From the NCBI RefSeq assembly GCF_039530225.1, contig NZ_BAAAOH010000001.1, positions 1-64,000 on the forward strand: DNA of 64,000 nt. The letters are read 5' to 3'. Origin of the DNA: Microbacterium pumilum (lineage in GTDB: Bacteria; Actinomycetota; Actinomycetes; Actinomycetales; Microbacteriaceae). The notes beneath the pieces are model-generated. The model did not search any database. It saw only the letters and a list, made by a program, of their open reading frames with translations, and was not told where the DNA came from. Every line of letters begins with the position of its first letter. The stretch's first letter is position 1. Of this stretch, positions 1 to 64,000 are shown piece by piece. The translations under genes were made by a program, and so were the position numbers.

Positions 1-131
1 CGCACGTACAGCCGCCAGCCGCCGCCCACCTCACGCAGCTCGAAACCGCGGCGAGGACCGCCGGTGAGCCCGTCGTAGTCTTCGACGAGCCCTTCGATCG
101 CCTGACGCACGGCCGGCACGGGACCCCGCAT
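1..131 (-). pseudogene. scpB: ScpB-like fragment, N-terminus missing
   Basis: Reading leftward from an ATG at 131-129, the frame stays open to the window edge and contains VPAVRQAIEGLVEDYDG, then RRGFELREVGGGWRLYVR. This resembles the first winged-helix region of the segregation/condensation protein ScpB, which partners ScpA and SMC in chromosome condensation. ScpB proteins normally have about 25-30 residues before this point (an EAILLVVDEP-like helix). Here that stretch is replaced by the 3' end of urtA, whose stop codon is only 13 bases upstream and in another frame. I therefore read it as the body of scpB cut off from its own start. The rest of the gene lies outside the window. The family call rests on about 43 residues. 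Confidence 0.5.
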
Positions 132-144
132 CCAGACGGGCGGA

Positions 145-1452
145 TCAGCCTGCGGCAGCTACCAGTGCGTCGCGGACGTCATCCGGGAACCAGTCGTACG
201 CCTCGAGGAACGGGTCCGGCTCGATGGGCTCATCCGACGACCAGACGATGTCGAACTGGTTGTCGGCATTGATCCGGCCGATGTGGCCCTCCTTGGAGAT
301 GTGGTGGTTGTCGCCGTTCAGGGTCACGGTGCCCTCCGGTGCGTCGAAGCTGATTCCACCGGCCGCAGCTGCGGCATTCACGTCGTCGACCTCGAACGAG
401 CCGGCCGCTTCGACCAGTTCCTTATAGAGGTAGAGGGAGATGTAGGCGGCCTCCATCGGGTCGGAGGTCACTCCGCTGCTGCCCGGGTAGGCCTGCCAGT
501 TCTCGATGAATGTGGTGTTGGCCGGCGAATCGATCGACTGGAAGTAGTTCCACGATGCGTAGTTGCCCGTGACCTCGTGGCCCATTGACGGCGCCTCCTC
601 CTCGGCGATGGACACCGAGATGATCGGCGTCGTCTCCGGCGTGAGCCCGGCGTCGTAGTAGGCCTTGATGAACCCCACGTTGGACGAGCCGTTGATCGTG
701 TTGAAGATGAAGTCCGGATCCGCCTCGGCGATCTTCGCCACCTGAGTGGTCCAGTCGTCCTTGTCGAGGGGCACGTACTCCTCGCCGACGATCTCGATGC
801 CGAGTTCGGCCGCGTAAAGCTTGATGATCGCGTTCGCAGTCCGAGGGAAGACGTAGTCCGAACCCGCCAGGAACAGCGTCTTCACCCCCTGCGATGCAAG
901 GTAGTCCATCGCCGGCAGGATCTGCTGGTTGGTGGTCGCGCCGGTGTAGTAGATGTTCGGCGACGCCTCGAGCCCCTCGTACTGGACGGGGTAGAAGAAC
1001 AGACCGTTGTTCTCCTCGACGACCGGCTTGACGGCCTTGCGCGATGAGGAGGTCCAGCCGCCGAAGATCGCGGCCACGCAGTCCTGGGTGAGCAGCTTCT
1101 CGGTCTTCTCGGCGAAGGTCGGCCAGTCGGTGGCCCCGTCTTCCTGGACGTACTCGATCTGCTTGCCCAGGATGCCGCCGTCGGCGTTGATCTCGTCCGC
1201 GGCCATGTGCAGCACGTTCGAGACGGTCTTCTCCGAGATCGCCATGCCGCCGGTGAGTGAGTTGAGGAAGCCGAGCTTCACCGTGTCGCCGGATGTGTCG
1301 ATGCAGCTTTCGGATGCCGCACCGCCCGATTCAGACGGCGCTGCTGCGTCGCCGGCGCGGGCGCCGCAGCCCGCGAGCACGAGGGCCGCGACCGCCGCGA
1401 TGGCGGGAACGGCCAGCAGGCTGCGCGCCCGCCGAGTCCGTGTCGTTGTCAT
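145..1452 (-). CDS. urtA: urea ABC transporter substrate-binding lipoprotein
   Basis: This 435-residue protein starts with a lipoprotein signal peptide: basic N-terminus, hydrophobic core and lipobox LAGC with Cys29. The mature part opens with VKLGFLNSLTGGMAISE and has the periplasmic-binding fold of the UrtA/AmiC/FmdD group. GLFFYPVQYEGLEASPNIYYTG and the C-terminal NADNQFDIVW segment are typical of UrtA. It should sit on the outer membrane face and capture urea for an ABC importer that feeds the cytoplasmic urease. The start is the ATG at 1452, preceded by GGAG eight bases upstream; an open frame further upstream lacks homology. It is divergent from ureABC, which supports a nitrogen-scavenging role. 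The permeases and ATPases urtBCDE, normally directly downstream, are absent, so it may work with a transporter encoded elsewhere or be an orphan. Confidence 0.88.
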   Translation of the reverse strand: MTTTRTRRARSLLAVPAIAAVAALVLAGCGARAGDAAAPSESGGAASESCIDTSGDTVKLGFLNSLTGGMAISEKTVSNVLHMAADEINADGGILGKQIEYVQEDGATDWPTFAEKTEKLLTQDCVAAIFGGWTSSSRKAVKPVVEENNGLFFYPVQYEGLEASPNIYYTGATTNQQILPAMDYLASQGVKTLFLAGSDYVFPRTANAIIKLYAAELGIEIVGEEYVPLDKDDWTTQVAKIAEADPDFIFNTINGSSNVGFIKAYYDAGLTPETTPIISVSIAEEEAPSMGHEVTGNYASWNYFQSIDSPANTTFIENWQAYPGSSGVTSDPMEAAYISLYLYKELVEAAGSFEVDDVNAAAAAGGISFDAPEGTVTLNGDNHHISKEGHIGRINADNQFDIVWSSDEPIEPDPFLEAYDWFPDDVRDALVAAAG

Positions 1453-1917
1453 GTGGATCTCCGTTTCTGTGTGGTGCAGGGTGGTGCGTTCGGGATGATT
1501 GCTGCAATCTGCGGGCACGCCGAATGACCCCGTCGCGCCGTCGCTGTTCGCGGGAACGCCTGGTGAAGGCGTGCCGAAGATGCGGCGGAGACGGGCTGAT
1601 CGGTGAATCAGAGCGTGGTGCAGGGGTGGGACCGGTGGTGCGTGCTTCTCGATGCCTGATGGTGCCGGGCCTCGCGTGCCGGTTTGGATCGGCGGAAAGT
1701 TGATCGCCGACTGCTGCGGTAGTTGCCAGCATGGGACCGTGACATTGCTCTGACATTTCTCGATTGTTCCGATTTTGTTAACCATGAACCGCGGTTTCGG
1801 GCTGAGGGCCCGTAATTCCGCGGAACCGCTGGCGAAAGAGGTGGTCCGGGCATCCGGCACCCTCCGACAAACTGCTGCCCTATGGCACACTTCTGACATC
1901 ACCAGCCGGAGGCCCGA
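1453..1917. promoter_or_regulatory. divergent urtA/ureA promoter region with two CCGCGG palindromes
   Basis: This 465-base gap separates divergent urtA and ureA and must hold both promoters. Two 10-bp perfect palindromes sharing the core CCGCGG lie 29 bp apart centre to centre: AACCGCGGTT at 1787-1796 and TTCCGCGGAA at 1816-1825. They sit about 100-130 bases before ureA. I looked for GlnR- and AmtR-type nitrogen boxes and saw no convincing match. No gene is apparent in the gap. A role as operator is only inferred. Confidence 0.3.
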
Positions 1918-2220
1918 ATGCACTTCACTCCCGCCGAAACCGAAAAGCTTCTGCTGTCGGTCGCTGCGATGGTCGCGCGCGACCGGCTCGAGCGGGGCAT
2001 CCTCCTCAACCACCCCGAGACGGTCGCTCTGCTGTCGTGCTGGGTGATCGAACGGGCCAGGGAAGGACGCGGCGTGGCTGAGCTGATGCAGGAGGGCCGC
2101 GCCGTCCTCAGGCGTGATCAGGTCATGCCCGGCGTTCCGGAGATGCTGGCCGACGTGCAGGTCGAGGCGACCTTTCCCGACGGCCGAAAGCTCGTCACCG
2201 TCCACCACCCGATCGACTGA
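1918..2220 (+). CDS. ureA: urease gamma subunit
   Basis: A 100-residue protein matching the usual length of the urease gamma subunit. It opens with [23 protein letters not shown] and contains the conserved [21 protein letters not shown] segment, followed by a [18 protein letters not shown]-terminus. Gamma is a structural subunit of the (alpha-beta-gamma)3 nickel enzyme that hydrolyses urea to ammonia and carbamate in the cytoplasm. It is the first gene of ureABC-F-G-D, with ureB starting nine bases after its stop. The ATG is preceded by a GGAGG-like stretch (cggaggcccg), which supports this start. Confidence 0.95.
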
Positions 2221-2229
2221 GGAGTCGCC

Positions 2230-2580
2230 GTGGCATCCGCTTCCTCCGATGGCCCTGGCGCCTTCCGAATCCAACCGGGGCGCATCGAGCTCAACGCCGA
2301 TCGCACCGAGGCCGAGCGCATCAAGCTCGTGCTCGTGAACACCGGCGACCGCCCCATCCAGATCGGCTCCCACATCCATCTGCCCGATGTGAACCAGGCG
2401 CTGGAGTTCGACCGCGCCCTAGCCCACGGGTTCCGCCTCGACATCCCCTCCGGCACGTCGCAGCGATTCGAGCCGGGGGCATCGCGCGAGCTCGCCGCGG
2501 TGGCACTCCGCGGCGCCCGAAGGGTTCCCGGCATCCAGATCAAGGCCGACGGAGAGGAGGTGCTCGATGGTGTGGCTTGA
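2230..2580 (+). CDS. ureB: urease beta subunit
   Basis: A 116-residue protein that begins at a GTG and has the beta-subunit core: [16 protein letters not shown], then [30 protein letters not shown] and a Gly/Arg-rich end. GSHIH followed by a short loop and LEFDR is the family hallmark, although many homologues read GSHFHF and NxAL. The subunit is structural and packs against UreC. The end of the gene overlaps the ureC start by 14 bases, suggesting translational coupling. Nothing in it looks damaged. Confidence 0.94.
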
Positions 2581-4264
2581 CCGGTCGAGGTATGCGGCGA
2601 TCTACGGCCCGACCGTGGGAGATGAGGTGCGCCTCGGCGACACCGACCTGTGGATCCAGATCGAGCGCGACCTCACCGTCGGCGGCGAGGAGGCCGTCTT
2701 CGGCGGCGGCAAGTCCATCCGCGAATCCATGGCACAGGCGACGACGACGCGAGCGGACGGCGCCCTCGACACCGTGATCACGAACGCGATCATCCTGGAC
2801 TGGTGGGGAATCGTCCGCGCCGATATCGGCATCCGGGACGGTCGCATCGTGGGGATCGGGCACGCGGGAAATCCCGACATCAGCGACGGCATCGACATGA
2901 TCATCGGGCCGTCCACGGATGTCATCTCGGGTGAGGGGCGCATCGTCACCGCGGGCGCCATCGACTCGCATGTCCACCTGCTGTCGCCGTCGCAGATCCA
3001 CGAGGCTCTCGCCACCGGGATCACGACGATCGTGGGCGGCGGTACCGGACCATCGGAAGGATCCAAGGCGACGACGGTCACGCCCGGTGCATGGCACCTG
3101 TCGGCGATGCATCGTGCGCTCGATCCCCTGCCCGTGAACATCCTGCTGCTCGGCAAGGGCAACACCGTGTCGATGGCCGCGCTGAAGGAGCAGGCGCTCG
3201 CGGGCGCCGCCGGCTACAAGGTGCACGAGGACTGGGGCTCGTCTCCCGCCGCGATAGACGCGTCACTGCGCGCGGCCGAGGAGTGGGGACTGCAGGTCGC
3301 ACTGCACTCGGACTCGCTGAACGAGTCGGGATTCGTCGAATCCACGATCGCGGCAATAGGCGGCCGATCGATCCACGCGTTCCACGTCGAGGGGGCCGGG
3401 GGCGGTCATGCCCCCGACATCCTCTCGATCGCGGGCCTGCCCAACGTGATCCCCGGTTCCACGAACCCGACGCTCCCGCACACCGTCAACACGGTCGCCG
3501 AGCACCTCGACATGCTGATGGTCTGCCATCACCTGAACCCCGCGGTACCGGAGGACCTCGCGTTCGCCGAGTCCCGTATCCGGGCCACCACCATCGCCGC
3601 GGAAGACATCCTCCACGACATCGGAGCACTGTCGGTGACCTCGTCCGACGCGCAGGCGATGGGTCGGATCGGCGAAGTCGTGACGCGCACCTGGCAGGTC
3701 GCGCATGTCATGAAGCACCGTCGCGGCGCGCTTTCGGGTGGGATGCCGGCAGACAACGAGCGGGCGAGACGCTACGTGGCGAAATACACGATCAACCCCG
3801 CGATCGCCCACGGGATCGCCTACGACGTGGGCTCGATCGAGGTCGGCCGGCTCGCCGACCTCGCGGTGTGGGACCCGAAGTTCTTCGGCGTCCGGCCTGC
3901 CGTCGTCATCAAAGGCGGTGCGATCGCGTGGGCCGCGCTCGGCGATCCGAACGCCTCGATCCCGACGCCGCAGCCGGTGATGATGCGACCGTCTTTCGGC
4001 GACACGATCGGGGCAGACCTGTCCGTGACGTACGTCTCGCCTGCGGCGCTCGAGGCCGGTCTCGCCGAGACCCTCGGTCTGCGCCGGAGGCTCGCCGCGG
4101 TAGAGCCCACACGTCACATCGGCAAGGCCGAGATGAAGAACAACGACGTCCTGCCGTCGATCCGCATCCGTCCCGACACGTTCGAGATCTCGATCGACGG
4201 TGAAGACGTCGAGCCCGCGCCTGCGGCATCCCTCCCCCTCGCCCAGCTCTACAACCTGTTCTGA
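2567..4264 (+). CDS. ureC: urease alpha (catalytic) subunit
   Basis: A 565-residue catalytic subunit, close to the usual 567-572. The bimetal nickel site is intact: HVHLLSPSQ (first His about residue 134), the lysine that becomes carbamylated in GYKVHEDWG (Lys218), the His cluster in [10 protein letters not shown] and [16 protein letters not shown], the flap Cys in MVCHHL (Cys320) and the catalytic Asp in SSDAQAMGR (Asp361). HVHLLSPSQ replaces the commoner HIHFICPQQ and SSDAQAM replaces SSDSQAM, both conservative. The ATG at 2567 follows GGAGAGGAGG with six bases between. It hydrolyses urea in the cytoplasm after UreDFG-dependent nickel loading. It is followed by the accessory genes F, G and D on the same strand. 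Confidence 0.97.
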
Positions 4265-4273
4265 GAGCGATGC

Positions 4274-4948
4274 ATGGACTCTGCCGCCCACACCGTCGCC
4301 CTGCTGCTCGCCGACGCACGACTTCCTTCCGGCGGGCATGCGTTCTCGGCGGGCGTCGAGCCGGCGCTCCAAGGCGGACTCGCGCGCCCCGATGCCGGTG
4401 CGTTCCTGCGGGCTCGAGCGCGGACGACCACCCTCGTCGACGCGGCAACGGCGGTCGTGGCGCGGCGGGCCGGCTTGATGGGTACGTCCTACGCGCCGGT
4501 CGAACGGGCCTGGGCGGCGCGCACTCCCAGTCGTGCGGCTCGTACCGCCTCGATGGATCTCGGGCGCGGGCTGCTTCGACTGGCTCAGCGCCTGTGGCCG
4601 CAGTCCCCGTCGATCGCGGCTCTGACCGCCGACGGAGCCGCATCGCCGCCCCGCCCGATCGTCCTCGGCGCGGTCGCGGCCCACACCGGACTCGACGCCC
4701 AGGCTCTCGTGCGCGTCGCGGTCTACGACGACATGGCCGGTGGCGTCGCGGCGCTGCTCAAGCTCGAACCCGGAGACCCCGTGGACGGAGTGCGGCTTGT
4801 GCTCGATGCGTGCGCCGCGGTCGATCCGCTTGTCTCACAGCTCGCGGCACTCGACTCTCCGGAGTCGATCCCCGCCGCGAGCGCCCCCCAAGCCGAGGCC
4901 TGGACCGAAGCCCACGCCATCACGAACAGGAGACTCTTCCGTGCCTGA
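4274..4948 (+). CDS. ureF: urease accessory protein UreF
   Basis: A 224-residue all-helical accessory protein. The N-terminus [26 protein letters not shown] matches the UreF signature (LPxGxFxxSxGLExxxxxG). UreF joins UreD and UreG in the GTPase complex that delivers carbon dioxide and Ni2+ to apo-urease. It lies nine bases after ureC, and its stop overlaps the ureG GTG by eight bases, so translation is probably coupled. No ureE lies between ureC and ureF, where many operons carry it. Confidence 0.9.
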
Positions 4949-5753
4949 CCATCTGCCTTCTCCCCGCGCTCTGCGTCTCGGCGTCGCCGGCCCCGTCGGC
5001 ACCGGCAAATCGTCGCTGATCGCGACCGTCTGCCGGGCGCTCGCCACCGAACTGCGACTGGGCGTCATCACGAATGACATCTACACCGACGAGGATGCGC
5101 GGTTCCTGCGCTCCGCAGGCGTGCTGGAGCCAGAGCGCATCCGTGCCGTTGAGACGGGCGCGTGTCCGCACACCGCGATTCGCGACGACATCACCACCAA
5201 CCTGCTCGCCGCGGAAGACCTCGAGCGGGATTTCGCGCCCCTGGATGTGGTGCTCATCGAGTCGGGCGGCGACAACCTGACGGCCACATTCTCGCCTGCT
5301 CTGGTCGATGCGCAGATCTTCGTGCTGGATGTCGCCGGCGGCGGCGATGTCGCTCGCAAGGGCGGTCCCGGCATCGGTCGCGCCGACCTCCTGGTCGTGA
5401 ACAAGACGGACCTCGCACCCTATGTCGACGTCGACGTGGCGCGGATGGTCGCGGATGCCGAAGCCGCGCGAGACGGCCGCGCCGTACTGGCACTGTCTCG
5501 GCACGACGCCGCGTCGGTCGCAGCGCTGCGCGCATGGGTGCTCACGATCCTCGCCGGCCATCGGGCGGGCACCCACATCGCGCAGGACCCCGGCCCGATG
5601 GCGCCGCACTTCCACGCGGATGACGAGCACCCCGAGGGCGGGTTCATCCATTCGCATGTCGAGAACGACTCGCACGGCTCGGATGCCGAGCACGGCCATG
5701 ACCACGACCACTCTCGCGCGCATGCCGGTGCAGGAATGAACGCGGACGAGTGA
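4941..5753 (+). CDS. ureG: urease accessory GTPase UreG with His-rich C-terminal tail
   Basis: The GTG at 4941 gives 270 residues. The SIMIBI GTPase core is intact: P-loop [10 protein letters not shown], metal-binding [13 protein letters not shown] (Cys-Pro-His), [17 protein letters not shown] and the nucleotide-base motif [11 protein letters not shown]. UreG normally ends near 205-225 residues. Here about 55-60 further residues follow, carrying about twelve histidines with many Asp/Glu, including the cluster [11 protein letters not shown]. UreG hydrolyses GTP to drive nickel transfer to urease. No ureE is in the operon, so the tail may store or deliver Ni2+ in its place (inference). The ureD GTG overlaps the stop (GTGA). 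Confidence 0.93.
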
Positions 5754-6487
5754 CAACCACACGCATCGCGATCACCGCGGGCGCGCCGCGCGCGCATGTG
5801 GAACTGGCGGTCGGCGCGCTCGCGCCGCGCCTGATCTCACGCGATGCCCTGCGCGCGCATGTCGCGGTCGCCGCGGCCGGCATGGTCCTGCTCGGCGGCG
5901 ACCACGTGCACGTCGGGATCGACGTCGGTCGGGGGTGCACTCTCGAGATCGAGGATGTCGGGGGCACGGTCGCATACCCGGGGGCGCGCTCGTCGTGGGT
6001 GCTGGACGTCCGGATCGGAGCCGGCGGATCACTCCTGTGGCACGGCCTGCCGTTCGTGGTCACCGACGGGGCCGACGTCGAACGCCGCAGCGCGATCACC
6101 TTGGACTCCGGCGCGCGAGCGGTCATCCGCGAGACGCTCGTTCTCGGCAGGCACGGTGAGCGCGGTGGCCGATTGGTCTCGGCGCTCGCGGTCGTCGACG
6201 GAGGCGGACCGATCCTGCTCGAGCGGCTGGATGCGAACGGCGACGCCCCCGAGCCCGGTGTTCTGGGGAGCAATCGGGTGCTGGATGCGGTGATCGCGGT
6301 CGGATTCCGCCCGCCCACTCGTCCGGAAGACCTCGAGTTCGATCGCCCCGGATCGATGGCACGCCACCTCTCCGACCACACGCACGGTTCCCCTCTCGAT
6401 CCGGTGTGGGACACATGGGTTGCACACGCGGAGGCACGCCTTCATGCGAGCGAGACGGAGAGGGATCGCGTTGACCTCACTGTCTGA
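5750..6487 (+). CDS. ureD: urease accessory protein UreD
   Basis: A 245-residue protein starting at GTG 5750, overlapping the ureG stop by four bases. It has the beta-rich UreD/UreH plan, including a [19 protein letters not shown] stretch, [22 protein letters not shown] and a [14 protein letters not shown] loop. UreD is the scaffold that binds apo-urease and UreF and channels nickel to the active site. It is a little shorter than many homologues (about 260-280) but shows no break. The end of the gene overlaps the start of the nickel transporter gene. Confidence 0.88.
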
Positions 6488-7631
6488 CGAGCGCACCCCG
6501 ACACGCATCCGGCGTGGCACGATCGGTGTCATCGCGCTGATCGCGCTTCTGCACGTGCTGGGATGGGGAATCCTCGTGCTCCTCGTGATCCCGGCCGGCG
6601 TCCCTCTCGGCGGCGGTGGCGGCACGCCTGTGACGCTGGGCGTCGGGCTCACTGCCTACGCCTTGGGTGTGCGCCACGCGTTCGACGCCGACCACATCGC
6701 CGCGATCGACAACACCGCCCGACGCCTCGCCGAACGCGGCAAGCCCGCGAGCACCGTCGGGTTCTGGTTCTCACTCGGCCATTCGACGATCGTCGTCGTG
6801 CTCTGCATCCTGCTGACGCTGGGGATCACGGCGATCAGCTCATCCCTCGCCGACGACTCATCCGCCCTTCGCACCTGGACCGGGATCATCGGCCCCACCG
6901 TCTCGGGCGTGTTCCTGCTCGTCATCGCCGCGATCAACATCGCCGCACTGCGCCGCCGCCAGGGGCACGCCGGCGGTCCGGTGCTCAGGATGCTCGGGCC
7001 CCTCGAGAAGGCGGTGGATCGTCCGTCCCGGATGTACTTCGTGGGGCTGCTGTTCGGCCTCGGGTTCGACACCGCCACCGAGATCGGGCTGCTCGCACTT
7101 GCAGGTGCTGCCACGCTCGGGGCTGTGCCCTGGTGGGCGGCGCTCACCCTGCCCATCCTCTTCGCCGCGGGGATGAGCGCTTTCGACACGACCCAGGGCG
7201 CGGTGATGCGTCGCGCCTACACGTGGAACCCCGGTCGTCGCCGCCTCGGTGAGGTGTACGCGATCGCGATGACGGGTCTCTCCGTCGTCGCCGCAGTGCT
7301 GATCGCGATCGTCCAGCTCTCGGACGTGCTCGTCGTGAATGTCGGTGTGGGCGGCCCGCTGCCCTGGCTCGCATCTGTCGGGATCGACGACCTCGGTTTC
7401 GTGCTCACGGGCCTGCTGCTGGTCATGTGGGCAGCCGTGCTGTTCGTCACGAACCGCCCGCAGTACTCTGCGGGCGGTTCGGAGTCTCAGTCGATTCGGG
7501 CGATGAGGTGGCCTGTGCGGAATCCCCCCTTGGATCCGCACAGGCCCTCGAGGCACGCTGAGTATGGAGCCCCCCAGCCCTCGACGCCCTCGATGGGTCT
7601 CAGTCCACCGCATCGTCGTGAGCGTCGATAG
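6444..7631 (+). CDS. nicT: NiCoT-family nickel/cobalt transporter
   Basis: A polytopic membrane protein with all NiCoT signatures: RHAFDADHIAAIDN in helix 2, FSLGHSTIVV, LGFDTATEIGLL and FAAGMSAFDT. It imports Ni2+ (possibly Co2+), here clearly to supply urease. The ATG at 6444 has GGAGG nine bases upstream and gives 395 residues; a TTG at 6471 after GGAGAGG is an alternative. The gene overlaps the end of ureD, so it is the last gene of the urease operon. Oddly, the frame runs about 55 residues past the last membrane helix, through two strong hairpins at 7451-7480 and 7510-7546, into low-complexity sequence. The true end may have been lost by a small mutation near 7450-7500. Confidence 0.9.
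   Translation: MRARRRGIALTSLSDERTPTRIRRGTIGVIALIALLHVLGWGILVLLVIPAGVPLGGGGGTPVTLGVGLTAYALGVRHAFDADHIAAIDNTARRLAERGKPASTVGFWFSLGHSTIVVVLCILLTLGITAISSSLADDSSALRTWTGIIGPTVSGVFLLVIAAINIAALRRRQGHAGGPVLRMLGPLEKAVDRPSRMYFVGLLFGLGFDTATEIGLLALAGAATLGAVPWWAALTLPILFAAGMSAFDTTQGAVMRRAYTWNPGRRRLGEVYAIAMTGLSVVAAVLIAIVQLSDVLVVNVGVGGPLPWLASVGIDDLGFVLTGLLLVMWAAVLFVTNRPQYSAGGSESQSIRAMRWPVRNPPLDPHRPSRHAEYGAPQPSTPSMGLSPPHRRERR
7451..7546. terminator. two tandem terminator-like hairpins
   Basis: The first hairpin (7451-7480) has perfect 13-bp arms, GAACCGCCCGCAG and CTGCGGGCGGTTC, around the loop TACT. The second (7510-7546) has 12-bp arms, GGCCTGTGCGGA and TCCGCACAGGCC, around a 13-base loop. They lie between convergent transcription units (urease/nickel operon from the left, aldo/keto reductase from the right), where bidirectional terminators are expected. 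There is no clear U-run. Both lie inside the 3' end of the nickel-transporter reading frame, which is unusual. Confidence 0.6.
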
Positions 7632-7690
7632 GGGCGAAAGTCCCGCCGCGGCGCGCACCGACGGAGACTTCGCATCGATCGCGGGAAAGG

Positions 7691-8683
7691 TCAGGCCCTG
7701 TGGCTGTGGTCGTCGATCACGGCCAGCTCCGCGGCAGTGATCTCCAGCGATTCGAGCGCCGCGAGGTTCTGGTCGAGCTGAGCCGTACTGGAGGCGCCGA
7801 CGAGGGCACTGGTGACCTCGGGACGCCGGAGCACCCACGCCAACGCGAGCTGCGAGAGTGTCTGCCCGCGTGCCTGGGCGAGGTCGGTGAGCGCTCGAGC
7901 GTTCGCGAGGTACACCTCGCTGATGTCCGAGGTGGTCATCCAGCGTCCCTCAGCCGCACGGGAGTCGGCAGGAACCCCCTGCAGGTACCGATCGGTCAGC
8001 AGCCCTCCCGCGAGCGGTGAGAACACGATGCATCCGACGCCGAACTCGGCGATGGTGTCGAGCAGTCGATGCTCCGGCTTGCGATCGAAGATGTTGTAGC
8101 GCGGCTGGTGGATCGTCAGCGGGATGTTCTCCGCCCGAAGCGCCGCGACTGCCGCGCGCATCTGGTCGGCGTCGTAGTTCGACACGCCGACGTACAGTGC
8201 CTTGCCCTGGCGCACCGCCGTCGCCAGAGCCCCCATCGTCTCCTCGATAGGCGTCTCAGGGTCGGGTCGATGCGAGTAGAACACATCGACGTAATCCAAT
8301 CCCGTCCGCTGCAGAGATTGGTCCAGCGAGGCGAGCATCGACTTGCGGGATCCCCAGTCACCGTAGGGGCCGTCCCACATCTGATAGCCGGCCTTGGTCG
8401 AGACGATGATCTCGTCGCGATAGGCCTTCAGGTCACTCCCGATGATCTGACCGAACGCGGTCTCGGCAGCCCCGGGCGGCGGCCCGTAGTTGTTCGCGAG
8501 ATCGAAGTGGGTGATTCCGCGGTCGAAGGCGTGGGTGACGAGGGCGCGCTGAGTCTCCCAGCCGCGCGTCGTTCCGAAGTTGTTCCAAAGGCCGAGCGAG
8601 ATACGCGGGAGCAGGAGGCCACTTCGACCTGATCGAACGTAGGTCATCGAGGCGTAACGGTCGGGCGCGGCTGTATGTGGCAT
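7691..8683 (-). CDS. aldo/keto reductase (YghZ/L-glyceraldehyde-3-phosphate reductase type)
   Basis: A 330-residue (beta/alpha)8 NADPH-dependent reductase. The catalytic tetrad is visible as DLANNYGPPPGAAE (Asp, Tyr), VSTKAGY (Lys) and YSHRPDPETPIEE (His). The cofactor-binding end is ALVGASSTAQLDQNLAAL. RSGRSGLLLPRISLGLWNNFG and the NYGPPPGAAE segment are typical of the YghZ/Gpr and potassium-channel-beta-like branch. The likely reaction is reduction of small aldehydes with NADPH; the true substrate cannot be told. It stands just downstream of the GH35 gene on the same strand with about 57 bases between, so it may be co-transcribed with the sugar locus. Confidence 0.85.
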   Translation of the reverse strand: MPHTAAPDRYASMTYVRSGRSGLLLPRISLGLWNNFGTTRGWETQRALVTHAFDRGITHFDLANNYGPPPGAAETAFGQIIGSDLKAYRDEIIVSTKAGYQMWDGPYGDWGSRKSMLASLDQSLQRTGLDYVDVFYSHRPDPETPIEETMGALATAVRQGKALYVGVSNYDADQMRAAVAALRAENIPLTIHQPRYNIFDRKPEHRLLDTIAEFGVGCIVFSPLAGGLLTDRYLQGVPADSRAAEGRWMTTSDISEVYLANARALTDLAQARGQTLSQLALAWVLRRPEVTSALVGASSTAQLDQNLAALESLEITAAELAVIDDHSHRA

Positions 8684-8740
8684 CGGTTTCCTCGCGGCAG
8701 GGCCGCCGTGGTGGATGGGCGGGGAACGGGGTGCACGTGA

Positions 8741-11017
8741 CTATCGAGCGGACGGTGTCCATCGGGTGGAGACCGCTCGCTCGATGCCGCGGACGGCACA
8801 CAGGCGACCCTCCGCCTGGACTCGCGCCCGAGCCGCTTCGTCCAGGTCGATCCGGCTCTCGGTCGTGATCGGAACGACGTGGAGGGTGAGCTCCACGTCC
8901 GGGGGCAACGCGGTGATGTCGATCCGCCACGTCAGCCCGTCCCAGAATCGATCGCGGATGACGACGCCGTCGGCGCGAAGCTGCGCGACATCCCCCTCCC
9001 AGTCGATGGCAAGTTCGACCTGGTCGCCGTCGGAGGCAGTCGTGCGCTCAGGCACGACGACCCGCCATACCGCTGCGACCTCGTCGATCTGGGCATCGGT
9101 CGGCGCCGAAGACCGTCCCATGAACTCGCCGTAGCGGGCGGGCGGGGTTCCGCCGTTGCGCTCCACCTGCACCTGCACCGCGGTCGAGCCGGGATCGGAG
9201 GATGTCTGCAGGTCGAGTGGCTCGAAACCCGACCCGGTCCAGCGGGTCGCGGTCGGATTGTCGACAGCACGCACCACCAGTCCTTCGGGCTCTCGCCACA
9301 CCGCGTCGACGGAATCGATGAGCTCGTCACCCAGATACCACAGGCGGTCGGCCTGTCTCTCGTCGACGATGAGTACCCGCAGCGCACCGCCCGCCACCAG
9401 CGACGTGCCGGGATCGACCTCCACCGGCTCGTCGGCCGACACGGTCTCACCGGCGATCTGAACGCTCGTGCCTGCGGCGAATCGGATGCGGGCCGCAACG
9501 CCGTCGTGAGCCCGCAGCACCAGGGTGGGGATCTCGTGCTCGACGAGGCCGGCGACGGATGCCGTCGCCCAGTCGATCCGCACGCCGGCGACGTCGAGGT
9601 GAAGCGGCCAGCGCGCCACGAGCCCGCTCGGGATGTCGATCGGCCGATCCGGCACGATCACGTCGTCGCCGCCCAGGCTGATCCGGAACTGCACGTCGGA
9701 GGATCCTGCGAGCGGCTCGTGAGGCTCATGGGTGTTGATGAAGAGGAACCCGCTTTCAGCGTCGCTGCGCACGGCCCATCGCAGTGACATCAGGTCGTGA
9801 ACATCCACGGGTGCATCGTCGGGCAGGGTGCTGTACATCTGCATGAGGCGACTGCCGAAAGAGGCGAGGAAGGCATTGTGGTCGCGAAGCTGGCCCAGAC
9901 TCGGGGCGGGATGACCGGTCGCACCGAAAACGGCCTGGAAGTCGTAGTCGAACCGTGGGAGGTCGTTCGGATAGCCGGTCGAGTGGGACTCCTGCAGGTG
10001 ATCGGCAGGGTTGGTCCCTCCGACGTACATGTAGAAGCCCTGCCACGCCGAGCCGTTTCCGATCTTGACGTTCGCCAGCGCTGCGATGTCGCGGCCGCGG
10101 GCTATGGGACGACGGTGATAGGCCGTCGCCATCCCGCCGCCGAGTTCACACGTCGCGGGCGGGAACTCAGGGTCCACGTCTCGCACCACGATCTCGACGC
10201 CTTCTTCGCGGAAGTCGCCTCCCACGCCCGGATCGTCCCAGTTGTGCGTGAATCGGAAGTGGTCACGGAAGCTGTCATCCCACGTCGAGCCCTGACCCGC
10301 CCAGAACCCATCTGCATAGCCGCTGTAAAGCGGGAACACGTCGTGAGGGGGAAGCTCAGCCCCACCCCACCCTGTCGCCGTCCACAGCGGGGCGAAGAGG
10401 CCGGCTTCCCGCGCGAGCGCCTTGAGGGTGGCGATGTGCTCGGGCTGGTCGTAGAGCTCGTTCTCGATCTGGATGCCGATGACCCGGCCGTCGGGTCCGC
10501 AGAACCGAGCGATCTGTGCTGCCACCTGCTCGTACCAGCCTCGTGCGAGCTCCAGGTACGCGGGGTCGTTCGTTCGAGCATGCGGCGCAGCCTCGACGAC
10601 CCAATCCGGATGACCTCCGTTTCGCACCTCGCCGTGGCACCACGGCCCGATGCGCACGATGACATCCACTCCGACCCGCTCCGCGGTCTCGAGGAAGGCG
10701 GCGATGTCGAGGTCGCCCTCGAAGCTGACCTCTCCCCTGACGGGCTCGTGGTGGATCCAGAACACATAGGTCGATACGGATGTCAGCCCCGACGCGACCA
10801 TCAGGCGGAGAGTCTCTTCCCATCGAACCCGCGGAATGCGGCTGAAGTGAAGCTCTCCGGTGACGGGTAGAGCAGGCTGCCCATCGATCTCGATCCATCT
10901 GCTGGTCAATCGCACTCGCGAGTGCGAATCGGTCTGATTGCTCATCGCGGGGTCGAACTGCGGCGGTCGAGAATCGCGCGGCTGAATCGCACGCAGGCCT
11001 GAGGTGGTCGTGGCCAT
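8741..11017 (-). CDS. GH35 beta-galactosidase
   Basis: A 758-residue enzyme without a signal peptide, so probably cytoplasmic. The N-terminal GH35 barrel (about 35-340) has GELHFSRIPRVRWEETLRLM, the acid/base in GIQIENELYD (second Glu, residue 187) and the nucleophile in ATCELGGGMATAYHRRP (Glu291). Beta-sandwich domains follow, with the last about 150 residues resembling the galactose-binding-like ends of this family. GH35 enzymes release terminal beta-galactose, here probably from imported galacto-oligosaccharides made by the secreted GH53 protein. It is the last gene of the transporter operon, about 40 bases after the MalG-type permease gene. An internal ATG (MSNQTDSH) is an alternative start. 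Confidence 0.9.
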   Translation of the reverse strand: MATTTSGLRAIQPRDSRPPQFDPAMSNQTDSHSRVRLTSRWIEIDGQPALPVTGELHFSRIPRVRWEETLRLMVASGLTSVSTYVFWIHHEPVRGEVSFEGDLDIAAFLETAERVGVDVIVRIGPWCHGEVRNGGHPDWVVEAAPHARTNDPAYLELARGWYEQVAAQIARFCGPDGRVIGIQIENELYDQPEHIATLKALAREAGLFAPLWTATGWGGAELPPHDVFPLYSGYADGFWAGQGSTWDDSFRDHFRFTHNWDDPGVGGDFREEGVEIVVRDVDPEFPPATCELGGGMATAYHRRPIARGRDIAALANVKIGNGSAWQGFYMYVGGTNPADHLQESHSTGYPNDLPRFDYDFQAVFGATGHPAPSLGQLRDHNAFLASFGSRLMQMYSTLPDDAPVDVHDLMSLRWAVRSDAESGFLFINTHEPHEPLAGSSDVQFRISLGGDDVIVPDRPIDIPSGLVARWPLHLDVAGVRIDWATASVAGLVEHEIPTLVLRAHDGVAARIRFAAGTSVQIAGETVSADEPVEVDPGTSLVAGGALRVLIVDERQADRLWYLGDELIDSVDAVWREPEGLVVRAVDNPTATRWTGSGFEPLDLQTSSDPGSTAVQVQVERNGGTPPARYGEFMGRSSAPTDAQIDEVAAVWRVVVPERTTASDGDQVELAIDWEGDVAQLRADGVVIRDRFWDGLTWRIDITALPPDVELTLHVVPITTESRIDLDEAARARVQAEGRLCAVRGIERAVSTRWTPSAR

Positions 11018-11056
11018 GATTGGTGGTCCCTTGTCCGTGGCGGTCGGCGGTATCGA

Positions 11057-11977
11057 TCAGCCCTTGACTGCCGAACCTAGGCCCGAACCCATGAAGTACT
11101 TCTGAGTGAAGAGGAAGATGACGACGACGGGAAGGAGGTACAGCACAGCGCCCGCCGCCTGAACGGTCACGATCCCCTCTCCTCGAGGGTCCAGATAGCC
11201 GGCCGCCGTTGCCACGGCAAGCGTGGTGTTGTTCAGGTTGAGCAGCAGCGCCGGGGCCAGGTAGTCGCCCCAGGTCCACGTGAACGACAGCAGCAGCGAC
11301 GTCAGGAGTGCAGGACGCGCGAGCGGAAGGAACACGAACACGTAGCTGCGGAACCATCCGGCGCCGTCGATGATCGCGGCATCCTCGAGTTCGATCGGGA
11401 TGGCGCTGAAGAACTGGCGGAAGAGGAAGATCAGGTAGGGGGTGCCGGCGATCCCCCAGAGCACCCACGGCCAGTAGGTGTTCACCAGGCCGATCCGTGA
11501 GAAGAGGATGTACGTCGGAATCAGGGTCGCGATCGACGGGATCAGCATCGTCGCGAGGATGATGGTGAAGAGCAGATTCTTACCCGGCGCGCGCAGCCGT
11601 GCGAACGCGAAGCCCACTGTGGCGCTGCTCAGCGTGGTGAGCACAGCGGTGAGGGTCGACAGGAAGATCGTGTTCCAGGTGTAAGCGCCGAAGTCGATGA
11701 GGGTGACGGCCTTGTAGAAGTTGTCCCACTGGGGAGAGCTCAGGTTGAGGAGAGCCAGCGCCCCCTCGGCGAACTGCTTCTGACTGGCAAGCGAGGTCAG
11801 CAGGATCCAGATGAACGGGATGCCGAACAGGGCGATCGCGATGAACACGCCGATGTACACCCAAAAGGACGCCTTCTGGCCCTCCTGGTGGGTTCGGACC
11901 TTCTTGCGTCGCTGGTTGCGCACCGCGGCGGGCGCCTCGAGAGCAGCGACGGGATTGAGGATGTCTTGTTGGCTCAT
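11057..11977 (-). CDS. carbohydrate ABC transporter permease (MalG type)
   Basis: A 306-residue inner-membrane permease of the CUT1 family with about six hydrophobic segments. The cytoplasmic EAA loop reads EDAAIIDGAGWFRSYVFVFLPLARPAL, the site where the ATPase docks. Together with the upstream (frameshifted) MalF-type permease and the binding protein it would import oligosaccharides. No ATPase gene is in the operon, so a shared MsmK/MsmX-type ATPase encoded elsewhere is expected. Its start lies three bases after the stop of the other permease. Confidence 0.92.
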   Translation of the reverse strand: MSQQDILNPVAALEAPAAVRNQRRKKVRTHQEGQKASFWVYIGVFIAIALFGIPFIWILLTSLASQKQFAEGALALLNLSSPQWDNFYKAVTLIDFGAYTWNTIFLSTLTAVLTTLSSATVGFAFARLRAPGKNLLFTIILATMLIPSIATLIPTYILFSRIGLVNTYWPWVLWGIAGTPYLIFLFRQFFSAIPIELEDAAIIDGAGWFRSYVFVFLPLARPALLTSLLLSFTWTWGDYLAPALLLNLNNTTLAVATAAGYLDPRGEGIVTVQAAGAVLYLLPVVVIFLFTQKYFMGSGLGSAVKG

Positions 11978-11980
11978 GGT

Positions 11981-12978
11981 TCAGCGCTCGTTCGGGTTCT
12001 CGGAGTCGACGTTGTAATACACGAGACGCTTGCTCGCCTTCTGGATGATCAGCGTGAGCGCGAGGATGAGGATGAAGAACACCCACAGCATCGCGGAACC
12101 GAAGCCGAAGCGATGGTTCGTGAAGAACTCGTTGTAGACGTGCACCATGTAGAGCGTCGAGCTCTGCGGAACGAGCGCCGACTGGGCCATCTTGTTCGTC
12201 TCGACGAGCAGCAGCGGCTGCACGAGCACTTGCAGAGCGCCGATGATTCCGGTGATCACCAGGAAGTACAGCACTGGCGAGATCATCGGGATCGTCACGT
12301 TCCAGATGACGCGCCAGGTGCCGGCGCCATCGATGCGTGCTGCTTCTTCGAGCTCTGCCGGGACGTCCTGCAGGGCAGCGAGGCAGATGATCATGCCTGC
12401 GCCCAGGCCCACAGCGACATGATGATCAGCGCGTAGAACGAGAGCGGATCGGCGAGCCACGCCTGCTTCTCGCCACCGAAGAGCACGATCATGCCGTTGA
12501 TGAACCCGGCGTCGCGGTTGAACATCAGGCGCCACATGATGGCGGTGGCCACGATCGGGACGACGGACGGCACGAAGAAGATCGCTCGGATCGCGCCACG
12601 GGCTCGGATGCGACGGTTGACCAGCACCGCGAGATAAAGCCCTCCCGCGACACTGAGCGGAACCACGATGGCTGCGTAGACGAACGTGCGCAGCAGACTC
12701 TGCCAGACCGCCGGGCTCGAGGTGAACAGCTCGACGTAGTTGCGGAAACCGACCCACCGCCAGAGGGGTGAGGCGCCGTCGTAGTTCGTGAAGCTGACCC
12801 CGAGGGCGTAGAGGATCGGCGCGAGCGTCAGGAAGATGAAGCCCAGGATCCACGGCGACGCGAACAGGTAGAACGTGCGTGCCCGGTAGCGGCGCCAGCC
12901 GCGGCCGCGGGTCGAGGTACCCGCGACCGCGGCCGCCGCTGACGACGACGACACTGTGGTCATCGTTTCAGTAGTCAT
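11981..12978 (-). pseudogene. carbohydrate ABC transporter permease (MalF type), frameshifted
   Basis: The N-terminal part starts at ATG 12978 (MTTETMTTVSSSS) and carries the first membrane segments down to LIIMSLWAWAQA, where the frame stops at 12391. The C-terminal half continues in another frame from about 12410 with GAGMIICLAALQDVPAELEEAARIDGAGTWRVIWNVTIP, which holds the EAA loop and the last helices. Family members read through as SLWxxGAGMII. A single missing base in the GGGCC run near 12403-12411 explains the break. Both halves are otherwise well preserved, so this is either a recent mutation or a sequencing error. If real, the transporter would lack half of its channel. The start overlaps the binding-protein stop (ATGA). 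Confidence 0.8.
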
Positions 12979-14294
12979 CCCAGCTGGTCCTTGCCCTGCG
13001 CAAGCAGCACGTTGACCTCGGTCTGGACGGCATCGGCGATCTGCTCGGCCGTCTTCGTGCCCTGGATACCCGCCTGAATCTCGCGATCGAGGATGCCGTT
13101 CCACTGGGTGGCCGTGATGTACGGCGAATCCTGCAGGGGAACGATGTACTGGACTTCTTCTTTCGCCAGCTCGATCGCCTGCTGCTGGTAGGGCTCCTCC
13201 GCGGGGATGTTCTCCCACAGCGACTCGAGGGACGGCAGACCCCAACCGCTGGAGGCGCGATCGATCGCGGGCTGTCCAGCCATGAAGTACTCCATGACCT
13301 TCCACGCCTGGTCCTTCGCGTTGGAACCCTCTGGGATCCAGGCGCCCACTCCGCCGAGCACAGGGCTGATTCGCTCGCCGAATGTCGGCGCGGGCGCCAG
13401 CGACGAGGTCGCCGCGACGGTGGCGCCGTCTTCCGATGCCAGGTTGCCCCCGAACCAGAAGCCGTCCTTGGTCACGGCCATCTTCTCAGCCAGGTACGAC
13501 GGTGCGTCCTGGTTGTCGGCGAGCGGGTTCAGCGAAGTCGGTCCGACCTCGGCCTTGCCGTAGTCGATGAACCACTGGATGGCGCGAAGCGCCTCCGGGG
13601 TGTCGAGGTCGATCTCGGTCAGGTCCTCCGAGAAGACCTCAGCGCCCTGCTGCTGGACCATGGCGGTCAGGATGCCGGCGATCCCCCACTGCCATTCGAT
13701 CCCCAGCGGGAACTCGACGCCGCTCGGCTTGAGCGCCTCGGCCGTCGCGAGGACGTCGTCCCAGTCGGCCGGCTCGGTCGTGCTCAGCGGCTCGACGCCG
13801 GCAGCCTCGAAGAGTGCCTCGTTCTGCCAGAGCGTGTTGTCGGGACTGAAGTCCTTGACGATGCCGTAGCGATCGCCGTCGCCCTGCTTCGTGCCATCCC
13901 AGCGCCACAGGTCGTTCACGGGCAGGAGGTCGCCCTCCTTGATGACGTCGCTCGACGCGATGTAGTCATCGAGCGGAGCGGCGAGTCCTCGGGCGAACAG
14001 GTTCGCGCTCGGGCTTCCGCGCACGAAGTCCGGCGGGTCGCCGGCCGTGAGCATCGCGTTCAGGCGGTTCTCGTCGTACTCGAGGAACTCGATCTTGATA
14101 TCGGGGTTCTCATCCTCGAACTGAGCGATGTACTCGGGGGTGAACTCGTTGGTCGCGTACATGACCGTGACGGTCGTGACTCCGTCGGCGCTTGCACCGC
14201 CTGCGCCACTGCCTGCCGTGCATCCGGCCAGGACCACGGCCGTAGTGAGTGCGAATGCGCTCGCTGCGAGGCGAATGCGTGGATGCTTGGACAT
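12975..14294 (-). CDS. carbohydrate ABC transporter substrate-binding lipoprotein
   Basis: A 439-residue extracytoplasmic solute-binding protein (family 1) with a lipoprotein signal peptide and lipobox LAGC (Cys25). The mature domain has the alternating alpha/beta plan: VTVMYATNEFTPEYIAQFEDENPDIKIEFLEY and LTAGDPPDFVRGSP. It should bind oligosaccharides at the membrane face and present them to the two permeases downstream. It is the first gene of the operon (binding protein, MalF-type, MalG-type, GH35). Its upstream gap holds a tandem AraC-type motif at 14470-14509. The substrate is inferred from the neighbours to be galactan- or arabinogalactan-derived. Confidence 0.9.
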   Translation of the reverse strand: MSKHPRIRLAASAFALTTAVVLAGCTAGSGAGGASADGVTTVTVMYATNEFTPEYIAQFEDENPDIKIEFLEYDENRLNAMLTAGDPPDFVRGSPSANLFARGLAAPLDDYIASSDVIKEGDLLPVNDLWRWDGTKQGDGDRYGIVKDFSPDNTLWQNEALFEAAGVEPLSTTEPADWDDVLATAEALKPSGVEFPLGIEWQWGIAGILTAMVQQQGAEVFSEDLTEIDLDTPEALRAIQWFIDYGKAEVGPTSLNPLADNQDAPSYLAEKMAVTKDGFWFGGNLASEDGATVAATSSLAPAPTFGERISPVLGGVGAWIPEGSNAKDQAWKVMEYFMAGQPAIDRASSGWGLPSLESLWENIPAEEPYQQQAIELAKEEVQYIVPLQDSPYITATQWNGILDREIQAGIQGTKTAEQIADAVQTEVNVLLAQGKDQLG

Positions 14295-14469
14295 CTATGT
14301 CCTCTTTCTGCTTGGTGTGTCGGATTGCATTTCGGATTCGTTCATGTCAGTGCCTACGAACTCGTGGGCCAAGCAGGACGAGGTGAGTGCGCATTGTCGA
14401 TGCTGCTGCGCGTTCCCGTTCCGCCATGGACACAACCCGACGATACGTCGCGGCAACCACCGACAGGCA

Positions 14470-14509
14470 TAACGATCCTGCGCCAGCGTATGGACGAAAC
14501 GATGTTGGC
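14470..14509 (+). promoter_or_regulatory. putative AraC operator A (transporter operon)
   Basis: Two half-sites on the + strand are spaced 22 bp: TAACGATC at 14470-14477 and GGACGAAACGATG starting at 14492. The second is nearly identical to those at 17577, 20824 and 32665. The pair lies about 176-215 bases upstream of the binding-protein start, on the strand opposite to that gene, the same relative orientation as the sites before GH127, the epimerase and GH53. Confidence 0.5.
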
Positions 14510-14514
14510 ATGGT

Positions 14515-17463
14515 CTATTCCCGCGAGAAGAGCAACAGGTCGGGAAGGCTGGTCGCGAAGTAGTCGACCTCACCGTCCGCCCGCCGAGCGGCAGGCGCCG
14601 CGTACAGCGGTCGACCCTCGCCGAGGCTCAGTGGCGGATCGACGATCGGCAGCCCCAGGGCAGCGCGCGCGTGGTCCCAGGCGCCGAGCACGCGCCCCTC
14701 GCCGCCCTCCCACGGTTGGAAGCTCCGCTCTTCGAGGAGCGCGAGTGCATCCTCCGGTTGTCCGGTTCGCACCAGCAGTTCTGCATACTCGACCACGAGG
14801 TCGTCTCGCGCAACCACCACGTCGTACCGCAGGGTGAGTCGTTCGAGGCGCTCCTCATCGGTCTCGCCGAGGCGTGCGGCCAGCTGGTCGCGTTCGAAGA
14901 GCAGGCGCGCATCGTCCGGGTCGAGTTCGATCGCCCTGTCGTAGTGCTCGACGGCACGGGCGTCGTCATGGGCGATGTTGTAGCTCGCGAGTCCGGCGTT
15001 GCGATGCAGGAGGGGCTCCTCGCTCCCCGCACGAATCGCGTCCTCCCAAAGTTCCAGGGCATCTTCGCGTCGACCGACATCGAACAGCAGCATCCCGAGG
15101 AGCGACGCCGCGACGGGGTCCCCCTCCTCACGCACGGCTGCCAGCAGTGCGTCGTGGTCGTCGAGCCCGGCGGGGAAGCACCATCGGCGATCGGAGGAGC
15201 GTGCCGCTGCGCGCTCGGCCGCGGCATCCGCTGTTCTGCCGAGTCTTCCGAGGATCACCGCGCGGTGATAGTGCGCCAGCGGCCCGACGTTGCCCGACCC
15301 GTTCGCGCCCATCCGCGAGACGGCGGCGAGAACCTCGAGGGCGGCGTCGTCCTCGCCCGACTGGCCAAGCTCGAGCGCGACGTCCAGTGCAAGATGACCG
15401 TCGGTCGGCAGCTGTCCCGAGTCGAGATAGGCGAGTGTCGGGTTGAGGGGTTCCTGCGTCCGCAGTCGCTCCAATATCGCGTGGGCCTCGGCGTGCCGGC
15501 CGAGCCGGCGAAGGACGACGACCTGCAACGGGCCGCGGCGTCGGTCGTCGGATGCGACCGCGTCGAGCTCGTCCAGGTCGTGAAGCGCCGCCTCGAATCG
15601 GCCGCTGCGAGCGGACTGACGTGCCATCTCGAGGCCGGCCGGTGTCACGAAGGCCGCATCCCAGGACGCCTTGGCGAATGCGGTGCGCGCCGCGCGATCA
15701 TTTCCGCGGCGGGACTCGATCAGCCCGAGGAGATAAAGCGTCTCGGTGTGCCTCGGATTTCCATTGCGCCCCGTGATCCGAGCGAGCGCACGCTCGGCGT
15801 GTTCGAAGGCGACCTCATAGTCGGCGGCGCGGAATGCCAGCTCGGCGAGAGCGGTCAGAACCCGCGAATCCCACGGATCGCGACGGATCGCCTCGGTCCA
15901 GTACGGCAGCGGCGAGCGGCTCGGGTGACGGTACTGCACGAGATGCAGGCCGATGTAGAAGAGCTCGTCCACGCTGCCGACCTCGGCGGGCGCCGGCGGG
16001 GCGGTTGCCGTCCAGGGCTCCGCTGCTCCCTCGAACTCGACGGGGGCGGTCCACTCGACCAGGACGGTGGCGTCCGAACTCTCGAGTGCGATCGTCATGC
16101 CCGCCGCATACGGAACGTGGACAGTCACCTTCCACGGCGCACCGGGTACCAGGTCCGCAGAGTCCGCGAAGACCTCGTCACCTGCCGGGCTCAGAACCCG
16201 GAGGCGGGCGCCGGACTGCGGCGACGTGACCGCGAGTGCGGCGGAGAACACCGAATCGTGCTCGACGTGGATGGCGGCATCGGGTGTCGCCTCATGAGCG
16301 ACTCCGATCGCGGGGATCGGATACCAGTACTGACTGAAGCGCTTGGACTCCCCCGGGGCGATCCACGAGAAGTCCGGCTGGTTGTCGGTGTAGACGCCCG
16401 CCATCAATTCGACGTACGGCCCGTCTGCGTCGGTGAGCAGTCGGTCCCATGCCTGGCCGAACGGTGCGTTGCCCCAGGTCCACTGCTTCTTGCCCGGCGC
16501 GACGCGACGATCAGCCCAATGGACGAACCCGGCGCCGACCGCGTGGTCGAACCCGCCGAAGAACTCGTGATCCGTGTCGACGACCATGTACGACGTCGGC
16601 ACCGGGATGTTGCGGAAGTAGTCGATCCGATCCGCCCCGGGGGTCTCAGCCGCGCGCTCCTGGTAGTCCACGCCGTAATAGGGACGGTCTGCCTGCGGGA
16701 AGGCGGTGATCGCGCGCCGGGCGTGATCTGCGACGAATCGCACGTCCTCGGGGAAGAACGACTGGTAGTCATCGTGAACACGGACGGCGACGTTCGCCCA
16801 CCACAGGAACGTCTGAGGCAGGCTGGTGCGGTTGTGGAGCCTGACATCGAGTCGAATGGTCGATGTGTCGGGCTCCAGGTGGATGCCGTGGGTGCCGCGC
16901 ATCCGCGCGAAGGGGTCGTGATCGCTGCACCACACCGTGACGCTGCCGTCGTCGTGGTTCTCGACCGTCGACTCCACGGGGAGGAACGTGGCGGGTCTGT
17001 GGTGCTGTGGCCAGTTGAATTCCACACCACCGCTCATCCACGCTCCGGCGAGCCCGACGAGGGCAGGCTTGATGACGTTGTTGCGGTAGAAGAAGTCGTA
17101 GTCGGTCGTCTTGTCGTAGGCGACGTGAATGCGTCCGCCCAGCTCGGGAAGGATCATGACGCGGATGTACTGGTTCTCGACGTGGATCGCGCTCCACCGC
17201 CGCATCGTCGGCGCGGAGTCGATGCGCTCGGTGAACGGCAGCGGGTAGACACGGCCGCTCGATCCCTGGTACACGCGGTGATCGAGGTACATCGGGAAGG
17301 TCGACGGCTCGTGCGGCTCGTAGGTGGGGATCTCGACCGCCTCGTACCAGGCGATCGCCTGGCCCGCATCGAGGCGTCGCTTCAGGTCGCCGGGAGCTTC
17401 GGGAAGGGTGAAGGGCTGGCCGGTCGCCTGCACGTCTGGACCAGTGGTGGCTTCGATCGTCAT
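14515..17463 (-). CDS. DUF5107 domain protein with TPR repeats
   Basis: The ATG at 17463, after GAGGAA, gives 982 residues without a signal peptide. The N-terminal half (about 60-400) is a beta-sandwich of the DUF5107 type, an uncharacterised fold related to aldose-epimerase/galactose-mutarotase sandwiches: MMILPELGGRIH-like text (VMILPELGGRIHVAYDKTT), GGVEFNWPQHHRP and TWGNAPFGQAWDRLL. The C-terminal half (about 520-960) is built of TPR helices, for example DALELWEDAIRAG and AVEHYDRAIELDPDDARLLFERDQLA. DUF5107 proteins are commonly found in sugar-utilisation loci, but no reaction is established for them as far as I know. It is divergent from the AraC gene and shares its putative operator. 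Function unknown, probably an intracellular carbohydrate-active or carbohydrate-sensing protein. Confidence 0.85.
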   Translation of the reverse strand: MTIEATTGPDVQATGQPFTLPEAPGDLKRRLDAGQAIAWYEAVEIPTYEPHEPSTFPMYLDHRVYQGSSGRVYPLPFTERIDSAPTMRRWSAIHVENQYIRVMILPELGGRIHVAYDKTTDYDFFYRNNVIKPALVGLAGAWMSGGVEFNWPQHHRPATFLPVESTVENHDDGSVTVWCSDHDPFARMRGTHGIHLEPDTSTIRLDVRLHNRTSLPQTFLWWANVAVRVHDDYQSFFPEDVRFVADHARRAITAFPQADRPYYGVDYQERAAETPGADRIDYFRNIPVPTSYMVVDTDHEFFGGFDHAVGAGFVHWADRRVAPGKKQWTWGNAPFGQAWDRLLTDADGPYVELMAGVYTDNQPDFSWIAPGESKRFSQYWYPIPAIGVAHEATPDAAIHVEHDSVFSAALAVTSPQSGARLRVLSPAGDEVFADSADLVPGAPWKVTVHVPYAAGMTIALESSDATVLVEWTAPVEFEGAAEPWTATAPPAPAEVGSVDELFYIGLHLVQYRHPSRSPLPYWTEAIRRDPWDSRVLTALAELAFRAADYEVAFEHAERALARITGRNGNPRHTETLYLLGLIESRRGNDRAARTAFAKASWDAAFVTPAGLEMARQSARSGRFEAALHDLDELDAVASDDRRRGPLQVVVLRRLGRHAEAHAILERLRTQEPLNPTLAYLDSGQLPTDGHLALDVALELGQSGEDDAALEVLAAVSRMGANGSGNVGPLAHYHRAVILGRLGRTADAAAERAAARSSDRRWCFPAGLDDHDALLAAVREEGDPVAASLLGMLLFDVGRREDALELWEDAIRAGSEEPLLHRNAGLASYNIAHDDARAVEHYDRAIELDPDDARLLFERDQLAARLGETDEERLERLTLRYDVVVARDDLVVEYAELLVRTGQPEDALALLEERSFQPWEGGEGRVLGAWDHARAALGLPIVDPPLSLGEGRPLYAAPAARRADGEVDYFATSLPDLLLFSRE

Positions 17464-17554
17464 CGGTTCCTCAAATTGACACAACTTCGCCAGCGCGATG
17501 CGCGACGGCGAGCACATATCAGCGACGGTACGTCGGCCGCCCACGTGTGGAGTA

Positions 17555-17593
17555 GGACGATCGGCGCACAACAGATAGACGAAACGCTGACGC
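17555..17593 (+). promoter_or_regulatory. putative AraC operator B (araC/DUF5107)
   Basis: GGACGATC at 17555-17562 and AGACGAAACGCTGACG starting at 17577 form a direct repeat with 22-bp spacing. The site lies 20-58 bases before the araC GTG at 17613 and 92-130 bases before the divergent DUF5107 gene. Its closeness to araC suggests autoregulation. Confidence 0.55.
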
Positions 17594-17612
17594 GTTCGGC
17601 TATCCTGGCGCC

Positions 17613-18503
17613 GTGTACGTCCACGATGGATTCTTCGGTCAGCGTCTGCGGGTGCTTCCCCGCCCGGTCACGGATGCCGCGCGCACTCAGCCGATCGTCA
17701 GGCACTTCCTCGTCACTGATGCCGGCTACTTCCCGCACGCCGCCATGCATGGTCGAGCGCGGCCGCGCGGAGCACGCGAGACGATCGTGATGGTGTGCAC
17801 CGACGGAGCGGGGTGGGTCGAGGTCGCCGACCAGAACCCTGAACGAGTCGAGCGCGGAGATGCCGTCGTGCTCCCGTCCGGCATCCGGCATCGCTACCAG
17901 GCCGATCGGCAGGACCCCTGGACGATCTGGTGGGCGCACGTCACCGGTGACGTCGCCGACGACTTCGTCAGCGCGATCCTCAAGGACGGCGCCGGCCCGG
18001 TGGTGAGGCTGCGCGATGTCTACTCGGCGGTGCAGGCGCTGGAAGAGGCCGTGACCGCGCTCGAGGAAGACGAGACCATGTCGATGCTCGTGATCGCCGC
18101 GGGGGCGGCGTGGCGGGTGCTGGCCCAGGTCTTGGCGAGCCGCCTGCAGGGCGCTGGGCCCGCGAACGACCGGATCCGTCATGTGCAGGAATACCTGCGC
18201 AGCAACCTGGACACCACGTTCTCGGTGCCCGAGCTCGCGGCGATGGCCGGCCTGAGCACTTCTCACTTCTCGGCGCTCTTCCGCACCGCGGCCGAGACGT
18301 CCGTGAAGGAGTACCTGAAGAGGCTCCGCAGCGCCCGCGCGCGCGAACTTCTGCTGACGACCGACCTGACGGTCACGCAGATCGCCAACGCCGTGGGTTA
18401 TGAGGACGCGCTGTACTTCTCTCGCCAGTTCCGCGCTGTCAACGGTGTGAGTCCGACCCAGTTCCGCAGCCAGGCGGACTTCGAGTCGCTGGCGCCTGCC
18501 TGA
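17613..18503 (+). CDS. AraC-family transcriptional regulator
   Basis: A 296-residue regulator starting at GTG. The N-terminal cupin-like sugar-sensing domain (about 1-150) includes VMVCTDGAGWVEVADQNPERVERGDAVVLPSGIRHRYQAD. The C-terminal double helix-turn-helix (about 190-290) has LDTTFSVPELAAMAGLSTSHFSALF and the second helix pair ending VTQIANAVGYEDALYFSRQFR, the classic AraC signature. It probably senses an arabinose- or galactose-containing ligand and controls the surrounding locus. Tandem direct repeats of 21-22 bp found in five local promoters fit the way AraC proteins bind. The gene ends directly against the convergent GH127 gene with no spacer. Confidence 0.92.
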   Translation: MYVHDGFFGQRLRVLPRPVTDAARTQPIVRHFLVTDAGYFPHAAMHGRARPRGARETIVMVCTDGAGWVEVADQNPERVERGDAVVLPSGIRHRYQADRQDPWTIWWAHVTGDVADDFVSAILKDGAGPVVRLRDVYSAVQALEEAVTALEEDETMSMLVIAAGAAWRVLAQVLASRLQGAGPANDRIRHVQEYLRSNLDTTFSVPELAAMAGLSTSHFSALFRTAAETSVKEYLKRLRSARARELLLTTDLTVTQIANAVGYEDALYFSRQFRAVNGVSPTQFRSQADFESLAPA

Positions 18504-20765
18504 TCACGTCCAGCGCAGCAGTCGAATCATGGTGATGCCCGGAGTGGAGCACGCGCCCGTCGCGCGAAACTCGATCTTGTGCTGCGGCCCGGTCGAGACC
18601 AGGGGATACACGAGATCGAAGGCGGCCGTCCTGCGCTCGACCACCTCCTCGGCCACAGTGACCCCGTCGATGTCGATCGCGACCCGAGTGGTCTCGTCGC
18701 CCGACACGAAACCCACTCGGATGCTGGCGCCCTCGCATCCGGGATCGCTCAGGATCACCGACATCGCTCCTCGCGTGGAGCGCGCTCGTCTGCCGCCGCG
18801 CATCTGCACCCGGGATGCGATCCCACGGAACTCGTGATCACTCTCGGGTTGCTGCTCCCCGAACGCCACCGCGTCGACGGTGAGGCGATCGAGCGCCAGC
18901 GAACCGCGATCCATGGTTACGAGGGCGTCGCGACGAGCCGCGATCGCATCGGCATCGTCCGCGGCCGTCGGCCAGTAGATCGTGTAGCGCTCATCATGGA
19001 TTCCGAAGAACGGCTCGAGTGACACATCACCGGCCGGGTCGCGCGCGGTGAGCAGGAAATGAAGGGGCATGCCTGCGGGATCCGGAACGACAGCACCGGC
19101 CGCATCGGTCACGACGATCGGCAGCTCGCTGAATCCTCGCAGTCGTCCGGCCGCGATGTGCCCCATACGACTGCCATCCGCATGCAGCCCGATGAGATCC
19201 TCCCCTCCCTCACGAGCGGCGAGCACGATCGGGCCGACGGAATATGCCTGCCATGGCGAGCCATCCGGGAGCCGCTCGACTCGCGGCTCAAGAGGCACCC
19301 GGAAGGTCACGACGTCCTCCGCGAACCAGTCCCGCTCGAGGATCACCGCGCCGTCGACGTGCCTGGCATCGGCACTCCGGCCGTTGACCGCGAGATCGAC
19401 AAGTCCCCCGCTCCAGCCGGGCACGCGCAACCGCAGCGAGAATCGCTTCGGACGGTCGAGCGCGACGACGATCGAGACCCCTTCATCCGCCGGAAATCCG
19501 GTCTCCATGCGCAAACCCGTCCCGAGCTGCGGAGCGTCGAGAGCGGCGGAGATGAAGAGGTTCACTGCCAGGGCGCCGTCTTGTTCTCCGAAGATGAGCT
19601 CGCCGTACTTCGCCTGTGACTCCATGCCCGTGCCGACGCAGCACCAGAAGGACGACTCGGGCTGCGAGTAGACGCGGTAGTGGCGTGGACGCATCGGCGT
19701 GAAGTAGACGAAACCGCCATCGGGATGCTGTGCCGCGAGTTGGTGGCTGTAGAGAGCCCGCTCCGCGTAGTCCAGGTACTCGGAGGACAGCTGGGCCTCG
19801 GCGAGCGCCTTCGTCAGCTTCAGCATGTTGTAGGTATTGCAGGTCTCCGGGCCCTCACGATCCTCGATCATCGCCGTGAAGTCGTCGAGGACGTGGAAGT
19901 GCTCGCGGACACTGTTGCCGCCGATCACCACGGAACGACGCTCGACCACCTGGTGCCAGAAATAGTCGGCATCACCCAGCAACGCGCTGTCGCCGTCGAG
20001 CGCTGCGGTTGTGGCGTAGCCGACCACTTTGGGTATCTGGGTGTTCGCGTGAAGTCCCGTGAGCGCATCCCGCCGCTCCTGGAGCGGCACGAGGATGGCG
20101 CGATGCGAGAATCGGTGCGCCATGGCGGCGAGGTCGGCGCGGCCGGTGTCGGTGGCCATGCGGGCGAAGAGATCGTTCATCCCGCCGTATTCTGTGGCGA
20201 GCATATTCTCGAAGGGGTCGGCATCGATCTCGGCCGCCAGCTCGAGCCACCACTGCGCGAACCGCAGAGCGACCGCACGTGCGTGATCATGGCCGAGGAG
20301 GTCGACCGCATCCCACAGACCCGAGAGCATCTTGTGCAGGTTGTACCACGGCACCCAGTGCTCACTCGATCCGAACCGGACCGCGGCTTCCGTCCCTCCG
20401 GCCCTGAGAGACTCGAACAGCGCGAAGCCCCCGGGGACGCCGCCCACGTAACCGGTGCCGATCGCATCCTGCGCACGCGAGAGCTCTGCCACGACATGGT
20501 CGAGACGGTGCCTCACCTCAGCTCGCCCCGCGGGCAGAGCGAGCCACGCCGTCGCCGAGAGATAGTGGCCGGCCGTGTGACCGTCCAAGCCGCTGGACTC
20601 CCAATTGCCGTAGCTGTCCGCCCGCGGCGGCAGTCCTGCCTCGCGGAGGTACGGTGCGACGAGCCGATCGGGGTCGAGCGTCATCACATAGTCGAGATCC
20701 ACCTGCTCCGCGTCGCGGAACATGCCGTCGAGGAGGGTGACCTGACCCGGATGGAAGAACCTCAC
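18504..20765 (-). CDS. GH127-type beta-L-arabinofuranosidase
   Basis: A 753-residue cytoplasmic protein of the DUF1680/GH127 (or GH146) group. The (alpha/alpha)6 core (about 1-400) carries the zinc-cysteine site: Glu307 and Cys309 in ETCNTYNMLKLTKAL and the Cys pair 375-376 in SSFWCCVGTGMESQAKYGELIF. In characterised family members the first of these paired cysteines is the nucleophile. Beta-sandwich domains follow. It would remove beta-L-arabinofuranosyl residues from plant glycans or from oligosaccharides taken up. It is divergent from the GH51 gene with a shared operator C between them. A C-terminal extension of about 130 residues beyond HypBA1-like length ends in a beta-rich domain (CEGASIRVGFVSGDETTRV). 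Confidence 0.88.
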   Translation of the reverse strand: MRFFHPGQVTLLDGMFRDAEQVDLDYVMTLDPDRLVAPYLREAGLPPRADSYGNWESSGLDGHTAGHYLSATAWLALPAGRAEVRHRLDHVVAELSRAQDAIGTGYVGGVPGGFALFESLRAGGTEAAVRFGSSEHWVPWYNLHKMLSGLWDAVDLLGHDHARAVALRFAQWWLELAAEIDADPFENMLATEYGGMNDLFARMATDTGRADLAAMAHRFSHRAILVPLQERRDALTGLHANTQIPKVVGYATTAALDGDSALLGDADYFWHQVVERRSVVIGGNSVREHFHVLDDFTAMIEDREGPETCNTYNMLKLTKALAEAQLSSEYLDYAERALYSHQLAAQHPDGGFVYFTPMRPRHYRVYSQPESSFWCCVGTGMESQAKYGELIFGEQDGALAVNLFISAALDAPQLGTGLRMETGFPADEGVSIVVALDRPKRFSLRLRVPGWSGGLVDLAVNGRSADARHVDGAVILERDWFAEDVVTFRVPLEPRVERLPDGSPWQAYSVGPIVLAAREGGEDLIGLHADGSRMGHIAAGRLRGFSELPIVVTDAAGAVVPDPAGMPLHFLLTARDPAGDVSLEPFFGIHDERYTIYWPTAADDADAIAARRDALVTMDRGSLALDRLTVDAVAFGEQQPESDHEFRGIASRVQMRGGRRARSTRGAMSVILSDPGCEGASIRVGFVSGDETTRVAIDIDGVTVAEEVVERRTAAFDLVYPLVSTGPQHKIEFRATGACSTPGITMIRLLRWT

Positions 20766-20801
20766 TGCGCAAGCCTGTCTGTCTTCGAAACGCTCGAACA
20801 G

Positions 20802-20839
20802 GGACGATCAAGGTGCCGAAGCTGGACGAAACGCCGACC
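20802..20839 (+). promoter_or_regulatory. putative AraC operator C (GH127/GH51)
   Basis: GGACGATC at 20802-20809 and GGACGAAACGCCGACC starting at 20824 are direct repeats with 22-bp spacing. A weaker third copy, TTCGAAACGCTCGA, begins near 20784. The site lies 37-74 bases upstream of the GH127 start and 93-130 bases upstream of the GH51 start, so it could serve both divergent promoters. Confidence 0.55.
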
Positions 20840-20931
20840 CGGCTCCAGTCGCCACAGTATCGCTTGCGATGCGAGCGGGCCAGCGGAAACACTTGTCTGG
20901 CAGCCTCCCACCCGACCAGGCAAGGACGACG

Positions 20932-22485
20932 ATGACAGACCCCCACTCAGGCGCCGAGACCCCGGTCCGCGCCGTGATCGATCTCGACGTCACCGGCCCG
21001 GTGATCAGCCGACACCTCTACGGCCACTTCGCAGAGCACCTGGGCAGATGCATCTACGACGGGTTCTTCGTCGGCGATCGCGCTGACGTGCCGACGGAGG
21101 GCGGCGTCCGCCTCGATGTCGTCGAGGCATTGCGCGCACTGGATATCCCGAACCTGCGCTGGCCCGGCGGATGCTTCGCCGACGAGTACCACTGGCACGA
21201 CGGTATCGGGGCGGTCGAGAGTCGGCCGACGATGGTCAACAGCAACTGGGGAGATGTGATCGAAGACAACAGCTTTGGCACTCACGAGTTCATGGCGCTC
21301 TGCGAGATGCTCGACGCCGAGCCGTACATCTCGGCGAACGTGGGCAGCGGGACGGTGCGCGAGGCGGGAGAGTGGATCGAGTATCTGACTCGATCGGATG
21401 ACAGCCCGATGGCGCGTCTGCGCCGTGCCAACGGACGCGATGATCCCTGGAAGGTCCGCTTCTGGGGACTGGGAAACGAGCCATGGGGCTGCGGCGGCCG
21501 CTTCGGACCGAAGGCCTACGCCCAGGTCGCGCGCACTTTCGGGACCTACAGCCGTGATCACAACGGCAACAGGCTCTACCGCATCGCATCGGGCGCATCG
21601 AACGACGACTACGTCTGGACCGAGACGCTCATGCAGGAACTCGGCTTCGAGATCGGGACCGGCAACTCCGCGGGGCCGAGCGTCGGCGCCTACGACGCCA
21701 TCTCATTCCACTTCTACACGATCCCCGGCACCTGGGCGCACAAGGGCAGCGCGACAGAATTCGACACAGCCGAGTACTACCGCACCCTCGCCGAGGCTGC
21801 CCGCATCGAGACACTGCTCGCCGCGCACTCGGCCATCATGGACGCCTACGATCCCGGCAAGACGATCGGACTGGTCCTTGACGAGTGGGGCACCTGGTTC
21901 GACGTGGAGCCGGGAACGAACCCCGGATTCCTTTACCAGCAGAACACACTCCGCGACGCGATCGTCGCCGGCGTCCACTTCGACGCGTTCCATCGTCACG
22001 CCGACCGGATGTCCATGGCCAACATCGCGCAGACCGTGAACGTGTTGCAGGCGATGATCCTCACCGACGGCCCTGAGATGGTGCTCACGCCGACCTATCA
22101 CGTCTTCGAGATGAACAAGGGTCACCACGACGCGACGTCGCACTCCGTCGATCTCCTCGATCCGATCCCGTCGATCGTCTCGGGCGAGCGCACCGTTCCG
22201 TCACTCAGCACGTCCGCAAGCTCTCGCGACGGCCGCGCACTCATCTCCGTCACCAATGCGCACGCGACCGAGTGGGCCTCGCTGCAGTTCGATCTGCGCG
22301 GCGCCGAGGTCGCCGGCGCGACGGGCCGGATCCTCACCGCGCCGTCGCTGCAGGCGCACAACACCGCTGACGACCCTCACGCCGTGTCGCCCCACGCGTT
22401 CCAGGACGTGCACCTCGAGGCAGGCACGCTTCAGGTTCGCATCCCCGCGCACTCGTTCGTGACGATCCAGCTCGATCTGGCGTAG
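20932..22485 (+). CDS. GH51 alpha-L-arabinofuranosidase
   Basis: The ATG at 20932, after AAGGA, gives 517 residues without a signal peptide. The family signature is complete: ISRHLYGHFAEHLGRCIYDG at the start, LRWPGGCFADEYHWHDGIG, the acid/base in GLGNEPWGCGG (Glu183) and the nucleophile in LVLDEWGTWFDV (Glu318). A C-terminal beta-sandwich follows. GH51 enzymes remove alpha-L-arabinofuranosyl side groups from arabinan, arabinogalactan and arabinoxylan oligosaccharides. With GH127 on the other strand the cell can attack both alpha- and beta-linked arabinofuranose. An ATG at 20869 opens the frame earlier but lacks homology. Confidence 0.93.
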   Translation: MTDPHSGAETPVRAVIDLDVTGPVISRHLYGHFAEHLGRCIYDGFFVGDRADVPTEGGVRLDVVEALRALDIPNLRWPGGCFADEYHWHDGIGAVESRPTMVNSNWGDVIEDNSFGTHEFMALCEMLDAEPYISANVGSGTVREAGEWIEYLTRSDDSPMARLRRANGRDDPWKVRFWGLGNEPWGCGGRFGPKAYAQVARTFGTYSRDHNGNRLYRIASGASNDDYVWTETLMQELGFEIGTGNSAGPSVGAYDAISFHFYTIPGTWAHKGSATEFDTAEYYRTLAEAARIETLLAAHSAIMDAYDPGKTIGLVLDEWGTWFDVEPGTNPGFLYQQNTLRDAIVAGVHFDAFHRHADRMSMANIAQTVNVLQAMILTDGPEMVLTPTYHVFEMNKGHHDATSHSVDLLDPIPSIVSGERTVPSLSTSASSRDGRALISVTNAHATEWASLQFDLRGAEVAGATGRILTAPSLQAHNTADDPHAVSPHAFQDVHLEAGTLQVRIPAHSFVTIQLDLA

Positions 22486-22510
22486 CCGGCCCTCGGTTCG
22501 GCTGCGGCAC

Positions 22511-23500
22511 TCAGGTTGAATGCATCGCGCGCGATTCGCCGCGCGCCGTGTCCGCGGCGCGCCTGATGGTCCATTCGGTCGAGGAGCTCGCGGCCGGCTC
22601 GAGAGTGATCAGATCGAGCTTGGAGTTCAGCGCGTCCGGCGGACACGACATGGGCTCGACGGCGACAGCCTGACGCCGGTCCTCCGGGCAGGCGGCATCC
22701 GTCGTATAGACCTGGATCCAGCGGGTCGAGGCGTCGGTCTCGAGTTCGACGCCGAACCCCTGCCGATCCGTGACACGCACACGCGTCCGGTTCGAGGCAT
22801 CTCGATGAAGGTCGCCGAACGCGTGGTTCAACACCGTGCTGCCGATCAGGCGTCGCCGGCGGAAGTCGAACATCCCATCTCGCGCTGCGACACTGTCGAT
22901 CGCGACGGGGAGGAGCCGACCCCGAGAGACCCTTATGAACCGGTCCGCGGGCAGCTCGAGAAACCATGCATCGACGGCGCCGGCGTGCGCGGGACCGGCC
23001 GCGAGGTAGGGATGACCGCCCACTCCGAATGGCGCGGGGGCGGTGCCTTCGTTGGTCGCCACCACGCGTTGCGTGAGCCCGTCGGCGTCGAGGTCGAACG
23101 AGGTTTCGAGCCGGACTCGCCATGGGTAGCCCGGCTGAGCCTCGATCATCCCCACCAAGGTCACGCGGCTCTCGTTCTTCGCCGTCACGGTGAAGTCGTT
23201 CCAGGCGACCAGGCCGTGCGCGGCATTCTCCCGCTCGGGCTCGCTCAGGGGCAGCTGGTGGACCGCACCCCCGAACTCGTACCGGCCGTTCGCCGTGCGA
23301 TTCGGCCACGGCGCGAGGAGAGCGCCACGCATGGCGGGTCTCATTTCGTCGGCCTTGTACGGCACGACAAGGTCACCGTGGGCATCGCGCAGTACTCGCA
23401 GAGAGGCACCGACGGACGCGATGATGGCCTCGTACCCGCCCGCGCGAAGTCTGTGCTGTATCCCGGACACCGGTGTCGCCGTGCCGGCGATCTGCTGCAT
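22511..23500 (-). CDS. aldose 1-epimerase (galactose mutarotase type)
   Basis: A 329-residue beta-sandwich enzyme. The catalytic residues are visible as His in ENAAHGLV, His in GVGGHPYLA and Glu in VAVEPMSCPPDALNS. It interconverts the alpha and beta anomers of free aldoses such as galactose, so that beta-galactose released by GH35 can enter the Leloir pathway. The ATG is preceded by AGGAG. It is convergent with the GH51 gene. A tandem GCACGATC/GGACGATC motif lies 42-71 bases upstream, placing it in the putative AraC regulon. Confidence 0.88.
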   Translation of the reverse strand: MQQIAGTATPVSGIQHRLRAGGYEAIIASVGASLRVLRDAHGDLVVPYKADEMRPAMRGALLAPWPNRTANGRYEFGGAVHQLPLSEPERENAAHGLVAWNDFTVTAKNESRVTLVGMIEAQPGYPWRVRLETSFDLDADGLTQRVVATNEGTAPAPFGVGGHPYLAAGPAHAGAVDAWFLELPADRFIRVSRGRLLPVAIDSVAARDGMFDFRRRRLIGSTVLNHAFGDLHRDASNRTRVRVTDRQGFGVELETDASTRWIQVYTTDAACPEDRRQAVAVEPMSCPPDALNSKLDLITLEPAASSSTEWTIRRAADTARGESRAMHST

Positions 23501-23541
23501 TGTCTCCTGGCGAATCTAGGGCCGCGACGGGGGCGCGGAAA

Positions 23542-23571
23542 GCACGATCAGACGGGGCGACGAGGACGATC
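23542..23571 (+). promoter_or_regulatory. putative AraC operator F (epimerase)
   Basis: GCACGATC at 23542-23549 and GGACGATC at 23564-23571 repeat with exactly 22-bp spacing. They lie 42-71 bases upstream of the epimerase start, on the opposite strand to the gene, as at the other sites. Neither half has the longer GAAACGCTGA form, so it is the weakest of the five. Confidence 0.4.
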
Positions 23572-23596
23572 ATCTGGTCCGACCCTCCGTACCTGC

Positions 23597-23637
23597 CGAT
23601 GGGCCGCAGACCCTCGGGTGAGGTCTGCAGCCCATCG
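23597..23637 (-). terminator. hairpin terminator of the GH53 gene
   Basis: Sixteen-base arms at 23597-23612 and 23622-23637 surround a nine-base loop, starting 12 bases after the GH53 stop. In - strand RNA all 16 positions pair, with one G-U wobble; on the + strand the same position is a C-A mismatch, so the hairpin is fitted to the GH53 transcript. No U-run is obvious. Confidence 0.7.
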
Positions 23638-23648
23638 ACGCACTCGGG

Positions 23649-26600
23649 CTACTTGACGGTGATGCTCGCACTCTTGGCTGCTGAAACGTTGCCGGCCTTG
23701 TCGGTGGCGGTGTAGCTGATGGTGTGCGTTCCCTTGCCTGTGACCGGGATGGGACCGGTGTAGGCGGTCCATGCGCCCTGGTCGAGGCTGTAGGTGATCG
23801 CGGCGACGCCTGACAGCGCATCGGTCGCGGTCAGGGTCACCGGCACCGTGCCGACCTGACTGTTCGTGAAGGCGGCCGTAGCAACGGGAGCTGCGGTGTC
23901 GCGTTTGATCACGATCGTGCCGATCGTTGAGACGTTGCCCCTGTTGTCGGTTGCCCGGTAGGTGAACGTCGTTTCACCGGCGGGCACCGAGATGGCTGCC
24001 GTATAGGGCTTCCACGCTCCACCGTTGACCTGGTACTCGCGGCTCGCGACGCCCGACGAGTCGGACGCGACGAGGGAGAGCGACACCGCCGCTGTGCCCT
24101 TGAACCAGCCGTTCGTGCCGGTCGGCGCAGCCGGGCTCGTCACTGCCGAGACCGTGGGCCCTGTGGTGTCGGGCGCGACGACGGTGATCGTGGCGGTCCT
24201 GGTGGCGGAGGTGTTCCCGGCGTTGTCGATCGCGCTGTAGTACAGGGTATGACTGCCCGCGCCGGTCACCGGGATGACGGCGTCGTAGGTCGTCCATGGA
24301 CCCTGATCCAGCGAGTACACGATCTTCCCCACCCCCGACGTCGCATCCGTCGCGTTCAGCGTCACCGGCACGGTGCCCACCCCACCGTTCGTGTAGGTCG
24401 CCGACGCCACGGGCACGACGGTGTCGCGCTTGACCACGACGCTGTGCGTGGCCGAGACGTTCCCTGCCTTGTCCGTGGCCCGGAACGAGTACGTCGTGGT
24501 TCCCACCGGTGCGGCGATCGACGCTGAGAAGATCGTCCACGCCCCCGAGCCCACCCTGTACTCGATCGACTTGACACCCGCGGTGGCGGCGCTGGGCACG
24601 GCCGGGTCGGTGGCGGTCGCCTTGAGCGACACCGTCCCGGTGAACCAGGAGTTCAGCCCGGTCGGTGCCTCGGGGGTCGTCGTCACCACCAGCACCGGCG
24701 CGGTGGTGTCGGGTGACGCGATCCGCACCGTCACCGTCTTCACCGTCTCCGTGTTGCCGGCGAGGTCGGTCGTGGCGTATGCCACCACGCGGTCCCCGGC
24801 ACCCTCGACGTAGAACGCGGCCGAGTACTGCGTCCACGTCCCCCCGTCGATCTGATACCAGGTGGAGCCGATGCCCGAGAAGGTGTCCGTGCGAGACAGC
24901 GTGACCTTGACCGGATCCGAGCCGGCTCCACCGAGATCGTTGAACGATGCCGCGGTGACCGGGAGCGTGTTGTCGCGCTTCACGGTGACGGTCTTGATCG
25001 CAGACACATTGCCCTTGGCGTCGGTTGCCCGGAAGCCGTACGTCGTGGTGCCCGCCGGAGCGCTGATCGGAGCCGTGTACGCCGCCCACGCTCCGGTGCC
25101 GACGCGGTACTCAGTCTTCGCAACTCCGGAGACGTCCGTCGCCGCCGCGCTCACCGTGACCGCCGAGGTGAACCATCCGTTGGCTCCGTCGGGCGACGTC
25201 GGGTTCGTGGCGACGGTGAGCAGCGGGGCCGACGTATCAGGACCGACGAGGACCTGACTCGACTTGATCGTCCCGGCGTTGCCCGCAGGGTCTGTCGCCG
25301 CGAACTCCACCGTGTGGACACCCGCACCGGTGATCACGAACGGCGTCGTGTACGTCTTCCAGCTGCCGGAGTCGATCCGATAGCTGATGGACGCGACACC
25401 CGACACGACGTCGGTGGCGATCACGGTGACCGTCGCGGAGGTCGCCGTGGTGGCAGCCGCTGTCGATGACGCCACGGGGGCGTCCTCATCGCGCTTGACG
25501 GTGACCGTCTTGAAACCCGACACGTTGCCCTTGCCGTCCGTTGCCCGGAAAGTGTAGGTCGTGGATCCGACCGGCACTGCGATGGGCGTCGAGTAGGTCG
25601 TGAACGCACCGGATCCGGCACGGTAGGTGATGCTGTCGACGCCGGACTGGGTGTCGGTCGCGGTCAGGGTCAGGGTCACGGGCGATGTGAACCATCCGTT
25701 CGCGCCGTTCGGCGCCGCGGGAGTGGTGGTGCCGGTGACCACGGGTGGCGTCGAATCGACCGGTGCGAACACGACCGCGGCCGACTTCGTCGCCTCGACG
25801 TTGCCCGCCCTGTCGGTCGCGGCGAACGTGATCGTCGCGTTCGTGGCCACCTCGAAGACACCCGTGTAAAGAGTGCTCGCCCCGCCGTTGACCGAGTAGG
25901 TCACCCCGGAAACCCCCGACCCGCCGTCCGTCGAAGTCAGGACGACTTCCACCGGACCCGTCGCCTGCCCGTCCTGGTCGTCGAACGACGCCGCAGAGAC
26001 CGGTGCCGTCACGTCTCGTTTCACCGTGATCGTGTCAGGCGCCGAGACATTGCCCTTGGTGTCCGTGGCGCGGTACTCGACCTCCACGATTCCCTCCGGA
26101 ATGACGACCGGAGAGGTATAGACCGTCCACGACCCGCCGTTCGCCCGATACTCGATCGAGGCGATCCCGCTGCGCTCATCGACGGCGGACAGCGTGACCG
26201 ATACCGCTCCGGCGTACCAGCCGGCGAGGCCGGACGGTGCAGCGGGCGCCGCGACGGCGGTGACGACCGGCGCCACTGTGTCGGCAACGGCGATCTGGAT
26301 CGTCGCCGTCGATACGGCCGACACGTTGCCTGCGGCATCGGATGCCTCGTACGCGACGGTGTGGGTCCCGGCACCCGTCACCGACAGCGGTGTGGTGTAG
26401 GTCGTCCACGCTCCGCCATCCAAGGTGTAAGCGATCGATCCGACGCCGGAGCCGGCGTCCGTCGCCGAGAGCGTGACCGCGACCGGGCCTGTCGACGCAC
26501 CCGAGTGATCGTCGAAGTCTGCGCTCACCGCCGGAGCCGTGTCATCGCGCTTGACGGTCAGGGACTCCTGGTCGGACACGTTGCCCTTCCCATCCGTGGC

Positions 26601-27345
26601 GCGATACGAGACCGCCATCGAGCCCTCATCGAGCGCCACCGGACCGGTGTACGTCGTCCAGGTGCCCGAGCCGACCGTGTACTGGATCGAGCCGATGCCC
26701 GATCGGTCGTCGGTCGCGGTCAGCGTCAGCGCGACCGCGCCGACGTACCAGCCGGCGTCGCCGGTCGGAGATGCCGGGTTGAGGGACGCGGCGACGATCG
26801 GGGCGGTGGTGTCTGCGGCCACGATGCTCACAGTGGCTGTCTTCACCGAACCCACGTTGCCCGCCACGTCGATCGCACGGTACGTCACGACATGCTCACC
26901 CGCGCCGCTCACCGACACCGGCCCGGAGTAGGTGAGCCACGTGCCTCCGTCGACGGAGTACGAGATCGTGTCGACCCCGGATGCGGCATCCGTCGCCGAG
27001 AGCGTCACCGCCACCGGACCCTCCGTCGTGCCGTCCGCGTCATCGAAGGCGGCCGCCGCCGCCGGGCCGACCTCGTCGCGCTGCACGGTGACCGTCTGCA
27101 CGGCAGACACGTTGCCCTTCGTATCCGTCGCCCGGTATCCGAACGCGGTTGCACCTTCGGGCGCCGCGACCTGCGCTTCGTAGTCCGTCCATGCGCCGTC
27201 GGCGCCGACCCGGTACTCGATCGAGGCCACACCCGCGTCATCCGTCGCCGACAGGGTGACTCCGACAGCGCCGGTGTACCATCCCGCGAGACCCGTGGGG
27301 CTCGCCGGGTTCACCGTCGCCACGACAACCGGAGCCGTCGTGTCG
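23649..27345 (-). repeat. seven tandem ~527-bp coding repeats (A-B Ig-like pairs)
   Basis: The C-terminal 1230 or so residues of the GH53 protein are seven units of about 176 residues. Each unit has an A domain (PASPTGxxGWYxGAVxVTLSATD...) and a B domain (AASFDDxxGxxTGPVxVTLSATD...). The copies are clearly diverged from each other (for example GWY in early units, GWF in late ones), so the array is old rather than a recent slippage product. Domains of this type are usually surface-exposed spacers or adhesive modules. Confidence 0.8.
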
Positions 27346-30300
27346 GGGGTGGCGATGGTGACGGTGAAGCCCGTCTTCTTCGTCTCATCCGACTTCAGTG
27401 TCACCACGACCACGTCGGTGCCCGGCTGTGCAGAACTGAATCCGGAGATCGTGTACTCATCTGCCTCCAGCACGGTCGTCGAGCCGTCGGTCAGGGTCGC
27501 GGTGACCTCGAGACCGTCGGAGACGAGTTCCTCACCGACCTGATACGTCGTCTTCGTCGGCTGGTGCGTCACGGCGATGGATGACGCTGTGGGCGCGGGA
27601 CCGACCCGGAACGTGATCGCCGCCGTCTTCGGTTCGCCCGTGTAAAGGCTCACCGTCACGTTGACGGTCGCAACGCCATCGGCGATCGCGGTGAGCTCAC
27701 CTGTCTCGGAGTCGATCTCGACGACGCTGGGATCAGTCGACTTCCACTCGATGTCGGCGACATCGGTCGCGCCGTCACCGCCGGTGAGGCGTGCGACGAG
27801 CTGGTCTTCGTCACCCACGTCGAGCGGGATGGTCGAACCGGACTCCCCCTCTTCGTAGACGTAGTCGCCGTCGGAGTCCTCGACCCAGAAGAATTCCGAG
27901 GCGCGGATCTCGTTGGTCACCGTGACGGGCACGTCGACGTAGACGGTCGGGTCGACTGCCGAGGCGACACGCACCGTTGTGGTGCCCGACACGACTGTGT
28001 TCAGAGACGAGTAGAGGTGGGCCGGCGTGACAAGCCCGCTGCTGGTGACGGTCACCAGATTCGTGTTCGCGGAGGTGTACGTCACGTTCTGGCTGATGGT
28101 GGTGGGCACCACACCGCTCGAGAGCTGGAACTGCGTCATCCGCGTGCCGGTGATCGGGATGAACCGGATGCCGGTCGAATTCACGGTGACGGTCTTCGCG
28201 ATGGGAGCTGCCTTGTAGATGTTGACGTCATCGAGCATCGTCGTCCACGACATGGTGGCGCTCGGGGCACGAGTCGTCCACCACTGCAGGGAAGCGACGT
28301 TGCCGTTGTAGACCGTGTCGGCCGCGAACGGAACCGTGTGAGTGGCGGTGATCGCCGGGTTGTCCTTGCGGGTGATCGTGAAGACCGACTGCTTGGCGAT
28401 CATGTCGATTTCGACATGCACCTTGTACCAGACGTTGTTGACGTTGAAGCCGGTGCCTACCGGAGTCGTGTTGGCGAGCGGCTCATTCGTCGTCGCCGAT
28501 GTGGAGCCCGACTTTCCGCCGCTCGCGTAGACGAGTTCGGTTGCCCAGCTGTATTGGATGCCGAGGTACCGGCTCTCCGTGCTGTCTGCGATGGTGAGGA
28601 ACGCGCCCTTCGTGCCCGTGGGTTGCCCGACATGCCAGTCGAAGTCGAGGATCACGAGGTCGTTCTTCACGGCGGGAGAGATGTATCTCGCGCCGCCTCG
28701 ACCACCTGATCCGCTTCCGACGGCCGCGAGGACCTGGTCGCCGTTGCTGTCGATGACGGCGGCATTCATGACTCCGCTGTAGTTCGCCGCACGGCCGGTG
28801 CTCCACGTGTCGCCGATCGTGCGGTTGTCGAACGAGTCGCTGATCGTCGGCACGTAGACCGTGATGGAGTCGTGGAACAAGCCGTCCTCAGACGAGGCGG
28901 TGATGGTCGCCACACCCGCTGAGACGGCCGTGATGATGCCGAACGAGTTCACGGTGGCGACCGTGGGTGTGTCCGACTTCCAGATCACGGTGTCTTTCGT
29001 CGCCTCGATCGGAGCGATCGCCGCCGAGACCGCGATGGTCGGCGCGACGGTCCCCGGGTTCACCGTCGAGAAGTAGTCCGAGGCGAAGAAGTGCGTGTGG
29101 CGGTCGAGGGTAATGCCGGTGACCGCCACTTCGTCGGTCTGCACGGTGACGGTCGCATGTGCGGTGAACCCGCCCTGCGCGGTGGTGGCGGTGATGATGG
29201 CCGTGCCGGCGTGGACGCCGGTCACTGCGCCGGATGCGCCTACCGTCGCGATCGCCGGGTCGGACGTCGACCATGTGACGGACTTGTTGTCGGCGTCCTC
29301 GGGCAGGACGAGCGCCGAAAGGGGCTTCGTAGACCCGGTCTGAACGGTGAGCGAAGTCTTGTTGAGCACCACACCCTCGACCTGCACCGGCACGACCGTG
29401 ATCGCCGAGGTTGCCGCCATCGTGGTGCTGTCGTCGGATTCCGCGCGGATGGTGGCGGTGCCGGGTGCGACCGCGGTCACCATGCCCATCTTGTCGACCT
29501 TCGCGACCGCCGGGTTGGAGGAGGTCCAGTTCACCTTGTACAGCGTCGCGTTGGCCGGCGCGATGGTCGCGACGAGCTGCAGTTTGCGACTGTTGCTCAC
29601 GGTTGCGCTCGTCTTGTTCAGCGTGATCGAGGTCACGGCCACCTTGGTGGTGTTGAGCGTGAAGGACTTCGTTGCGCCGCCGTCGGCCGAGGTCACCGTG
29701 ATCGTCGTCGTGCCTGCGCGCTTGATGTCGAGCTGAACCTTGGACGAGTCATCGGTGCGCTGCTTCATCGTGCCCACGGGTGTCTGCCACGTCTCGCCGA
29801 AGAACGAGGCGATCGTCGGGTCGGAGGATTTGTAGGTGACCACCTTCGTCGTCGCATTGGCGAGAGTCGCGGTCAGATCGAGCCGGGCGAGAACCGCGGC
29901 TGTCACCGTGCCACCATCGGCGACCGTCGTCGTGCCGGCCGTCACCGCGAGGTCGGCATTGGTCGCCTTGGTCGTGGCGGAGACGGTCACGCTCACCGTC
30001 GCGATGTGACCCGCGGCATCCCGTGCCGTCACCGTCGTGGAACCGGGCGCCAGCGCCTTCACATAGCCGTTGTGGGTGACGGAGGCGACGGCCGGGTCGG
30101 AGGACGAGTATCGGACGGTGCTGTCAGTGAGCACCTGCGCAACAGGTGTCACGGTCGGCTTCAGCCGCTGGCTGAGTCCCACCGTCAGCGAGATGGCGCT
30201 GTCGGCGACCGAGATTCCCGTCGGGACGGTCGGCGTCACGGCATACGCGCCGCCCGCGATGCCGTTGTCCGAGCTCAGCGGCGAGTAGGCCGTCACCGGC

Positions 30301-32582
30301 TTGGCCTTGGGAAGGCCCCGCCAGAGGTAGCCGTACATCGAGTCCATCATGTCGCCGGCCTTGCCGGAACGAGTGCTGCCCATCTCCTTGATGGTGACGT
30401 CACCGTTATTGAACATGATGCGACCGGCGACGTTCGCGTTGCTCGTCTGACTGCTGCCTGCCCCGGGTGTCGGGATCCAGTCGGTCTCCCAGTAGTAGAA
30501 CCCGCGAGTCTGGCCGTACGGGTTGGGCGTGTCGAGCGCCGCTTGCTGGTAGTCGAGGATCCAGTTGTACTGACCGTTGGGGTTGCTGCGGTAGTAGGCA
30601 GACTGGCCCATCGACGCGACCTGCTGGTCGAAGCTCGAGAGGTATTTGGTGAACGCGAAACCGGTCTCCACATTGAGATAGTCGCGGTAGCGGCGCACTG
30701 GATCGGCGTTCTGCACCGTCGCCATCTTGATGATGTTGCCGCTGGAACGACCGCCGTAGAGCGAGTGCGACTCACCGTCGAACTTCGCGCCGGCGGCGGT
30801 CAGGTTGTTGAAGATGGCGTCGGTGTACGGGACGTCATAGCCGTTGTTGGAGTGGATCGAGCGGGCTGTGCCGGGAGCGGCCGCTTCGACGGCATCCCAG
30901 GTCGCCGTGATGATCGAGGCGTGACCGACGGATGCCGCGCCGCGGCCGATGGGCCAGATGAGGCCGCCGTCTTGCTCGTTTCCCTGCTTGACACCGGCGA
31001 TGTCGACACCGGCTGCTACGAGGCCAGACACGAAGTCGTAGACGTAGTTGTACACGATCGACTTGATGTGGGCGAGGTCGGTATTCGTGCGTTTACCGGC
31101 GTAGTCGGTGTTGATCCACGAGGACGGCGCGTACGCCTTCCCCGCACTGATCCACGAGTCGGAGTAGTGGAAGCTCGGCATGTAGCTGATGCCCAGCTGG
31201 CTCGCGCGCTGGGCGAGCCTGGTGGTGTGAACCTTGTCGAAGTAGCCCTCGATCATCCGGTACTCGATCGGGTTGCCTGCAGCGTCCAACTGGTCGCTGT
31301 AGATCGGTTCGAGGGTGTTGTTGTCGTAGACGGTATTGCCCGCCTGCACGAAGATCATCGAAATGATCGAGTTCACTCCATGGTTGGACAGGATCCGGAG
31401 GCCATCCTGCTGCACGCCGTTCGCGAAGTACTTGCCGCCCTTGTCTTCGATCGCCGGCATGAACGATACGTCGGCGCCGCGGATGTTCTCGTCGTCGTGG
31501 ATCACGAAGAGGTCGGCTGTGTCGACATACGCCGACCCGGCACCGTTGCCGGTCCAAGGGTCTTCCACGTAGGAGCCCTCGGTTTTCCACACCGTCACGG
31601 AGGACTGATAGGCAGCGTCGTTGATGGTGTTGGCGTACAGCACGACGGCATGGTCGTCAGGGCCGGTCTCGAACGTGATCGAGACGAGCGAGTAGCCCGT
31701 GGTGCCGGCTGGGGCCTGCCGCAGGACAGTGCCGCCCAGGGTCTTGACGCCGATGTTGACGCGGTCGCCGGTCGATTCCCGATGCACCAGCTCGCCGTTG
31801 ATGCGGTCTTTCGAATCCTTGGTCTTCTCGGTCGAAAAGGTGTCCTGCTCGTCGACCTTCGCACGGACGGTGAAACCGTAGCGCGTGTTCGGCTCGACGG
31901 CGACCTGCTGCGCGACCTGCCCGCCCGCAGCAAGCTTGACCGCCTTCTCGCCCGTGTCGGCGTTGTCGGTGACCACGGTCACGCCGGCATTGGCGCTCCA
32001 GTCATCGAGCCCCGACTCGAACCCCCAGTTGGCGAGCGATTCGTCGGCGGAGTCGAGGGTCAGCTCGAGAGTGTCGACGCTCAGTGCGGTGCTGCCGGCC
32101 GTGATGGTCAGGACGACTTCGCCCGAGTAGACCAGGACGTTCCGGTTGGATGTCTGCTGCCACGCGGTGCTGCTGAGGTTGGCGTCGAGGAGCATGACCG
32201 AGTTCGGCCCGCCGCTGCCCGACACCGTGATGTTCGCGACATTGTTGCCTGCTGAGCCGCGGAACCACCCTGTCAGGCTGTAGCTTCCCTGCTGCAGCCC
32301 GGTGATCGTGACCTGCGCGGTGGCATTGGCCGGGAGCGCCGCATAGCGGCTGCCGTCCTGCGCACCACTCGTGGGCGAGGTGACCGCCCCCGTCGTGTCC
32401 CAGCCCGTCAGCCCTCCCTCGAAGTCGAGGTTCGCGCCTGCCATGCCCACGCTGAGCGGCACGAATGCGATCTCGCGCACGCTGCCGGTCTCGGCCGCGG
32501 CGACCGATGAGACGACCAGCACCGACGCGATCGCCAGAGCGATGCCGGTGACCACCGATCGAAGAGCCTCTTTGACGGACAT
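23649..32582 (-). CDS. giant secreted GH53 endo-beta-1,4-galactanase with Ig-like repeats
   Basis: A 2977-residue protein with a Sec signal peptide (about 1-31). ATG 32582 follows AAAGGAG. Domains in order are: two carbohydrate-binding-like sandwiches (about 50-345; NLDFEGGLTGWDTTG and WGFESGLDDWSANAG); a GH53 barrel (about 365-775) with GADVSFMPAIEDKGGKYF, the acid/base in GVKQGNEQDGGLIWPIG (about Glu535) and the nucleophile in YLNVETGFAF (about Glu639); five Big_2-like Ig domains (about 780-1240); a jelly-roll domain (about 1243-1460); further Ig domains including a Big_3 type (to about 1745); and seven pairs of TDxxSGVxxIxY...AxDxxGNVS repeats to the end. It should cut beta-1,4-galactan in type I arabinogalactan outside the cell. 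There is no LPXTG or membrane anchor. Operator D lies upstream. Confidence 0.9.
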   Translation of the reverse strand: MSVKEALRSVVTGIALAIASVLVVSSVAAAETGSVREIAFVPLSVGMAGANLDFEGGLTGWDTTGAVTSPTSGAQDGSRYAALPANATAQVTITGLQQGSYSLTGWFRGSAGNNVANITVSGSGGPNSVMLLDANLSSTAWQQTSNRNVLVYSGEVVLTITAGSTALSVDTLELTLDSADESLANWGFESGLDDWSANAGVTVVTDNADTGEKAVKLAAGGQVAQQVAVEPNTRYGFTVRAKVDEQDTFSTEKTKDSKDRINGELVHRESTGDRVNIGVKTLGGTVLRQAPAGTTGYSLVSITFETGPDDHAVVLYANTINDAAYQSSVTVWKTEGSYVEDPWTGNGAGSAYVDTADLFVIHDDENIRGADVSFMPAIEDKGGKYFANGVQQDGLRILSNHGVNSIISMIFVQAGNTVYDNNTLEPIYSDQLDAAGNPIEYRMIEGYFDKVHTTRLAQRASQLGISYMPSFHYSDSWISAGKAYAPSSWINTDYAGKRTNTDLAHIKSIVYNYVYDFVSGLVAAGVDIAGVKQGNEQDGGLIWPIGRGAASVGHASIITATWDAVEAAAPGTARSIHSNNGYDVPYTDAIFNNLTAAGAKFDGESHSLYGGRSSGNIIKMATVQNADPVRRYRDYLNVETGFAFTKYLSSFDQQVASMGQSAYYRSNPNGQYNWILDYQQAALDTPNPYGQTRGFYYWETDWIPTPGAGSSQTSNANVAGRIMFNNGDVTIKEMGSTRSGKAGDMMDSMYGYLWRGLPKAKPVTAYSPLSSDNGIAGGAYAVTPTVPTGISVADSAISLTVGLSQRLKPTVTPVAQVLTDSTVRYSSSDPAVASVTHNGYVKALAPGSTTVTARDAAGHIATVSVTVSATTKATNADLAVTAGTTTVADGGTVTAAVLARLDLTATLANATTKVVTYKSSDPTIASFFGETWQTPVGTMKQRTDDSSKVQLDIKRAGTTTITVTSADGGATKSFTLNTTKVAVTSITLNKTSATVSNSRKLQLVATIAPANATLYKVNWTSSNPAVAKVDKMGMVTAVAPGTATIRAESDDSTTMAATSAITVVPVQVEGVVLNKTSLTVQTGSTKPLSALVLPEDADNKSVTWSTSDPAIATVGASGAVTGVHAGTAIITATTAQGGFTAHATVTVQTDEVAVTGITLDRHTHFFASDYFSTVNPGTVAPTIAVSAAIAPIEATKDTVIWKSDTPTVATVNSFGIITAVSAGVATITASSEDGLFHDSITVYVPTISDSFDNRTIGDTWSTGRAANYSGVMNAAVIDSNGDQVLAAVGSGSGGRGGARYISPAVKNDLVILDFDWHVGQPTGTKGAFLTIADSTESRYLGIQYSWATELVYASGGKSGSTSATTNEPLANTTPVGTGFNVNNVWYKVHVEIDMIAKQSVFTITRKDNPAITATHTVPFAADTVYNGNVASLQWWTTRAPSATMSWTTMLDDVNIYKAAPIAKTVTVNSTGIRFIPITGTRMTQFQLSSGVVPTTISQNVTYTSANTNLVTVTSSGLVTPAHLYSSLNTVVSGTTTVRVASAVDPTVYVDVPVTVTNEIRASEFFWVEDSDGDYVYEEGESGSTIPLDVGDEDQLVARLTGGDGATDVADIEWKSTDPSVVEIDSETGELTAIADGVATVNVTVSLYTGEPKTAAITFRVGPAPTASSIAVTHQPTKTTYQVGEELVSDGLEVTATLTDGSTTVLEADEYTISGFSSAQPGTDVVVVTLKSDETKKTGFTVTIATPDTTAPVVVATVNPASPTGLAGWYTGAVGVTLSATDDAGVASIEYRVGADGAWTDYEAQVAAPEGATAFGYRATDTKGNVSAVQTVTVQRDEVGPAAAAAFDDADGTTEGPVAVTLSATDAASGVDTISYSVDGGTWLTYSGPVSVSGAGEHVVTYRAIDVAGNVGSVKTATVSIVAADTTAPIVAASLNPASPTGDAGWYVGAVALTLTATDDRSGIGSIQYTVGSGTWTTYTGPVALDEGSMAVSYRATDGKGNVSDQESLTVKRDDTAPAVSADFDDHSGASTGPVAVTLSATDAGSGVGSIAYTLDGGAWTTYTTPLSVTGAGTHTVAYEASDAAGNVSAVSTATIQIAVADTVAPVVTAVAAPAAPSGLAGWYAGAVSVTLSAVDERSGIASIEYRANGGSWTVYTSPVVIPEGIVEVEYRATDTKGNVSAPDTITVKRDVTAPVSAASFDDQDGQATGPVEVVLTSTDGGSGVSGVTYSVNGGASTLYTGVFEVATNATITFAATDRAGNVEATKSAAVVFAPVDSTPPVVTGTTTPAAPNGANGWFTSPVTLTLTATDTQSGVDSITYRAGSGAFTTYSTPIAVPVGSTTYTFRATDGKGNVSGFKTVTVKRDEDAPVASSTAAATTATSATVTVIATDVVSGVASISYRIDSGSWKTYTTPFVITGAGVHTVEFAATDPAGNAGTIKSSQVLVGPDTSAPLLTVATNPTSPDGANGWFTSAVTVSAAATDVSGVAKTEYRVGTGAWAAYTAPISAPAGTTTYGFRATDAKGNVSAIKTVTVKRDNTLPVTAASFNDLGGAGSDPVKVTLSRTDTFSGIGSTWYQIDGGTWTQYSAAFYVEGAGDRVVAYATTDLAGNTETVKTVTVRIASPDTTAPVLVVTTTPEAPTGLNSWFTGTVSLKATATDPAVPSAATAGVKSIEYRVGSGAWTIFSASIAAPVGTTTYSFRATDKAGNVSATHSVVVKRDTVVPVASATYTNGGVGTVPVTLNATDATSGVGKIVYSLDQGPWTTYDAVIPVTGAGSHTLYYSAIDNAGNTSATRTATITVVAPDTTGPTVSAVTSPAAPTGTNGWFKGTAAVSLSLVASDSSGVASREYQVNGGAWKPYTAAISVPAGETTFTYRATDNRGNVSTIGTIVIKRDTAAPVATAAFTNSQVGTVPVTLTATDALSGVAAITYSLDQGAWTAYTGPIPVTGKGTHTISYTATDKAGNVSAAKSASITVK

Positions 32583-32643
32583 GTCACTCCTTTGTGGGTG
32601 AAGACTGGGGCTGACGCTACGGCCGCCCGACGAGGGCGCCCAA

Positions 32644-32680
32644 GGACGAACGAACCGCGCACCTGTACAAAACGCTGATC
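32644..32680 (+). promoter_or_regulatory. putative AraC operator D (GH53)
   Basis: GGACGAAC at 32644-32651 and GTACAAAACGCTGATC at 32665-32680 form a direct repeat with 21-bp spacing, 62-98 bases upstream of the GH53 start and on the opposite strand. The AACGCTGA end matches site B exactly. Confidence 0.5.
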
Positions 32681-32841
32681 TCGATGCCAGACCACATGCC
32701 GCGATGAGCCCCGGAATCTCAAGCTCAGGAGTGGCCCGAACGGCATGTGAACACCGGCTCGATCAGCGCTTGGTCATTCGTCCATGCAACTCCGCGATTA
32801 CGCCATGCCGAACGTGCCCAGCCCGGGCTTAGCTAGGGCGG

Positions 32842-34605
32842 GTGACCACTTCACCGCCGCCTGAAGTGCTGCTCGATCCCTCACGACCTGGTGCATCCCT
32901 CTTCGGCCTTCTCCGTCCGTTCCGCACGCGGCTGCTCGGCGTCTCGGCGATCTTTCTCGTGAAGGACAGCGCGATCTGGCTGCTCCCGGTCATCACCGCC
33001 CGAGCGGTCGACGTCGTCGTCGCCGGCGGCCCGCTGTCATCGATCGGCGTCCTTGCGGTCGTGAGCGCTGTGCTGCTGCTGCAGGTGTATCCGATGCACG
33101 TGCTTTTCACGCGCTTGTACATGGGGATCGTCCGAAAGATCGCGCTGACGTTGCGCAACGCGGTGACGACACGCCTGCAGACGCTGTCGATCGGATACTA
33201 CGGTCGCACGAGCGCCGCAGTCATGCAGAGCAAGGTCGTGCGCGATGTCGAGAACATCGAGCTCATGTACGGCCAGGTCGGCAACCCGCTCGGGTCGGCG
33301 ATCGTCGTCTTCACCGGCGCTATCGTCATGACTGCGCTGACGGTGCCGCAATTCCTTCCGATCTACTTCCTCGCGATCCCCTGCGGCATCGGCGTGTGGT
33401 TGATCACGCGCCGCCGCTCACACAATCGGAACGAGGCATTCCGACTGCAGATGGAGCGGTATTCGAAGCGCGTCGGCGAGATGACCACTCTCATGCCGAT
33501 CACGCGCGCGCACGGGCTGGAGAGTGTCGCGTACGACCGTGTCGCCGAAGACGCCGAAGGAGTTCGTGAGCTGGGCCTCAGTCTCGACATGGTCAACGGG
33601 CACTTCGGCGCGTTGAGCTGGGTCGTCATGCAGCTTCTCGCCGTCGGATGCCTCCTCACCGCTGGAGCGTTCTCGGTTGCGGGCATCCTGCCCATATCGC
33701 CCGGCGATGTGGTCCTGCTGGGGACGTACTTCACGATTCTGACGGGCACCATCATGACTGTGCTCAGCCTGATGCCCGTCGTCGCTCGAGGCCGCGAGTC
33801 GGTGCGCTCCATCGCGGAGGTGCTGCACGAGCCGGATCTCGAACTGAACGAGGGCAAGCGCCATGTCGCCGATATCACCGGTCGCTACGAGCTCGAAAAG
33901 GTCTCGATGTTGTTCCCCGGCCAATCGCGTGCGGCGCTCGACTCGGTGACACTCCGGATCGCACCCGGTGAGACTATCGCGTTCGTCGGACCGTCGGGGT
34001 CTGGCAAGTCGACGCTGATCAACTCGATCCTGGGATTCACCCGGCCCACCTCAGGACGTATCCTGCTCGACGATCAGGACACGGCCGAGCTCGACATGCG
34101 CACCGTCCGACGCAGAATCTCGGTCGTGCCACAGGAATCGGTGCTGTTCGAAGGGTCCATCCGCGACAACATCACCTACGGGCTCGGGCAGATCTCCGAT
34201 GCCGAGGTGCAGAACGCGCTCGCCCAGGCGAATGCGATCGAAATCGTCGACGCGCTGCCGGACGGATGGGACACCCTCGTCGGCGAGCGCGGGGCACGCC
34301 TCTCGGGCGGGCAGCGTCAGCGGATCTCGATCGCGCGAGCCCTCATCCGCAATCCGCGCGTGCTCATCCTCGACGAGGCCACCAGCGCCCTCGACTCGGA
34401 GTCGGAACTCAAGGTGCAGGATGCACTCGAGCGTCTCATGCTCGGCCGCACCACCTTCATCGTCGCGCACCGTCTTTCGACGATTCGCACCGCCGACCGC
34501 ATCATCGTGCTCGACAGGGGCCAGATCATCGAGGTCGGTTCCCACGAGGAGCTTCTCGAATCGAACGGCCGCTACCGCCGGCTCTGGGAACTGCAATTCG
34601 GCTGA
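32842..34605 (+). CDS. ABC exporter, fused membrane and ATPase domains
   Basis: A 587-residue half-transporter of the type IV exporter class. About six membrane helices (about 25-320) are followed by an ATPase domain (about 345-587) with Walker A GPSGSGKST, Q-loop VVPQESVLFEGSIRDNI, signature LSGGQRQR, Walker B VLILDEATSALDSE and H-loop IVAHRLSTIR. All key residues are present, so it could act as a homodimer. Lipid, peptide or drug export are all possible and the sequence does not choose. It is divergent from the GH53 gene across a 260-base gap. The GTG start has only a weak AGGGCGG upstream. Confidence 0.88.
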   Translation: MTTSPPPEVLLDPSRPGASLFGLLRPFRTRLLGVSAIFLVKDSAIWLLPVITARAVDVVVAGGPLSSIGVLAVVSAVLLLQVYPMHVLFTRLYMGIVRKIALTLRNAVTTRLQTLSIGYYGRTSAAVMQSKVVRDVENIELMYGQVGNPLGSAIVVFTGAIVMTALTVPQFLPIYFLAIPCGIGVWLITRRRSHNRNEAFRLQMERYSKRVGEMTTLMPITRAHGLESVAYDRVAEDAEGVRELGLSLDMVNGHFGALSWVVMQLLAVGCLLTAGAFSVAGILPISPGDVVLLGTYFTILTGTIMTVLSLMPVVARGRESVRSIAEVLHEPDLELNEGKRHVADITGRYELEKVSMLFPGQSRAALDSVTLRIAPGETIAFVGPSGSGKSTLINSILGFTRPTSGRILLDDQDTAELDMRTVRRRISVVPQESVLFEGSIRDNITYGLGQISDAEVQNALAQANAIEIVDALPDGWDTLVGERGARLSGGQRQRISIARALIRNPRVLILDEATSALDSESELKVQDALERLMLGRTTFIVAHRLSTIRTADRIIVLDRGQIIEVGSHEELLESNGRYRRLWELQFG

Positions 34606-34629
34606 TGCGCCGCTCGACGACGGAGTCGG

Positions 34630-36177
34630 TCACCCCAGCAGCTCGTCGATCCGCCACCTTTCGCGCCACGGCAATTCGACGCGATCATCCGTGATACGCA
34701 GCGGCAGCACGACCAGCGGTGAGGATTCGAGGTCGGCTTCGGTCCAGCGGTCGCCGATATAGACGAATCCCTCACCGACGGGGACGACGACGCTCACCTG
34801 TGACTCATAGGTCTTGGCGCCGGCCGGCGCGATGTCGCGCCACGGCGACCATGGTCCGCTGAGCTCAGGTGCGACCGAGTACTTGTTGTCGTTCATGTCC
34901 CAGTAGGTCAGATCCGACCCGAACAGGAAGTAGCGCGCATCGTGCTTGACGAGCGTCGGAGACTCGTAGCCGAGCTCCGGGCGATCCTGTTGGTGCAGCG
35001 TGGCTACAAGGCTCTCGGCGCTGAGGTAGTCGTCCGCCAGTCGGTAGATCTGCAGGCCGTTGTTGCGATCCTCCGAGAGCAGGTACGCCGCCTCGCCCTC
35101 CTGGTAGACCCCGATGTCGCGCGACTCGTTGCCGAGAGGTCTTTCGCTGCGGCGGAACTCGAAGGGTCCGGCGGGATCGTCCGCCACGGCGTACCCGACT
35201 CGGGCCGTCTCATATCCCGGAGTGTCGAGGTGCAGCAGCATGACCCAGTGCCCGTCAGGATGCCGCAGAACCTTGGGGCGTTCGACGATGCGGTCGGGGG
35301 CCAATTCCCCTGAACCCGCAGCGAGCGCGTCGCCTTCGTACCGCCAGGTCGCGAAATCATCCGACGAATAGCACACGACTGCGGTGAAGCGATCCCCCGC
35401 TGCCTTGTCCTCGCCCCAGGCGTACCAGCGGTCTCCGATGGGCTGCACACCGATGCCGTGCAATTGGGCGACGCGACCCCGGTCGTCGAGGAACACCTGA
35501 CCGGGGACGATCTCCGCCCTCGTGTCCGCGTCCTCGCGGTCGATGAGCCACGCGGCCGCGTTCAGCACGAGGCGCCGATGATCCTCGGAGTCGTAAGACT
35601 CCCCGTTGTGGCCGAGACCGTCGTAGACGACTTGCCCCGTGTTCACCCATACGACAGCGTGCTCCAGCCCGTCGTGTTCGTGAGTGGCGAGGACGACGGC
35701 GTCGGGCTGGACGCGGAGGTAGCTGTACCGCTCGTCGTACAGCACGAAATCGTCGAGGCCCCGAGTGACGGGGTGTTCGAGCGGGAGGATCCGGATCTCG
35801 GCGGCGCTTTGCGGCGGGTGCATCGTCGTGCCGCGAACCCATCGTCCGCCGAGGATCTCCTCCCATCGCGGGTCGTCAGGGAACGCCGTCGCCACCACGT
35901 GGCATGCGAGAAGCGCGCCACCACCGGCGACATACCGATGGATCCCGTCGACGCATGCCTCGTCGGACGGATGCGCCTGCGCGCCGCTGCCGAAGTTCAG
36001 CACGACGAGGTCCCACCCGCCAGCGCTCAGGTCCGCGAGGGCGGTGACGACATCTGTGGTGAGAGTCACGTCGTACCGCGACCCCAGAATGTCGACCAGC
36101 CGGGCCGAGGTTTCTGCGAACGGATGCCAGGGGTCGCTGTAGTCGCCGGAACCCGACACGATCAGAACCGTGCTCAC
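34630..36177 (-). CDS. ThuA-like domain fused to GH43 (exo-beta-1,3-galactanase-like)
   Basis: A 515-residue protein with two domains. Residues about 1-212 form a ThuA/glutamine-amidotransferase-like fold: VLIVSGSGDYSDPWHPFAETSARL, WDLVVLNFGSG, GGGALLACHVVATAF and a VVWVNTGQVVYDGLGHNGESY end. Residues about 225-515 are a five-bladed propeller most like GH43 exo-beta-1,3-galactanases: QLHGIGVQPIGDRWYAWGEDK, VVCYSSDDFATW, ERPKVLRHPDGHWVMLLHLD and ESRDIGVYQEGEAAYLLSEDRNNGLQIYRL. In that subfamily the usual catalytic base Asp is replaced, and here the equivalent position is also not an Asp. No signal peptide, so it would act in the cytoplasm. The GTG overlaps the stop of the upstream dehydrogenase (GTGA). 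Confidence 0.8.
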   Translation of the reverse strand: MSTVLIVSGSGDYSDPWHPFAETSARLVDILGSRYDVTLTTDVVTALADLSAGGWDLVVLNFGSGAQAHPSDEACVDGIHRYVAGGGALLACHVVATAFPDDPRWEEILGGRWVRGTTMHPPQSAAEIRILPLEHPVTRGLDDFVLYDERYSYLRVQPDAVVLATHEHDGLEHAVVWVNTGQVVYDGLGHNGESYDSEDHRRLVLNAAAWLIDREDADTRAEIVPGQVFLDDRGRVAQLHGIGVQPIGDRWYAWGEDKAAGDRFTAVVCYSSDDFATWRYEGDALAAGSGELAPDRIVERPKVLRHPDGHWVMLLHLDTPGYETARVGYAVADDPAGPFEFRRSERPLGNESRDIGVYQEGEAAYLLSEDRNNGLQIYRLADDYLSAESLVATLHQQDRPELGYESPTLVKHDARYFLFGSDLTYWDMNDNKYSVAPELSGPWSPWRDIAPAGAKTYESQVSVVVPVGEGFVYIGDRWTEADLESSPLVVLPLRITDDRVELPWRERWRIDELLG

Positions 36178-37169
36178 GCGGATTTCTCCAGGTCGTCAGG
36201 GCCGAATGGGTGCAACGGCGGCTTGCCGGCGGCGAGCGCCTCGACCTCGCGCACGACGGACTCGCCGAGCCGTCGCAGCTCGTTGCCCTGAGCGCCGGCC
36301 AGGTGCGGGGTGAGCAGCACATTCGGCAACCCGCGAAGCGGGTGGTCGGGCGGCAGCGGTTCAGGGTCGGTCACATCGAGCACGGCCTTGAGGCGACCCT
36401 GCTCGAGCAGTCGAACCAGGGCGGGCTGATCCACCAAGCCGGCACGAGCGGTGTTGATGAATGTCGCACCGCGCTTCATCGATGCCAGAAGCTCGGCCGA
36501 GATCATCCCGACCGTCTGAGGCAGGAGCGGGGCGTGCACACTCACGATGTCGCTACTCCGGAAGAGCTCCTGGAGCGAGACCGTTGTCACGCCCAGCGCC
36601 GCCGCATCGGCCTCGTTCAAGTAGGGATCGAAGACGAGGATGGTGCAGTCGAACTGACGCAGGAGTTCGATCACTCGGCGACCGATCTGCGAGGCGCCGA
36701 CGATCCCGACGGTTCGGTTGTAATTGCCGATCGAGGCGAAGCGCTCCCCCTCGCGGGCGATCCAGGGATCGCGCGCGTAGTCGTCCGCGACGGCGAGCAC
36801 ATCCTTGCCGGCGAAGAGGATGGTCGCGAGCGTGAACTCTGCCACCGGCAGGGCGTTGGCCGCGCTCGATGTGGTCACGAGGATGCCTCGATCCCACACC
36901 TCCCGCGAGAGAAACCCTCGGACCGTCCCGCCGCTGTGGTGGATCACACGGAGCGCCGGCATCCGATCCAGCTCGTCAGGCCCGATGTTCGCGGCTCCCC
37001 ACCCGGTGATGAGCACCTCGATGTATCGGGCGTCCCAGTTGTCGAAGAAGGTCAGATGCCGCGCCAGCCGCTCTCGCTGGGAGTGATCGAAGAGCTTGGT
37101 GGGCAGGCCCTCGTCCATGGACACGGCAGCGCGACGCTTCACTTCCGTATTGGACCCTGACATCGGCAT
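36174..37169 (-). CDS. D-isomer-specific 2-hydroxyacid dehydrogenase
   Basis: The ATG at 37169, after AGGTGAG, gives 331 residues. The Rossmann motif is VGIVGASQIGRRVIELL (an unusual Ala in GxGxxG), and the catalytic triad is visible as Arg in INTARAGLVD, Glu in DVTDPEPLPPDHPL and His in LLTPHLAGAQGNE. It should oxidise or reduce a 2-hydroxy/2-keto acid with NAD(P)H in the cytoplasm. It is translationally coupled to the ThuA-GH43 gene by a four-base overlap, so a role in handling a sugar-derived oxidised product is plausible, but the substrate is unknown. Confidence 0.87.
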   Translation of the reverse strand: MPMSGSNTEVKRRAAVSMDEGLPTKLFDHSQRERLARHLTFFDNWDARYIEVLITGWGAANIGPDELDRMPALRVIHHSGGTVRGFLSREVWDRGILVTTSSAANALPVAEFTLATILFAGKDVLAVADDYARDPWIAREGERFASIGNYNRTVGIVGASQIGRRVIELLRQFDCTILVFDPYLNEADAAALGVTTVSLQELFRSSDIVSVHAPLLPQTVGMISAELLASMKRGATFINTARAGLVDQPALVRLLEQGRLKAVLDVTDPEPLPPDHPLRGLPNVLLTPHLAGAQGNELRRLGESVVREVEALAAGKPPLHPFGPDDLEKSA

Positions 37170-37338
37170 CGTTGCGCTCACCTGTGCCACGCTACCCACT
37201 GCGCACGCCGAGCCTGAATGGAGAATCCGTCGACGGTGCTGGACATAGCTCCGATTCCGCGCTCCGACCATCGGATCGTCCATGCCATCTCGTGCGGCAT
37301 CCATCCCGGCGGGCGGCCGCACTCGGTAGCGTTGAGGC

Positions 37339-39165
37339 GTGGAACAGTCCAACGACGAAACTGTGCGCCGACTCGACTTCTTGCCGTGGGAGTACGACGC
37401 CGCCTCCGACGAGGGGTCCCGCCAGCGGCAGCGGCAGGACCGCCTCGCCTCCGTAGGCGCCGTCATCGGCTCGAACGTCTTCATCGCACCGAACGCTGCG
37501 GTCTATTGCGACGACGGTCTGAAGGTGGGAGATCGCACGTACATCGCCGCTCTCGCCTATCTGACCGGGAATCTGACCTTCGGCGCAGACTGCTCGGTGA
37601 ACCCGTTCGCCGTCATCCGCGGCGAGATCACGATGGGCGACGGCGTGCGCATCGGTGCGCACACCTCCATCCTCGGCTTCAATCACCGGATGTCGCCCGA
37701 CGCTCCTGTCTTCACACAAGGAATCTTCAGCAAGGGCATCACGATCGGTGACGACGTGTGGATCGGTTCGAACGCGACGATCCTCGACGGCGTGCGGGTC
37801 GGCAGCCACGTCGTGATCGCTGCCGGAGCCATCGTCACGAAGGACGTCGCCGACTGGGCGGTCGTCGCCGGCAACCCGGCGCGACAGCTGCGAGACCGAC
37901 GCGACCACGTGAAGCCCGCGACGCCGGACCTCGAGAGCCGTCTCGGTGCGTTCGGACGCGCGCTGCCCGAACAGATCGGCGACGTGCTCGGCCGCTCCTT
38001 CGATGACGGACGCTTCAACGACAGGCCGAAGATCGCGGGTCCGCTCGCTCCCGCGATCCGTCCGTGGTGCGACGCCATCGAGCTGGCCCACCTGGTCTCG
38101 GGCGAGCCGCCACTCGGATTCGACGCCGATGATCTCGCGCGCAGGCTCACCGCGCTGCAGGATCCCGTCACCGGCCTGATCCCCGACGGCGACATCTCGG
38201 ACCGCGGCCTCGAGGACCCGGCCCGGTACGCGCAGGAAGACCGCCCGTTCGACGGCTCCGCCGGTTACCACATCCTCAGCGTGGGATATGCGCTCGACCT
38301 GCTGGGCAGGACCTTCGCGCATCCGATCGAAATCGTCCATTCGCTCGGGGACCGCGAACTCGTGGCTGCCCTCGAGTCACGGGACTGGGGCGCCCATGCC
38401 TGGGCGTCCGGGGCGGCCGTCGACTCGATCGGAACCGCGATCGCGATCAACATGCGCGACTTCGGGCATCGATTCGACGACGGCGGCGTCGGACCGCTGT
38501 ACGCGCTGATGGGATGGCTGAACGCCCGCTCGAACGCGGCCACCGGCATGTGGGGCTCGCGCCAGGATGACACCGGCTGGCTGCAGCCGGTCAACGGGTT
38601 CTACCGGCTCACTCGCGGCACCTACGCACAGTTCGGCCTTGGGCTCCCCCACCCCGATGCGAGCATCCGAACCGTGCTCGAACACGCCGCCGACCCGTTC
38701 CTGGACACCGCCGACGGCTGCACGGCCTGCAACATCCTCGACATCATCCACCCGCTGTGGCTGGCGGCCAAGCAGACCGGTCAGGGGCGTGCCGAGGGCC
38801 GATTGTGGGCGCGCACGCAGCTCGAGAAGGCCCTCGCGCATTGGGTGGATGGCGCGGGTTTCGCATTCGCGCCGCGATCGCGGGGCGCGGATGGCGTTCC
38901 GGGCTTGCAGGGCACCGAGATGTGGCTCACGATCGTGTGGCTCCTGGCCGACTACCTCGGCCTCTCGGAGGAGCTCGGCTACCGGCCGGCGGGTGTCCAC
39001 AACCCGGACCCCATCGTCGGGCTCGTGCCCATCGACGAAGCCGCCGACATCATGGGAATGCGCCTCACCTCTCGACACGGCTACTCGTCGGCGGTCTCCC
39101 GTTTGCCGCGCATGACAAGCAGCGGATCCGCCTTGCCGACGACTGAGTCGTCTCGGCCCTCGTAA
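37339..39165 (+). CDS. hexapeptide acyltransferase fused to alpha/alpha-toroid-like domain
   Basis: A 608-residue protein from GTG 37339. Residues about 35-200 form a left-handed beta-helix acyltransferase: VIGSNVFIAPNAAVYCDDGLKVGD, the putative catalytic His in GFNHRMSPDAPVF, and IGDDVWIGSNATILDGVRVGSHVVIAAGAIV with the final GNPARQLRD typical of LacA/Maa enzymes. Residues about 240-560 are helix-rich with repeated Gly-Trp stretches (DTGWLQPVNGFYRL, WASGAAVDSIGTA), resembling terpenoid-cyclase or glycan-lyase toroids. It may acetylate a sugar or glycan fragment; the second domain could bind it. It is divergent from the 2-hydroxyacid dehydrogenase. Its 3' end overlaps the convergent ppk2 gene by 85 bases. 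Confidence 0.75.
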   Translation: MEQSNDETVRRLDFLPWEYDAASDEGSRQRQRQDRLASVGAVIGSNVFIAPNAAVYCDDGLKVGDRTYIAALAYLTGNLTFGADCSVNPFAVIRGEITMGDGVRIGAHTSILGFNHRMSPDAPVFTQGIFSKGITIGDDVWIGSNATILDGVRVGSHVVIAAGAIVTKDVADWAVVAGNPARQLRDRRDHVKPATPDLESRLGAFGRALPEQIGDVLGRSFDDGRFNDRPKIAGPLAPAIRPWCDAIELAHLVSGEPPLGFDADDLARRLTALQDPVTGLIPDGDISDRGLEDPARYAQEDRPFDGSAGYHILSVGYALDLLGRTFAHPIEIVHSLGDRELVAALESRDWGAHAWASGAAVDSIGTAIAINMRDFGHRFDDGGVGPLYALMGWLNARSNAATGMWGSRQDDTGWLQPVNGFYRLTRGTYAQFGLGLPHPDASIRTVLEHAADPFLDTADGCTACNILDIIHPLWLAAKQTGQGRAEGRLWARTQLEKALAHWVDGAGFAFAPRSRGADGVPGLQGTEMWLTIVWLLADYLGLSEELGYRPAGVHNPDPIVGLVPIDEAADIMGMRLTSRHGYSSAVSRLPRMTSSGSALPTTESSRPS

Positions 39166-39983
39166 TCGAACTGGCCGAGGAAGAACCTCATCGCGTTGGT
39201 CCTCGCCCGCTTCTTGTCGTTCGAGCGGACGATCATCCACGGCGCGTACTTCCTGTCGGTGCGGCGGAACATCTCCTCCTTCGCGGCGGTGTAGTCCTCC
39301 CACCGATCCAGCGATGCCAGATCATTGGGCGAGAGTTTCCAGCGCCGCACCGGGTCGAGCTGTCGGATCGCGAAACGGGTCCGCTGCTCGGTTCTCGACA
39401 CCGAGAACCAGAGCTTGGTGACGTGGATGCCGGAATCGACGAGCATCCTCTCGAACAGCGGCGCCTGGGTCATGAAGTCCTCGTACTCACGGTCGGTGCA
39501 ATACCCCATGACCCGCTCGACACCGGCGCGGTTGTACCAGGACCTGTCGAACATCACGATCTCGCCCGCGGTCGGAAGGTGCTCCACGTACCTCTGGAAA
39601 TACCACTGACCCTGCTCGCGCTCCGTCGGCTTCGTCAGCGCCACCGTCCGGGCGGTTCGCGGGTTCAGGTGCTCGGTGAACCGCTTGATCGTGCCACCCT
39701 TGCCCGCGGCATCCCGCCCCTCGAACAGGATGACCGCGCGCTTGCCGTTGTCTTCCAACCAGTACTGGAACTTCAGCAGCTCGACCTGCAGCCGGTACTT
39801 CTCGAGCTCGTACTGGTCGCGCTCCATCCGCGTCTGGTAGGGATACCCCTCCTGCCAGGTATAGACAGGGTCACCCTGCGGGTCGATCAAGTCCGGGTCA
39901 GGGGTGTGCCCGTCTCGCACCGAGTAGCCCAGCTTCCGCAGATGCTCGATGTAATCCGGAAGCTCCTCAACGAGATCATCCAT
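39081..39983 (-). CDS. ppk2: polyphosphate kinase 2
   Basis: A 300-residue PPK2 class I-type kinase. Walker A is FEGRDAAGKGGTIKRF, Walker B is VMFDRSWYNRAGVERVMG and the lid region is RRWKLSPNDLASLDRWEDYTAAKEEMF, all typical. It transfers phosphate between polyphosphate and nucleoside diphosphates in the cytoplasm; single-domain class I enzymes mostly make NTP/NDP from polyphosphate. It is a single-gene unit, convergent with the acyltransferase fusion (85-base overlap) and divergent from kup. Confidence 0.93.
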   Translation of the reverse strand: MDDLVEELPDYIEHLRKLGYSVRDGHTPDPDLIDPQGDPVYTWQEGYPYQTRMERDQYELEKYRLQVELLKFQYWLEDNGKRAVILFEGRDAAGKGGTIKRFTEHLNPRTARTVALTKPTEREQGQWYFQRYVEHLPTAGEIVMFDRSWYNRAGVERVMGYCTDREYEDFMTQAPLFERMLVDSGIHVTKLWFSVSRTEQRTRFAIRQLDPVRRWKLSPNDLASLDRWEDYTAAKEEMFRRTDRKYAPWMIVRSNDKKRARTNAMRFFLGQFDYEGRDDSVVGKADPLLVMRGKRETADE

Positions 39984-40086
39984 ATCCCTTGCACTCTCCT
40001 CACGACAGATCCCCGACCGCTCCGAGGGAATTATCCTCGGCCGCGGACCCGTGACCTAGGCATACCGGGGCGCAAACAGCGAGACT

Positions 40087-42003
40087 GTGTGGGTGGCAGC
40101 AGCCGTGACAGGTCGATTCGCCCGAACAGTCCTGGTCGTCGGCGCTCTGGGTGTCGTGTTCGGCGATATCGGGACGAGCCCGATCTACACGATCCAGACC
40201 GTTTTCAACCCCGCCGATCCTCACCCGGTGCCGGTGTCGACCGAGAACGTCTACGGCATCGTCTCCCTCATCTTCTGGTCTGTGACGATCATCGTCACCA
40301 TCGCGTACGTGGGACTGATCCTGCGTGCCGACAACGAAGGCGAGGGCGGCATCATGGCTCTGCTCACGCTCGTGGGGCAGAAGGTGGCCGCCGGCAGCCG
40401 ACGGACCAAGACCATGCTGGTCGCACTCGGCATCTTCGGGGCATCGCTGTTCTTCGGCGACAGCATGATCACGCCTGCGATCTCGGTGTTGTCGGCGGTG
40501 GAGGGGCTCGAGGTCGCAGCCCCACCGCTAGCCGCCTTCGTCATCCCGATCACAGTGGTCATCATCATCGTGCTGTTCTCCGCCCAGCGTTTCGGCACCG
40601 CAGCCGTAAGCCGACTGTTCGGACCGGTTATGGTCGTCTGGTTCGTGACGATCGGCGCGCTCGGCCTCTTGGGCATAACACGAGAGCCGGAGATCCTGCT
40701 CGCACTGTCGCCGACCTATGCGCTCGCGTTCGCATTCGGCAATCCGTCGGTAGCCTTCTTCGCCCTCGCCGCAGTGGTGCTCGCCATCACCGGCGCCGAG
40801 GCGCTGTACGCCGACCTCGGCCATTTCGGCCGCCTGCCGATCGCCCGCGCCTGGCTCATCCTCGTCTTCCCGATGTGCATCCTCAGCTACTTCGGGCAGG
40901 GCGCGCTCATTCTCGATGACCCCAGCACAGTGGCCAGCCCGTTCTTCCACCTCATCCCCGGTCCACTCCAGATTCCGATGGTCATCCTCGCGACGATGGC
41001 TACCGTCATCGCCTCACAGGCGGTGATCACCGGCGCGTTCTCCGTCACGCGCCAAGCGGTGCAGCTCGGCTACCTGCCGAGGCTCCGCATCGAGCACACC
41101 TCACCACGGACCATCGGTCAGATCTACGTGCCTCTCATCAACTGGATCCTGCTGATCGCGGTCATCGTGCTGGTGCTCACGTTCCAGCATTCGTCAGCGC
41201 TCGCCTACGCGTTCGGCATGGCCGTCACCGGCACCATCATCATCACCACGACGCTCTTCCTCTACTACGCACGAGAAGCGTGGCGGGCCAAGCTGTGGCT
41301 CGTCATCGCCGGGGGTGGACTGCTTCTCGCCTTCGAGGGCCTGTTCCTCGCCGCCAATCTCACAAAACTGATCCATGGCGCGTGGCTCCCTTTGGCGATC
41401 GCAGTCGTCGCATTCGTCATTCTCATGACCTGGTACCGCGGACGGCAGATCGTCACCGCGCAGCGCGAGCAGGTGGAAGGCCCGCTGGATGCCTTCCTCG
41501 ACGCAATCCACGACGGCACCGTTCCTGTCGTCCGAGTTTCCGGCACAGCCGTCTACCTCAACCGCGGCGACAAAACCACACCATTGGCGATGCGGTCGAC
41601 CGTCGAGCATCTCGGGTCGCTGCACCAGAACGTGATCATCCTCTCAATCGAAACCGCGCAGACCCCCACCGTGCCGGTCGAGGACCGTCTGCTTACCGAT
41701 GCCCTGGGCCACACCGACGACGGAATCGTCCTCGTGCGCGCACGATTCGGCTACATGGAACGACCCAACGTGCCCGACACGCTCCGCATGGTGGATCCCG
41801 ACGACCTTGAAATCCCGCTCGAACTCGACAACGCGTCGTACTTCCTCTCCACGATCGACCTGCATCGCGGCAACGTTCCCGGGCTCGCCCGGTGGCGCAA
41901 ACTCCTCTTCATCGCCACCGCGCGCGGCGCCGCGGACGCAGCCCAGTACTTCGACCTGCCACGCGACCGCACCATTTTGATGGGGTCACGCGTCGAGGTC
42001 TGA
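40087..42003 (+). CDS. kup: Kup-type potassium transporter
   Basis: A 638-residue K+ uptake protein of the KUP/HAK/KT family. It opens with VLVVGALGVVFGDIGTSPIYTIQ, the family signature, and has about 12 hydrophobic segments including ASLFFGDSMITPAISVLSAVEGL and SYFGQGALIL. A C-terminal cytoplasmic domain of about 170 residues follows. It takes up K+ with protons across the cytoplasmic membrane. The GTG at 40087 has no clear ribosome site, and other GTG codons lie within a few bases, so the exact start is uncertain. No c-di-AMP riboswitch is evident in the 103 bases before it. Confidence 0.93.
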   Translation: MWVAAAVTGRFARTVLVVGALGVVFGDIGTSPIYTIQTVFNPADPHPVPVSTENVYGIVSLIFWSVTIIVTIAYVGLILRADNEGEGGIMALLTLVGQKVAAGSRRTKTMLVALGIFGASLFFGDSMITPAISVLSAVEGLEVAAPPLAAFVIPITVVIIIVLFSAQRFGTAAVSRLFGPVMVVWFVTIGALGLLGITREPEILLALSPTYALAFAFGNPSVAFFALAAVVLAITGAEALYADLGHFGRLPIARAWLILVFPMCILSYFGQGALILDDPSTVASPFFHLIPGPLQIPMVILATMATVIASQAVITGAFSVTRQAVQLGYLPRLRIEHTSPRTIGQIYVPLINWILLIAVIVLVLTFQHSSALAYAFGMAVTGTIIITTTLFLYYAREAWRAKLWLVIAGGGLLLAFEGLFLAANLTKLIHGAWLPLAIAVVAFVILMTWYRGRQIVTAQREQVEGPLDAFLDAIHDGTVPVVRVSGTAVYLNRGDKTTPLAMRSTVEHLGSLHQNVIILSIETAQTPTVPVEDRLLTDALGHTDDGIVLVRARFGYMERPNVPDTLRMVDPDDLEIPLELDNASYFLSTIDLHRGNVPGLARWRKLLFIATARGAADAAQYFDLPRDRTILMGSRVEV

Positions 42004-42064
42004 GCAGACCGGATACTGCGGTCGGAGCGAACCAGAGGCAGTCACAGCCGCCAGCGGTGGAATC

Positions 42065-42514
42065 TCAGCCGATGTCGCGGCCGAACTTGACGAAGACCGA
42101 CGGGTCTCCGATTGTCCCGCTGGCGTCGCAGATCGCCTCGAGACCCGAGCCCGTGCCGGACTTCGGCAAGAGCGTCAAGAGCACGGTGAAGGTTCCGTCG
42201 CCGTTGTCTGTCACCATCGGACCGCCGAGGGCGGCGGTCTCGTCATAGGGCTGAACTGTCCACGTGTCGTCGTTCGGGACGCCGATGACGCCAAAGGTGG
42301 CGCCGTAACACAGAAGCCAGGCGTCGAACGATGAAAGCGGATCGCCGGCCGACTGCGGAACACTGGTCGGCTCGGGGGTCGCCGTCGCTGTGACGGTGAC
42401 CGTCGCAGTTACGGTGGCCGTCGGCGCCGTCCCGCTCGAGTCCACCGAGCATCCAGCGAGCGAAGGAGCGACCACGGCAACTGCAGTGACCGCGATGAGC
42501 GTCCGTCTGTTCAC
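42065..42514 (-). CDS. small putative lipoprotein, hypothetical
   Basis: From GTG 42514 the protein is 149 residues. It has a lipoprotein signal (NRRTLIAVTAVAVVAPSLAGC, Cys22), then a Thr/Val-rich linker (TATVTATVTVTATATPEPT) that should extend it from the membrane, then a globular domain of about 90 residues with two cysteines (LLCYG and EAICDASG) that may form a disulfide. I do not recognise the domain. It is convergent with kup. Other frames run longer across this region but lack a signal peptide. Confidence 0.65.
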   Translation of the reverse strand: MNRRTLIAVTAVAVVAPSLAGCSVDSSGTAPTATVTATVTVTATATPEPTSVPQSAGDPLSSFDAWLLCYGATFGVIGVPNDDTWTVQPYDETAALGGPMVTDNGDGTFTVLLTLLPKSGTGSGLEAICDASGTIGDPSVFVKFGRDIG

Positions 42515-42752
42515 GGGATCGGCCGCTCCGTGGTGGCGCGTCCGATACCTGAGCCGCTCCCGGTGGCGATGACGGTGACCGTACTTCCTGCGAAGCCATG
42601 TGCGGTGTTCATCGAGTCCCTTCCTGAATCCATCTGAAGCCCTTGCGCCGCACGCGCGTAGGGCCGAAGGTCCCCCTCGTGACGGGATTCTCGAACGGCC
42701 TCTGACAGGGAAGTGCTTTCCGGCCGCGCGACGGTGCTCCGCTGGGTGGGTT

Positions 42753-43802
42753 CTATCGTTCGGTGGTGGTTTCCGCCACCTCGGCAGCAAGCCTGGCGAG
42801 AGTGTCCTCCGTGGGAAGCGCCGCCTGTTCAGCGGCTGACAGCTCGTATCGCGAAACAGCCATGGGGTGCGACGTCCCCGCCAGTGAGTAGCGAAAGAAA
42901 GTCTCGTTGTTCTCGGCCACCAGAAGGATGCCGACCGTTGGCGCGTGCCGATCCGGTAGCCGCACCCGGTCATCCACCAGCGCTACAGAGAACCCGAGCT
43001 GGCCGGCATCGCGGGGGTCGAGCTTGCGCGTCTTCAACTCGAACACGACGTACCGCAGTTGCTCTACATGGAAGAAAAGCAAGTCGATGTAATAGTCGTC
43101 ACCGTCCACTTCGATGTGATGCTGACGACCGATGAAAGCGAAACCGGTGCCCATTTCGCGGAGCGTGTCGACGATCCGCCGGGTCAGACGATCTTCGAAC
43201 TCCCGCTCCGTGATGTCTGCGCCAACGCCGAGGAAGCCCGTCGTGTAGGGATCCGTCGCGAGTTGCTGAGCGAGGTCGGAGTCGGATCGAGTCAGTGCCG
43301 CTGCGAAATTACTGGGGGCTGCGGCGTCGCGATCATGGAGTCTGGTGCGGATCTGGTGGACCAGAACAGCCCTGCTCCACGCGTGCTGCACATCCTTCCC
43401 TGCGTACCACTCACGCAGCTCCTGGTCGTCCAGCTTCTCGAGAAGCTGGACGATGTGGGTCCACGGCAACTGTCCGACCGGCTGCCGGACGATTCCATTC
43501 CGCTCCGGCCACGCGGCGGCAAATGCTCGCATCGAGAAGAGATTGGACCTCGAGAATCCACGCATGGTGGGGAACTCCGCCTGAAGGTCATTCGCGAGGC
43601 GGGCAACCACCCCAGCGCCCCACGCGCTGGCCTGCTGCTTCGTGATGATGGTGTCGCCGATGTGCCAGTACAGCGCGACGAGCTCCGCGTTCGCACGCCG
43701 CTGCAATGTGAATCGCGCGGCGTTCACCCGGCGCTTGAGTGCGTCGAGCGTCTCGGTGTAGTCAGTCGGCTCCACTTCTCCCACAGTCCCAGCATCCTCC
43801 AC
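42753..43802 (-). CDS. YhcG-family (DUF1016) PD-(D/E)XK nuclease
   Basis: A 349-residue protein. The N-terminal helical domain includes ELVALYWHIGDTIITKQQASAWGAGVVARLANDLQAEFP and FSRSNLFSMRAFAAAW, typical of YhcG. The C-terminal nuclease core has Asp240 in DYYIDLLFFH and Glu255-x-Lys257 in VVFELKTRK, a complete PD-(D/E)XK site. Members are often near restriction or other defence genes, but none is visible here and this one stands alone. DNA is the likely substrate; the biological role is not settled. Confidence 0.88.
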   Translation of the reverse strand: MEDAGTVGEVEPTDYTETLDALKRRVNAARFTLQRRANAELVALYWHIGDTIITKQQASAWGAGVVARLANDLQAEFPTMRGFSRSNLFSMRAFAAAWPERNGIVRQPVGQLPWTHIVQLLEKLDDQELREWYAGKDVQHAWSRAVLVHQIRTRLHDRDAAAPSNFAAALTRSDSDLAQQLATDPYTTGFLGVGADITEREFEDRLTRRIVDTLREMGTGFAFIGRQHHIEVDGDDYYIDLLFFHVEQLRYVVFELKTRKLDPRDAGQLGFSVALVDDRVRLPDRHAPTVGILLVAENNETFFRYSLAGTSHPMAVSRYELSAAEQAALPTEDTLARLAAEVAETTTER

Positions 43803-43820
43803 CAGGCCGACGCGGCAATA

Positions 43821-43839
43821 GTCCAGCAGCCTGCTGGAC
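43821..43839 (-). terminator. short hairpin after the isochorismatase gene
   Basis: GTCCAGCA and TGCTGGAC flank a three-base loop in the 94-base gap between the isochorismatase-like gene and the downstream nuclease gene, both on the - strand. It may terminate the dehydrogenase-hydrolase operon. There is no U-run. Confidence 0.35.
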
Positions 43840-43896
43840 CATCACTCTGAGGGAGCATTGCTCTTCTCTTCGAGGAGGACGCGGCGATGCCGCGGC

Positions 43897-44454
43897 TCAC
43901 AGCGGGGCGACCAGCGTGCCCAGCACGTCGGCAGTCGTCCGCACCCGACCCACGACAGGCAGGACATGAGCAAGCGAGTGATCCATGGAGGCCCGCCGCA
44001 GGTCGGCGATCGCATCGGAGACCACGACGACGTCGAAACCCAGGTCGTAGCCGGCGCGCGCTGAGGACTCGACGCCGAAGCTCGTTGCGATGCCGACGAT
44101 GACCACCTCTGCGACGTCGGCAGCCCGGAGGATGGTCGCCAAGTCCGTGCCGACGAAAACGCTCAGCCCACGTCGCTCGATCCGGATGTCGCTGTCGGCG
44201 GGGGTGATTTCCGAAGCAAGTGCGGTCGCGCCCGCCGGCCAGTCCCGCCCCGAATCCGCGTAGGACGTCCGGCCCGGTGGTGTGCCGAGGGATGTCGCGA
44301 TGACGACCGGCAATTCCCGTTCACGGAACGCCTCGATCAGTGTCATGACATTGGCCAGCCAATCCGCGGAAACGGCCGCCCTGGCATTCGGAAGCGTGCT
44401 CTGCTGAAGATCCACGACGATCAGCGCAGAGGATGTCGTTGGTTCGGAGGTCAT
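43897..44454 (-). CDS. isochorismatase-like protein lacking the catalytic cysteine
   Basis: A 185-residue protein of the isochorismatase-like alpha/beta fold. Asp15 of the catalytic triad is present (LIVVDLQQS). The usual Lys is Arg94 in RIERRGLSVF, and the nucleophilic Cys is replaced by Gly127 in GIATSFGVESSARAG (family form GIATxxCVESTARA). Cysteine hydrolases of this fold (nicotinamidase, N-carbamoylsarcosine amidase) need that Cys, while true isochorismatases and PhzD have Gly there and hydrolyse a vinyl ether. So an amidase role is unlikely. It is coupled by a four-base overlap (ATGA) to the zinc dehydrogenase upstream. Confidence 0.8.
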   Translation of the reverse strand: MTSEPTTSSALIVVDLQQSTLPNARAAVSADWLANVMTLIEAFRERELPVVIATSLGTPPGRTSYADSGRDWPAGATALASEITPADSDIRIERRGLSVFVGTDLATILRAADVAEVVIVGIATSFGVESSARAGYDLGFDVVVVSDAIADLRRASMDHSLAHVLPVVGRVRTTADVLGTLVAPL

Positions 44455-45479
44455 GATTGCCGCTCGTCGAAGACGACGACGACTTTGTCGGCAGCGCCGG
44501 GCGTCGAAGCGAGGACCAGCGCGTCGTCGGCGTGGTCGAAGGGGACCACGTCGCTGACGATGTGGCGGTATCTGTCCGCGAACTCGATGATCGAGTCGGT
44601 GACCTCGAAGATCTCGGTGGGGTACCCCATCGACATCCGGATGTCGATCTCGCTCGTGAGGATCTGCTGGAAGTCGATCTCGACGGGTGTCTTGTGGACG
44701 GCGACGATAGTGAGCACCGCTCGATTCTTCGCCGCTTCGAGAGCGGTGTGGATGACGGACGGCACTCCTGCGGCATCGAGGTAGACATCCGTTGCAGGTC
44801 GAGCCGGGCGCCCCATGAAGCCAGGCACCTCACCGTGGAGCGCCTTGAGACGCTCGACGACATCCTCTTCTGCAGAGTTGATGACGGCGTCGGCGCCGAC
44901 CCTGAGCGCCTTCTCGAGCCGCGATGGCACGACGTCGACCACAACCACGTGAGCGGCTCCCTTGGAGCGGAATCCGATCGCTGCGCCAAGTCCGACCGGC
45001 CCAGCACCGAACACGACCACCTTCGACCCGTCGCCCGCGCCCGACCGGTTGACACCGTGGTAGGCGACGGCCATCGGCTCGTTGAGCGCGGCGACCTCCC
45101 AAGGCAGGTCGTCAGGGATGACCCGGAAGTGCACACCCGGACGGGCGTCGAAGAGCACGACCTCGGGCGCCATCGCACCCTGCGCGCCGCCGCTGCCGAT
45201 GATGCCGTCGCGGTTCGCCATCGGGTTGATGACCACATGGTCTCCGACTGCGGCTCCCGTGACGTCCACTCCAACGTGGATGATCTCGCCGGCCGGTTCA
45301 TGGCCGAGCGGAGTGGCGCCCTGTCGCGGCGGGATGCCGCCCAGACGCGTGTACAGGGCGTCGGATCCGCAGATGCCGCAGGCGCGGATGCGGACCACGA
45401 CGTCGTTCGGACCGGCCTCGGGGCGCGTGGTCTCGACAAACTCGGCCACATCCGCGCGCGTCACCATGAGAGTCTTCAT
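44451..45479 (-). CDS. zinc-type alcohol dehydrogenase (MDR family)
   Basis: A 342-residue medium-chain dehydrogenase. The catalytic zinc ligands are in CGICGSDALYTRLGG and PLGHEPAGEIIHVG; the coenzyme fold is VVVFGAGPVGLGAAIGF with an acidic VVVDVVPSRL, which suggests NAD. The structural-zinc cysteine loop is absent (the region reads IIGSGGAQGAMAPEV), as in threonine/sorbitol-like members lacking it. It oxidises an unknown alcohol or polyol. It lies directly downstream of a TetR gene with a perfect inverted repeat between them, and is coupled to the isochorismatase-like gene. Confidence 0.88.
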   Translation of the reverse strand: MKTLMVTRADVAEFVETTRPEAGPNDVVVRIRACGICGSDALYTRLGGIPPRQGATPLGHEPAGEIIHVGVDVTGAAVGDHVVINPMANRDGIIGSGGAQGAMAPEVVLFDARPGVHFRVIPDDLPWEVAALNEPMAVAYHGVNRSGAGDGSKVVVFGAGPVGLGAAIGFRSKGAAHVVVVDVVPSRLEKALRVGADAVINSAEEDVVERLKALHGEVPGFMGRPARPATDVYLDAAGVPSVIHTALEAAKNRAVLTIVAVHKTPVEIDFQQILTSEIDIRMSMGYPTEIFEVTDSIIEFADRYRHIVSDVVPFDHADDALVLASTPGAADKVVVVFDERQS

Positions 45480-45495
45480 ACGCCCACTCTACAAC

Positions 45496-45520
45496 AGTTT
45501 CCGAACACTGTTCGGAAACT
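45496..45520. promoter_or_regulatory. perfect 25-bp palindrome, probable TetR operator
   Basis: Arms AGTTTCCGAACA and TGTTCGGAAACT are exact reverse complements around a single C. The palindrome lies 17-41 bases upstream of the dehydrogenase start and just after the stop of the tetR gene. Position, perfect symmetry and length fit a TetR-dimer operator that blocks the dehydrogenase promoter. Confidence 0.75.
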
Positions 45521-45522
45521 AC

Positions 45523-46140
45523 TCACGGCAGGAGCGGACGCAGCGCATCTGCGAGCGGAGACAGGCGCTCCGCAGTGAAAGCATCGAGGCCCGAATGAGG
45601 ATCGTGCTGCTCAGACCACAGCTGCGTCGCGTGTGAGGCCACCGCCATCAAGGCTCGGGTGACGCTGTCGACAAGATCCGCGTCGGCGTGCGGTGCGCGC
45701 GCCAGCGCGCGCTCGATGAAGAGCTCGAACAGCTGCTCGGTTCGAAGCGATGCGAACGCTCGAAGCTCATCATCCTCGTGAACCAGCCGCCAGCGCCTCG
45801 AGAATCGGTCATGTTCTGCCACCCCATACGACGCAACCGCGAGCATCCCCTGGACGAGCAGGTCGACGATGTGTCCCGACGGCGCCTCCTCGAGCGTGAC
45901 TCGTGCACGCGTGACTGCCTCATCGTGGTCATCCCACAGCAGATCACGCTTCGCGGGGAAGTAGGAGAACAGGGTGGTGCGACTGATTCCCGCGGCGGCA
46001 GCCACTTCCGCGAGGGACGTGGGCCCATACCCGTTGGCCGCGAACAGTTCGAGCGCGACTTCACGAATCTCGTCATGCGTCGTCTGCCGCGGCCGCCCGA
46101 CCAGCTTGTCTCCCACGTGGCCATTCTCCCCCGCACTCAC
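45523..46140 (-). CDS. TetR-family transcriptional regulator
   Basis: A 205-residue repressor from GTG 46140. The N-terminal helix-turn-helix reads REVALELFAANGYGPTSLAEVAAAAGISRTTLFSYFPAKRDLLW, the TetR signature; the C-terminal helical domain (about 75-205) is of the mycofactocin/MftR-like type and binds an unknown ligand. It lies upstream of the zinc dehydrogenase and isochorismatase-like genes on the same strand, with the perfect palindrome between. It most likely represses that pair. Confidence 0.9.
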   Translation of the reverse strand: MSAGENGHVGDKLVGRPRQTTHDEIREVALELFAANGYGPTSLAEVAAAAGISRTTLFSYFPAKRDLLWDDHDEAVTRARVTLEEAPSGHIVDLLVQGMLAVASYGVAEHDRFSRRWRLVHEDDELRAFASLRTEQLFELFIERALARAPHADADLVDSVTRALMAVASHATQLWSEQHDPHSGLDAFTAERLSPLADALRPLLP

Positions 46141-46182
46141 GTTGTTCCCAGCTCGTGACGACGACCTGGGCCTTCGCGATGG

Positions 46183-46338
46183 TCATCGTGCGGTGCCTTC
46201 GATGCCACGGGGACTCGGCATCCACGCCTGGTCGACCGGTGGCAGTTCGTCTCCGAGCGTGAGATAGACACGATCGACTCGCAGTCCGGACTTGCGTGCG
46301 ATGACGGAGAACGAGTGGACCCCAGCCGTCACATCAAC
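46183..46338 (-). pseudogene. C-terminal remnant of a glycoside hydrolase
   Basis: A 51-residue reading frame without a start codon: VDVTAGVHSFSVIARKSGL followed by RVDRVYLTLGDELPP and a short end. It resembles the last beta-strands of the C-terminal sandwich domain in some glycoside hydrolases (GH115-type ends have a similar GxHxxxVxARxxGLxVDxVxLT pattern). It begins exactly where the GH13 fragment ends, in a different frame. The family call is tentative. Confidence 0.4.
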
Positions 46339-46577
46339 GTGCCGTAGCGGGGCGCGACCGTGTAGTAGTCCGACACGTCATAGCCGGCGTCGCGGAACGG
46401 AGACTCGAAGCATGGATTGAACCAGATGACATCCACTCCCAACCACTGCAGGTAATCGAGCCGCTGGATCACTCCCGGGAGGTCGCCGATCCCGTCTCCA
46501 TTCGAGTCTTGGAACGACTGCGGGTAGATCTCGTAGATCAGCGCTTCTCTGAGCCACTGAGGAGTGGGGCGGGTCAT
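46329..46577 (-). pseudogene. GH13 alpha-glucosidase N-terminal fragment
   Basis: The ATG at 46577 opens MTRPTPQWLREALIYEIYPQ, then FQDSNGDGIGDLPGVIQRLDYLQWLGVDVIWFNPCFESPF and DAGYDVSDYYTVAPRYGT. This is the start of a GH13 oligo-1,6-glucosidase or alpha-glucosidase barrel, and conserved region DAGYDVxDY is visible. After RYGT the frame ends at LM-stop within two codons, where about 450 more residues should follow. The rest of the gene is gone and the 3' end of another gene is joined on. Not functional. Confidence 0.8.
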
Positions 46578-46597
46578 CGCAGTTACTCGAGCACGCT

Positions 46598-46891
46598 TCA
46601 TCTGTGGGTGGACAGATACTGATCGATCTCTTCGTGGAATCGCAGCAATTCGCGGCGACCCGGCCGTTTGTCTGCGTTGGCGGGCGACTGCGCGACGACC
46701 GGATCCGATACCGGTCGTACACGGAGATAGAGCCAGAGCGCAGCCCCGATGCCCGGCGCGAGGATCACACCGAGCACCCATCTTCCCGCGATCTGCCGGG
46801 GCAGAGTGTCACTGTCGATGATCTGAGCCAGCGCGAGGGCATTTGCGATGATGATTGCGCTGACAGTGGCGACGCAGACGATGGTGAGCAT
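46598..46891 (-). CDS. small membrane protein, PLDc_N-like
   Basis: A 97-residue protein from ATG 46891, preceded by GGAG about ten bases upstream. Two hydrophobic helices (about 1-22 and 36-57) flank SDTLPRQIAGRWVLGVILAPGIGAALWLYLRVRP, the pattern of the PLDc_N (phospholipase D N-terminal-like) small membrane family. A basic cytoplasmic tail follows. Function unknown. It sits between the PfkB kinase gene and the GH13 fragment on the same strand. Confidence 0.6.
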   Translation of the reverse strand: MLTIVCVATVSAIIIANALALAQIIDSDTLPRQIAGRWVLGVILAPGIGAALWLYLRVRPVSDPVVAQSPANADKRPGRRELLRFHEEIDQYLSTHR

Positions 46892-46959
46892 GCTCGCGGT
46901 CTCCTTCGGTGGTCCATGGGTAGGGGCACAACGGGCCTGAGCCGTTGCGCGGAGGTTGT

Positions 46960-47895
46960 TCAGTCCAGTTCGTTCTTCCAGGGCGGCTGGGAGCCAGCTC
47001 GGCTGACGGTGACCGCCGCACATCTCGTGGCAAAGCTGAGCGCCTCTTCAATCTGTTCGACAGCAAGTCTCGCCAGACGTCCGAGATGAGCGGCGGCTCC
47101 GGCGGTCATGAGCCCAGACAGCAGGCCCGCGGTGAATGAGTCCCCCGCACCGATCGTGTCGACGACTTCCGTTTCAATTGGGGTGCTGTCGTGAACGCCC
47201 CACTGGCTGAACCCGGTCGCGCCGTGTCGGCCACGTGTGACGACGACGAGATCGGGTCCCCGGCCGAGCCAGTCAGCCGCAGTCTCTTCTACGTCTTTTC
47301 CGGGGTAGAGCCACTCGAGATCCTCATCGCTGACCTTGATGAGATCGGCCAAATCGATCAGCCCCTCCAGACGTGCGCGGGCATCTTCCTTTTCGGCGAT
47401 CAGCTGTGGACGCACGTTCGGATCGAGGGAGATGAGCGATGTGGGCCGGAGCTCTGCCACCACGTCGGCTACCAGATCGCTTCCTGGCGGCATGACCGCT
47501 GCGATGGATCCGACGTGGACCAAGGGCGGGATCGCGACCAACTCCAACGGTGACGGTCGCCATGTCACCGTGAAGTCGTACGACGCCGCGCCCGTTCGAT
47601 CGATGACCGCGCGCGCGAAAGACGTGATCCCGTCGGTCAGGGACTCTTCAGTAAGCGCAACCCCGCTAGCCGCGGCGTGCTCGCGGAGCAACGCACCACG
47701 GTCGTCGTCCCCGAACGCGGTGTGGAGCAGTGTCGGGACGCCGAGCCGCGCGAGCCCGATCGCGACGTTGTATGGGCTTCCGCCAGCATGCGCTACCGTT
47801 CCCCGGCCGTTGTCGACCTCATCCACCAGCGCCTCGCCGACGACCAGTGCGCCTACGTTCGCGTAGTCGGCTGGGCGTTCTCTCTCGATCGCCAC
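46960..47895 (-). CDS. PfkB-family sugar kinase (fructokinase-like)
   Basis: A 311-residue kinase from GTG 47895. The N-terminal AGGSPYNVAIGLARLG and C-terminal VVDTIGAGDSFTAGLLSGL are the two PfkB signatures; the latter contains the catalytic base Asp. It phosphorylates a sugar, most likely fructose made by the two polyol dehydrogenases directly upstream, in the cytoplasm. It begins three bases after the sorbitol-type dehydrogenase stop and is the last convincing gene of the polyol operon. Confidence 0.88.
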   Translation of the reverse strand: MAIERERPADYANVGALVVGEALVDEVDNGRGTVAHAGGSPYNVAIGLARLGVPTLLHTAFGDDDRGALLREHAAASGVALTEESLTDGITSFARAVIDRTGAASYDFTVTWRPSPLELVAIPPLVHVGSIAAVMPPGSDLVADVVAELRPTSLISLDPNVRPQLIAEKEDARARLEGLIDLADLIKVSDEDLEWLYPGKDVEETAADWLGRGPDLVVVTRGRHGATGFSQWGVHDSTPIETEVVDTIGAGDSFTAGLLSGLMTAGAAAHLGRLARLAVEQIEEALSFATRCAAVTVSRAGSQPPWKNELD

Positions 47896-47898
47896 GCT

Positions 47899-48912
47899 CT
47901 ACCTGCCTGGGTACACGATGGCTTTCAGCTGCCCCGGTTCTCGCCCGATCGTGAGAGCCCGCTCTGACTCTGCAAGTCCGAATCGCGCGGTGACGAGACG
48001 GTCGAGGTCCACGCGACCGCTGCTGACGAGTTCGATCGCGAGGGGCCAGGTGTTGGCGTAACGGAAGACTCCGCTCAGCCAGATCTCTCGGTTCTGCAGG
48101 AACGACACCGGCAGCTCGAGATCGTCGTTCCCAAGACCCACGAGAATGACCCGGCCGGCAGCGCGCACCGCAAGGATGCCGGAACGGACCGCCGGAGCGG
48201 CGCCGGTTGCATCGATGAACGCGTCGACCTCCAAGCCCTCGACCGACTCAGCGAGGGGGTCGATGACGCGGGTGGCGCCGGAGGTAAGAGCGAACTCGCG
48301 TCGGCCCGCATCAATGTCGGTGACGATCACTTCGCTTGCGCCGAAGGCACGGGCGGTCTGGGCAACGATGACTCCGATGGGACCAGCGCCGGCGACGAGT
48401 ACACGACTGCCGGGCTTGATCTCTGCACGCTGGCACGCCCAGATCCCGACGGAGAGCGGTTCGATGAGCGCTGCCGCCTCGTCGGACACGTTGTCGGGAA
48501 TGTCGAAAGCGAAGTCACTCTGGATGGCGACGAATTCCGAGAACGCCCCGTCGATCGGCGGTGTGGCGAAGAACTCCATGTCGGGGCACAGGTTGTACCG
48601 GCCCGCTTTGCATTGCGAACACACGCGGCAGGGACGCTGGGGTTCGATGGCCACCCGCTGGCCGATCCGGCCGGGATCGACGTCGCTGCCGACGTCTTCG
48701 ATGCGGCCAGACAGTTCGTGGCCCAGCACGAGAGGACTCTCGACGATGTACGGGCCGATGCGGCCGTGCTCGTAATAGTGCACATCGCTGCCGCACACGC
48801 CTACGGCGGCGACCCGGACCAGAACCTGGTCCGGTTCCAGAGAAGGCACGTTCATCGGTGCGATGGAGATCGAGTGAGGGGCGGTGAGCACCGCCGCTTC
48901 CATGAGGGTCAC
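47899..48912 (-). CDS. sorbitol/xylitol-type zinc dehydrogenase
   Basis: A 337-residue medium-chain dehydrogenase from GTG 48912. Catalytic zinc ligands are in GVCGSDVHYYEHG and VLGHELSG, with the Glu of ALIEPLSVG; the structural-zinc loop is complete as PCRVCSQCKAGRYNLCP. The coenzyme motif is VLVAGAGPIGVIVAQ with acidic VTDID, implying NAD. The HYYEHGRIG segment marks the sorbitol/xylitol dehydrogenase branch. It oxidises a polyol to a ketose. It overlaps the mannitol dehydrogenase stop by four bases. Confidence 0.9.
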   Translation of the reverse strand: MTLMEAAVLTAPHSISIAPMNVPSLEPDQVLVRVAAVGVCGSDVHYYEHGRIGPYIVESPLVLGHELSGRIEDVGSDVDPGRIGQRVAIEPQRPCRVCSQCKAGRYNLCPDMEFFATPPIDGAFSEFVAIQSDFAFDIPDNVSDEAAALIEPLSVGIWACQRAEIKPGSRVLVAGAGPIGVIVAQTARAFGASEVIVTDIDAGRREFALTSGATRVIDPLAESVEGLEVDAFIDATGAAPAVRSGILAVRAAGRVILVGLGNDDLELPVSFLQNREIWLSGVFRYANTWPLAIELVSSGRVDLDRLVTARFGLAESERALTIGREPGQLKAIVYPGR

Positions 48913-50480
48913 AGCTTCTTCTCGCTTTCGTTCGGGTGGACTTCGTCCGGGGTGCTGGCTCCGATCGGTGCCCCGATGAGCGTTCGCAGAGTCTCGTGCG
49001 CGCCGACGGTGTGCAAACTGTGCAGGGCACGCGAGTAGGCGTCCGCGAACCGTGCGTTCTCGGCGAGGTCCCCGAAGAGTGCGCGGTTGCGGATGAAGGC
49101 CAACGGGTCGTCGTGCTGGGTTTGAGCGATTGCAACGAGCTCGTCGCGGAGAGGATCCACGACGGTGATCGGCTCGCCTTGCTCGTCGATTGCCTCGGCG
49201 TATCTCGCCCAGCTCGCCACGATCGCGGCGGAGAGGGCAACCTCGCCGCCGGCGTCGAGCTGCTCACGGATGACGGGCACAAGCCATTTCGGGATGCGGT
49301 CCGATGATTCTGCGCAGAGTCGAGCGATAGTGTCCCGGACGAACGGATTGGAGAACCGTTCGATCAGGGTGTGCTTGTACTTGTCGAGGTCCACTCCGGG
49401 CACGGGCCGCAAGGTCGGAGTCGCCTCGCGATCCATGTACGCCAGGAGGAACGTTTCGATCAGCGGATCCGCCAACGCGTCGTGCACGAGACGGTACCCG
49501 CTGAGGTAGCCGAAGTAGCACAGCCCCTGATGACTTGCGTTGAGCAGCCGCAGTTTCATCAACTCGTACGGTTCGACATCTCCAACCAACTGAGCCCCGG
49601 CACGTTCGACGGGAGGGCGGCCGAGGGGGAAGTCATCTTCGATGACCCACTGGAAGAACGGCTCGCACACGACGGGCCATTCATCCTTGAGGCCGAGCCG
49701 TCGCTCCGTCGACGCAACGTCCTCGGCGGACGTGACCGGGGTGATGCGGTCGACCATCGAGTTCGGGAACGATACGTTCTCTCGCACCCATGCACCCAGC
49801 GCGGGGTCCTTCAGCTCGGCGAACGCCGTGAATACGCGGGCCGCCATGTGTCCGTTGCCCTGGATGTTGTCGCACGACAGGACGGTGAATGCCGGGATGC
49901 CGCGATCCCGGCGCCTGCGGAGAGCCTCCGTGACATAGCCGAACACGGTCGTCGGCACGGCACCCGGCACGAGGTCGGACACTACCGCGGGGGCCGTCGC
50001 ATCGAACTCGCCTGTCACGCGGTCGAAGTTGTACCCGCCTTCGGTGATCGTCAGGGAGACGATTCGCGTGCCGGGGTGCGCCATCCGTTCGATCACGGCT
50101 TCAGGCTCATCGGGAGCGAACAGGTAGTCGACGATGCTGCCGATCACCGTCGACTCCTCACGCCCGTCCGGATGCTTGACGGTGAGCGTGTACAGGCAAT
50201 CCTGTGCGTCGAAGATGGTCTTGATCCGCCGATCGCTCTCAAGCAGGCCGACCCCGCAGATCGCCCAGTCGAGGGCGAGGCCCTGTGACATCAACGAGTC
50301 AACGCACATCGCCATATGCGCCCGGTGGAACCCGCCCACGCCCACGTGAACGATGCCTACCGACAAGTCGGAGCGATCGAACTCCGGCCGCCCGACTCCG
50401 TCATTCGCTTCGTCGACCGTGGAAGCCGACAGCCGCCGGGCCGACGTCTCATCGGAGGCGCCGTCCGCTCGTCCGATCAC
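48909..50480 (-). CDS. mannitol 2-dehydrogenase-type polyol dehydrogenase
   Basis: From GTG 50480 (overlapping the permease stop) the protein is 523 residues, about 30 longer than typical because of its N-terminus. The long-chain polyol dehydrogenase core is clear: VGIVHVGVGGFHRAHMA, the coenzyme region, VDRITPVTSAED, and the catalytic-lysine segment YELMKLRLLNASHQGLCYFGYLSGY. It oxidises mannitol, arabitol or a related polyol to the ketose with NAD in the cytoplasm. It follows the ABC importer in the same operon, so it acts on the imported substrate. Confidence 0.92.
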   Translation of the reverse strand: MIGRADGASDETSARRLSASTVDEANDGVGRPEFDRSDLSVGIVHVGVGGFHRAHMAMCVDSLMSQGLALDWAICGVGLLESDRRIKTIFDAQDCLYTLTVKHPDGREESTVIGSIVDYLFAPDEPEAVIERMAHPGTRIVSLTITEGGYNFDRVTGEFDATAPAVVSDLVPGAVPTTVFGYVTEALRRRRDRGIPAFTVLSCDNIQGNGHMAARVFTAFAELKDPALGAWVRENVSFPNSMVDRITPVTSAEDVASTERRLGLKDEWPVVCEPFFQWVIEDDFPLGRPPVERAGAQLVGDVEPYELMKLRLLNASHQGLCYFGYLSGYRLVHDALADPLIETFLLAYMDREATPTLRPVPGVDLDKYKHTLIERFSNPFVRDTIARLCAESSDRIPKWLVPVIREQLDAGGEVALSAAIVASWARYAEAIDEQGEPITVVDPLRDELVAIAQTQHDDPLAFIRNRALFGDLAENARFADAYSRALHSLHTVGAHETLRTLIGAPIGASTPDEVHPNESEKKL

Positions 50481-51289
50481 TTGACGGCACCCATCGCCAG
50501 TCCGCGCACGAGCTGCTTCTGTGCCAGCCACCCGGCAGCTACCACCGGCAGCACGGCGATCGTCGCCGCCGCCGAGAGGACGGCCAGGAACTGCCCGCGC
50601 CCGTCGACGAAGCTGGCGAGGAACGGCGGAACCGTCCGTGCCGTGTCCGTGGTGAGGATCGTGGCGAGGAAGTACTCGTTCCACGAGAAGATGAAGCAGA
50701 TCAGCGCGACCGCCGCAACTCCAGGCACGACGATCGGTAGGACAACCCTGACCAGTTCGGTCCGCAGGTTCGCGCCATCGATCTGCGCGGCCTCGATGAT
50801 CTCCAGCGGGACTTCGTTGAAGAACGAGCGCATCATCCAGATCGCGATCGGAAGGTTGATCGCGACGTACAGCCAGCTGAGTGCCGAGATGTTATCGAGC
50901 AGCCCGAGCCACAGCAGGATGAAATACACCGGGATGATCGACGCCGCGACGGGGAGGAACCTCGTCGAGATGAAGAAGAACAAGACGTCCTTCACCTTCT
51001 TGATCGGGCGGATGCTGAGCCCATACGCGCAGGGGACGGCGAGCAGCAGCACGATCAGGGTCGACGAGATGCTGGATGTGAACGAGTTCGTCAGATATGC
51101 ACCCATGCCTCGCTCGAACACCGCGACGTAGTTGTCGAAGCTCAGGCTCGTGAAGATCGTGGGCGGGATGGATGCGGCAGCGTTCTCTGTCTTGAAGCTG
51201 GTGAACACCATCCACGCGATCGGGAAGAAGAACACCAGGGCGATGATCCAGGTTGCCGTTGTCAGCAGACCTGCTCGGAATGAACGCAT
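50477..51289 (-). CDS. polyol ABC transporter permease (MalG/SmoG type)
   Basis: From ATG 51289 the protein is 270 residues with about six membrane helices. The EAA loop is EIIEAAQIDGANLRTELVRVVLPIVVPG. The end LAQKQLVRGLAMGAVK matches the CUT1 permeases of mannitol/sorbitol importers. It pairs with the permease upstream, whose stop overlaps its start codon by one base (TGATG). No ATPase gene is nearby, so a shared ATPase is expected. Confidence 0.92.
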   Translation of the reverse strand: MRSFRAGLLTTATWIIALVFFFPIAWMVFTSFKTENAAASIPPTIFTSLSFDNYVAVFERGMGAYLTNSFTSSISSTLIVLLLAVPCAYGLSIRPIKKVKDVLFFFISTRFLPVAASIIPVYFILLWLGLLDNISALSWLYVAINLPIAIWMMRSFFNEVPLEIIEAAQIDGANLRTELVRVVLPIVVPGVAAVALICFIFSWNEYFLATILTTDTARTVPPFLASFVDGRGQFLAVLSAAATIAVLPVVAAGWLAQKQLVRGLAMGAVK

Positions 51290-52230
51290 CAGCGGACCTC
51301 TCCTTCGACGAACACCTTGAACAGGCTGCGGAGCGCGAGACTTGCCGCGCCGATGGTGATGATGACGGTGATGACGCCGAACGCTGCCGCCTGACCGATG
51401 TCGAGCCCGATGAAGGCCCGTTCGTAGAGGAGGTACGGCAACGTCTTCGTGCCGCCGGTGCCCTTGGTCATGATCGCGATCGGGTCGAACATCTGCAGCA
51501 TCATGATGCCGCCGAGCAGAATGGCGATCTCGATGTACTGCCGCAGGTGCGGGAGCGTCATGTGACGGAACGTGCGAATCGCGCCGGCCCCATCCACCGA
51601 AGCTGCTTCGAGCACCTCCTTGCTTTGGCTCTGCAACCCGGCCAGGAGGATCAGCATGAAGAAGGGTGTGAACTGCCAAGTCATCAGCATGATGATCGTC
51701 ACGACGGGCAGGTCGGTGTTGAACGAGACGGACGGGAGCCCGATCGCATTGAGGCCGACGTTCACCATGCCGACGTTGACGTCGAGCATGGAGTACTTCC
51801 AGATCAGTGCTGCTGCTGCGGGCATGACGAGGAACGGTGTGATCATCAGTGTTCGCACGACTCCCTGCCCGAGGAACTTCCGGTCGAGAAGCAGCGCGAA
51901 GCCCAGGCCGAGGACCAGGGCGAGGATGACCGATGACCCGGTGATGGTCACGGTGGCGATGAGGGCTTCGAGGAAGTCGCCCGTGGTGAATACCGCGATG
52001 TAGTTGCTCAGCCCGGCGAACGAGATCTCGTCAGGCCGAAGCTGGTTCCAGTTCAGGAACGACACCACGATGGTGACGAGGAATGGGATCTGCGTAAGCG
52101 CGATCGATATGAACAGCGCCGGGAAGACAAGCCCGCGCGCCACGCGCGCTTTCCGCTTGCTCGTCGGGGCGATCGCCGGGGGCAGGACGCCCGAGTCGGA
52201 GTCCGGAGTGGTGATGGTGGTGGTGGTCAT
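51289..52230 (-). CDS. polyol ABC transporter permease (MalF/SmoF type)
   Basis: A 313-residue CUT1 permease with about six membrane helices. The EAA loop reads EVLEAASVDGAGAIRTFRHMTLPHLRQYI. FLVTIVVSFLNWNQLRPDEISFAGLSNYIAVF and QMFDPIAIMTKGTGGTKTLPYLLYERAF are typical of the sorbitol/mannitol (SmoF/MtlF) group. It forms the channel with the next permease. The gene follows the binding-protein gene after a gap containing a strong hairpin. Confidence 0.92.
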   Translation of the reverse strand: MTTTTITTPDSDSGVLPPAIAPTSKRKARVARGLVFPALFISIALTQIPFLVTIVVSFLNWNQLRPDEISFAGLSNYIAVFTTGDFLEALIATVTITGSSVILALVLGLGFALLLDRKFLGQGVVRTLMITPFLVMPAAAALIWKYSMLDVNVGMVNVGLNAIGLPSVSFNTDLPVVTIIMLMTWQFTPFFMLILLAGLQSQSKEVLEAASVDGAGAIRTFRHMTLPHLRQYIEIAILLGGIMMLQMFDPIAIMTKGTGGTKTLPYLLYERAFIGLDIGQAAAFGVITVIITIGAASLALRSLFKVFVEGEVR

Positions 52231-52252
52231 GTTCGCTTCCTTTGGTAGGGCG

Positions 52253-52289
52253 GATGTGGGGGCAGCACGGTGGGTGCTGCCCCCACATC
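52253..52289 (-). promoter_or_regulatory. strong intercistronic hairpin between binding protein and permeases
   Basis: Perfect 16-bp arms (GATGTGGGGGCAGCAC and GTGCTGCCCCCACATC) enclose a five-base loop. It lies 19 bases after the binding-protein stop and 22 bases before the permease start. Such hairpins usually protect or partly terminate the message so that binding protein is made in excess of permease. No U-run is present, so full termination is unlikely. Confidence 0.65.
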
Positions 52290-52308
52290 GCGAGGGCGAC
52301 GCTGAGAC

Positions 52309-53655
52309 TTACTTCTGTTTGTCTCCGGCGGCCTGAGCGATCTTCTGCCCCTCGGCGAGTGCCGCTTCGACGGTGGTGCGGCCGGCGATGGCGTCCGCCA
52401 CGAGCTGCGCGACCTGGTTGCCCACGTCTTGGAACTCCGGGATGGTCACGTACTGGATGCCGACCCACGGCTGCGGGTCCACGCCCGGCTGCTCCGGGTT
52501 CACCGAGTTCATGACCTCGAGAGTGATCGGGGCGAAGGCAGCAGCGGCTTCCTTGTACTCCGGGATCTCATAGGTGGAGTTGCGCGCCCCCGGGGGAACA
52601 CGGGTCCAGCCCAAGGTCTCGCCGACCAGCTGCTGGTACTCCTTGCTCGTCGCCCACTTGACGAACGTGGTCGCCGCGTCGGCGTTCTTCGTGGTCTCGG
52701 GAATCGCGAGGTTCCACGACCACAGCCAGCCCGACTCATCGGTCTTGTACGTCGGCGCGTGCGCATAACCCATCTGGCCGGCGACGTCGGAGGTGTCGGG
52801 GTCCTCGAGGATGGATGCAGCGACGGACGCGTCGTACCACATGGCCGCCTTCCCGCTGCTGAGCAGGTTCAGGCACTCGGTGAAGCTGTACGAGACCGGG
52901 TCGGACTCACCCGCATCCGCCAGAAGGTCCACGTAGAAGTTGACTGCCTCAGTGAACTCCGGAGAGTCGACCTGGGCGTTCCAGTCCATGTCGTACCAGT
53001 TGCCGCCGAAGGTCTGCACCACCGTGGTCAGCGGCGCGAACAGGTCGCCCCAGCCTGGCTTTCCGCGCAGGCAGATGCCGGCAACATCTGGCGAGTTGAG
53101 CTGCTTCGCGAAGTCGGCCACCTCCTGCCAGGTGGGGTTGTTCGGCATGGTGAGGCCCGCCTCCTCGAACATCGCCTTGTTGTACATGAGGATCGACGAC
53201 TCACCGTAGAACGGGACCGCATACTGCTTGTCATCGACGGAGATGGCCTTGCGGACAGGCTCGAGCAGATCGTCCACGTCGTAGTCCTCATCGGCCTCGA
53301 GTGCGGGGGTCAGGTCCTTCAGCCAGCCCAGCGCGCCCCACTGGGGAACCTCGTACGCGCCGACTGTGACGATGTCGTACTGCCCGGCCTTGGACGCGAC
53401 GTCCGCCGTGACCGCAGCGCGCAGGTCGCCTTCCTCCATCTGGACGAAGTTGACCTTGATGCCGGGGTTCTCCTTCTCGAAGGTGCCCTTGAGCTCCTCC
53501 ATGTCCTTCATCTGCGGGTTGCTGACGGTCGCGAGCGTCAGGGTGACGTCGCCGTCTTGCTGAGCACTGCCGCCGGCGCCGGCGCAGCCGCTCAGCGCGA
53601 TCACGGTCACGGCCAAAGCCGACCCGGTCGCGATGAAACGTCGTTTCTTAAGCAC
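52309..53655 (-). CDS. polyol ABC transporter substrate-binding lipoprotein
   Basis: From GTG 53655 (AAAGGAG six bases before) the protein is 448 residues. The signal peptide ends in lipobox LSGC (Cys24). The mature part has VTLTLATVSNPQMKDMEELKGTFEKENPGIKVNFVQ and YDIVTVGAYEVPQWGALGWLKDLTP, closely matching mannitol/sorbitol-binding SmoE/MtlE proteins. It captures polyols outside the membrane and feeds the two permeases. First gene of the polyol operon, divergent from an AraC regulator. Confidence 0.92.
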   Translation of the reverse strand: MLKKRRFIATGSALAVTVIALSGCAGAGGSAQQDGDVTLTLATVSNPQMKDMEELKGTFEKENPGIKVNFVQMEEGDLRAAVTADVASKAGQYDIVTVGAYEVPQWGALGWLKDLTPALEADEDYDVDDLLEPVRKAISVDDKQYAVPFYGESSILMYNKAMFEEAGLTMPNNPTWQEVADFAKQLNSPDVAGICLRGKPGWGDLFAPLTTVVQTFGGNWYDMDWNAQVDSPEFTEAVNFYVDLLADAGESDPVSYSFTECLNLLSSGKAAMWYDASVAASILEDPDTSDVAGQMGYAHAPTYKTDESGWLWSWNLAIPETTKNADAATTFVKWATSKEYQQLVGETLGWTRVPPGARNSTYEIPEYKEAAAAFAPITLEVMNSVNPEQPGVDPQPWVGIQYVTIPEFQDVGNQVAQLVADAIAGRTTVEAALAEGQKIAQAAGDKQK

Positions 53656-53843
53656 GTGAAACTCCTTTGTTGTGTCTGCCTCTTCGGTCCTCCGGCGGCC
53701 GGCTGTTGAAGCTTGCTGCGGGGTGACTTGTCCCACTTTGGGCGACCCGACATCCTCGCGTCCCACCCCTAGCGCTCAGGATCTGGTACTTTCTTTCCAG
53801 TTCTCGTCGACCGAATGTGACCAGCAAGGTGGCTGGAGGGCCG
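53656..53843. promoter_or_regulatory. divergent promoter region, polyol operon/AraC
   Basis: The gap between the divergent binding-protein and AraC genes must hold both promoters. A short direct repeat GTCCCAC occurs at 53730-53736 and 53760-53766, 30 bp apart, and could be part of an AraC-type operator. The pattern is short and could be chance. Confidence 0.3.
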
Positions 53844-54797
53844 ATGGCATCAGCCGAAACTTTCGCCCGGACGATCATTGAAAGTCCGGCCGCGAGAGAG
53901 CTCATCCCTCACCCCGACGGGGAGTCGTTCCGGTGGATCGAGCACGACTATCCGTGCGATATCGCCCGATGGAACTATCACCCTGAGGTCGAGATCCACC
54001 TCATCCGACGCAGCAGTGGAAGCTTCATCATCGGTGACGAGGTCGGAGCGTTCGGACCAGGTCACGTGGCCATCGTCGGCTCGGAAGTGCCGCACGACTG
54101 GATGAGCGACCTGGCCCCGAACGAGGTCATCGGGAACAGGGACGCCGTCATCCAATTCACCATCGATTGGCTGGAAAGTGGGATTCAGGCGATCCCGGAA
54201 CTCCAACCCGCGCTGAAGTTGATCGATCAGTCTCGGCGCGGCATCGTCTTCTCGGGCGCGACGGCAGCGACCGCCGCGGTCGACATTGAGGCTGTGGGCG
54301 CGACGACGGGAGCCCGTCGCATGGCGCACTTCTTCGCCCTGCTCGATCTCATGATGAATGCCCCGGAGGAGGACAGGCACTACGTCACGCAGGAGTTGTA
54401 CGCGCCATCGGTCGGCCGCGAAGGCAAGGCAGCCGTCGACGCCGGACTCGCCTATGTGCTGGAGAACTTGAGCGGAGAGATCCGGCTGTCGGAGGCGGCC
54501 CGCCTCGCATACATGTCCGAGCCGTCCTTCTCGAAGTACTTCAAAAAAGCCAGCGGCATGACCTTCTCAGACCTGGTGCGGCGGCTTCGCATCTCCAACG
54601 CGTGCCGCCTCCTCGACCACAGTGACTCTTCGATCGCCGACATCTGCGCGGCCGTTGGGTACCGCAATCTCGCGAACTTCAATCGCCAGTTCAGGGCGGA
54701 AACCGGCCTCACACCGAGCGCTTATCGCGCGCTCGACGACTTGAGTAAGCCAAGCATCGGCCTGCTGAATTTGAATGGCCGCCGCTCCGGCCGATGA
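53844..54797 (+). CDS. AraC-family regulator of the polyol operon
   Basis: The ATG at 53844 gives 317 residues; GTG at 53817 or 53829 would add up to nine. The N-terminal cupin domain includes RWIEHDYPCDIARWNYHPEVEIHLI and GSFIIGDEVGAFGPGHVAIVGSEVPHDW. The C-terminal helix-turn-helix pair is LSEAARLAYMSEPSFSKYFKKASGMTFSDLVRRLR and IADICAAVGYRNLANFNRQFRAETGLTPSAYR. It resembles the AraC regulators that sit beside mannitol/sorbitol importers. Being divergent from the binding-protein gene, it most likely activates that operon when polyol is present. Confidence 0.88.
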   Translation: MASAETFARTIIESPAARELIPHPDGESFRWIEHDYPCDIARWNYHPEVEIHLIRRSSGSFIIGDEVGAFGPGHVAIVGSEVPHDWMSDLAPNEVIGNRDAVIQFTIDWLESGIQAIPELQPALKLIDQSRRGIVFSGATAATAAVDIEAVGATTGARRMAHFFALLDLMMNAPEEDRHYVTQELYAPSVGREGKAAVDAGLAYVLENLSGEIRLSEAARLAYMSEPSFSKYFKKASGMTFSDLVRRLRISNACRLLDHSDSSIADICAAVGYRNLANFNRQFRAETGLTPSAYRALDDLSKPSIGLLNLNGRRSGR

Positions 54798-54917
54798 ATG
54801 CTCCTGTGCGTGGGATCTCCGTTCAGGCAAACGCGGTGTCACCGCAAGTCAGGGGTGTGAATGTGTGCACTTCGCCAACCACGACCGTCGAGCAGACCAG
54901 CTCGAGAAACACGAAAG

Positions 54918-54935
54918 CCCGCGGAAATCCGCGGG
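54918..54935 (-). terminator. rho-independent terminator behind the tRNA remnant
   Basis: Stem CCCGCGG/CCGCGGG with a four-base loop. Reading the - strand it is followed by CTTTCGTGTTTC, a loose U-rich tract. It stands about 30 bases downstream of the 3' end of the tRNA-Arg remnant, as a tRNA terminator would. Confidence 0.65.
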
Positions 54936-54963
54936 TCTTCTTGGGTTACTGTCTCAACGCAGT

Positions 54964-55006
54964 GTGCGCCCGAGGAGACTGGAACTCCCAACCTTCTGAT
55001 CCGTAG
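54964..55006 (-). tRNA. 3' half of tRNA-Arg(ACG), probable attachment-site scar
   Basis: On the - strand the sequence runs CTACGGATCAGAAGG, then TTGGGAGTTCCAGTCTCCTC and GGGCGCAC. This equals the anticodon loop (anticodon ACG), the 3' anticodon stem, the T arm and the 3' acceptor strand of tRNA-Arg(ACG). The T loop is degenerate (TTCCAGT, not TTCRANY). Upstream of the anticodon loop there is no D arm and no 5' acceptor strand, so it is not a working tRNA. A duplicate that starts in the anticodon loop and ends at the 3' end is what tRNA-targeting integrases leave behind. Confidence 0.6.
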
Positions 55007-55225
55007 ACTGACAGATTTGGGGTCGATTCCCGCGTGATTCCAGGGATCCTTCCCCCCGTGGACACATTGGTGCACTACTCTGCTCGTCGCTCCGATCACC
55101 ACGCACGTCCAGCGCAGCCGAGGAGGGCGTAGCGGCTGCCCCAGTGCGGATGGGCTGGAGGACTCGAGCCGTGGAGTCATTCGAGCCAATGCGTCGCAAC
55201 GAGTCGTCGCGGCTGGCATCGTGAG
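55007..55225. other. gap with no recognisable gene
   Basis: Between the tRNA remnant and the acyl-CoA ligase gene I see no convincing coding sequence, no integrase and no repeat. Open frames here do not resemble any family I know. Confidence 0.5.
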
Positions 55226-56737
55226 TCAGCGCTTCGCGCCACCGTACATCGCTCGGAGGTCCTGCTTGCGGATCTTCCCGGATGCCGTTCGAGGCAGCTC
55301 ATCGATGACGATGACATGTCGCGGCAGCTTGTATCGGGCGAGCTGCCCGTCGAGGTGGCCGCGTACCGAATCCGTGCTGATCGAGGTGGTGCCCGCGACC
55401 GTGAGCACTGCCCATGGCACCTCGCCCCACTGGTCGTCAGGGATGCCGATGACCGCGACACCGGTGACGCCCGGGATGTTGCTGATGAGGTTCTCCACCT
55501 CAGCCGGATAGATGTTCTCGCCGCCGGAGATGATCATGTCTTTGAGCCGGTCGGAGATGTAGAGGTAGCCGTCGGCGTCCAGGCGGCCGAGGTCGCCGGA
55601 GCGGAACCAGCCGTCCGCCGTGAACGCGGCATCCGTCGCCTCGGGAAGGTGCAGGTACCCCGGGAAGACGTTCGGTCCGGCGATCTCGATCTCGCCGACC
55701 CCGTCCCAGCCGAGGTCAGCACCGCTCTCGTCGGTGATGCGCACGTCGGTGAAGAAGTGCGGCAGGCCCACACTCCCCTGTTTCGATCTCGTCATCGACG
55801 GCGAGAGGGATGTCGCGCCGGGCGAGGTCTCGGTCATCCCGTACCCCTGCGAGAAGTGCAGCCCGCGCTCCTCGTACGCATTGAGGATGCGGGTGGGCAC
55901 CGCCGAACCACCGCAGGTGAGCTTGCTGAGCGTGGACAGGTCGGTGACGGCCCAGTCCGGATGGTCAGCCATCAGCTGGTACGTCGTGGGGACTCCGCTG
56001 AGCATCGTGACTCCGTGCTGGGCGATGAGGCGGAGCGCTCGTCCGGGCTCGAAGCCCCTCTCGAGGACGATCGTTCCCCCCTTCAGGATGACAGGAAGCG
56101 CACCCATGCCCAGCGACGCGACGTGGAAGAGCGGCGAGATCATGAGAGCGACATCGGTCGAGACGATGTCGTAGTCGACGAGGGAGTTCAACGCCACCCA
56201 CGTCAGGTTCTGATGCGTGAGCACAGCCCCCTTCGAGCGGCCTGTGGTTCCCGAGGTGTAGATGACCGCAGCGGGGTCTTCCGGCACGGCGTGGATGAAG
56301 GCGAAGCCCGCGTCGGCATCCGCCAGAGCATGACGGAGGTCGGCGGTTTCGACGACGTGGGCGATGCCGACCGCCGAGGCCAGCGGGCTGGTCCTCTCGA
56401 CGAAGTCTCGGTCGCGGAAGAGCGCGCGCGCCCGGCTGTCGGCGAGGATGTGAAGGATCTCCGGCGGTGCGAGGCGGGTGTTCACGGGAACGAACACCGC
56501 ACCCACCTGGGCGCAGCCGAACAGCGTGGCCAGGAATTCGGGGCTGTTCTCGCCGATGTAAGCGACGCTGTCACCCTTGCCGATCCCGCGCGCTGACAGC
56601 AGGGCCGAGACGCGATCCGTGAGATCGGCGAGCTGCGCATAGGTCATCGCCTGACCGTCGTCGTAGATGAGCGCGGCCTTGTCGGGTGTCTTCAGGCGTC
56701 GCTTGCCCATCCAAGCGTCGAGTCCGGGGTGATGCAC
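55226..56737 (-). CDS. AMP-forming acyl-CoA synthetase
   Basis: From GTG 56737 (GGAGAGG just before) the protein is 503 residues, typical for the ANL superfamily. The motifs are present in order: AVIYTSGTTGRSKGAVLTHQN (phosphate loop), HFSQGYGMTETSPG, GWFRSGDLGRLDADGYLYISDR, KDMIISGGENIYPAEVE (hinge) and PRTASGKIRKQDLRAMY with the catalytic lysine. It activates a carboxylic acid to its CoA ester with ATP. With the MaoC hydratase and SDR it suggests catabolism of a fatty, terpenoid or aromatic acid, but the substrate is unknown. Confidence 0.92.
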   Translation of the reverse strand: MHHPGLDAWMGKRRLKTPDKAALIYDDGQAMTYAQLADLTDRVSALLSARGIGKGDSVAYIGENSPEFLATLFGCAQVGAVFVPVNTRLAPPEILHILADSRARALFRDRDFVERTSPLASAVGIAHVVETADLRHALADADAGFAFIHAVPEDPAAVIYTSGTTGRSKGAVLTHQNLTWVALNSLVDYDIVSTDVALMISPLFHVASLGMGALPVILKGGTIVLERGFEPGRALRLIAQHGVTMLSGVPTTYQLMADHPDWAVTDLSTLSKLTCGGSAVPTRILNAYEERGLHFSQGYGMTETSPGATSLSPSMTRSKQGSVGLPHFFTDVRITDESGADLGWDGVGEIEIAGPNVFPGYLHLPEATDAAFTADGWFRSGDLGRLDADGYLYISDRLKDMIISGGENIYPAEVENLISNIPGVTGVAVIGIPDDQWGEVPWAVLTVAGTTSISTDSVRGHLDGQLARYKLPRHVIVIDELPRTASGKIRKQDLRAMYGGAKR

Positions 56738-56772
56738 GGCGTCCTCTCCGTCGAGGTGTGATGACGGGCTGT

Positions 56773-57225
56773 TCAGGCGTAGAAGCGGTAGAGCCCGCGT
56801 GCAACGAGGGCGGGCTTGGTGCCGCCTTGGATCTCGATGGTCTGGTCGACGGCGAACTGGTATCCGCCGGGCACGTCCGTGACTTCGGCGATGACCGCGC
56901 CGCCGCGGATTCGTGCGCCGACCTTGACGGGAGAGATGAAGCGCACCTTGTCGAGCCCGTAGTTGACCTTCGTGGTGACGCCGTCGAGGTCGAAAAGCTC
57001 GGACCAGAACTTCACCGTGAGCGACAGCGAGAGGAAGCCGTGCGCGATGGGGCCGCCGAAAGGTCCGGATGCAGCGCGCTCCGGGTCGACGTGGATCCAC
57101 TGGTGGTCGTCGGTGGCGTCCGCGAACAGATTCACACGGTCCTGGGTGACCTCGATCCACTCGGTGAACCCGAGGTCGGTGCCGGCGAGTGCCGCAGCGT
57201 CGGAGTAGGGGTAGGTCGTCGTCAT
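56773..57225 (-). CDS. MaoC-family enoyl-CoA hydratase
   Basis: A 150-residue hot-dog-fold hydratase of the R-specific MaoC type. The hydratase motif with catalytic Asp and His is VNLFADATDDHQWIHVDPERA, followed by GPFGGPIAHGFLSLSL. It adds water to trans-2-enoyl-CoA in the cytoplasm. It resembles the Rv0130/NodN-like short MaoC proteins. It lies between the amidohydrolase remnant and the acyl-CoA synthetase on the same strand, consistent with one degradation pathway. Confidence 0.92.
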   Translation of the reverse strand: MTTTYPYSDAAALAGTDLGFTEWIEVTQDRVNLFADATDDHQWIHVDPERAASGPFGGPIAHGFLSLSLTVKFWSELFDLDGVTTKVNYGLDKVRFISPVKVGARIRGGAVIAEVTDVPGGYQFAVDQTIEIQGGTKPALVARGLYRFYA

Positions 57226-57235
57226 GATGAACCTT

Positions 57236-58120
57236 TCAGGGGTGCAGGCCGAGTAGTCGCACGGCGTTGGATTTGAGGATGGCGGGCATCGACTCGGGTT
57301 TCAGTGCGGTGTGCTCGACGTCGCGCAGCCAGCGGTCGGGCGTGAGCAGCGGGAAGTCCGAGCCGAACAGGACGCGGTCTTTGAGATAGGAGTTCGCGGC
57401 GCGGACGAGGGACTCGGGGAAGTACTTCGGGCTCCACCCCGACAGGTCGATCCAGGTGTTGTGCTTGTGCGTCGCGACCGAGAGGGCCTCGTCCTGCCAG
57501 GGCACGGAGGGGTGGGCCATGATGATCTGCAGCTCGGGGAAATCGGCCGCGACCGGGTCGAGCAGCATCGGGTTCGACAGTCCGAGCCGCAGGCCGCGAC
57601 CGCCGGGCAGGCCCGCGCCGATGCCGGTCTGGCCGGTGTGGAACAGCGCGGGGATTGCGGCATCCTGCATCGTCTCGTAGATCGGATAGAACTGCTCGTC
57701 GCTCGGGTCGAACCCCTGCACCGTGGGGTGGAACTTGAAGCCGCGCACGCCGTGATCCTCAACCAGCCGGCGCAGTCGCTCTACGGCGTCGTGTCGGTGC
57801 GGGTCGACGGAGCCGAACGGGATGAGCACGTCGTTGTTGCGCGCGGCGCCGTCTGCGATGCCGGCGCTCGAGATCGGCGCCTGACCGAGCTGGGTCTCGG
57901 CGTCGACGGTGAACACCACCGCGGCCATCCGACGCTCCCGCTAGTACACGGCGACGCTGTCGAGATCCGGCCGCGGCCCGCCTGCTTTGAAGTATTTCGA
58001 CGCCGCCTCGGCCAGATCCGGTGGCAGCGACGAGTGTCCGTGGTCGTCGATCTCGATGTGCACATGCACGTCGATCGCGGTGAGTGAGCCGACGTCGATG
58101 GCGGGTTCGTAGCGGGTCAT
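57236..58120 (-). pseudogene. amidohydrolase (Amidohydro_2/ACMSD-like) with in-frame amber stop
   Basis: Translating from ATG 58120 (MTRYEPAIDVGSLTAIDVHVHI) gives the metal-binding HxH start of an amidohydrolase_2 barrel. The frame then meets TAG at 57943-57941 inside GVAVY-stop-RERRMAAVVFTVDAET-like text (observed DSVAVY, stop, RERRMAAVVF). It continues intact from 57928 for 230 residues with GFKFHPTVQGF, FHTGQTG, IIMAHPSVPWQDEA and FGSDFPLL, the rest of the metal site. One base change (TAC/TAT to TAG) explains it. The downstream piece alone lacks the HxH ligands and should be inactive. Intact relatives are metal-dependent hydrolases or decarboxylases. Confidence 0.82.
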
Positions 58121-58168
58121 GATCCTGGAGACCGGTCGTTGAGCCAGCGAAGCGAGACGAGACGCATG

Positions 58169-59086
58169 TCACCGCTGCAGCTCGTCCGGCAGCGGCGGGA
58201 ACCTCTCGCCGACCGTCTGCAGCTGCCCGCCGACAGCCTCCGTGAAGTCCGCCGCGAGCGCGTCGTACGACCATCCGCCATCGCGGTAGGCGGTCGCGAC
58301 CGCCTCGGGGTGCGACCACAGCTGCAGGCGGTCCCCCCCGATGCCGATCGCCTGACCGGTGACGCCGGCTGCGGCATCCGATGCAAGATATGCGATGAGA
58401 CCGGCGACGTCGTCCGAAGTCCCGAAGCCGAGGTCGTGCCGGAAGAACGGGGGCATCGCCTCACCCGCGGCATCCGCTTCGACCGCCGCCGCGAAGTACG
58501 GCACGGTCGCGGTCATCGCGGTCGCCGCGACCGGGATGACGGCGTTCGCCGTGATCCCCGCGCGCTTCAGCTCGAGCGCCCAGGTGCGCACCATACCCAC
58601 GATGCCGGCCTTGGCCGCGGCATAGTTGGTCTGCCCGAAGTTGCCACGCTGACCCGTCGGCGACCCGATGCAGATGATCCGGCCCGCGATCTCGTTCTCC
58701 CGCATGTACGTCGCGGCCTCGCGGACGCAAGTGAAGGTCCCACGCAAATGCACGTTGATCACGGTGTCGAAGTCGTCATCGCTCATCTTCCACAGCACCG
58801 TGTCGCGCAGCACACCCGCGTTGGTCACCAGGATGTCGAGCCGCCCGAAGCTCTCCACGGCTGCGGCGACGAGCTGCTGCGCCGTCTCGGTCGGGCCGAC
58901 CGGAGCGACGACCGCGATAGCCTTCCCGCCTGCCGCCTCGATCGACGCGACGGCGTCGGCTGCGGTCTGCTCGTCGACGTCGTTCACGACGACCGCCGCG
59001 CCCTGCCGGGCGAGCTCCTGCGCGTATGCGAGGCCGAGGCCTCGACCGGATCCGGTGACGATGGCGACTTTGCCGTCCAGTGACAT
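58169..59086 (-). CDS. short-chain dehydrogenase/reductase
   Basis: From ATG 59086 (AAGGAGT six bases before) the protein is 305 residues. The nucleotide motif is TGSGRGLGLA, NAG is at NAGVLRDTVLWKM, and the catalytic Ser142, Tyr155 and Lys159 are in CIGSPTGQRGNFGQTNYAAAK. The layout matches the 3-hydroxyacyl-CoA dehydrogenase-like SDRs found with MaoC hydratases and CoA ligases. It probably oxidises a 3-hydroxyacyl-CoA or alcohol with NAD. The last about 40 residues are a longer C-terminal tail than in FabG. It is divergent from the MarR gene. Confidence 0.92.
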   Translation of the reverse strand: MSLDGKVAIVTGSGRGLGLAYAQELARQGAAVVVNDVDEQTAADAVASIEAAGGKAIAVVAPVGPTETAQQLVAAAVESFGRLDILVTNAGVLRDTVLWKMSDDDFDTVINVHLRGTFTCVREAATYMRENEIAGRIICIGSPTGQRGNFGQTNYAAAKAGIVGMVRTWALELKRAGITANAVIPVAATAMTATVPYFAAAVEADAAGEAMPPFFRHDLGFGTSDDVAGLIAYLASDAAAGVTGQAIGIGGDRLQLWSHPEAVATAYRDGGWSYDALAADFTEAVGGQLQTVGERFPPLPDELQR

Positions 59087-59160
59087 GAGTGACTCCTTCA
59101 TACGTGTCCCGACAGGAAGCTGAAGCGGCCGTCGGCATCTCTCTATTAGAACTCGAATTC

Positions 59161-59202
59161 ATTGATATTGTCAATCATTGTGTCTCGGCACTATTTGATA
59201 GT
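59161..59202. promoter_or_regulatory. two short inverted repeats between SDR and MarR
   Basis: ATTGA-N5-TCAAT at 59161-59175 and ACTAT-TTG-ATAGT at 59190-59202 lie in an AT-rich stretch, unusual for this genome, just before the MarR start. MarR dimers bind such palindromes, so this is the likely operator for autoregulation and for the divergent catabolic operon. Confidence 0.45.
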
Positions 59203-59210
59203 CTGTTGTC

Positions 59211-59690
59211 ATGGCAACTGATGTGGATCCTGCGGTCAGCGTTCCTGACTCATCAGCTGACCGCATGCGAGTATCGCGTTTGACCGAGGACATCAGTTTT
59301 CTGTTGGCCCGGTCGAACGCGTTGTCGCTCGCCGCCGGCAACGCCGCTCTCGCGGAGCACGGTCTGCGCGTGCGCTCCTACTCCGTGCTGGCATTGGTCG
59401 CGGACGAGGCTCGCCCGTCGCAGCGCGACCTCGCCTCCTTCCTTCGCCTTGACCCCAGCCAGGTTGTGGCGCTGGTCGATGACCTCGAGCGTCGAGGGCT
59501 TGTGCGACGTGAGGCTGATCCGACTGACCGCCGAACGAACGTCGTGGTGGCGACACGTGAGGGTCGCGAACTGCTGAACTCTGCGCAGCGGGCCACACGT
59601 GAGGCGGAAATGGCGTTGCACCAGCAGCTCACCGCTTCGCAGCGCGAGACACTGTCGGAGCTGTTGAGGCTGATCGCTTTTCCGTCGTGA
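59211..59690 (+). CDS. MarR-family transcriptional regulator
   Basis: A 159-residue winged-helix protein. The DNA-binding part reads RPSQRDLASFLRLDPSQVVALVDDLERRGLVRREADPTDRRTNVVVATREGRELL, with the DxRxxxv wing motif intact. It is flanked by dimerisation helices. It is divergent from the SDR-amidohydrolase-MaoC-ligase genes, so it most likely represses them until a pathway intermediate, perhaps a CoA ester, releases it. Confidence 0.92.
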   Translation: MATDVDPAVSVPDSSADRMRVSRLTEDISFLLARSNALSLAAGNAALAEHGLRVRSYSVLALVADEARPSQRDLASFLRLDPSQVVALVDDLERRGLVRREADPTDRRTNVVVATREGRELLNSAQRATREAEMALHQQLTASQRETLSELLRLIAFPS

Positions 59691-59705
59691 CCCGCCCCAC
59701 CGCGA

Positions 59706-60926
59706 TCATGGCTCAGGTGGCAGCTGCCGGCGATTCAGTACGAGTGTCGTCACCGTGATGGCGACGCTGAAAGTCACCATCAGCGCTGCCATGATCACAG
59801 CTGGATTGCCCCAGCCGGAGAGGGGGCTGACCAGGCCCCCGACTAAGAACATGCTCGCGCCGAGCAGACCGGATGCGGCGCCCGCATGGTTTCCGCTTCT
59901 CTCCATCGCCATGCCGATGCCGATGGGCGTGATGGCTCCACAGGGCACGACGGACCACATCAGCAGCACGATCAGCAGCGGGATCGAGGTCCACCCCGTG
60001 AACACCCGAGCCGCGATGAGCGCTCCGAGCGCAACGACGCCGACGAACTGCACGAGGGCTGCAGCTCGGAGCACGCGAAGCGGCTCATGACGCCGAACCA
60101 AACGGGCGTTCACAATGCTCACGACGACGAACCCGCAACCTACAGATGCAAACGCCAGCGCGAACTGCAACTGGGTCAAGCCGAACACGGTCTGCAGGAC
60201 GAATGGTGCGCTGGATATGTAGGAGAACAGCACGGCGGAGGAGAGCATGACGAGAGTGGCGAACGAGGCGAAGAGCCGGTCGCGAAGCAATGCCCCGAAC
60301 GTGCGAAGTACCGATACGACTCCCGCCGAGCTGCGCTTGTCGGCCGGATGAGATTCGGCGATAACGAAGTACACCGCAGCGGCCATGACCAGTCCGAGGC
60401 CGGCGAGCACGAGGAACACGATGCGCCATCCGGCTGCGGTGATGATCAGGCCACCCGCGATCGGCGCGATGATCGGTGCCGCGCCCGAGACGGCGGCCAT
60501 GGCTGAGTACAGCGAGGTCGCGTGTCGGCCCTTCACGAGGTCGTGCACGACCGCCCTGGAGAGGACCAGCCCCACCGCTCCGGAAAGTCCCTGCACGAGA
60601 CGCAGAACGATCAGCGCGCCGGCAGATGGTGCGAACGCGCAGGCGAGCGAAGAGAGCACATACAGGATCGCGCCCGCGAGCATGGGCCGTCGCCGCCCCC
60701 ACCGGTCCCCCATGGGACCGGCAAGAATCTGTCCCAGGCCGAGACCCAGGAGACACGCGGTGAGGCTGAGCTGGATCTGCTGTGCGGAGACCCCGAACTC
60801 GGTCGCGATCGCCGGCAACGCGGGCAGGTACGCATCCAAGCTGAGCGGCGCTGTCGCGGCGAGCAGGCCCAGCGCGAGGATGAGGCCCGGCGAGACGGGG
60901 GATGCGCGCGGGCCGCGGTCTGCCAC
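59706..60926 (-). CDS. Bcr/CflA-type MFS drug exporter
   Basis: From GTG 60926 (GAGG six bases before) the protein is 406 residues with 12 membrane helices; a TTG at 60938 overlapping the ABC gene stop is an alternative. The motifs LSLDAYLPALPAIATEFGVSAQQIQLSL, GDRWGRRRPMLAG (motif A) and RLVQGLSGAVGLVLSRAVVHDL are typical of the DHA1 Bcr/CflA group. It probably extrudes a drug or small metabolite with protons. It is co-directional and nearly abutting with the ABC transporter genes, so they may form one operon. Confidence 0.9.
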   Translation of the reverse strand: MADRGPRASPVSPGLILALGLLAATAPLSLDAYLPALPAIATEFGVSAQQIQLSLTACLLGLGLGQILAGPMGDRWGRRRPMLAGAILYVLSSLACAFAPSAGALIVLRLVQGLSGAVGLVLSRAVVHDLVKGRHATSLYSAMAAVSGAAPIIAPIAGGLIITAAGWRIVFLVLAGLGLVMAAAVYFVIAESHPADKRSSAGVVSVLRTFGALLRDRLFASFATLVMLSSAVLFSYISSAPFVLQTVFGLTQLQFALAFASVGCGFVVVSIVNARLVRRHEPLRVLRAAALVQFVGVVALGALIAARVFTGWTSIPLLIVLLMWSVVPCGAITPIGIGMAMERSGNHAGAASGLLGASMFLVGGLVSPLSGWGNPAVIMAALMVTFSVAITVTTLVLNRRQLPPEP

Positions 60927-60934
60927 CCGCTTCC

Positions 60935-62560
60935 TCAACCTCCCACGTTGGCGAGTGTAGGAGTCGCCGCCATCAGGTCCCGCGTGTACGGATGCTCCGG
61001 GCGAGCGAACAGCTGTTCAGCATCCCCGGCCTCGACGACCTCGCCGTTGCGCATCACGAGCGCGTGATCGGTCATGTGCCGTATGACACTGAGATCGTGC
61101 GAGATGAGCACGAGCGACAGTCCGTGCGTTGCCCGGAGCCGCATCAGCAGGTTGAGGATCTGCGCCTGCGCGGAGATGTCGAGTGCAGATGTGGGCTCGT
61201 CGGCCACAATGAGCTTCGGTTCGCTTGCAAGAGCTCGGGCGATGCCCACCCGCTGACACTGCCCACCACTGAGTCCGGCGGGCCGGCGGTCCATCGCCTG
61301 AAGCGGTAGGCCGACGTCGTCCAGGAGGTCTCCGGCTGCGGACAGGGCCTGCTTGTGCGAGACACGATTCCACCGCCGGATGACTTCGGCGACGGTTTCT
61401 CGTGGCGTGCGCCACGGGGTGAGCGACCCATAGGGATCCTGGAAGATCATTTGGATCTCGCGTCGACGAGAGCTCTTGGTGAGCTTTCCGGTCCACGGCC
61501 GCCCATCCACCTCGACCGTGCCGCTCGTGGGTGGGAGCGCTCCGACGATCATCCGCCCCAAAGTGGTCTTGCCGCTGCCGCTCTCTCCGACGATGCCGAT
61601 CGAGTCGCCGCTGCGGATGTCGAGCGACATCGATGCGACGGCGGGAGCGGCTGCGTTGCGGAATGTCATCGACACGTCCGTGAGCGAAACGATGGTGCGG
61701 AGGTCAGTCGGGACGGCTTGAGAGGCCGCGGGGGCGCGCAGTTCGCCGGTGAGGCGATCGAGAACCGCAAGCGGCGTGCCCGGTTCGGAGGTCTCGGGCC
61801 GAGCAGCGAGAAGCGCACGCGTGTAGGGCTGCGTAGGCCGAGTCAACACGACTCCCGTTGCCCCGGTCTCGAGAATCTCGCCGTTGCGCATCACAGCCAC
61901 TCGTTCTGAGACCATCCCGACCACTGCGAGATCGTGAGCGATCATGAGCAGTGACATGCCGGTCTCGACGCGCAGTTCGCCGAGCAGTTTGAGGATGTTC
62001 GCCTGTACGGTGACGTCGAGAGCGGTCGTGGGTTCATCTGCGACCATCAGTTCGGGGCGACCCGCGAGCGCAAGGGCGATCATGACGCGCTGCCGCATTC
62101 CACCGGACAGTTCGTGCGGATACGACTTCAGGATCGCGTCGGGTCGTGGCATGTGGACGTGATCGAGCAGTTCACGAGATCGGGTCCCGATGTTCGCGCC
62201 GGGGTCGAGGGCGCGGATGGTCTCGGCGATCTGGTTGCCGATGCGCACCACCGGGTCCAGGCTCGAGAGGGACGCCTGCGGTACCAGCGCGATCCGCTTG
62301 CCGCGAAGCGCCTTCCATCCGGGATCGTCTTGATCGAGGACTTTGCCGTCGAAGAGAAGCTCGCCGTTGGTGACGCGTCCGCCGACGCGGTCGATGAGGC
62401 CCGTGATGACGCGGGCTGTCACCGTCTTGCCGGAGCCGGATTCTCCGACCAGCGCGAGAGACTCGCCTCGTGCGATCTCGAGGTTGACGTTGCGCACGAC
62501 CTCGCGATCACCCAGGGTGACGGAGACGTCGCGCAGGGAGAGCAGTGGTGCTTCGGTCAT
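60935..62560 (-). CDS. ABC transporter dual ATPase, peptide/nickel type (DppD-DppF fusion)
   Basis: From ATG 62560 (GGAGGAAG before) the protein is 541 residues with two complete ATPase domains. The first has Walker A GESGSGKT and signature LSGGMRQRV; the second has GESGSGKTT and LSGGQCQRV, with DEPTxALD in both. The C-terminal extensions RPTQPYTRALLAARP and RPEHPYTRDLMAATP are the oligopeptide-binding type. It powers import through the DppB/DppC-type permeases. The start overlaps the permease stop (ATGA). Confidence 0.93.
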   Translation of the reverse strand: MTEAPLLSLRDVSVTLGDREVVRNVNLEIARGESLALVGESGSGKTVTARVITGLIDRVGGRVTNGELLFDGKVLDQDDPGWKALRGKRIALVPQASLSSLDPVVRIGNQIAETIRALDPGANIGTRSRELLDHVHMPRPDAILKSYPHELSGGMRQRVMIALALAGRPELMVADEPTTALDVTVQANILKLLGELRVETGMSLLMIAHDLAVVGMVSERVAVMRNGEILETGATGVVLTRPTQPYTRALLAARPETSEPGTPLAVLDRLTGELRAPAASQAVPTDLRTIVSLTDVSMTFRNAAAPAVASMSLDIRSGDSIGIVGESGSGKTTLGRMIVGALPPTSGTVEVDGRPWTGKLTKSSRRREIQMIFQDPYGSLTPWRTPRETVAEVIRRWNRVSHKQALSAAGDLLDDVGLPLQAMDRRPAGLSGGQCQRVGIARALASEPKLIVADEPTSALDISAQAQILNLLMRLRATHGLSLVLISHDLSVIRHMTDHALVMRNGEVVEAGDAEQLFARPEHPYTRDLMAATPTLANVGG

Positions 62561-63468
62561 TTCTTCCTCCTCGAGTCGAGCAGTGAGTCTGCGACGAAGC
62601 TCAGCGACAGACCGGTTGCGGCGAGAACTGCGCCGGGGCAGATGGTGATCCACCAGGCCTGACGGAGGAAGGCTCGGCCCTCGTACATGATGCTTCCCCA
62701 TTCCGGTGCAGGGGCCTGAACACCGGCGCCGAGAAACGGCAGCGAAGCCAGGATCACGACCACCAGCACGATGTCACTGACTGCCAGCGCCATGGTGATG
62801 CGGCTCACTCCTGGTGCGATGTGGCGGATGACGATGCGTCCGTTCGACAGACCTGCCACTCTGCCGGCGAGCACGAAGTCGGAGTCGCGCAGAGCGAGCG
62901 CTTGCCCTCGGGCGACGCGAGCGTATCCCGACCACATCACGCACATCAGCGCGATCATCGCTGCGGGAAGGCCCGGAGGCGCGGGTCCCCATTGGGTGTC
63001 GGGACCGACCACGACGACCAGGGCGAGAAGCAGGATCACCAGCGGGAACGCGAGAACAGCGTCCACGATACGCATCAGCACGGAGTCCACCCACCGTACT
63101 CGCGAGGAGCCGGCGAGCGTGCCCAGGAATGTGCCGACGACAATCGCGAACACCGTGACGATCGCGCCCGCGGCGAGGTCCACACGACCGCCGGCGAACG
63201 TGCGGAGGAACACGTCACGACCGACCGAGTCTGTGCCGAACAGGTGCGCCCAGGACGGAGCTTGAAGCGGCGGCGCGACGAAGTCGTTGGGTCCGTACGG
63301 GTACAGGATCGGTATGAAGATGCACATCAAGACGATGAGCGCGAAGACGCTGGCGCCGATGATCCTGCTCGCAGGGGCACCCACGCCGGCTCGCAGCCAC
63401 CCGAGGGTGATGGGTCGACGCGGGGCGAGTGCGTCGTCGGTCGGCATGGTGCCGGTCATGTCGATCAC
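62557..63468 (-). CDS. ABC transporter permease, DppC type
   Basis: A 303-residue permease from GTG 63468, overlapping the upstream permease stop (GTGA). After a short cytoplasmic start and a first helix it has HLFGTDSVGRDVFLRTFAGGRVDLAAGAIV, the OppC/DppC signature, and the cytoplasmic loop ARGQALALRDSDFVLAGRVAGLSNGRIVIRHIAPG. Five or six membrane helices are visible. It forms the channel with the DppB-type protein. Substrate may be peptide, nickel or another small compound. Confidence 0.92.
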   Translation of the reverse strand: MIDMTGTMPTDDALAPRRPITLGWLRAGVGAPASRIIGASVFALIVLMCIFIPILYPYGPNDFVAPPLQAPSWAHLFGTDSVGRDVFLRTFAGGRVDLAAGAIVTVFAIVVGTFLGTLAGSSRVRWVDSVLMRIVDAVLAFPLVILLLALVVVVGPDTQWGPAPPGLPAAMIALMCVMWSGYARVARGQALALRDSDFVLAGRVAGLSNGRIVIRHIAPGVSRITMALAVSDIVLVVVILASLPFLGAGVQAPAPEWGSIMYEGRAFLRQAWWITICPGAVLAATGLSLSFVADSLLDSRRKK

Positions 63469-64000
63469 AGCGTCCTCGCTCTCGGGTCGACGAATGTATA
63501 GGCGATCTCGACGAGATAGCCACTGATGACGACGGCGATCGCGGAGACGAGCGCAATGCCCTGCACGACGGGATAATCACGCCGCGAGACGGCCTGACTC
63601 ATCTCCTGTCCGATGCCGGGGATTCCGAACACCGACTCGACGATGATGGCGCCGGTAAGCAAGGTGCCGATGCTGATGCCGACGAGGGTCAGGACCGGCA
63701 ACAGGCTGTTCGGGAGAGTGTGCTTTGCGTTGAGAACGCGACCGGGCAGTCCGCGCATGAATGCGGCCTCCATGAACTGCTGACCTTGTGTGTCGATCGC
63801 GGCCTGCCGCACGGTGCGGGTGATGAGAGTGGACATCGTGGTGGAGAGCGCGATTGCGGGGAGGATCAGATAGGGGATGTTCTCCGGCCAGGTGCCCGGC
63901 CACCCGCCGGCAGGGAGCCACCCGAGGGTGAGAGAGAACACCAGGATCAGGAGCAGCGCGACGAGGAACGAGGGCACCGAGAAGGTGAGCATGCTGAATG
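63465..64000 (-). CDS. ABC transporter permease, DppB type (5' part outside window)
   Basis: The last 178 or so residues of a DppB/OppB-type permease; the N-terminus lies beyond the right edge. LTRTVRQAAIDTQGQQFMEAAFMRGLPGRVLNAKHTLPN-like text (observed ITRTVRQAAIDTQGQQFMEA and on) is the inner loop, followed by TGAIIVESVFGIPGIGQEMSQAV and a terminal FVDPRAR. Pairs with the DppC-type permease. A binding-protein gene is probably further right. Confidence 0.9.
   Translation of the reverse strand, partial: FSMLTFSVPSFLVALLLILVFSLTLGWLPAGGWPGTWPENIPYLILPAIALSTTMSTLITRTVRQAAIDTQGQQFMEAAFMRGLPGRVLNAKHTLPNSLLPVLTLVGISIGTLLTGAIIVESVFGIPGIGQEMSQAVSRRDYPVVQGIALVSAIAVVISGYLVEIAYTFVDPRARTL

Follow-up and report, generated by a model that had tools for sequence, protein, structure and literature searches.

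How do the genes of a polysaccharide locus come to be switched on together? The question is raised by a stretch of 64,000 nucleotides from Microbacterium pumilum (here called the window), in which glycoside hydrolase genes and an ABC importer surround a gene for an AraC-family protein (Table 1). The locus would serve the breakdown and uptake of galactan or arabinogalactan side chains. An earlier note on this DNA had pointed to pairs of repeated sequences in five gaps between the genes and proposed that the AraC-family protein controls five promoters through them. Are these pairs operators, which promoters do they belong to, and what would the protein do there? The answer developed below, an argument from sequence, is that the protein encoded at 17613-18503 very likely acts via tandem-repeat operators on about seven promoters of this one locus, and that it probably switches them on through paired sites like those of araBAD.

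All five sequence pairs are present, with start-to-start spacings of 22, 22, 22, 22 and 21 bp. Taken by itself, the second half is no commoner than expected, with 11 occurrences in the window at up to three mismatches against 10.0 by chance. Counting of single half-sites, being at chance level, was rejected. The pair behaves differently. Written as GGACGATC-N14-GGACGAAACG and allowed up to three mismatches, it has 19 matches in the 4.45-Mb genome, against one for a backwards control. The sole matches with no mismatch and with one mismatch, together with one of the two with two mismatches, are those at 20802, 17555 and 14470; the other two-mismatch match lies at 2282707.

A plain consensus scan of relatives lacked resolution, and a motif was instead fitted de novo to 220 bp upstream of the genes for relatives of the AraC-family protein, with the window and Agromyces allii excluded from training. 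This motif is found in 34 of 43 such loci from other genomes. In the window it gives 29.7 at 20802, 24.0 at 17555, 23.4 at 32644 and 21.8 at 14470; the best score in 30 shuffles of the window is 20.7. These four sites and two that had been missed outrank each of the 30 shuffles. Genes in the 44 stretches from relatives were called by a rough codon scorer trained on the window's genes, so their start codons may be off, and contig ends cut three stretches (L145, L146, L150) to under 20 kb.

A promoter model joining the half-sites to a -10 box was built from 58 promoters of other genomes; of 59 rows, one (L163:8633-8705) was left out of models A2 and R2 for its ambiguous target call. Seven matches in the window score between 21.7 and 37.6, at levels where shuffled sequence yields 0.03 matches per 64 kb (scores of at least 20). 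The largest score in 100 shuffles is 24.4. Six of the seven promoters exceed all 100, and the weakest, promoter 5, falls below that maximum.

Table 1. Genes and candidate promoters of the locus, with promoter-model scores, E-values in the organism's own genome and counterparts in A. allii.
Feature	Coordinates	Strand	Elements or basis	Score	Own-genome E	A. allii counterpart
GH35 beta-galactosidase (same gene run as importer)	8741..11017	-	Pfam
ABC importer permeases	11981-12853, 11057-11977		Pfam BPD_transp_1
Extracellular solute-binding protein, ABC importer	12975..14294	-	Pfam SBP_bac_1
Promoter 1	14437..14505	-	operator 14468-14505, -10 TATCGT (14445-14440)	26.5	0.0013	L050:6821-6887
DUF5107 + TPR protein	14515..17463	-	Pfam
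Promoter 2 (DUF5107)	17522..17590	-	operator 17553-17590, -10 TACCGT (17530-17525)	33.0	0.0016
AraC-family regulator	17613..18503	+	Pfam HTH_18 8.3e-23, AraC_binding (PF02311) 2.5e-11, residues 38-152
GH127 beta-L-arabinofuranosidase-like	18504..20765	-	Pfam
Promoter 3 (GH127)	20772..20837	-	operator 20800-20837, weak -10 CAGGCT (20777-20772), GTG 20765	32.6	0.73
GH51-like alpha-L-arabinofuranosidase	20932..22485	+	Pfam Alpha-L-AF_C; NCBIfam ArfA below cut-off
Weak candidate (aldose epimerase)	23511..23577	-	operator 23540-23577, -10 TAGATT	10.0	1.42
Multi-domain GH53 protein, 2977 residues	23649..32582	-	Pfam, GH53 domain residues 367-727
Promoter 4 (GH53)	32611..32679	-	operator 32642-32678, -10 TAGCGT (32619-32614)	33.3	4.4e-5
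Promoter 5 (ABC exporter; overlooked earlier)	32770..32835	+	operator 32770-32806, -10 TAGCTA (32830-32835)	21.7	8.3e-4	L050:13824-13882
Promoter 6 (overlooked earlier)	37186..37255	-	operator 37218-37254, -10 TAGCGT (37194-37189)	37.6	1.4e-4	L179:10747 (first model)
Promoter 7 (overlooked earlier)	37268..37335	+	operator 37268-37304, -10 TAGCGT (37327-37332)	29.7	0.0016

Promoter 1 precedes a run of genes for the solute-binding protein, the two permeases, the GH35 enzyme and an AKR protein (14294 down to 7691), which would form a single operon. At promoter 2 the operator centre is 54 bp away from an in-frame ATG of the DUF5107 gene (17517), and the same element also covers the probable promoter from which the divergent AraC gene is read (TATCCT 17601-17606). 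Promoter 3 has the strongest operator in the window and a polarity that fits GH127; GH51, which the earlier note had included, is at most a possible target. The -10 box of promoter 3 contributes only 3.8 to the score, and the promoter ranks 13th of 23 own-genome matches with model R2. Promoter 4 is the top match of the whole genome; since the GH53 ATG is at 32582, its transcript would carry a leader.

Three sites had been overlooked: 32770-32806, with its promoter toward the + strand, 37218-37254 (+) and 37268-37304 (-). The promoters at the last two read - and +, respectively. For promoter 5, GTG 32842 sits 54 bp from the operator centre (this start comes from the list of open reading frames; our own gene caller gives 32866). 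Promoter 6 faces a gene for a 2-hydroxyacid dehydrogenase, with an in-frame GTG at 37181 chosen by position (our gene caller gives 37199), followed by a ThuA/GH43 gene; promoter 7 faces a hexapeptide-repeat acyltransferase gene with GTG 37339. The regulon therefore seems not to end at 32680, as had been thought: further promoters lie at 32770-32835 and 37186-37335.

The count of five promoters thus needs revision, with four of the original sites above all shuffles, the fifth weak, and seven promoters supported. The weak site, at 23542 before the aldose epimerase gene, has a score of 13.1, a level that chance can explain (2.4 sites of 12 or more are expected in each window), has five mismatches to the 14-base second half, and is absent from the list of operator model R1 at E ≤ 10. 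As a promoter it ranks 18th of 23 own-genome matches and scores 10.0, where 1.2 matches of 10 or more are expected per 64 kb by chance. What speaks for its place in the regulon is a footprint in one relative: the block upstream of the A. allii epimerase gene matches it at 14 of 16 bases in the right half and 9 of 11 in the left by hand count, with the flanks largely diverged. Several other window sites are likewise kept as islands in A. allii. Model R2 missed two A. allii counterparts that the first model had found, L050:13714 and that of promoter 6.

What do the sites look like across genomes? The half-sites (core GATCnnCCAT in the direction of the target gene) are direct repeats 21 or 22 bp apart, and both spacings occur within one genome. 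The column correlation is 0.68 at 21 bp, against at most 0.18 at the nine other offsets tried and at most 0.33 for the inverted arrangement. A -10 box, TAnnnT, follows 22-23 bp downstream of the site; two adjacent offsets together account for 91% of the fitted weight, and the box has T at 0.92, A at 0.90 and the final T at 0.98. TAnnnT is absent from the expected place at three targets. Leaving aside AraC-upstream sites, 26 have a single candidate gene start next to them, counting those of the window and A. allii, and 24 of these face that start the same way. Sites upstream of DUF5107 genes in relatives all face alike (29/29), so the earlier claim of a common polarity holds.

The distance to the start codon also tends to recur. 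Of 76 site-target pairs, again including the window and A. allii, 28 have precisely 53 or 54 bp between operator centre and called start, and 35 have 50-57 bp; the 41 pairs outside that range reflect in part longer leaders or rough start calls. TANNNT about 12 bp before a start codon is described as a mark of leaderless genes (PMC3160421). Many of the target start codons look leaderless in this sense, with the start codon lying where transcription should begin. A conserved leader peptide starting M-C-S before the solute-binding protein and DUF5107 genes was considered and was not consistent.

This geometry suggests how the promoters would work. A dimer of the AraC-family protein would bind the two half-sites, with the operator centre about 53-54 bp before the predicted transcription start and the near half-site at the -35 place; from there it would help RNA polymerase use the TAnnnT -10 box. 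The layout would be that of araI1-I2 at E. coli araBAD, where AraC likewise has direct half-sites in a 21-bp register, centred at about -53 with the near one at -35, and where the regulator gene is divergent from a target, as here. I1 and I2 are described as centred at -52.5 and partly overlapping -35 (PMC7408454). Could the protein instead use the same operators mainly as a repressor, or as a looping switch when the sugar is absent? Several operators lie within 23 kb, one extends over the promoter region of the AraC gene itself, and E. coli AraC is itself a dual regulator with a repression loop (PMC7408454). Against this, the near half-site ends beside -35, with the -10 box unobstructed at a constant spacing, as an activator would be placed, and we consider repression as the main role unlikely.

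Because the DUF5107 operator covers the divergent AraC promoter, the AraC gene should be repressed by its own product. The earlier note had described this copy as lying right before the AraC start. It does cover the AraC promoter, but the divergent DUF5107 gene is the more plausible owner of the operator; the view that it serves mainly AraC itself was rejected, because TAnnnT dominates the fitted matrix toward targets and is found within 30 bp toward AraC at 14 of 36 AraC-upstream sites, and because a site upstream of AraC is missing in 9 of 43 relatives. A stricter rule, that there is no site where AraC lacks a divergent target, was abandoned, as six of those nine loci have a divergent neighbour by the rough gene calls.

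Is the protein encoded at 17613-18503 the one that binds? It has a C-terminal AraC-type double helix-turn-helix, to which Pfam HTH_AraC aligns in two stretches, and the N-terminal cupin (AraC_binding) domain of the sugar-responsive branch; a sugar would be its ligand. At E ≤ 0.001 Pfam finds only AraC-type helix-turn-helix and cupin families, with no LacI-type helix-turn-helix or periplasmic-binding-like domain. Its best NCBIfam model is E. coli AraC (aligned 50-288), at 96.3 bits, below the 208-bit cut-off of the PRK10572 equivalog, and its best solved relative by sequence is 2k9s, the AraC DNA-binding domain.

The sites tend to occur with this gene. DUF5107 is divergent from and adjacent to AraC in 22 of the 44 relatives' stretches and elsewhere in the stretch in 16. 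All 22 divergent pairs have a site between them, 21 of these being training data; two of the 44 stretches (L142, L145) have no site scoring at least 18. A family search covered 398 genomes drawn from a larger group, with at most six candidates scored per genome. Model searches in 28 untrained genomes, with 150 first-look candidates scored in each, found a promoter match in 14 of 14 with the AraC gene (best in each E ≤ 0.0035). The AraC proteins of these 14 are all more distant relatives of the window's, with listed identities of about 43-47%; judged by the coordinates, each best match is no more than 5 kb away from the AraC gene. Among the 14 genomes without it, four have a match at E ≤ 0.05 (Fisher p 8e-5).

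One of those four, G271, has a strong match (E 5e-6) upstream of a GH35 gene and no match to this AraC in the 20 kb retrieved, so another regulator may use a similar site. The M. pumilum genome has 10 matches to the 17613 protein at E ≤ 0.001, itself included, and one of the others might be the binder. This is distinctly improbable, given the site between AraC and DUF5107 in every divergent pair, the site near AraC in all 14 untrained AraC-bearing genomes, and a next-best protein in the genome only 28% identical. Comparison thus gives good support to what was first proposed, direct-repeat operators of the AraC type and a regulon local to the AraC gene.

The six best promoter-model matches in the organism's own genome all lie in the locus (E ≤ 0.0016); the next has E 0.2, on rough E-values with 150 of 3529 first-look candidates scored. 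The best match outside (68078) looks like coding sequence when judged by eye. With its -10 box, the motif might be taken for the signature of promoters in general or of an alternative sigma factor, or for a dispersed repeat, unrelated to AraC. Its concentration in the locus, and a 21-bp register of direct half-sites that match those of E. coli AraC, make that very improbable. Chance resemblance in G+C-rich sequence, to which the frequency of lone half-sites and the epimerase site conform, is in our view refuted for the promoters by the shuffles and the A. allii islands, though not for 23540-23577.

The likeness to E. coli extends to the bases. Applied to the E. coli araB-araC spacer, the half-site model places I1 and I2 among its top four, with three sites at 2.0 or more against 0.24 expected, and also picks a half-site in the published O2 range. 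The two proteins are 24% identical over 278 aligned residues. The arabinose pocket of E. coli AraC we take to comprise P8, T24, R38, Y82, H93 and W95; in that 24%-identity alignment R38, Y82 and W95 are kept in 17 of 17 aligned proteins (the window's and 16 of the 44 relatives') and P8, T24 and H93 in none. The window differs from E. coli in that some seven promoters belong to a single polysaccharide locus, that the half-sites are spaced by either 21 or 22 bp, and that many starts look leaderless.

Two other systems invite comparison. GosR belongs to the LacI family. Formerly GalR, it controls galactan use locally in Bifidobacterium, also an actinobacterium (PMC4746261), as the window's regulator would, although the latter is of the AraC family. 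CdhR of Pseudomonas aeruginosa is described as an AraC-family activator divergent from its operon, with a direct-repeat site, inhibition of its own gene and class I action upstream of the promoter (PMC5806209); the window sites instead abut -35, and ligand and pathway are unrelated.

Among the matches listed in the open-licence literature searched, none describes this regulon. What it offers is a base-level, testable promoter map for a glycan regulon, and it links the uncharacterised DUF5107 family to plant-glycan use as the regular neighbour of an AraC regulator. The set distance at which operator and start codon commonly lie can be used to correct start calls and to recognise leaderless genes, and the half-site match with the E. 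coli ara sites bears on the long-term stability of AraC recognition. We suggest tentatively, at somewhat less than even confidence, that in Microbacteriaceae and Cellulomonas local glycan regulons are governed by a DUF5107-linked AraC family, through an operator code that shares its half-site, 21-bp register and position near -53 with araBAD and is coupled to leaderless starts. If so, that code would have been kept across phyla while the genes under it changed, to galactan enzymes, alpha-galactosidases, cellulase-like enzymes and others, and DUF5107 would be the constant member, whose function may be revealed through the regulon.

Which features of the earlier note's five tandem repeat pairs, proposed there as one AraC regulon, recur around relatives of the regulator? 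Relatives came from 58 nearby genomes, including its own; from named genomes (protein identity 85% in Agromyces allii, 69% in Lacisediminihabitans, 44-47% in Cellulomonas); and from 398 genomes of the family, 71 of which, again including its own, gave a match at E <= 1e-50. We used 44 stretches around these genes, with some genomes represented twice. A two-block motif was fitted to the 220 bp upstream of AraC in 43 stretches, holding out the window and A. allii. This motif, whose commonest bases are ATGGCnGATCC-N10-CTGGACGATnCGCTGA, was found in 34 of the 43 upstream regions.

The highest window scores are those of sites 20800 (29.7), 37218 (26.4), 17553 (24.0), 32642 (23.4), 14468 (21.8) and 37268 (21.5), with a maximum of 20.7 in 30 shuffles. 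All five pairs of the earlier note are present as described; the one before the epimerase gene (23542) scores 13.1 against that shuffle maximum. A single half-site occurs at chance level, yet the pair lies above it: among 19 matches with at most three mismatches in the 4.45-Mb genome, sites 20802, 17555 and 14470 account for the only matches with zero or one mismatch and one of the two with two.

Read toward the target gene, the sites continue into a -10 box. In 35 of 76 site-target pairs (window and A. allii included) the distance between site centre and called start codon is 50-57 bp, and in 28 it is exactly 53 or 54 bp. A promoter model including this box was trained on 59 promoters, with the window and A. 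allii excluded; two adjacent offsets of the box carry 91% of the weight. It finds seven window promoters.

Window promoters found by the 59-promoter model (R2 in the remarks is a second, separate model of half-sites plus -10 box)
Site	Strand	Score	Remark
37254	-	37.6	
32678	-	33.3	
17590	-	33.0	
20837	-	32.6	
37268	+	29.7	
14505	-	26.5	
32770	+	21.7	third in own genome with R2; counterpart in A. allii

The next window match scores 10.2 and the epimerase site 10.0. At a score of at least 20, shuffles gave 0.03 matches per 64 kb. The highest score among 100 shuffles was 24.4; 32770+ falls below this value and is thus, by this test, the least secure of the seven.

The short divergent spacer at 37181-37339 holds two opposed operators. 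Such opposed sites between divergent genes occur in four regions: window 37218/37268 and stretches L147, L152 and L159 of other genomes. TAnnnT is absent from its expected place at L152 site 16447 and L159 site 16737. For DUF5107, an in-frame ATG at 17517 lies 54 bp away from the operator centre, which suggests a leaderless protein 18 residues longer than from the ATG at 17463; A. allii too has an in-frame ATG in that place. By eye, a GCACCAT-like stretch, which could be a leader element, follows the -10 box of the second sites (about 6030-6206 or 13675-13893) in L164, L168, L172, L173, L174, L175 and L177.

How local are these signals? A sequence-only operator model (34 rows) gave 10 matches at E <= 10 among 150 scored of 1302 first-look candidates in the own genome, and six of the best eight lie in the putative galactan locus. 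R2 (58 rows) gave 23 among 150 of 3529. Its best six, at E-values of 4e-5 to 0.0016, all lie in this locus. The E-values of both searches are rough by the search tool's own statement. The GH127 promoter (13th, E 0.73) and epimerase promoter (18th, E 1.42) stand among chance-level matches.

The same-facing polarity claimed earlier also holds in relatives: all 29 sites upstream of DUF5107 face it alike, including seven outside AraC-DUF5107 spacers. AraC and DUF5107 are adjacent, divergent genes in 22 of the 44 stretches; DUF5107 lies elsewhere in 16 and was not found in 6. Ten other target genes in relatives, read by Pfam, encode three importer binding proteins, GH35, an aldose epimerase, an aldo/keto reductase, two alpha-galactosidases and two cellulase-like proteins.

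The A. allii stretch gave no GH127 match and no GH53-domain match. Its counterpart of 20800 keeps the half-sites, with no -10 box toward the missing GH127, so the 20800 site may have a role for GH51. There R2 listed a promoter at L179:10663-10727 as well as counterparts of those before the SBP, DUF5107 and ABC exporter genes; L179:10747 and the epimerase counterpart were not listed, though the first model had found them. In A. allii the epimerase gene is directly followed by the ABC exporter.

Among 28 genomes outside training, a promoter match was found in all 14 with an AraC relative (worst best-E 0.0035) and, at E <= 0.05, in 4 of 14 without one (G271, 5e-6; G074, 0.0026; G073, 0.0265; G436, 0.0266). 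At E <= 1e-25 this AraC was matched in none of the latter 14, and only G073 had DUF5107 at E <= 1e-40. The strong G271 match (L242 9718-9780) precedes a GH35 gene.

In 53 sites with a 10-bp gap, agreement between the two half-sites peaks at a shift of 21 bp (0.68; nine other shifts, at most 0.18; inverted comparisons, at most 0.33). Read toward araB, the top four sites of the distal half-site model in the E. coli araB-araC spacer lie, in order of rank and relative to the start codon, at -310, -99, -173 and -79. Three sites reach at least 2.0, against a shuffle mean of 0.24, and three were reached in 0.2% of 500 shuffles. The sequences at -99 and -79 are those of I1 and I2; -173 is presumably part of O1; and -310, given a transcription start 27 bp ahead of the codon, would lie within the O2 range. 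The O2 range used and the I1-I2 centre of -52.5 are as published in PMC7408454. E. coli AraC and the window protein are 24% identical.

By Pfam, the locus encodes an SBP, two permeases, GH35, an aldo/keto reductase, DUF5107-TPR, AraC, GH127, a GH51-type C-terminal domain, an aldose epimerase, a GH53 protein of 2977 residues, an ABC exporter, ThuA/GH43, a 2-hydroxyacid dehydrogenase and a hexapeptide acyltransferase. The GH53 protein (23649-32582) carries five Big_2 Ig stretches among other domains. A DUF1016/YhcG-type PDDEXK nuclease gene at 42753-43802 is unrelated to the locus.

From these sequence patterns we predict that an AraC-type regulon, confined to the locus, uses an operator code resembling that of araI. 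The earlier note sensed this regulon correctly; it is larger than was thought, and one of the five sites is weak. The gene set fits utilisation of a galactan that bears arabinose side chains, the presumed substrate.
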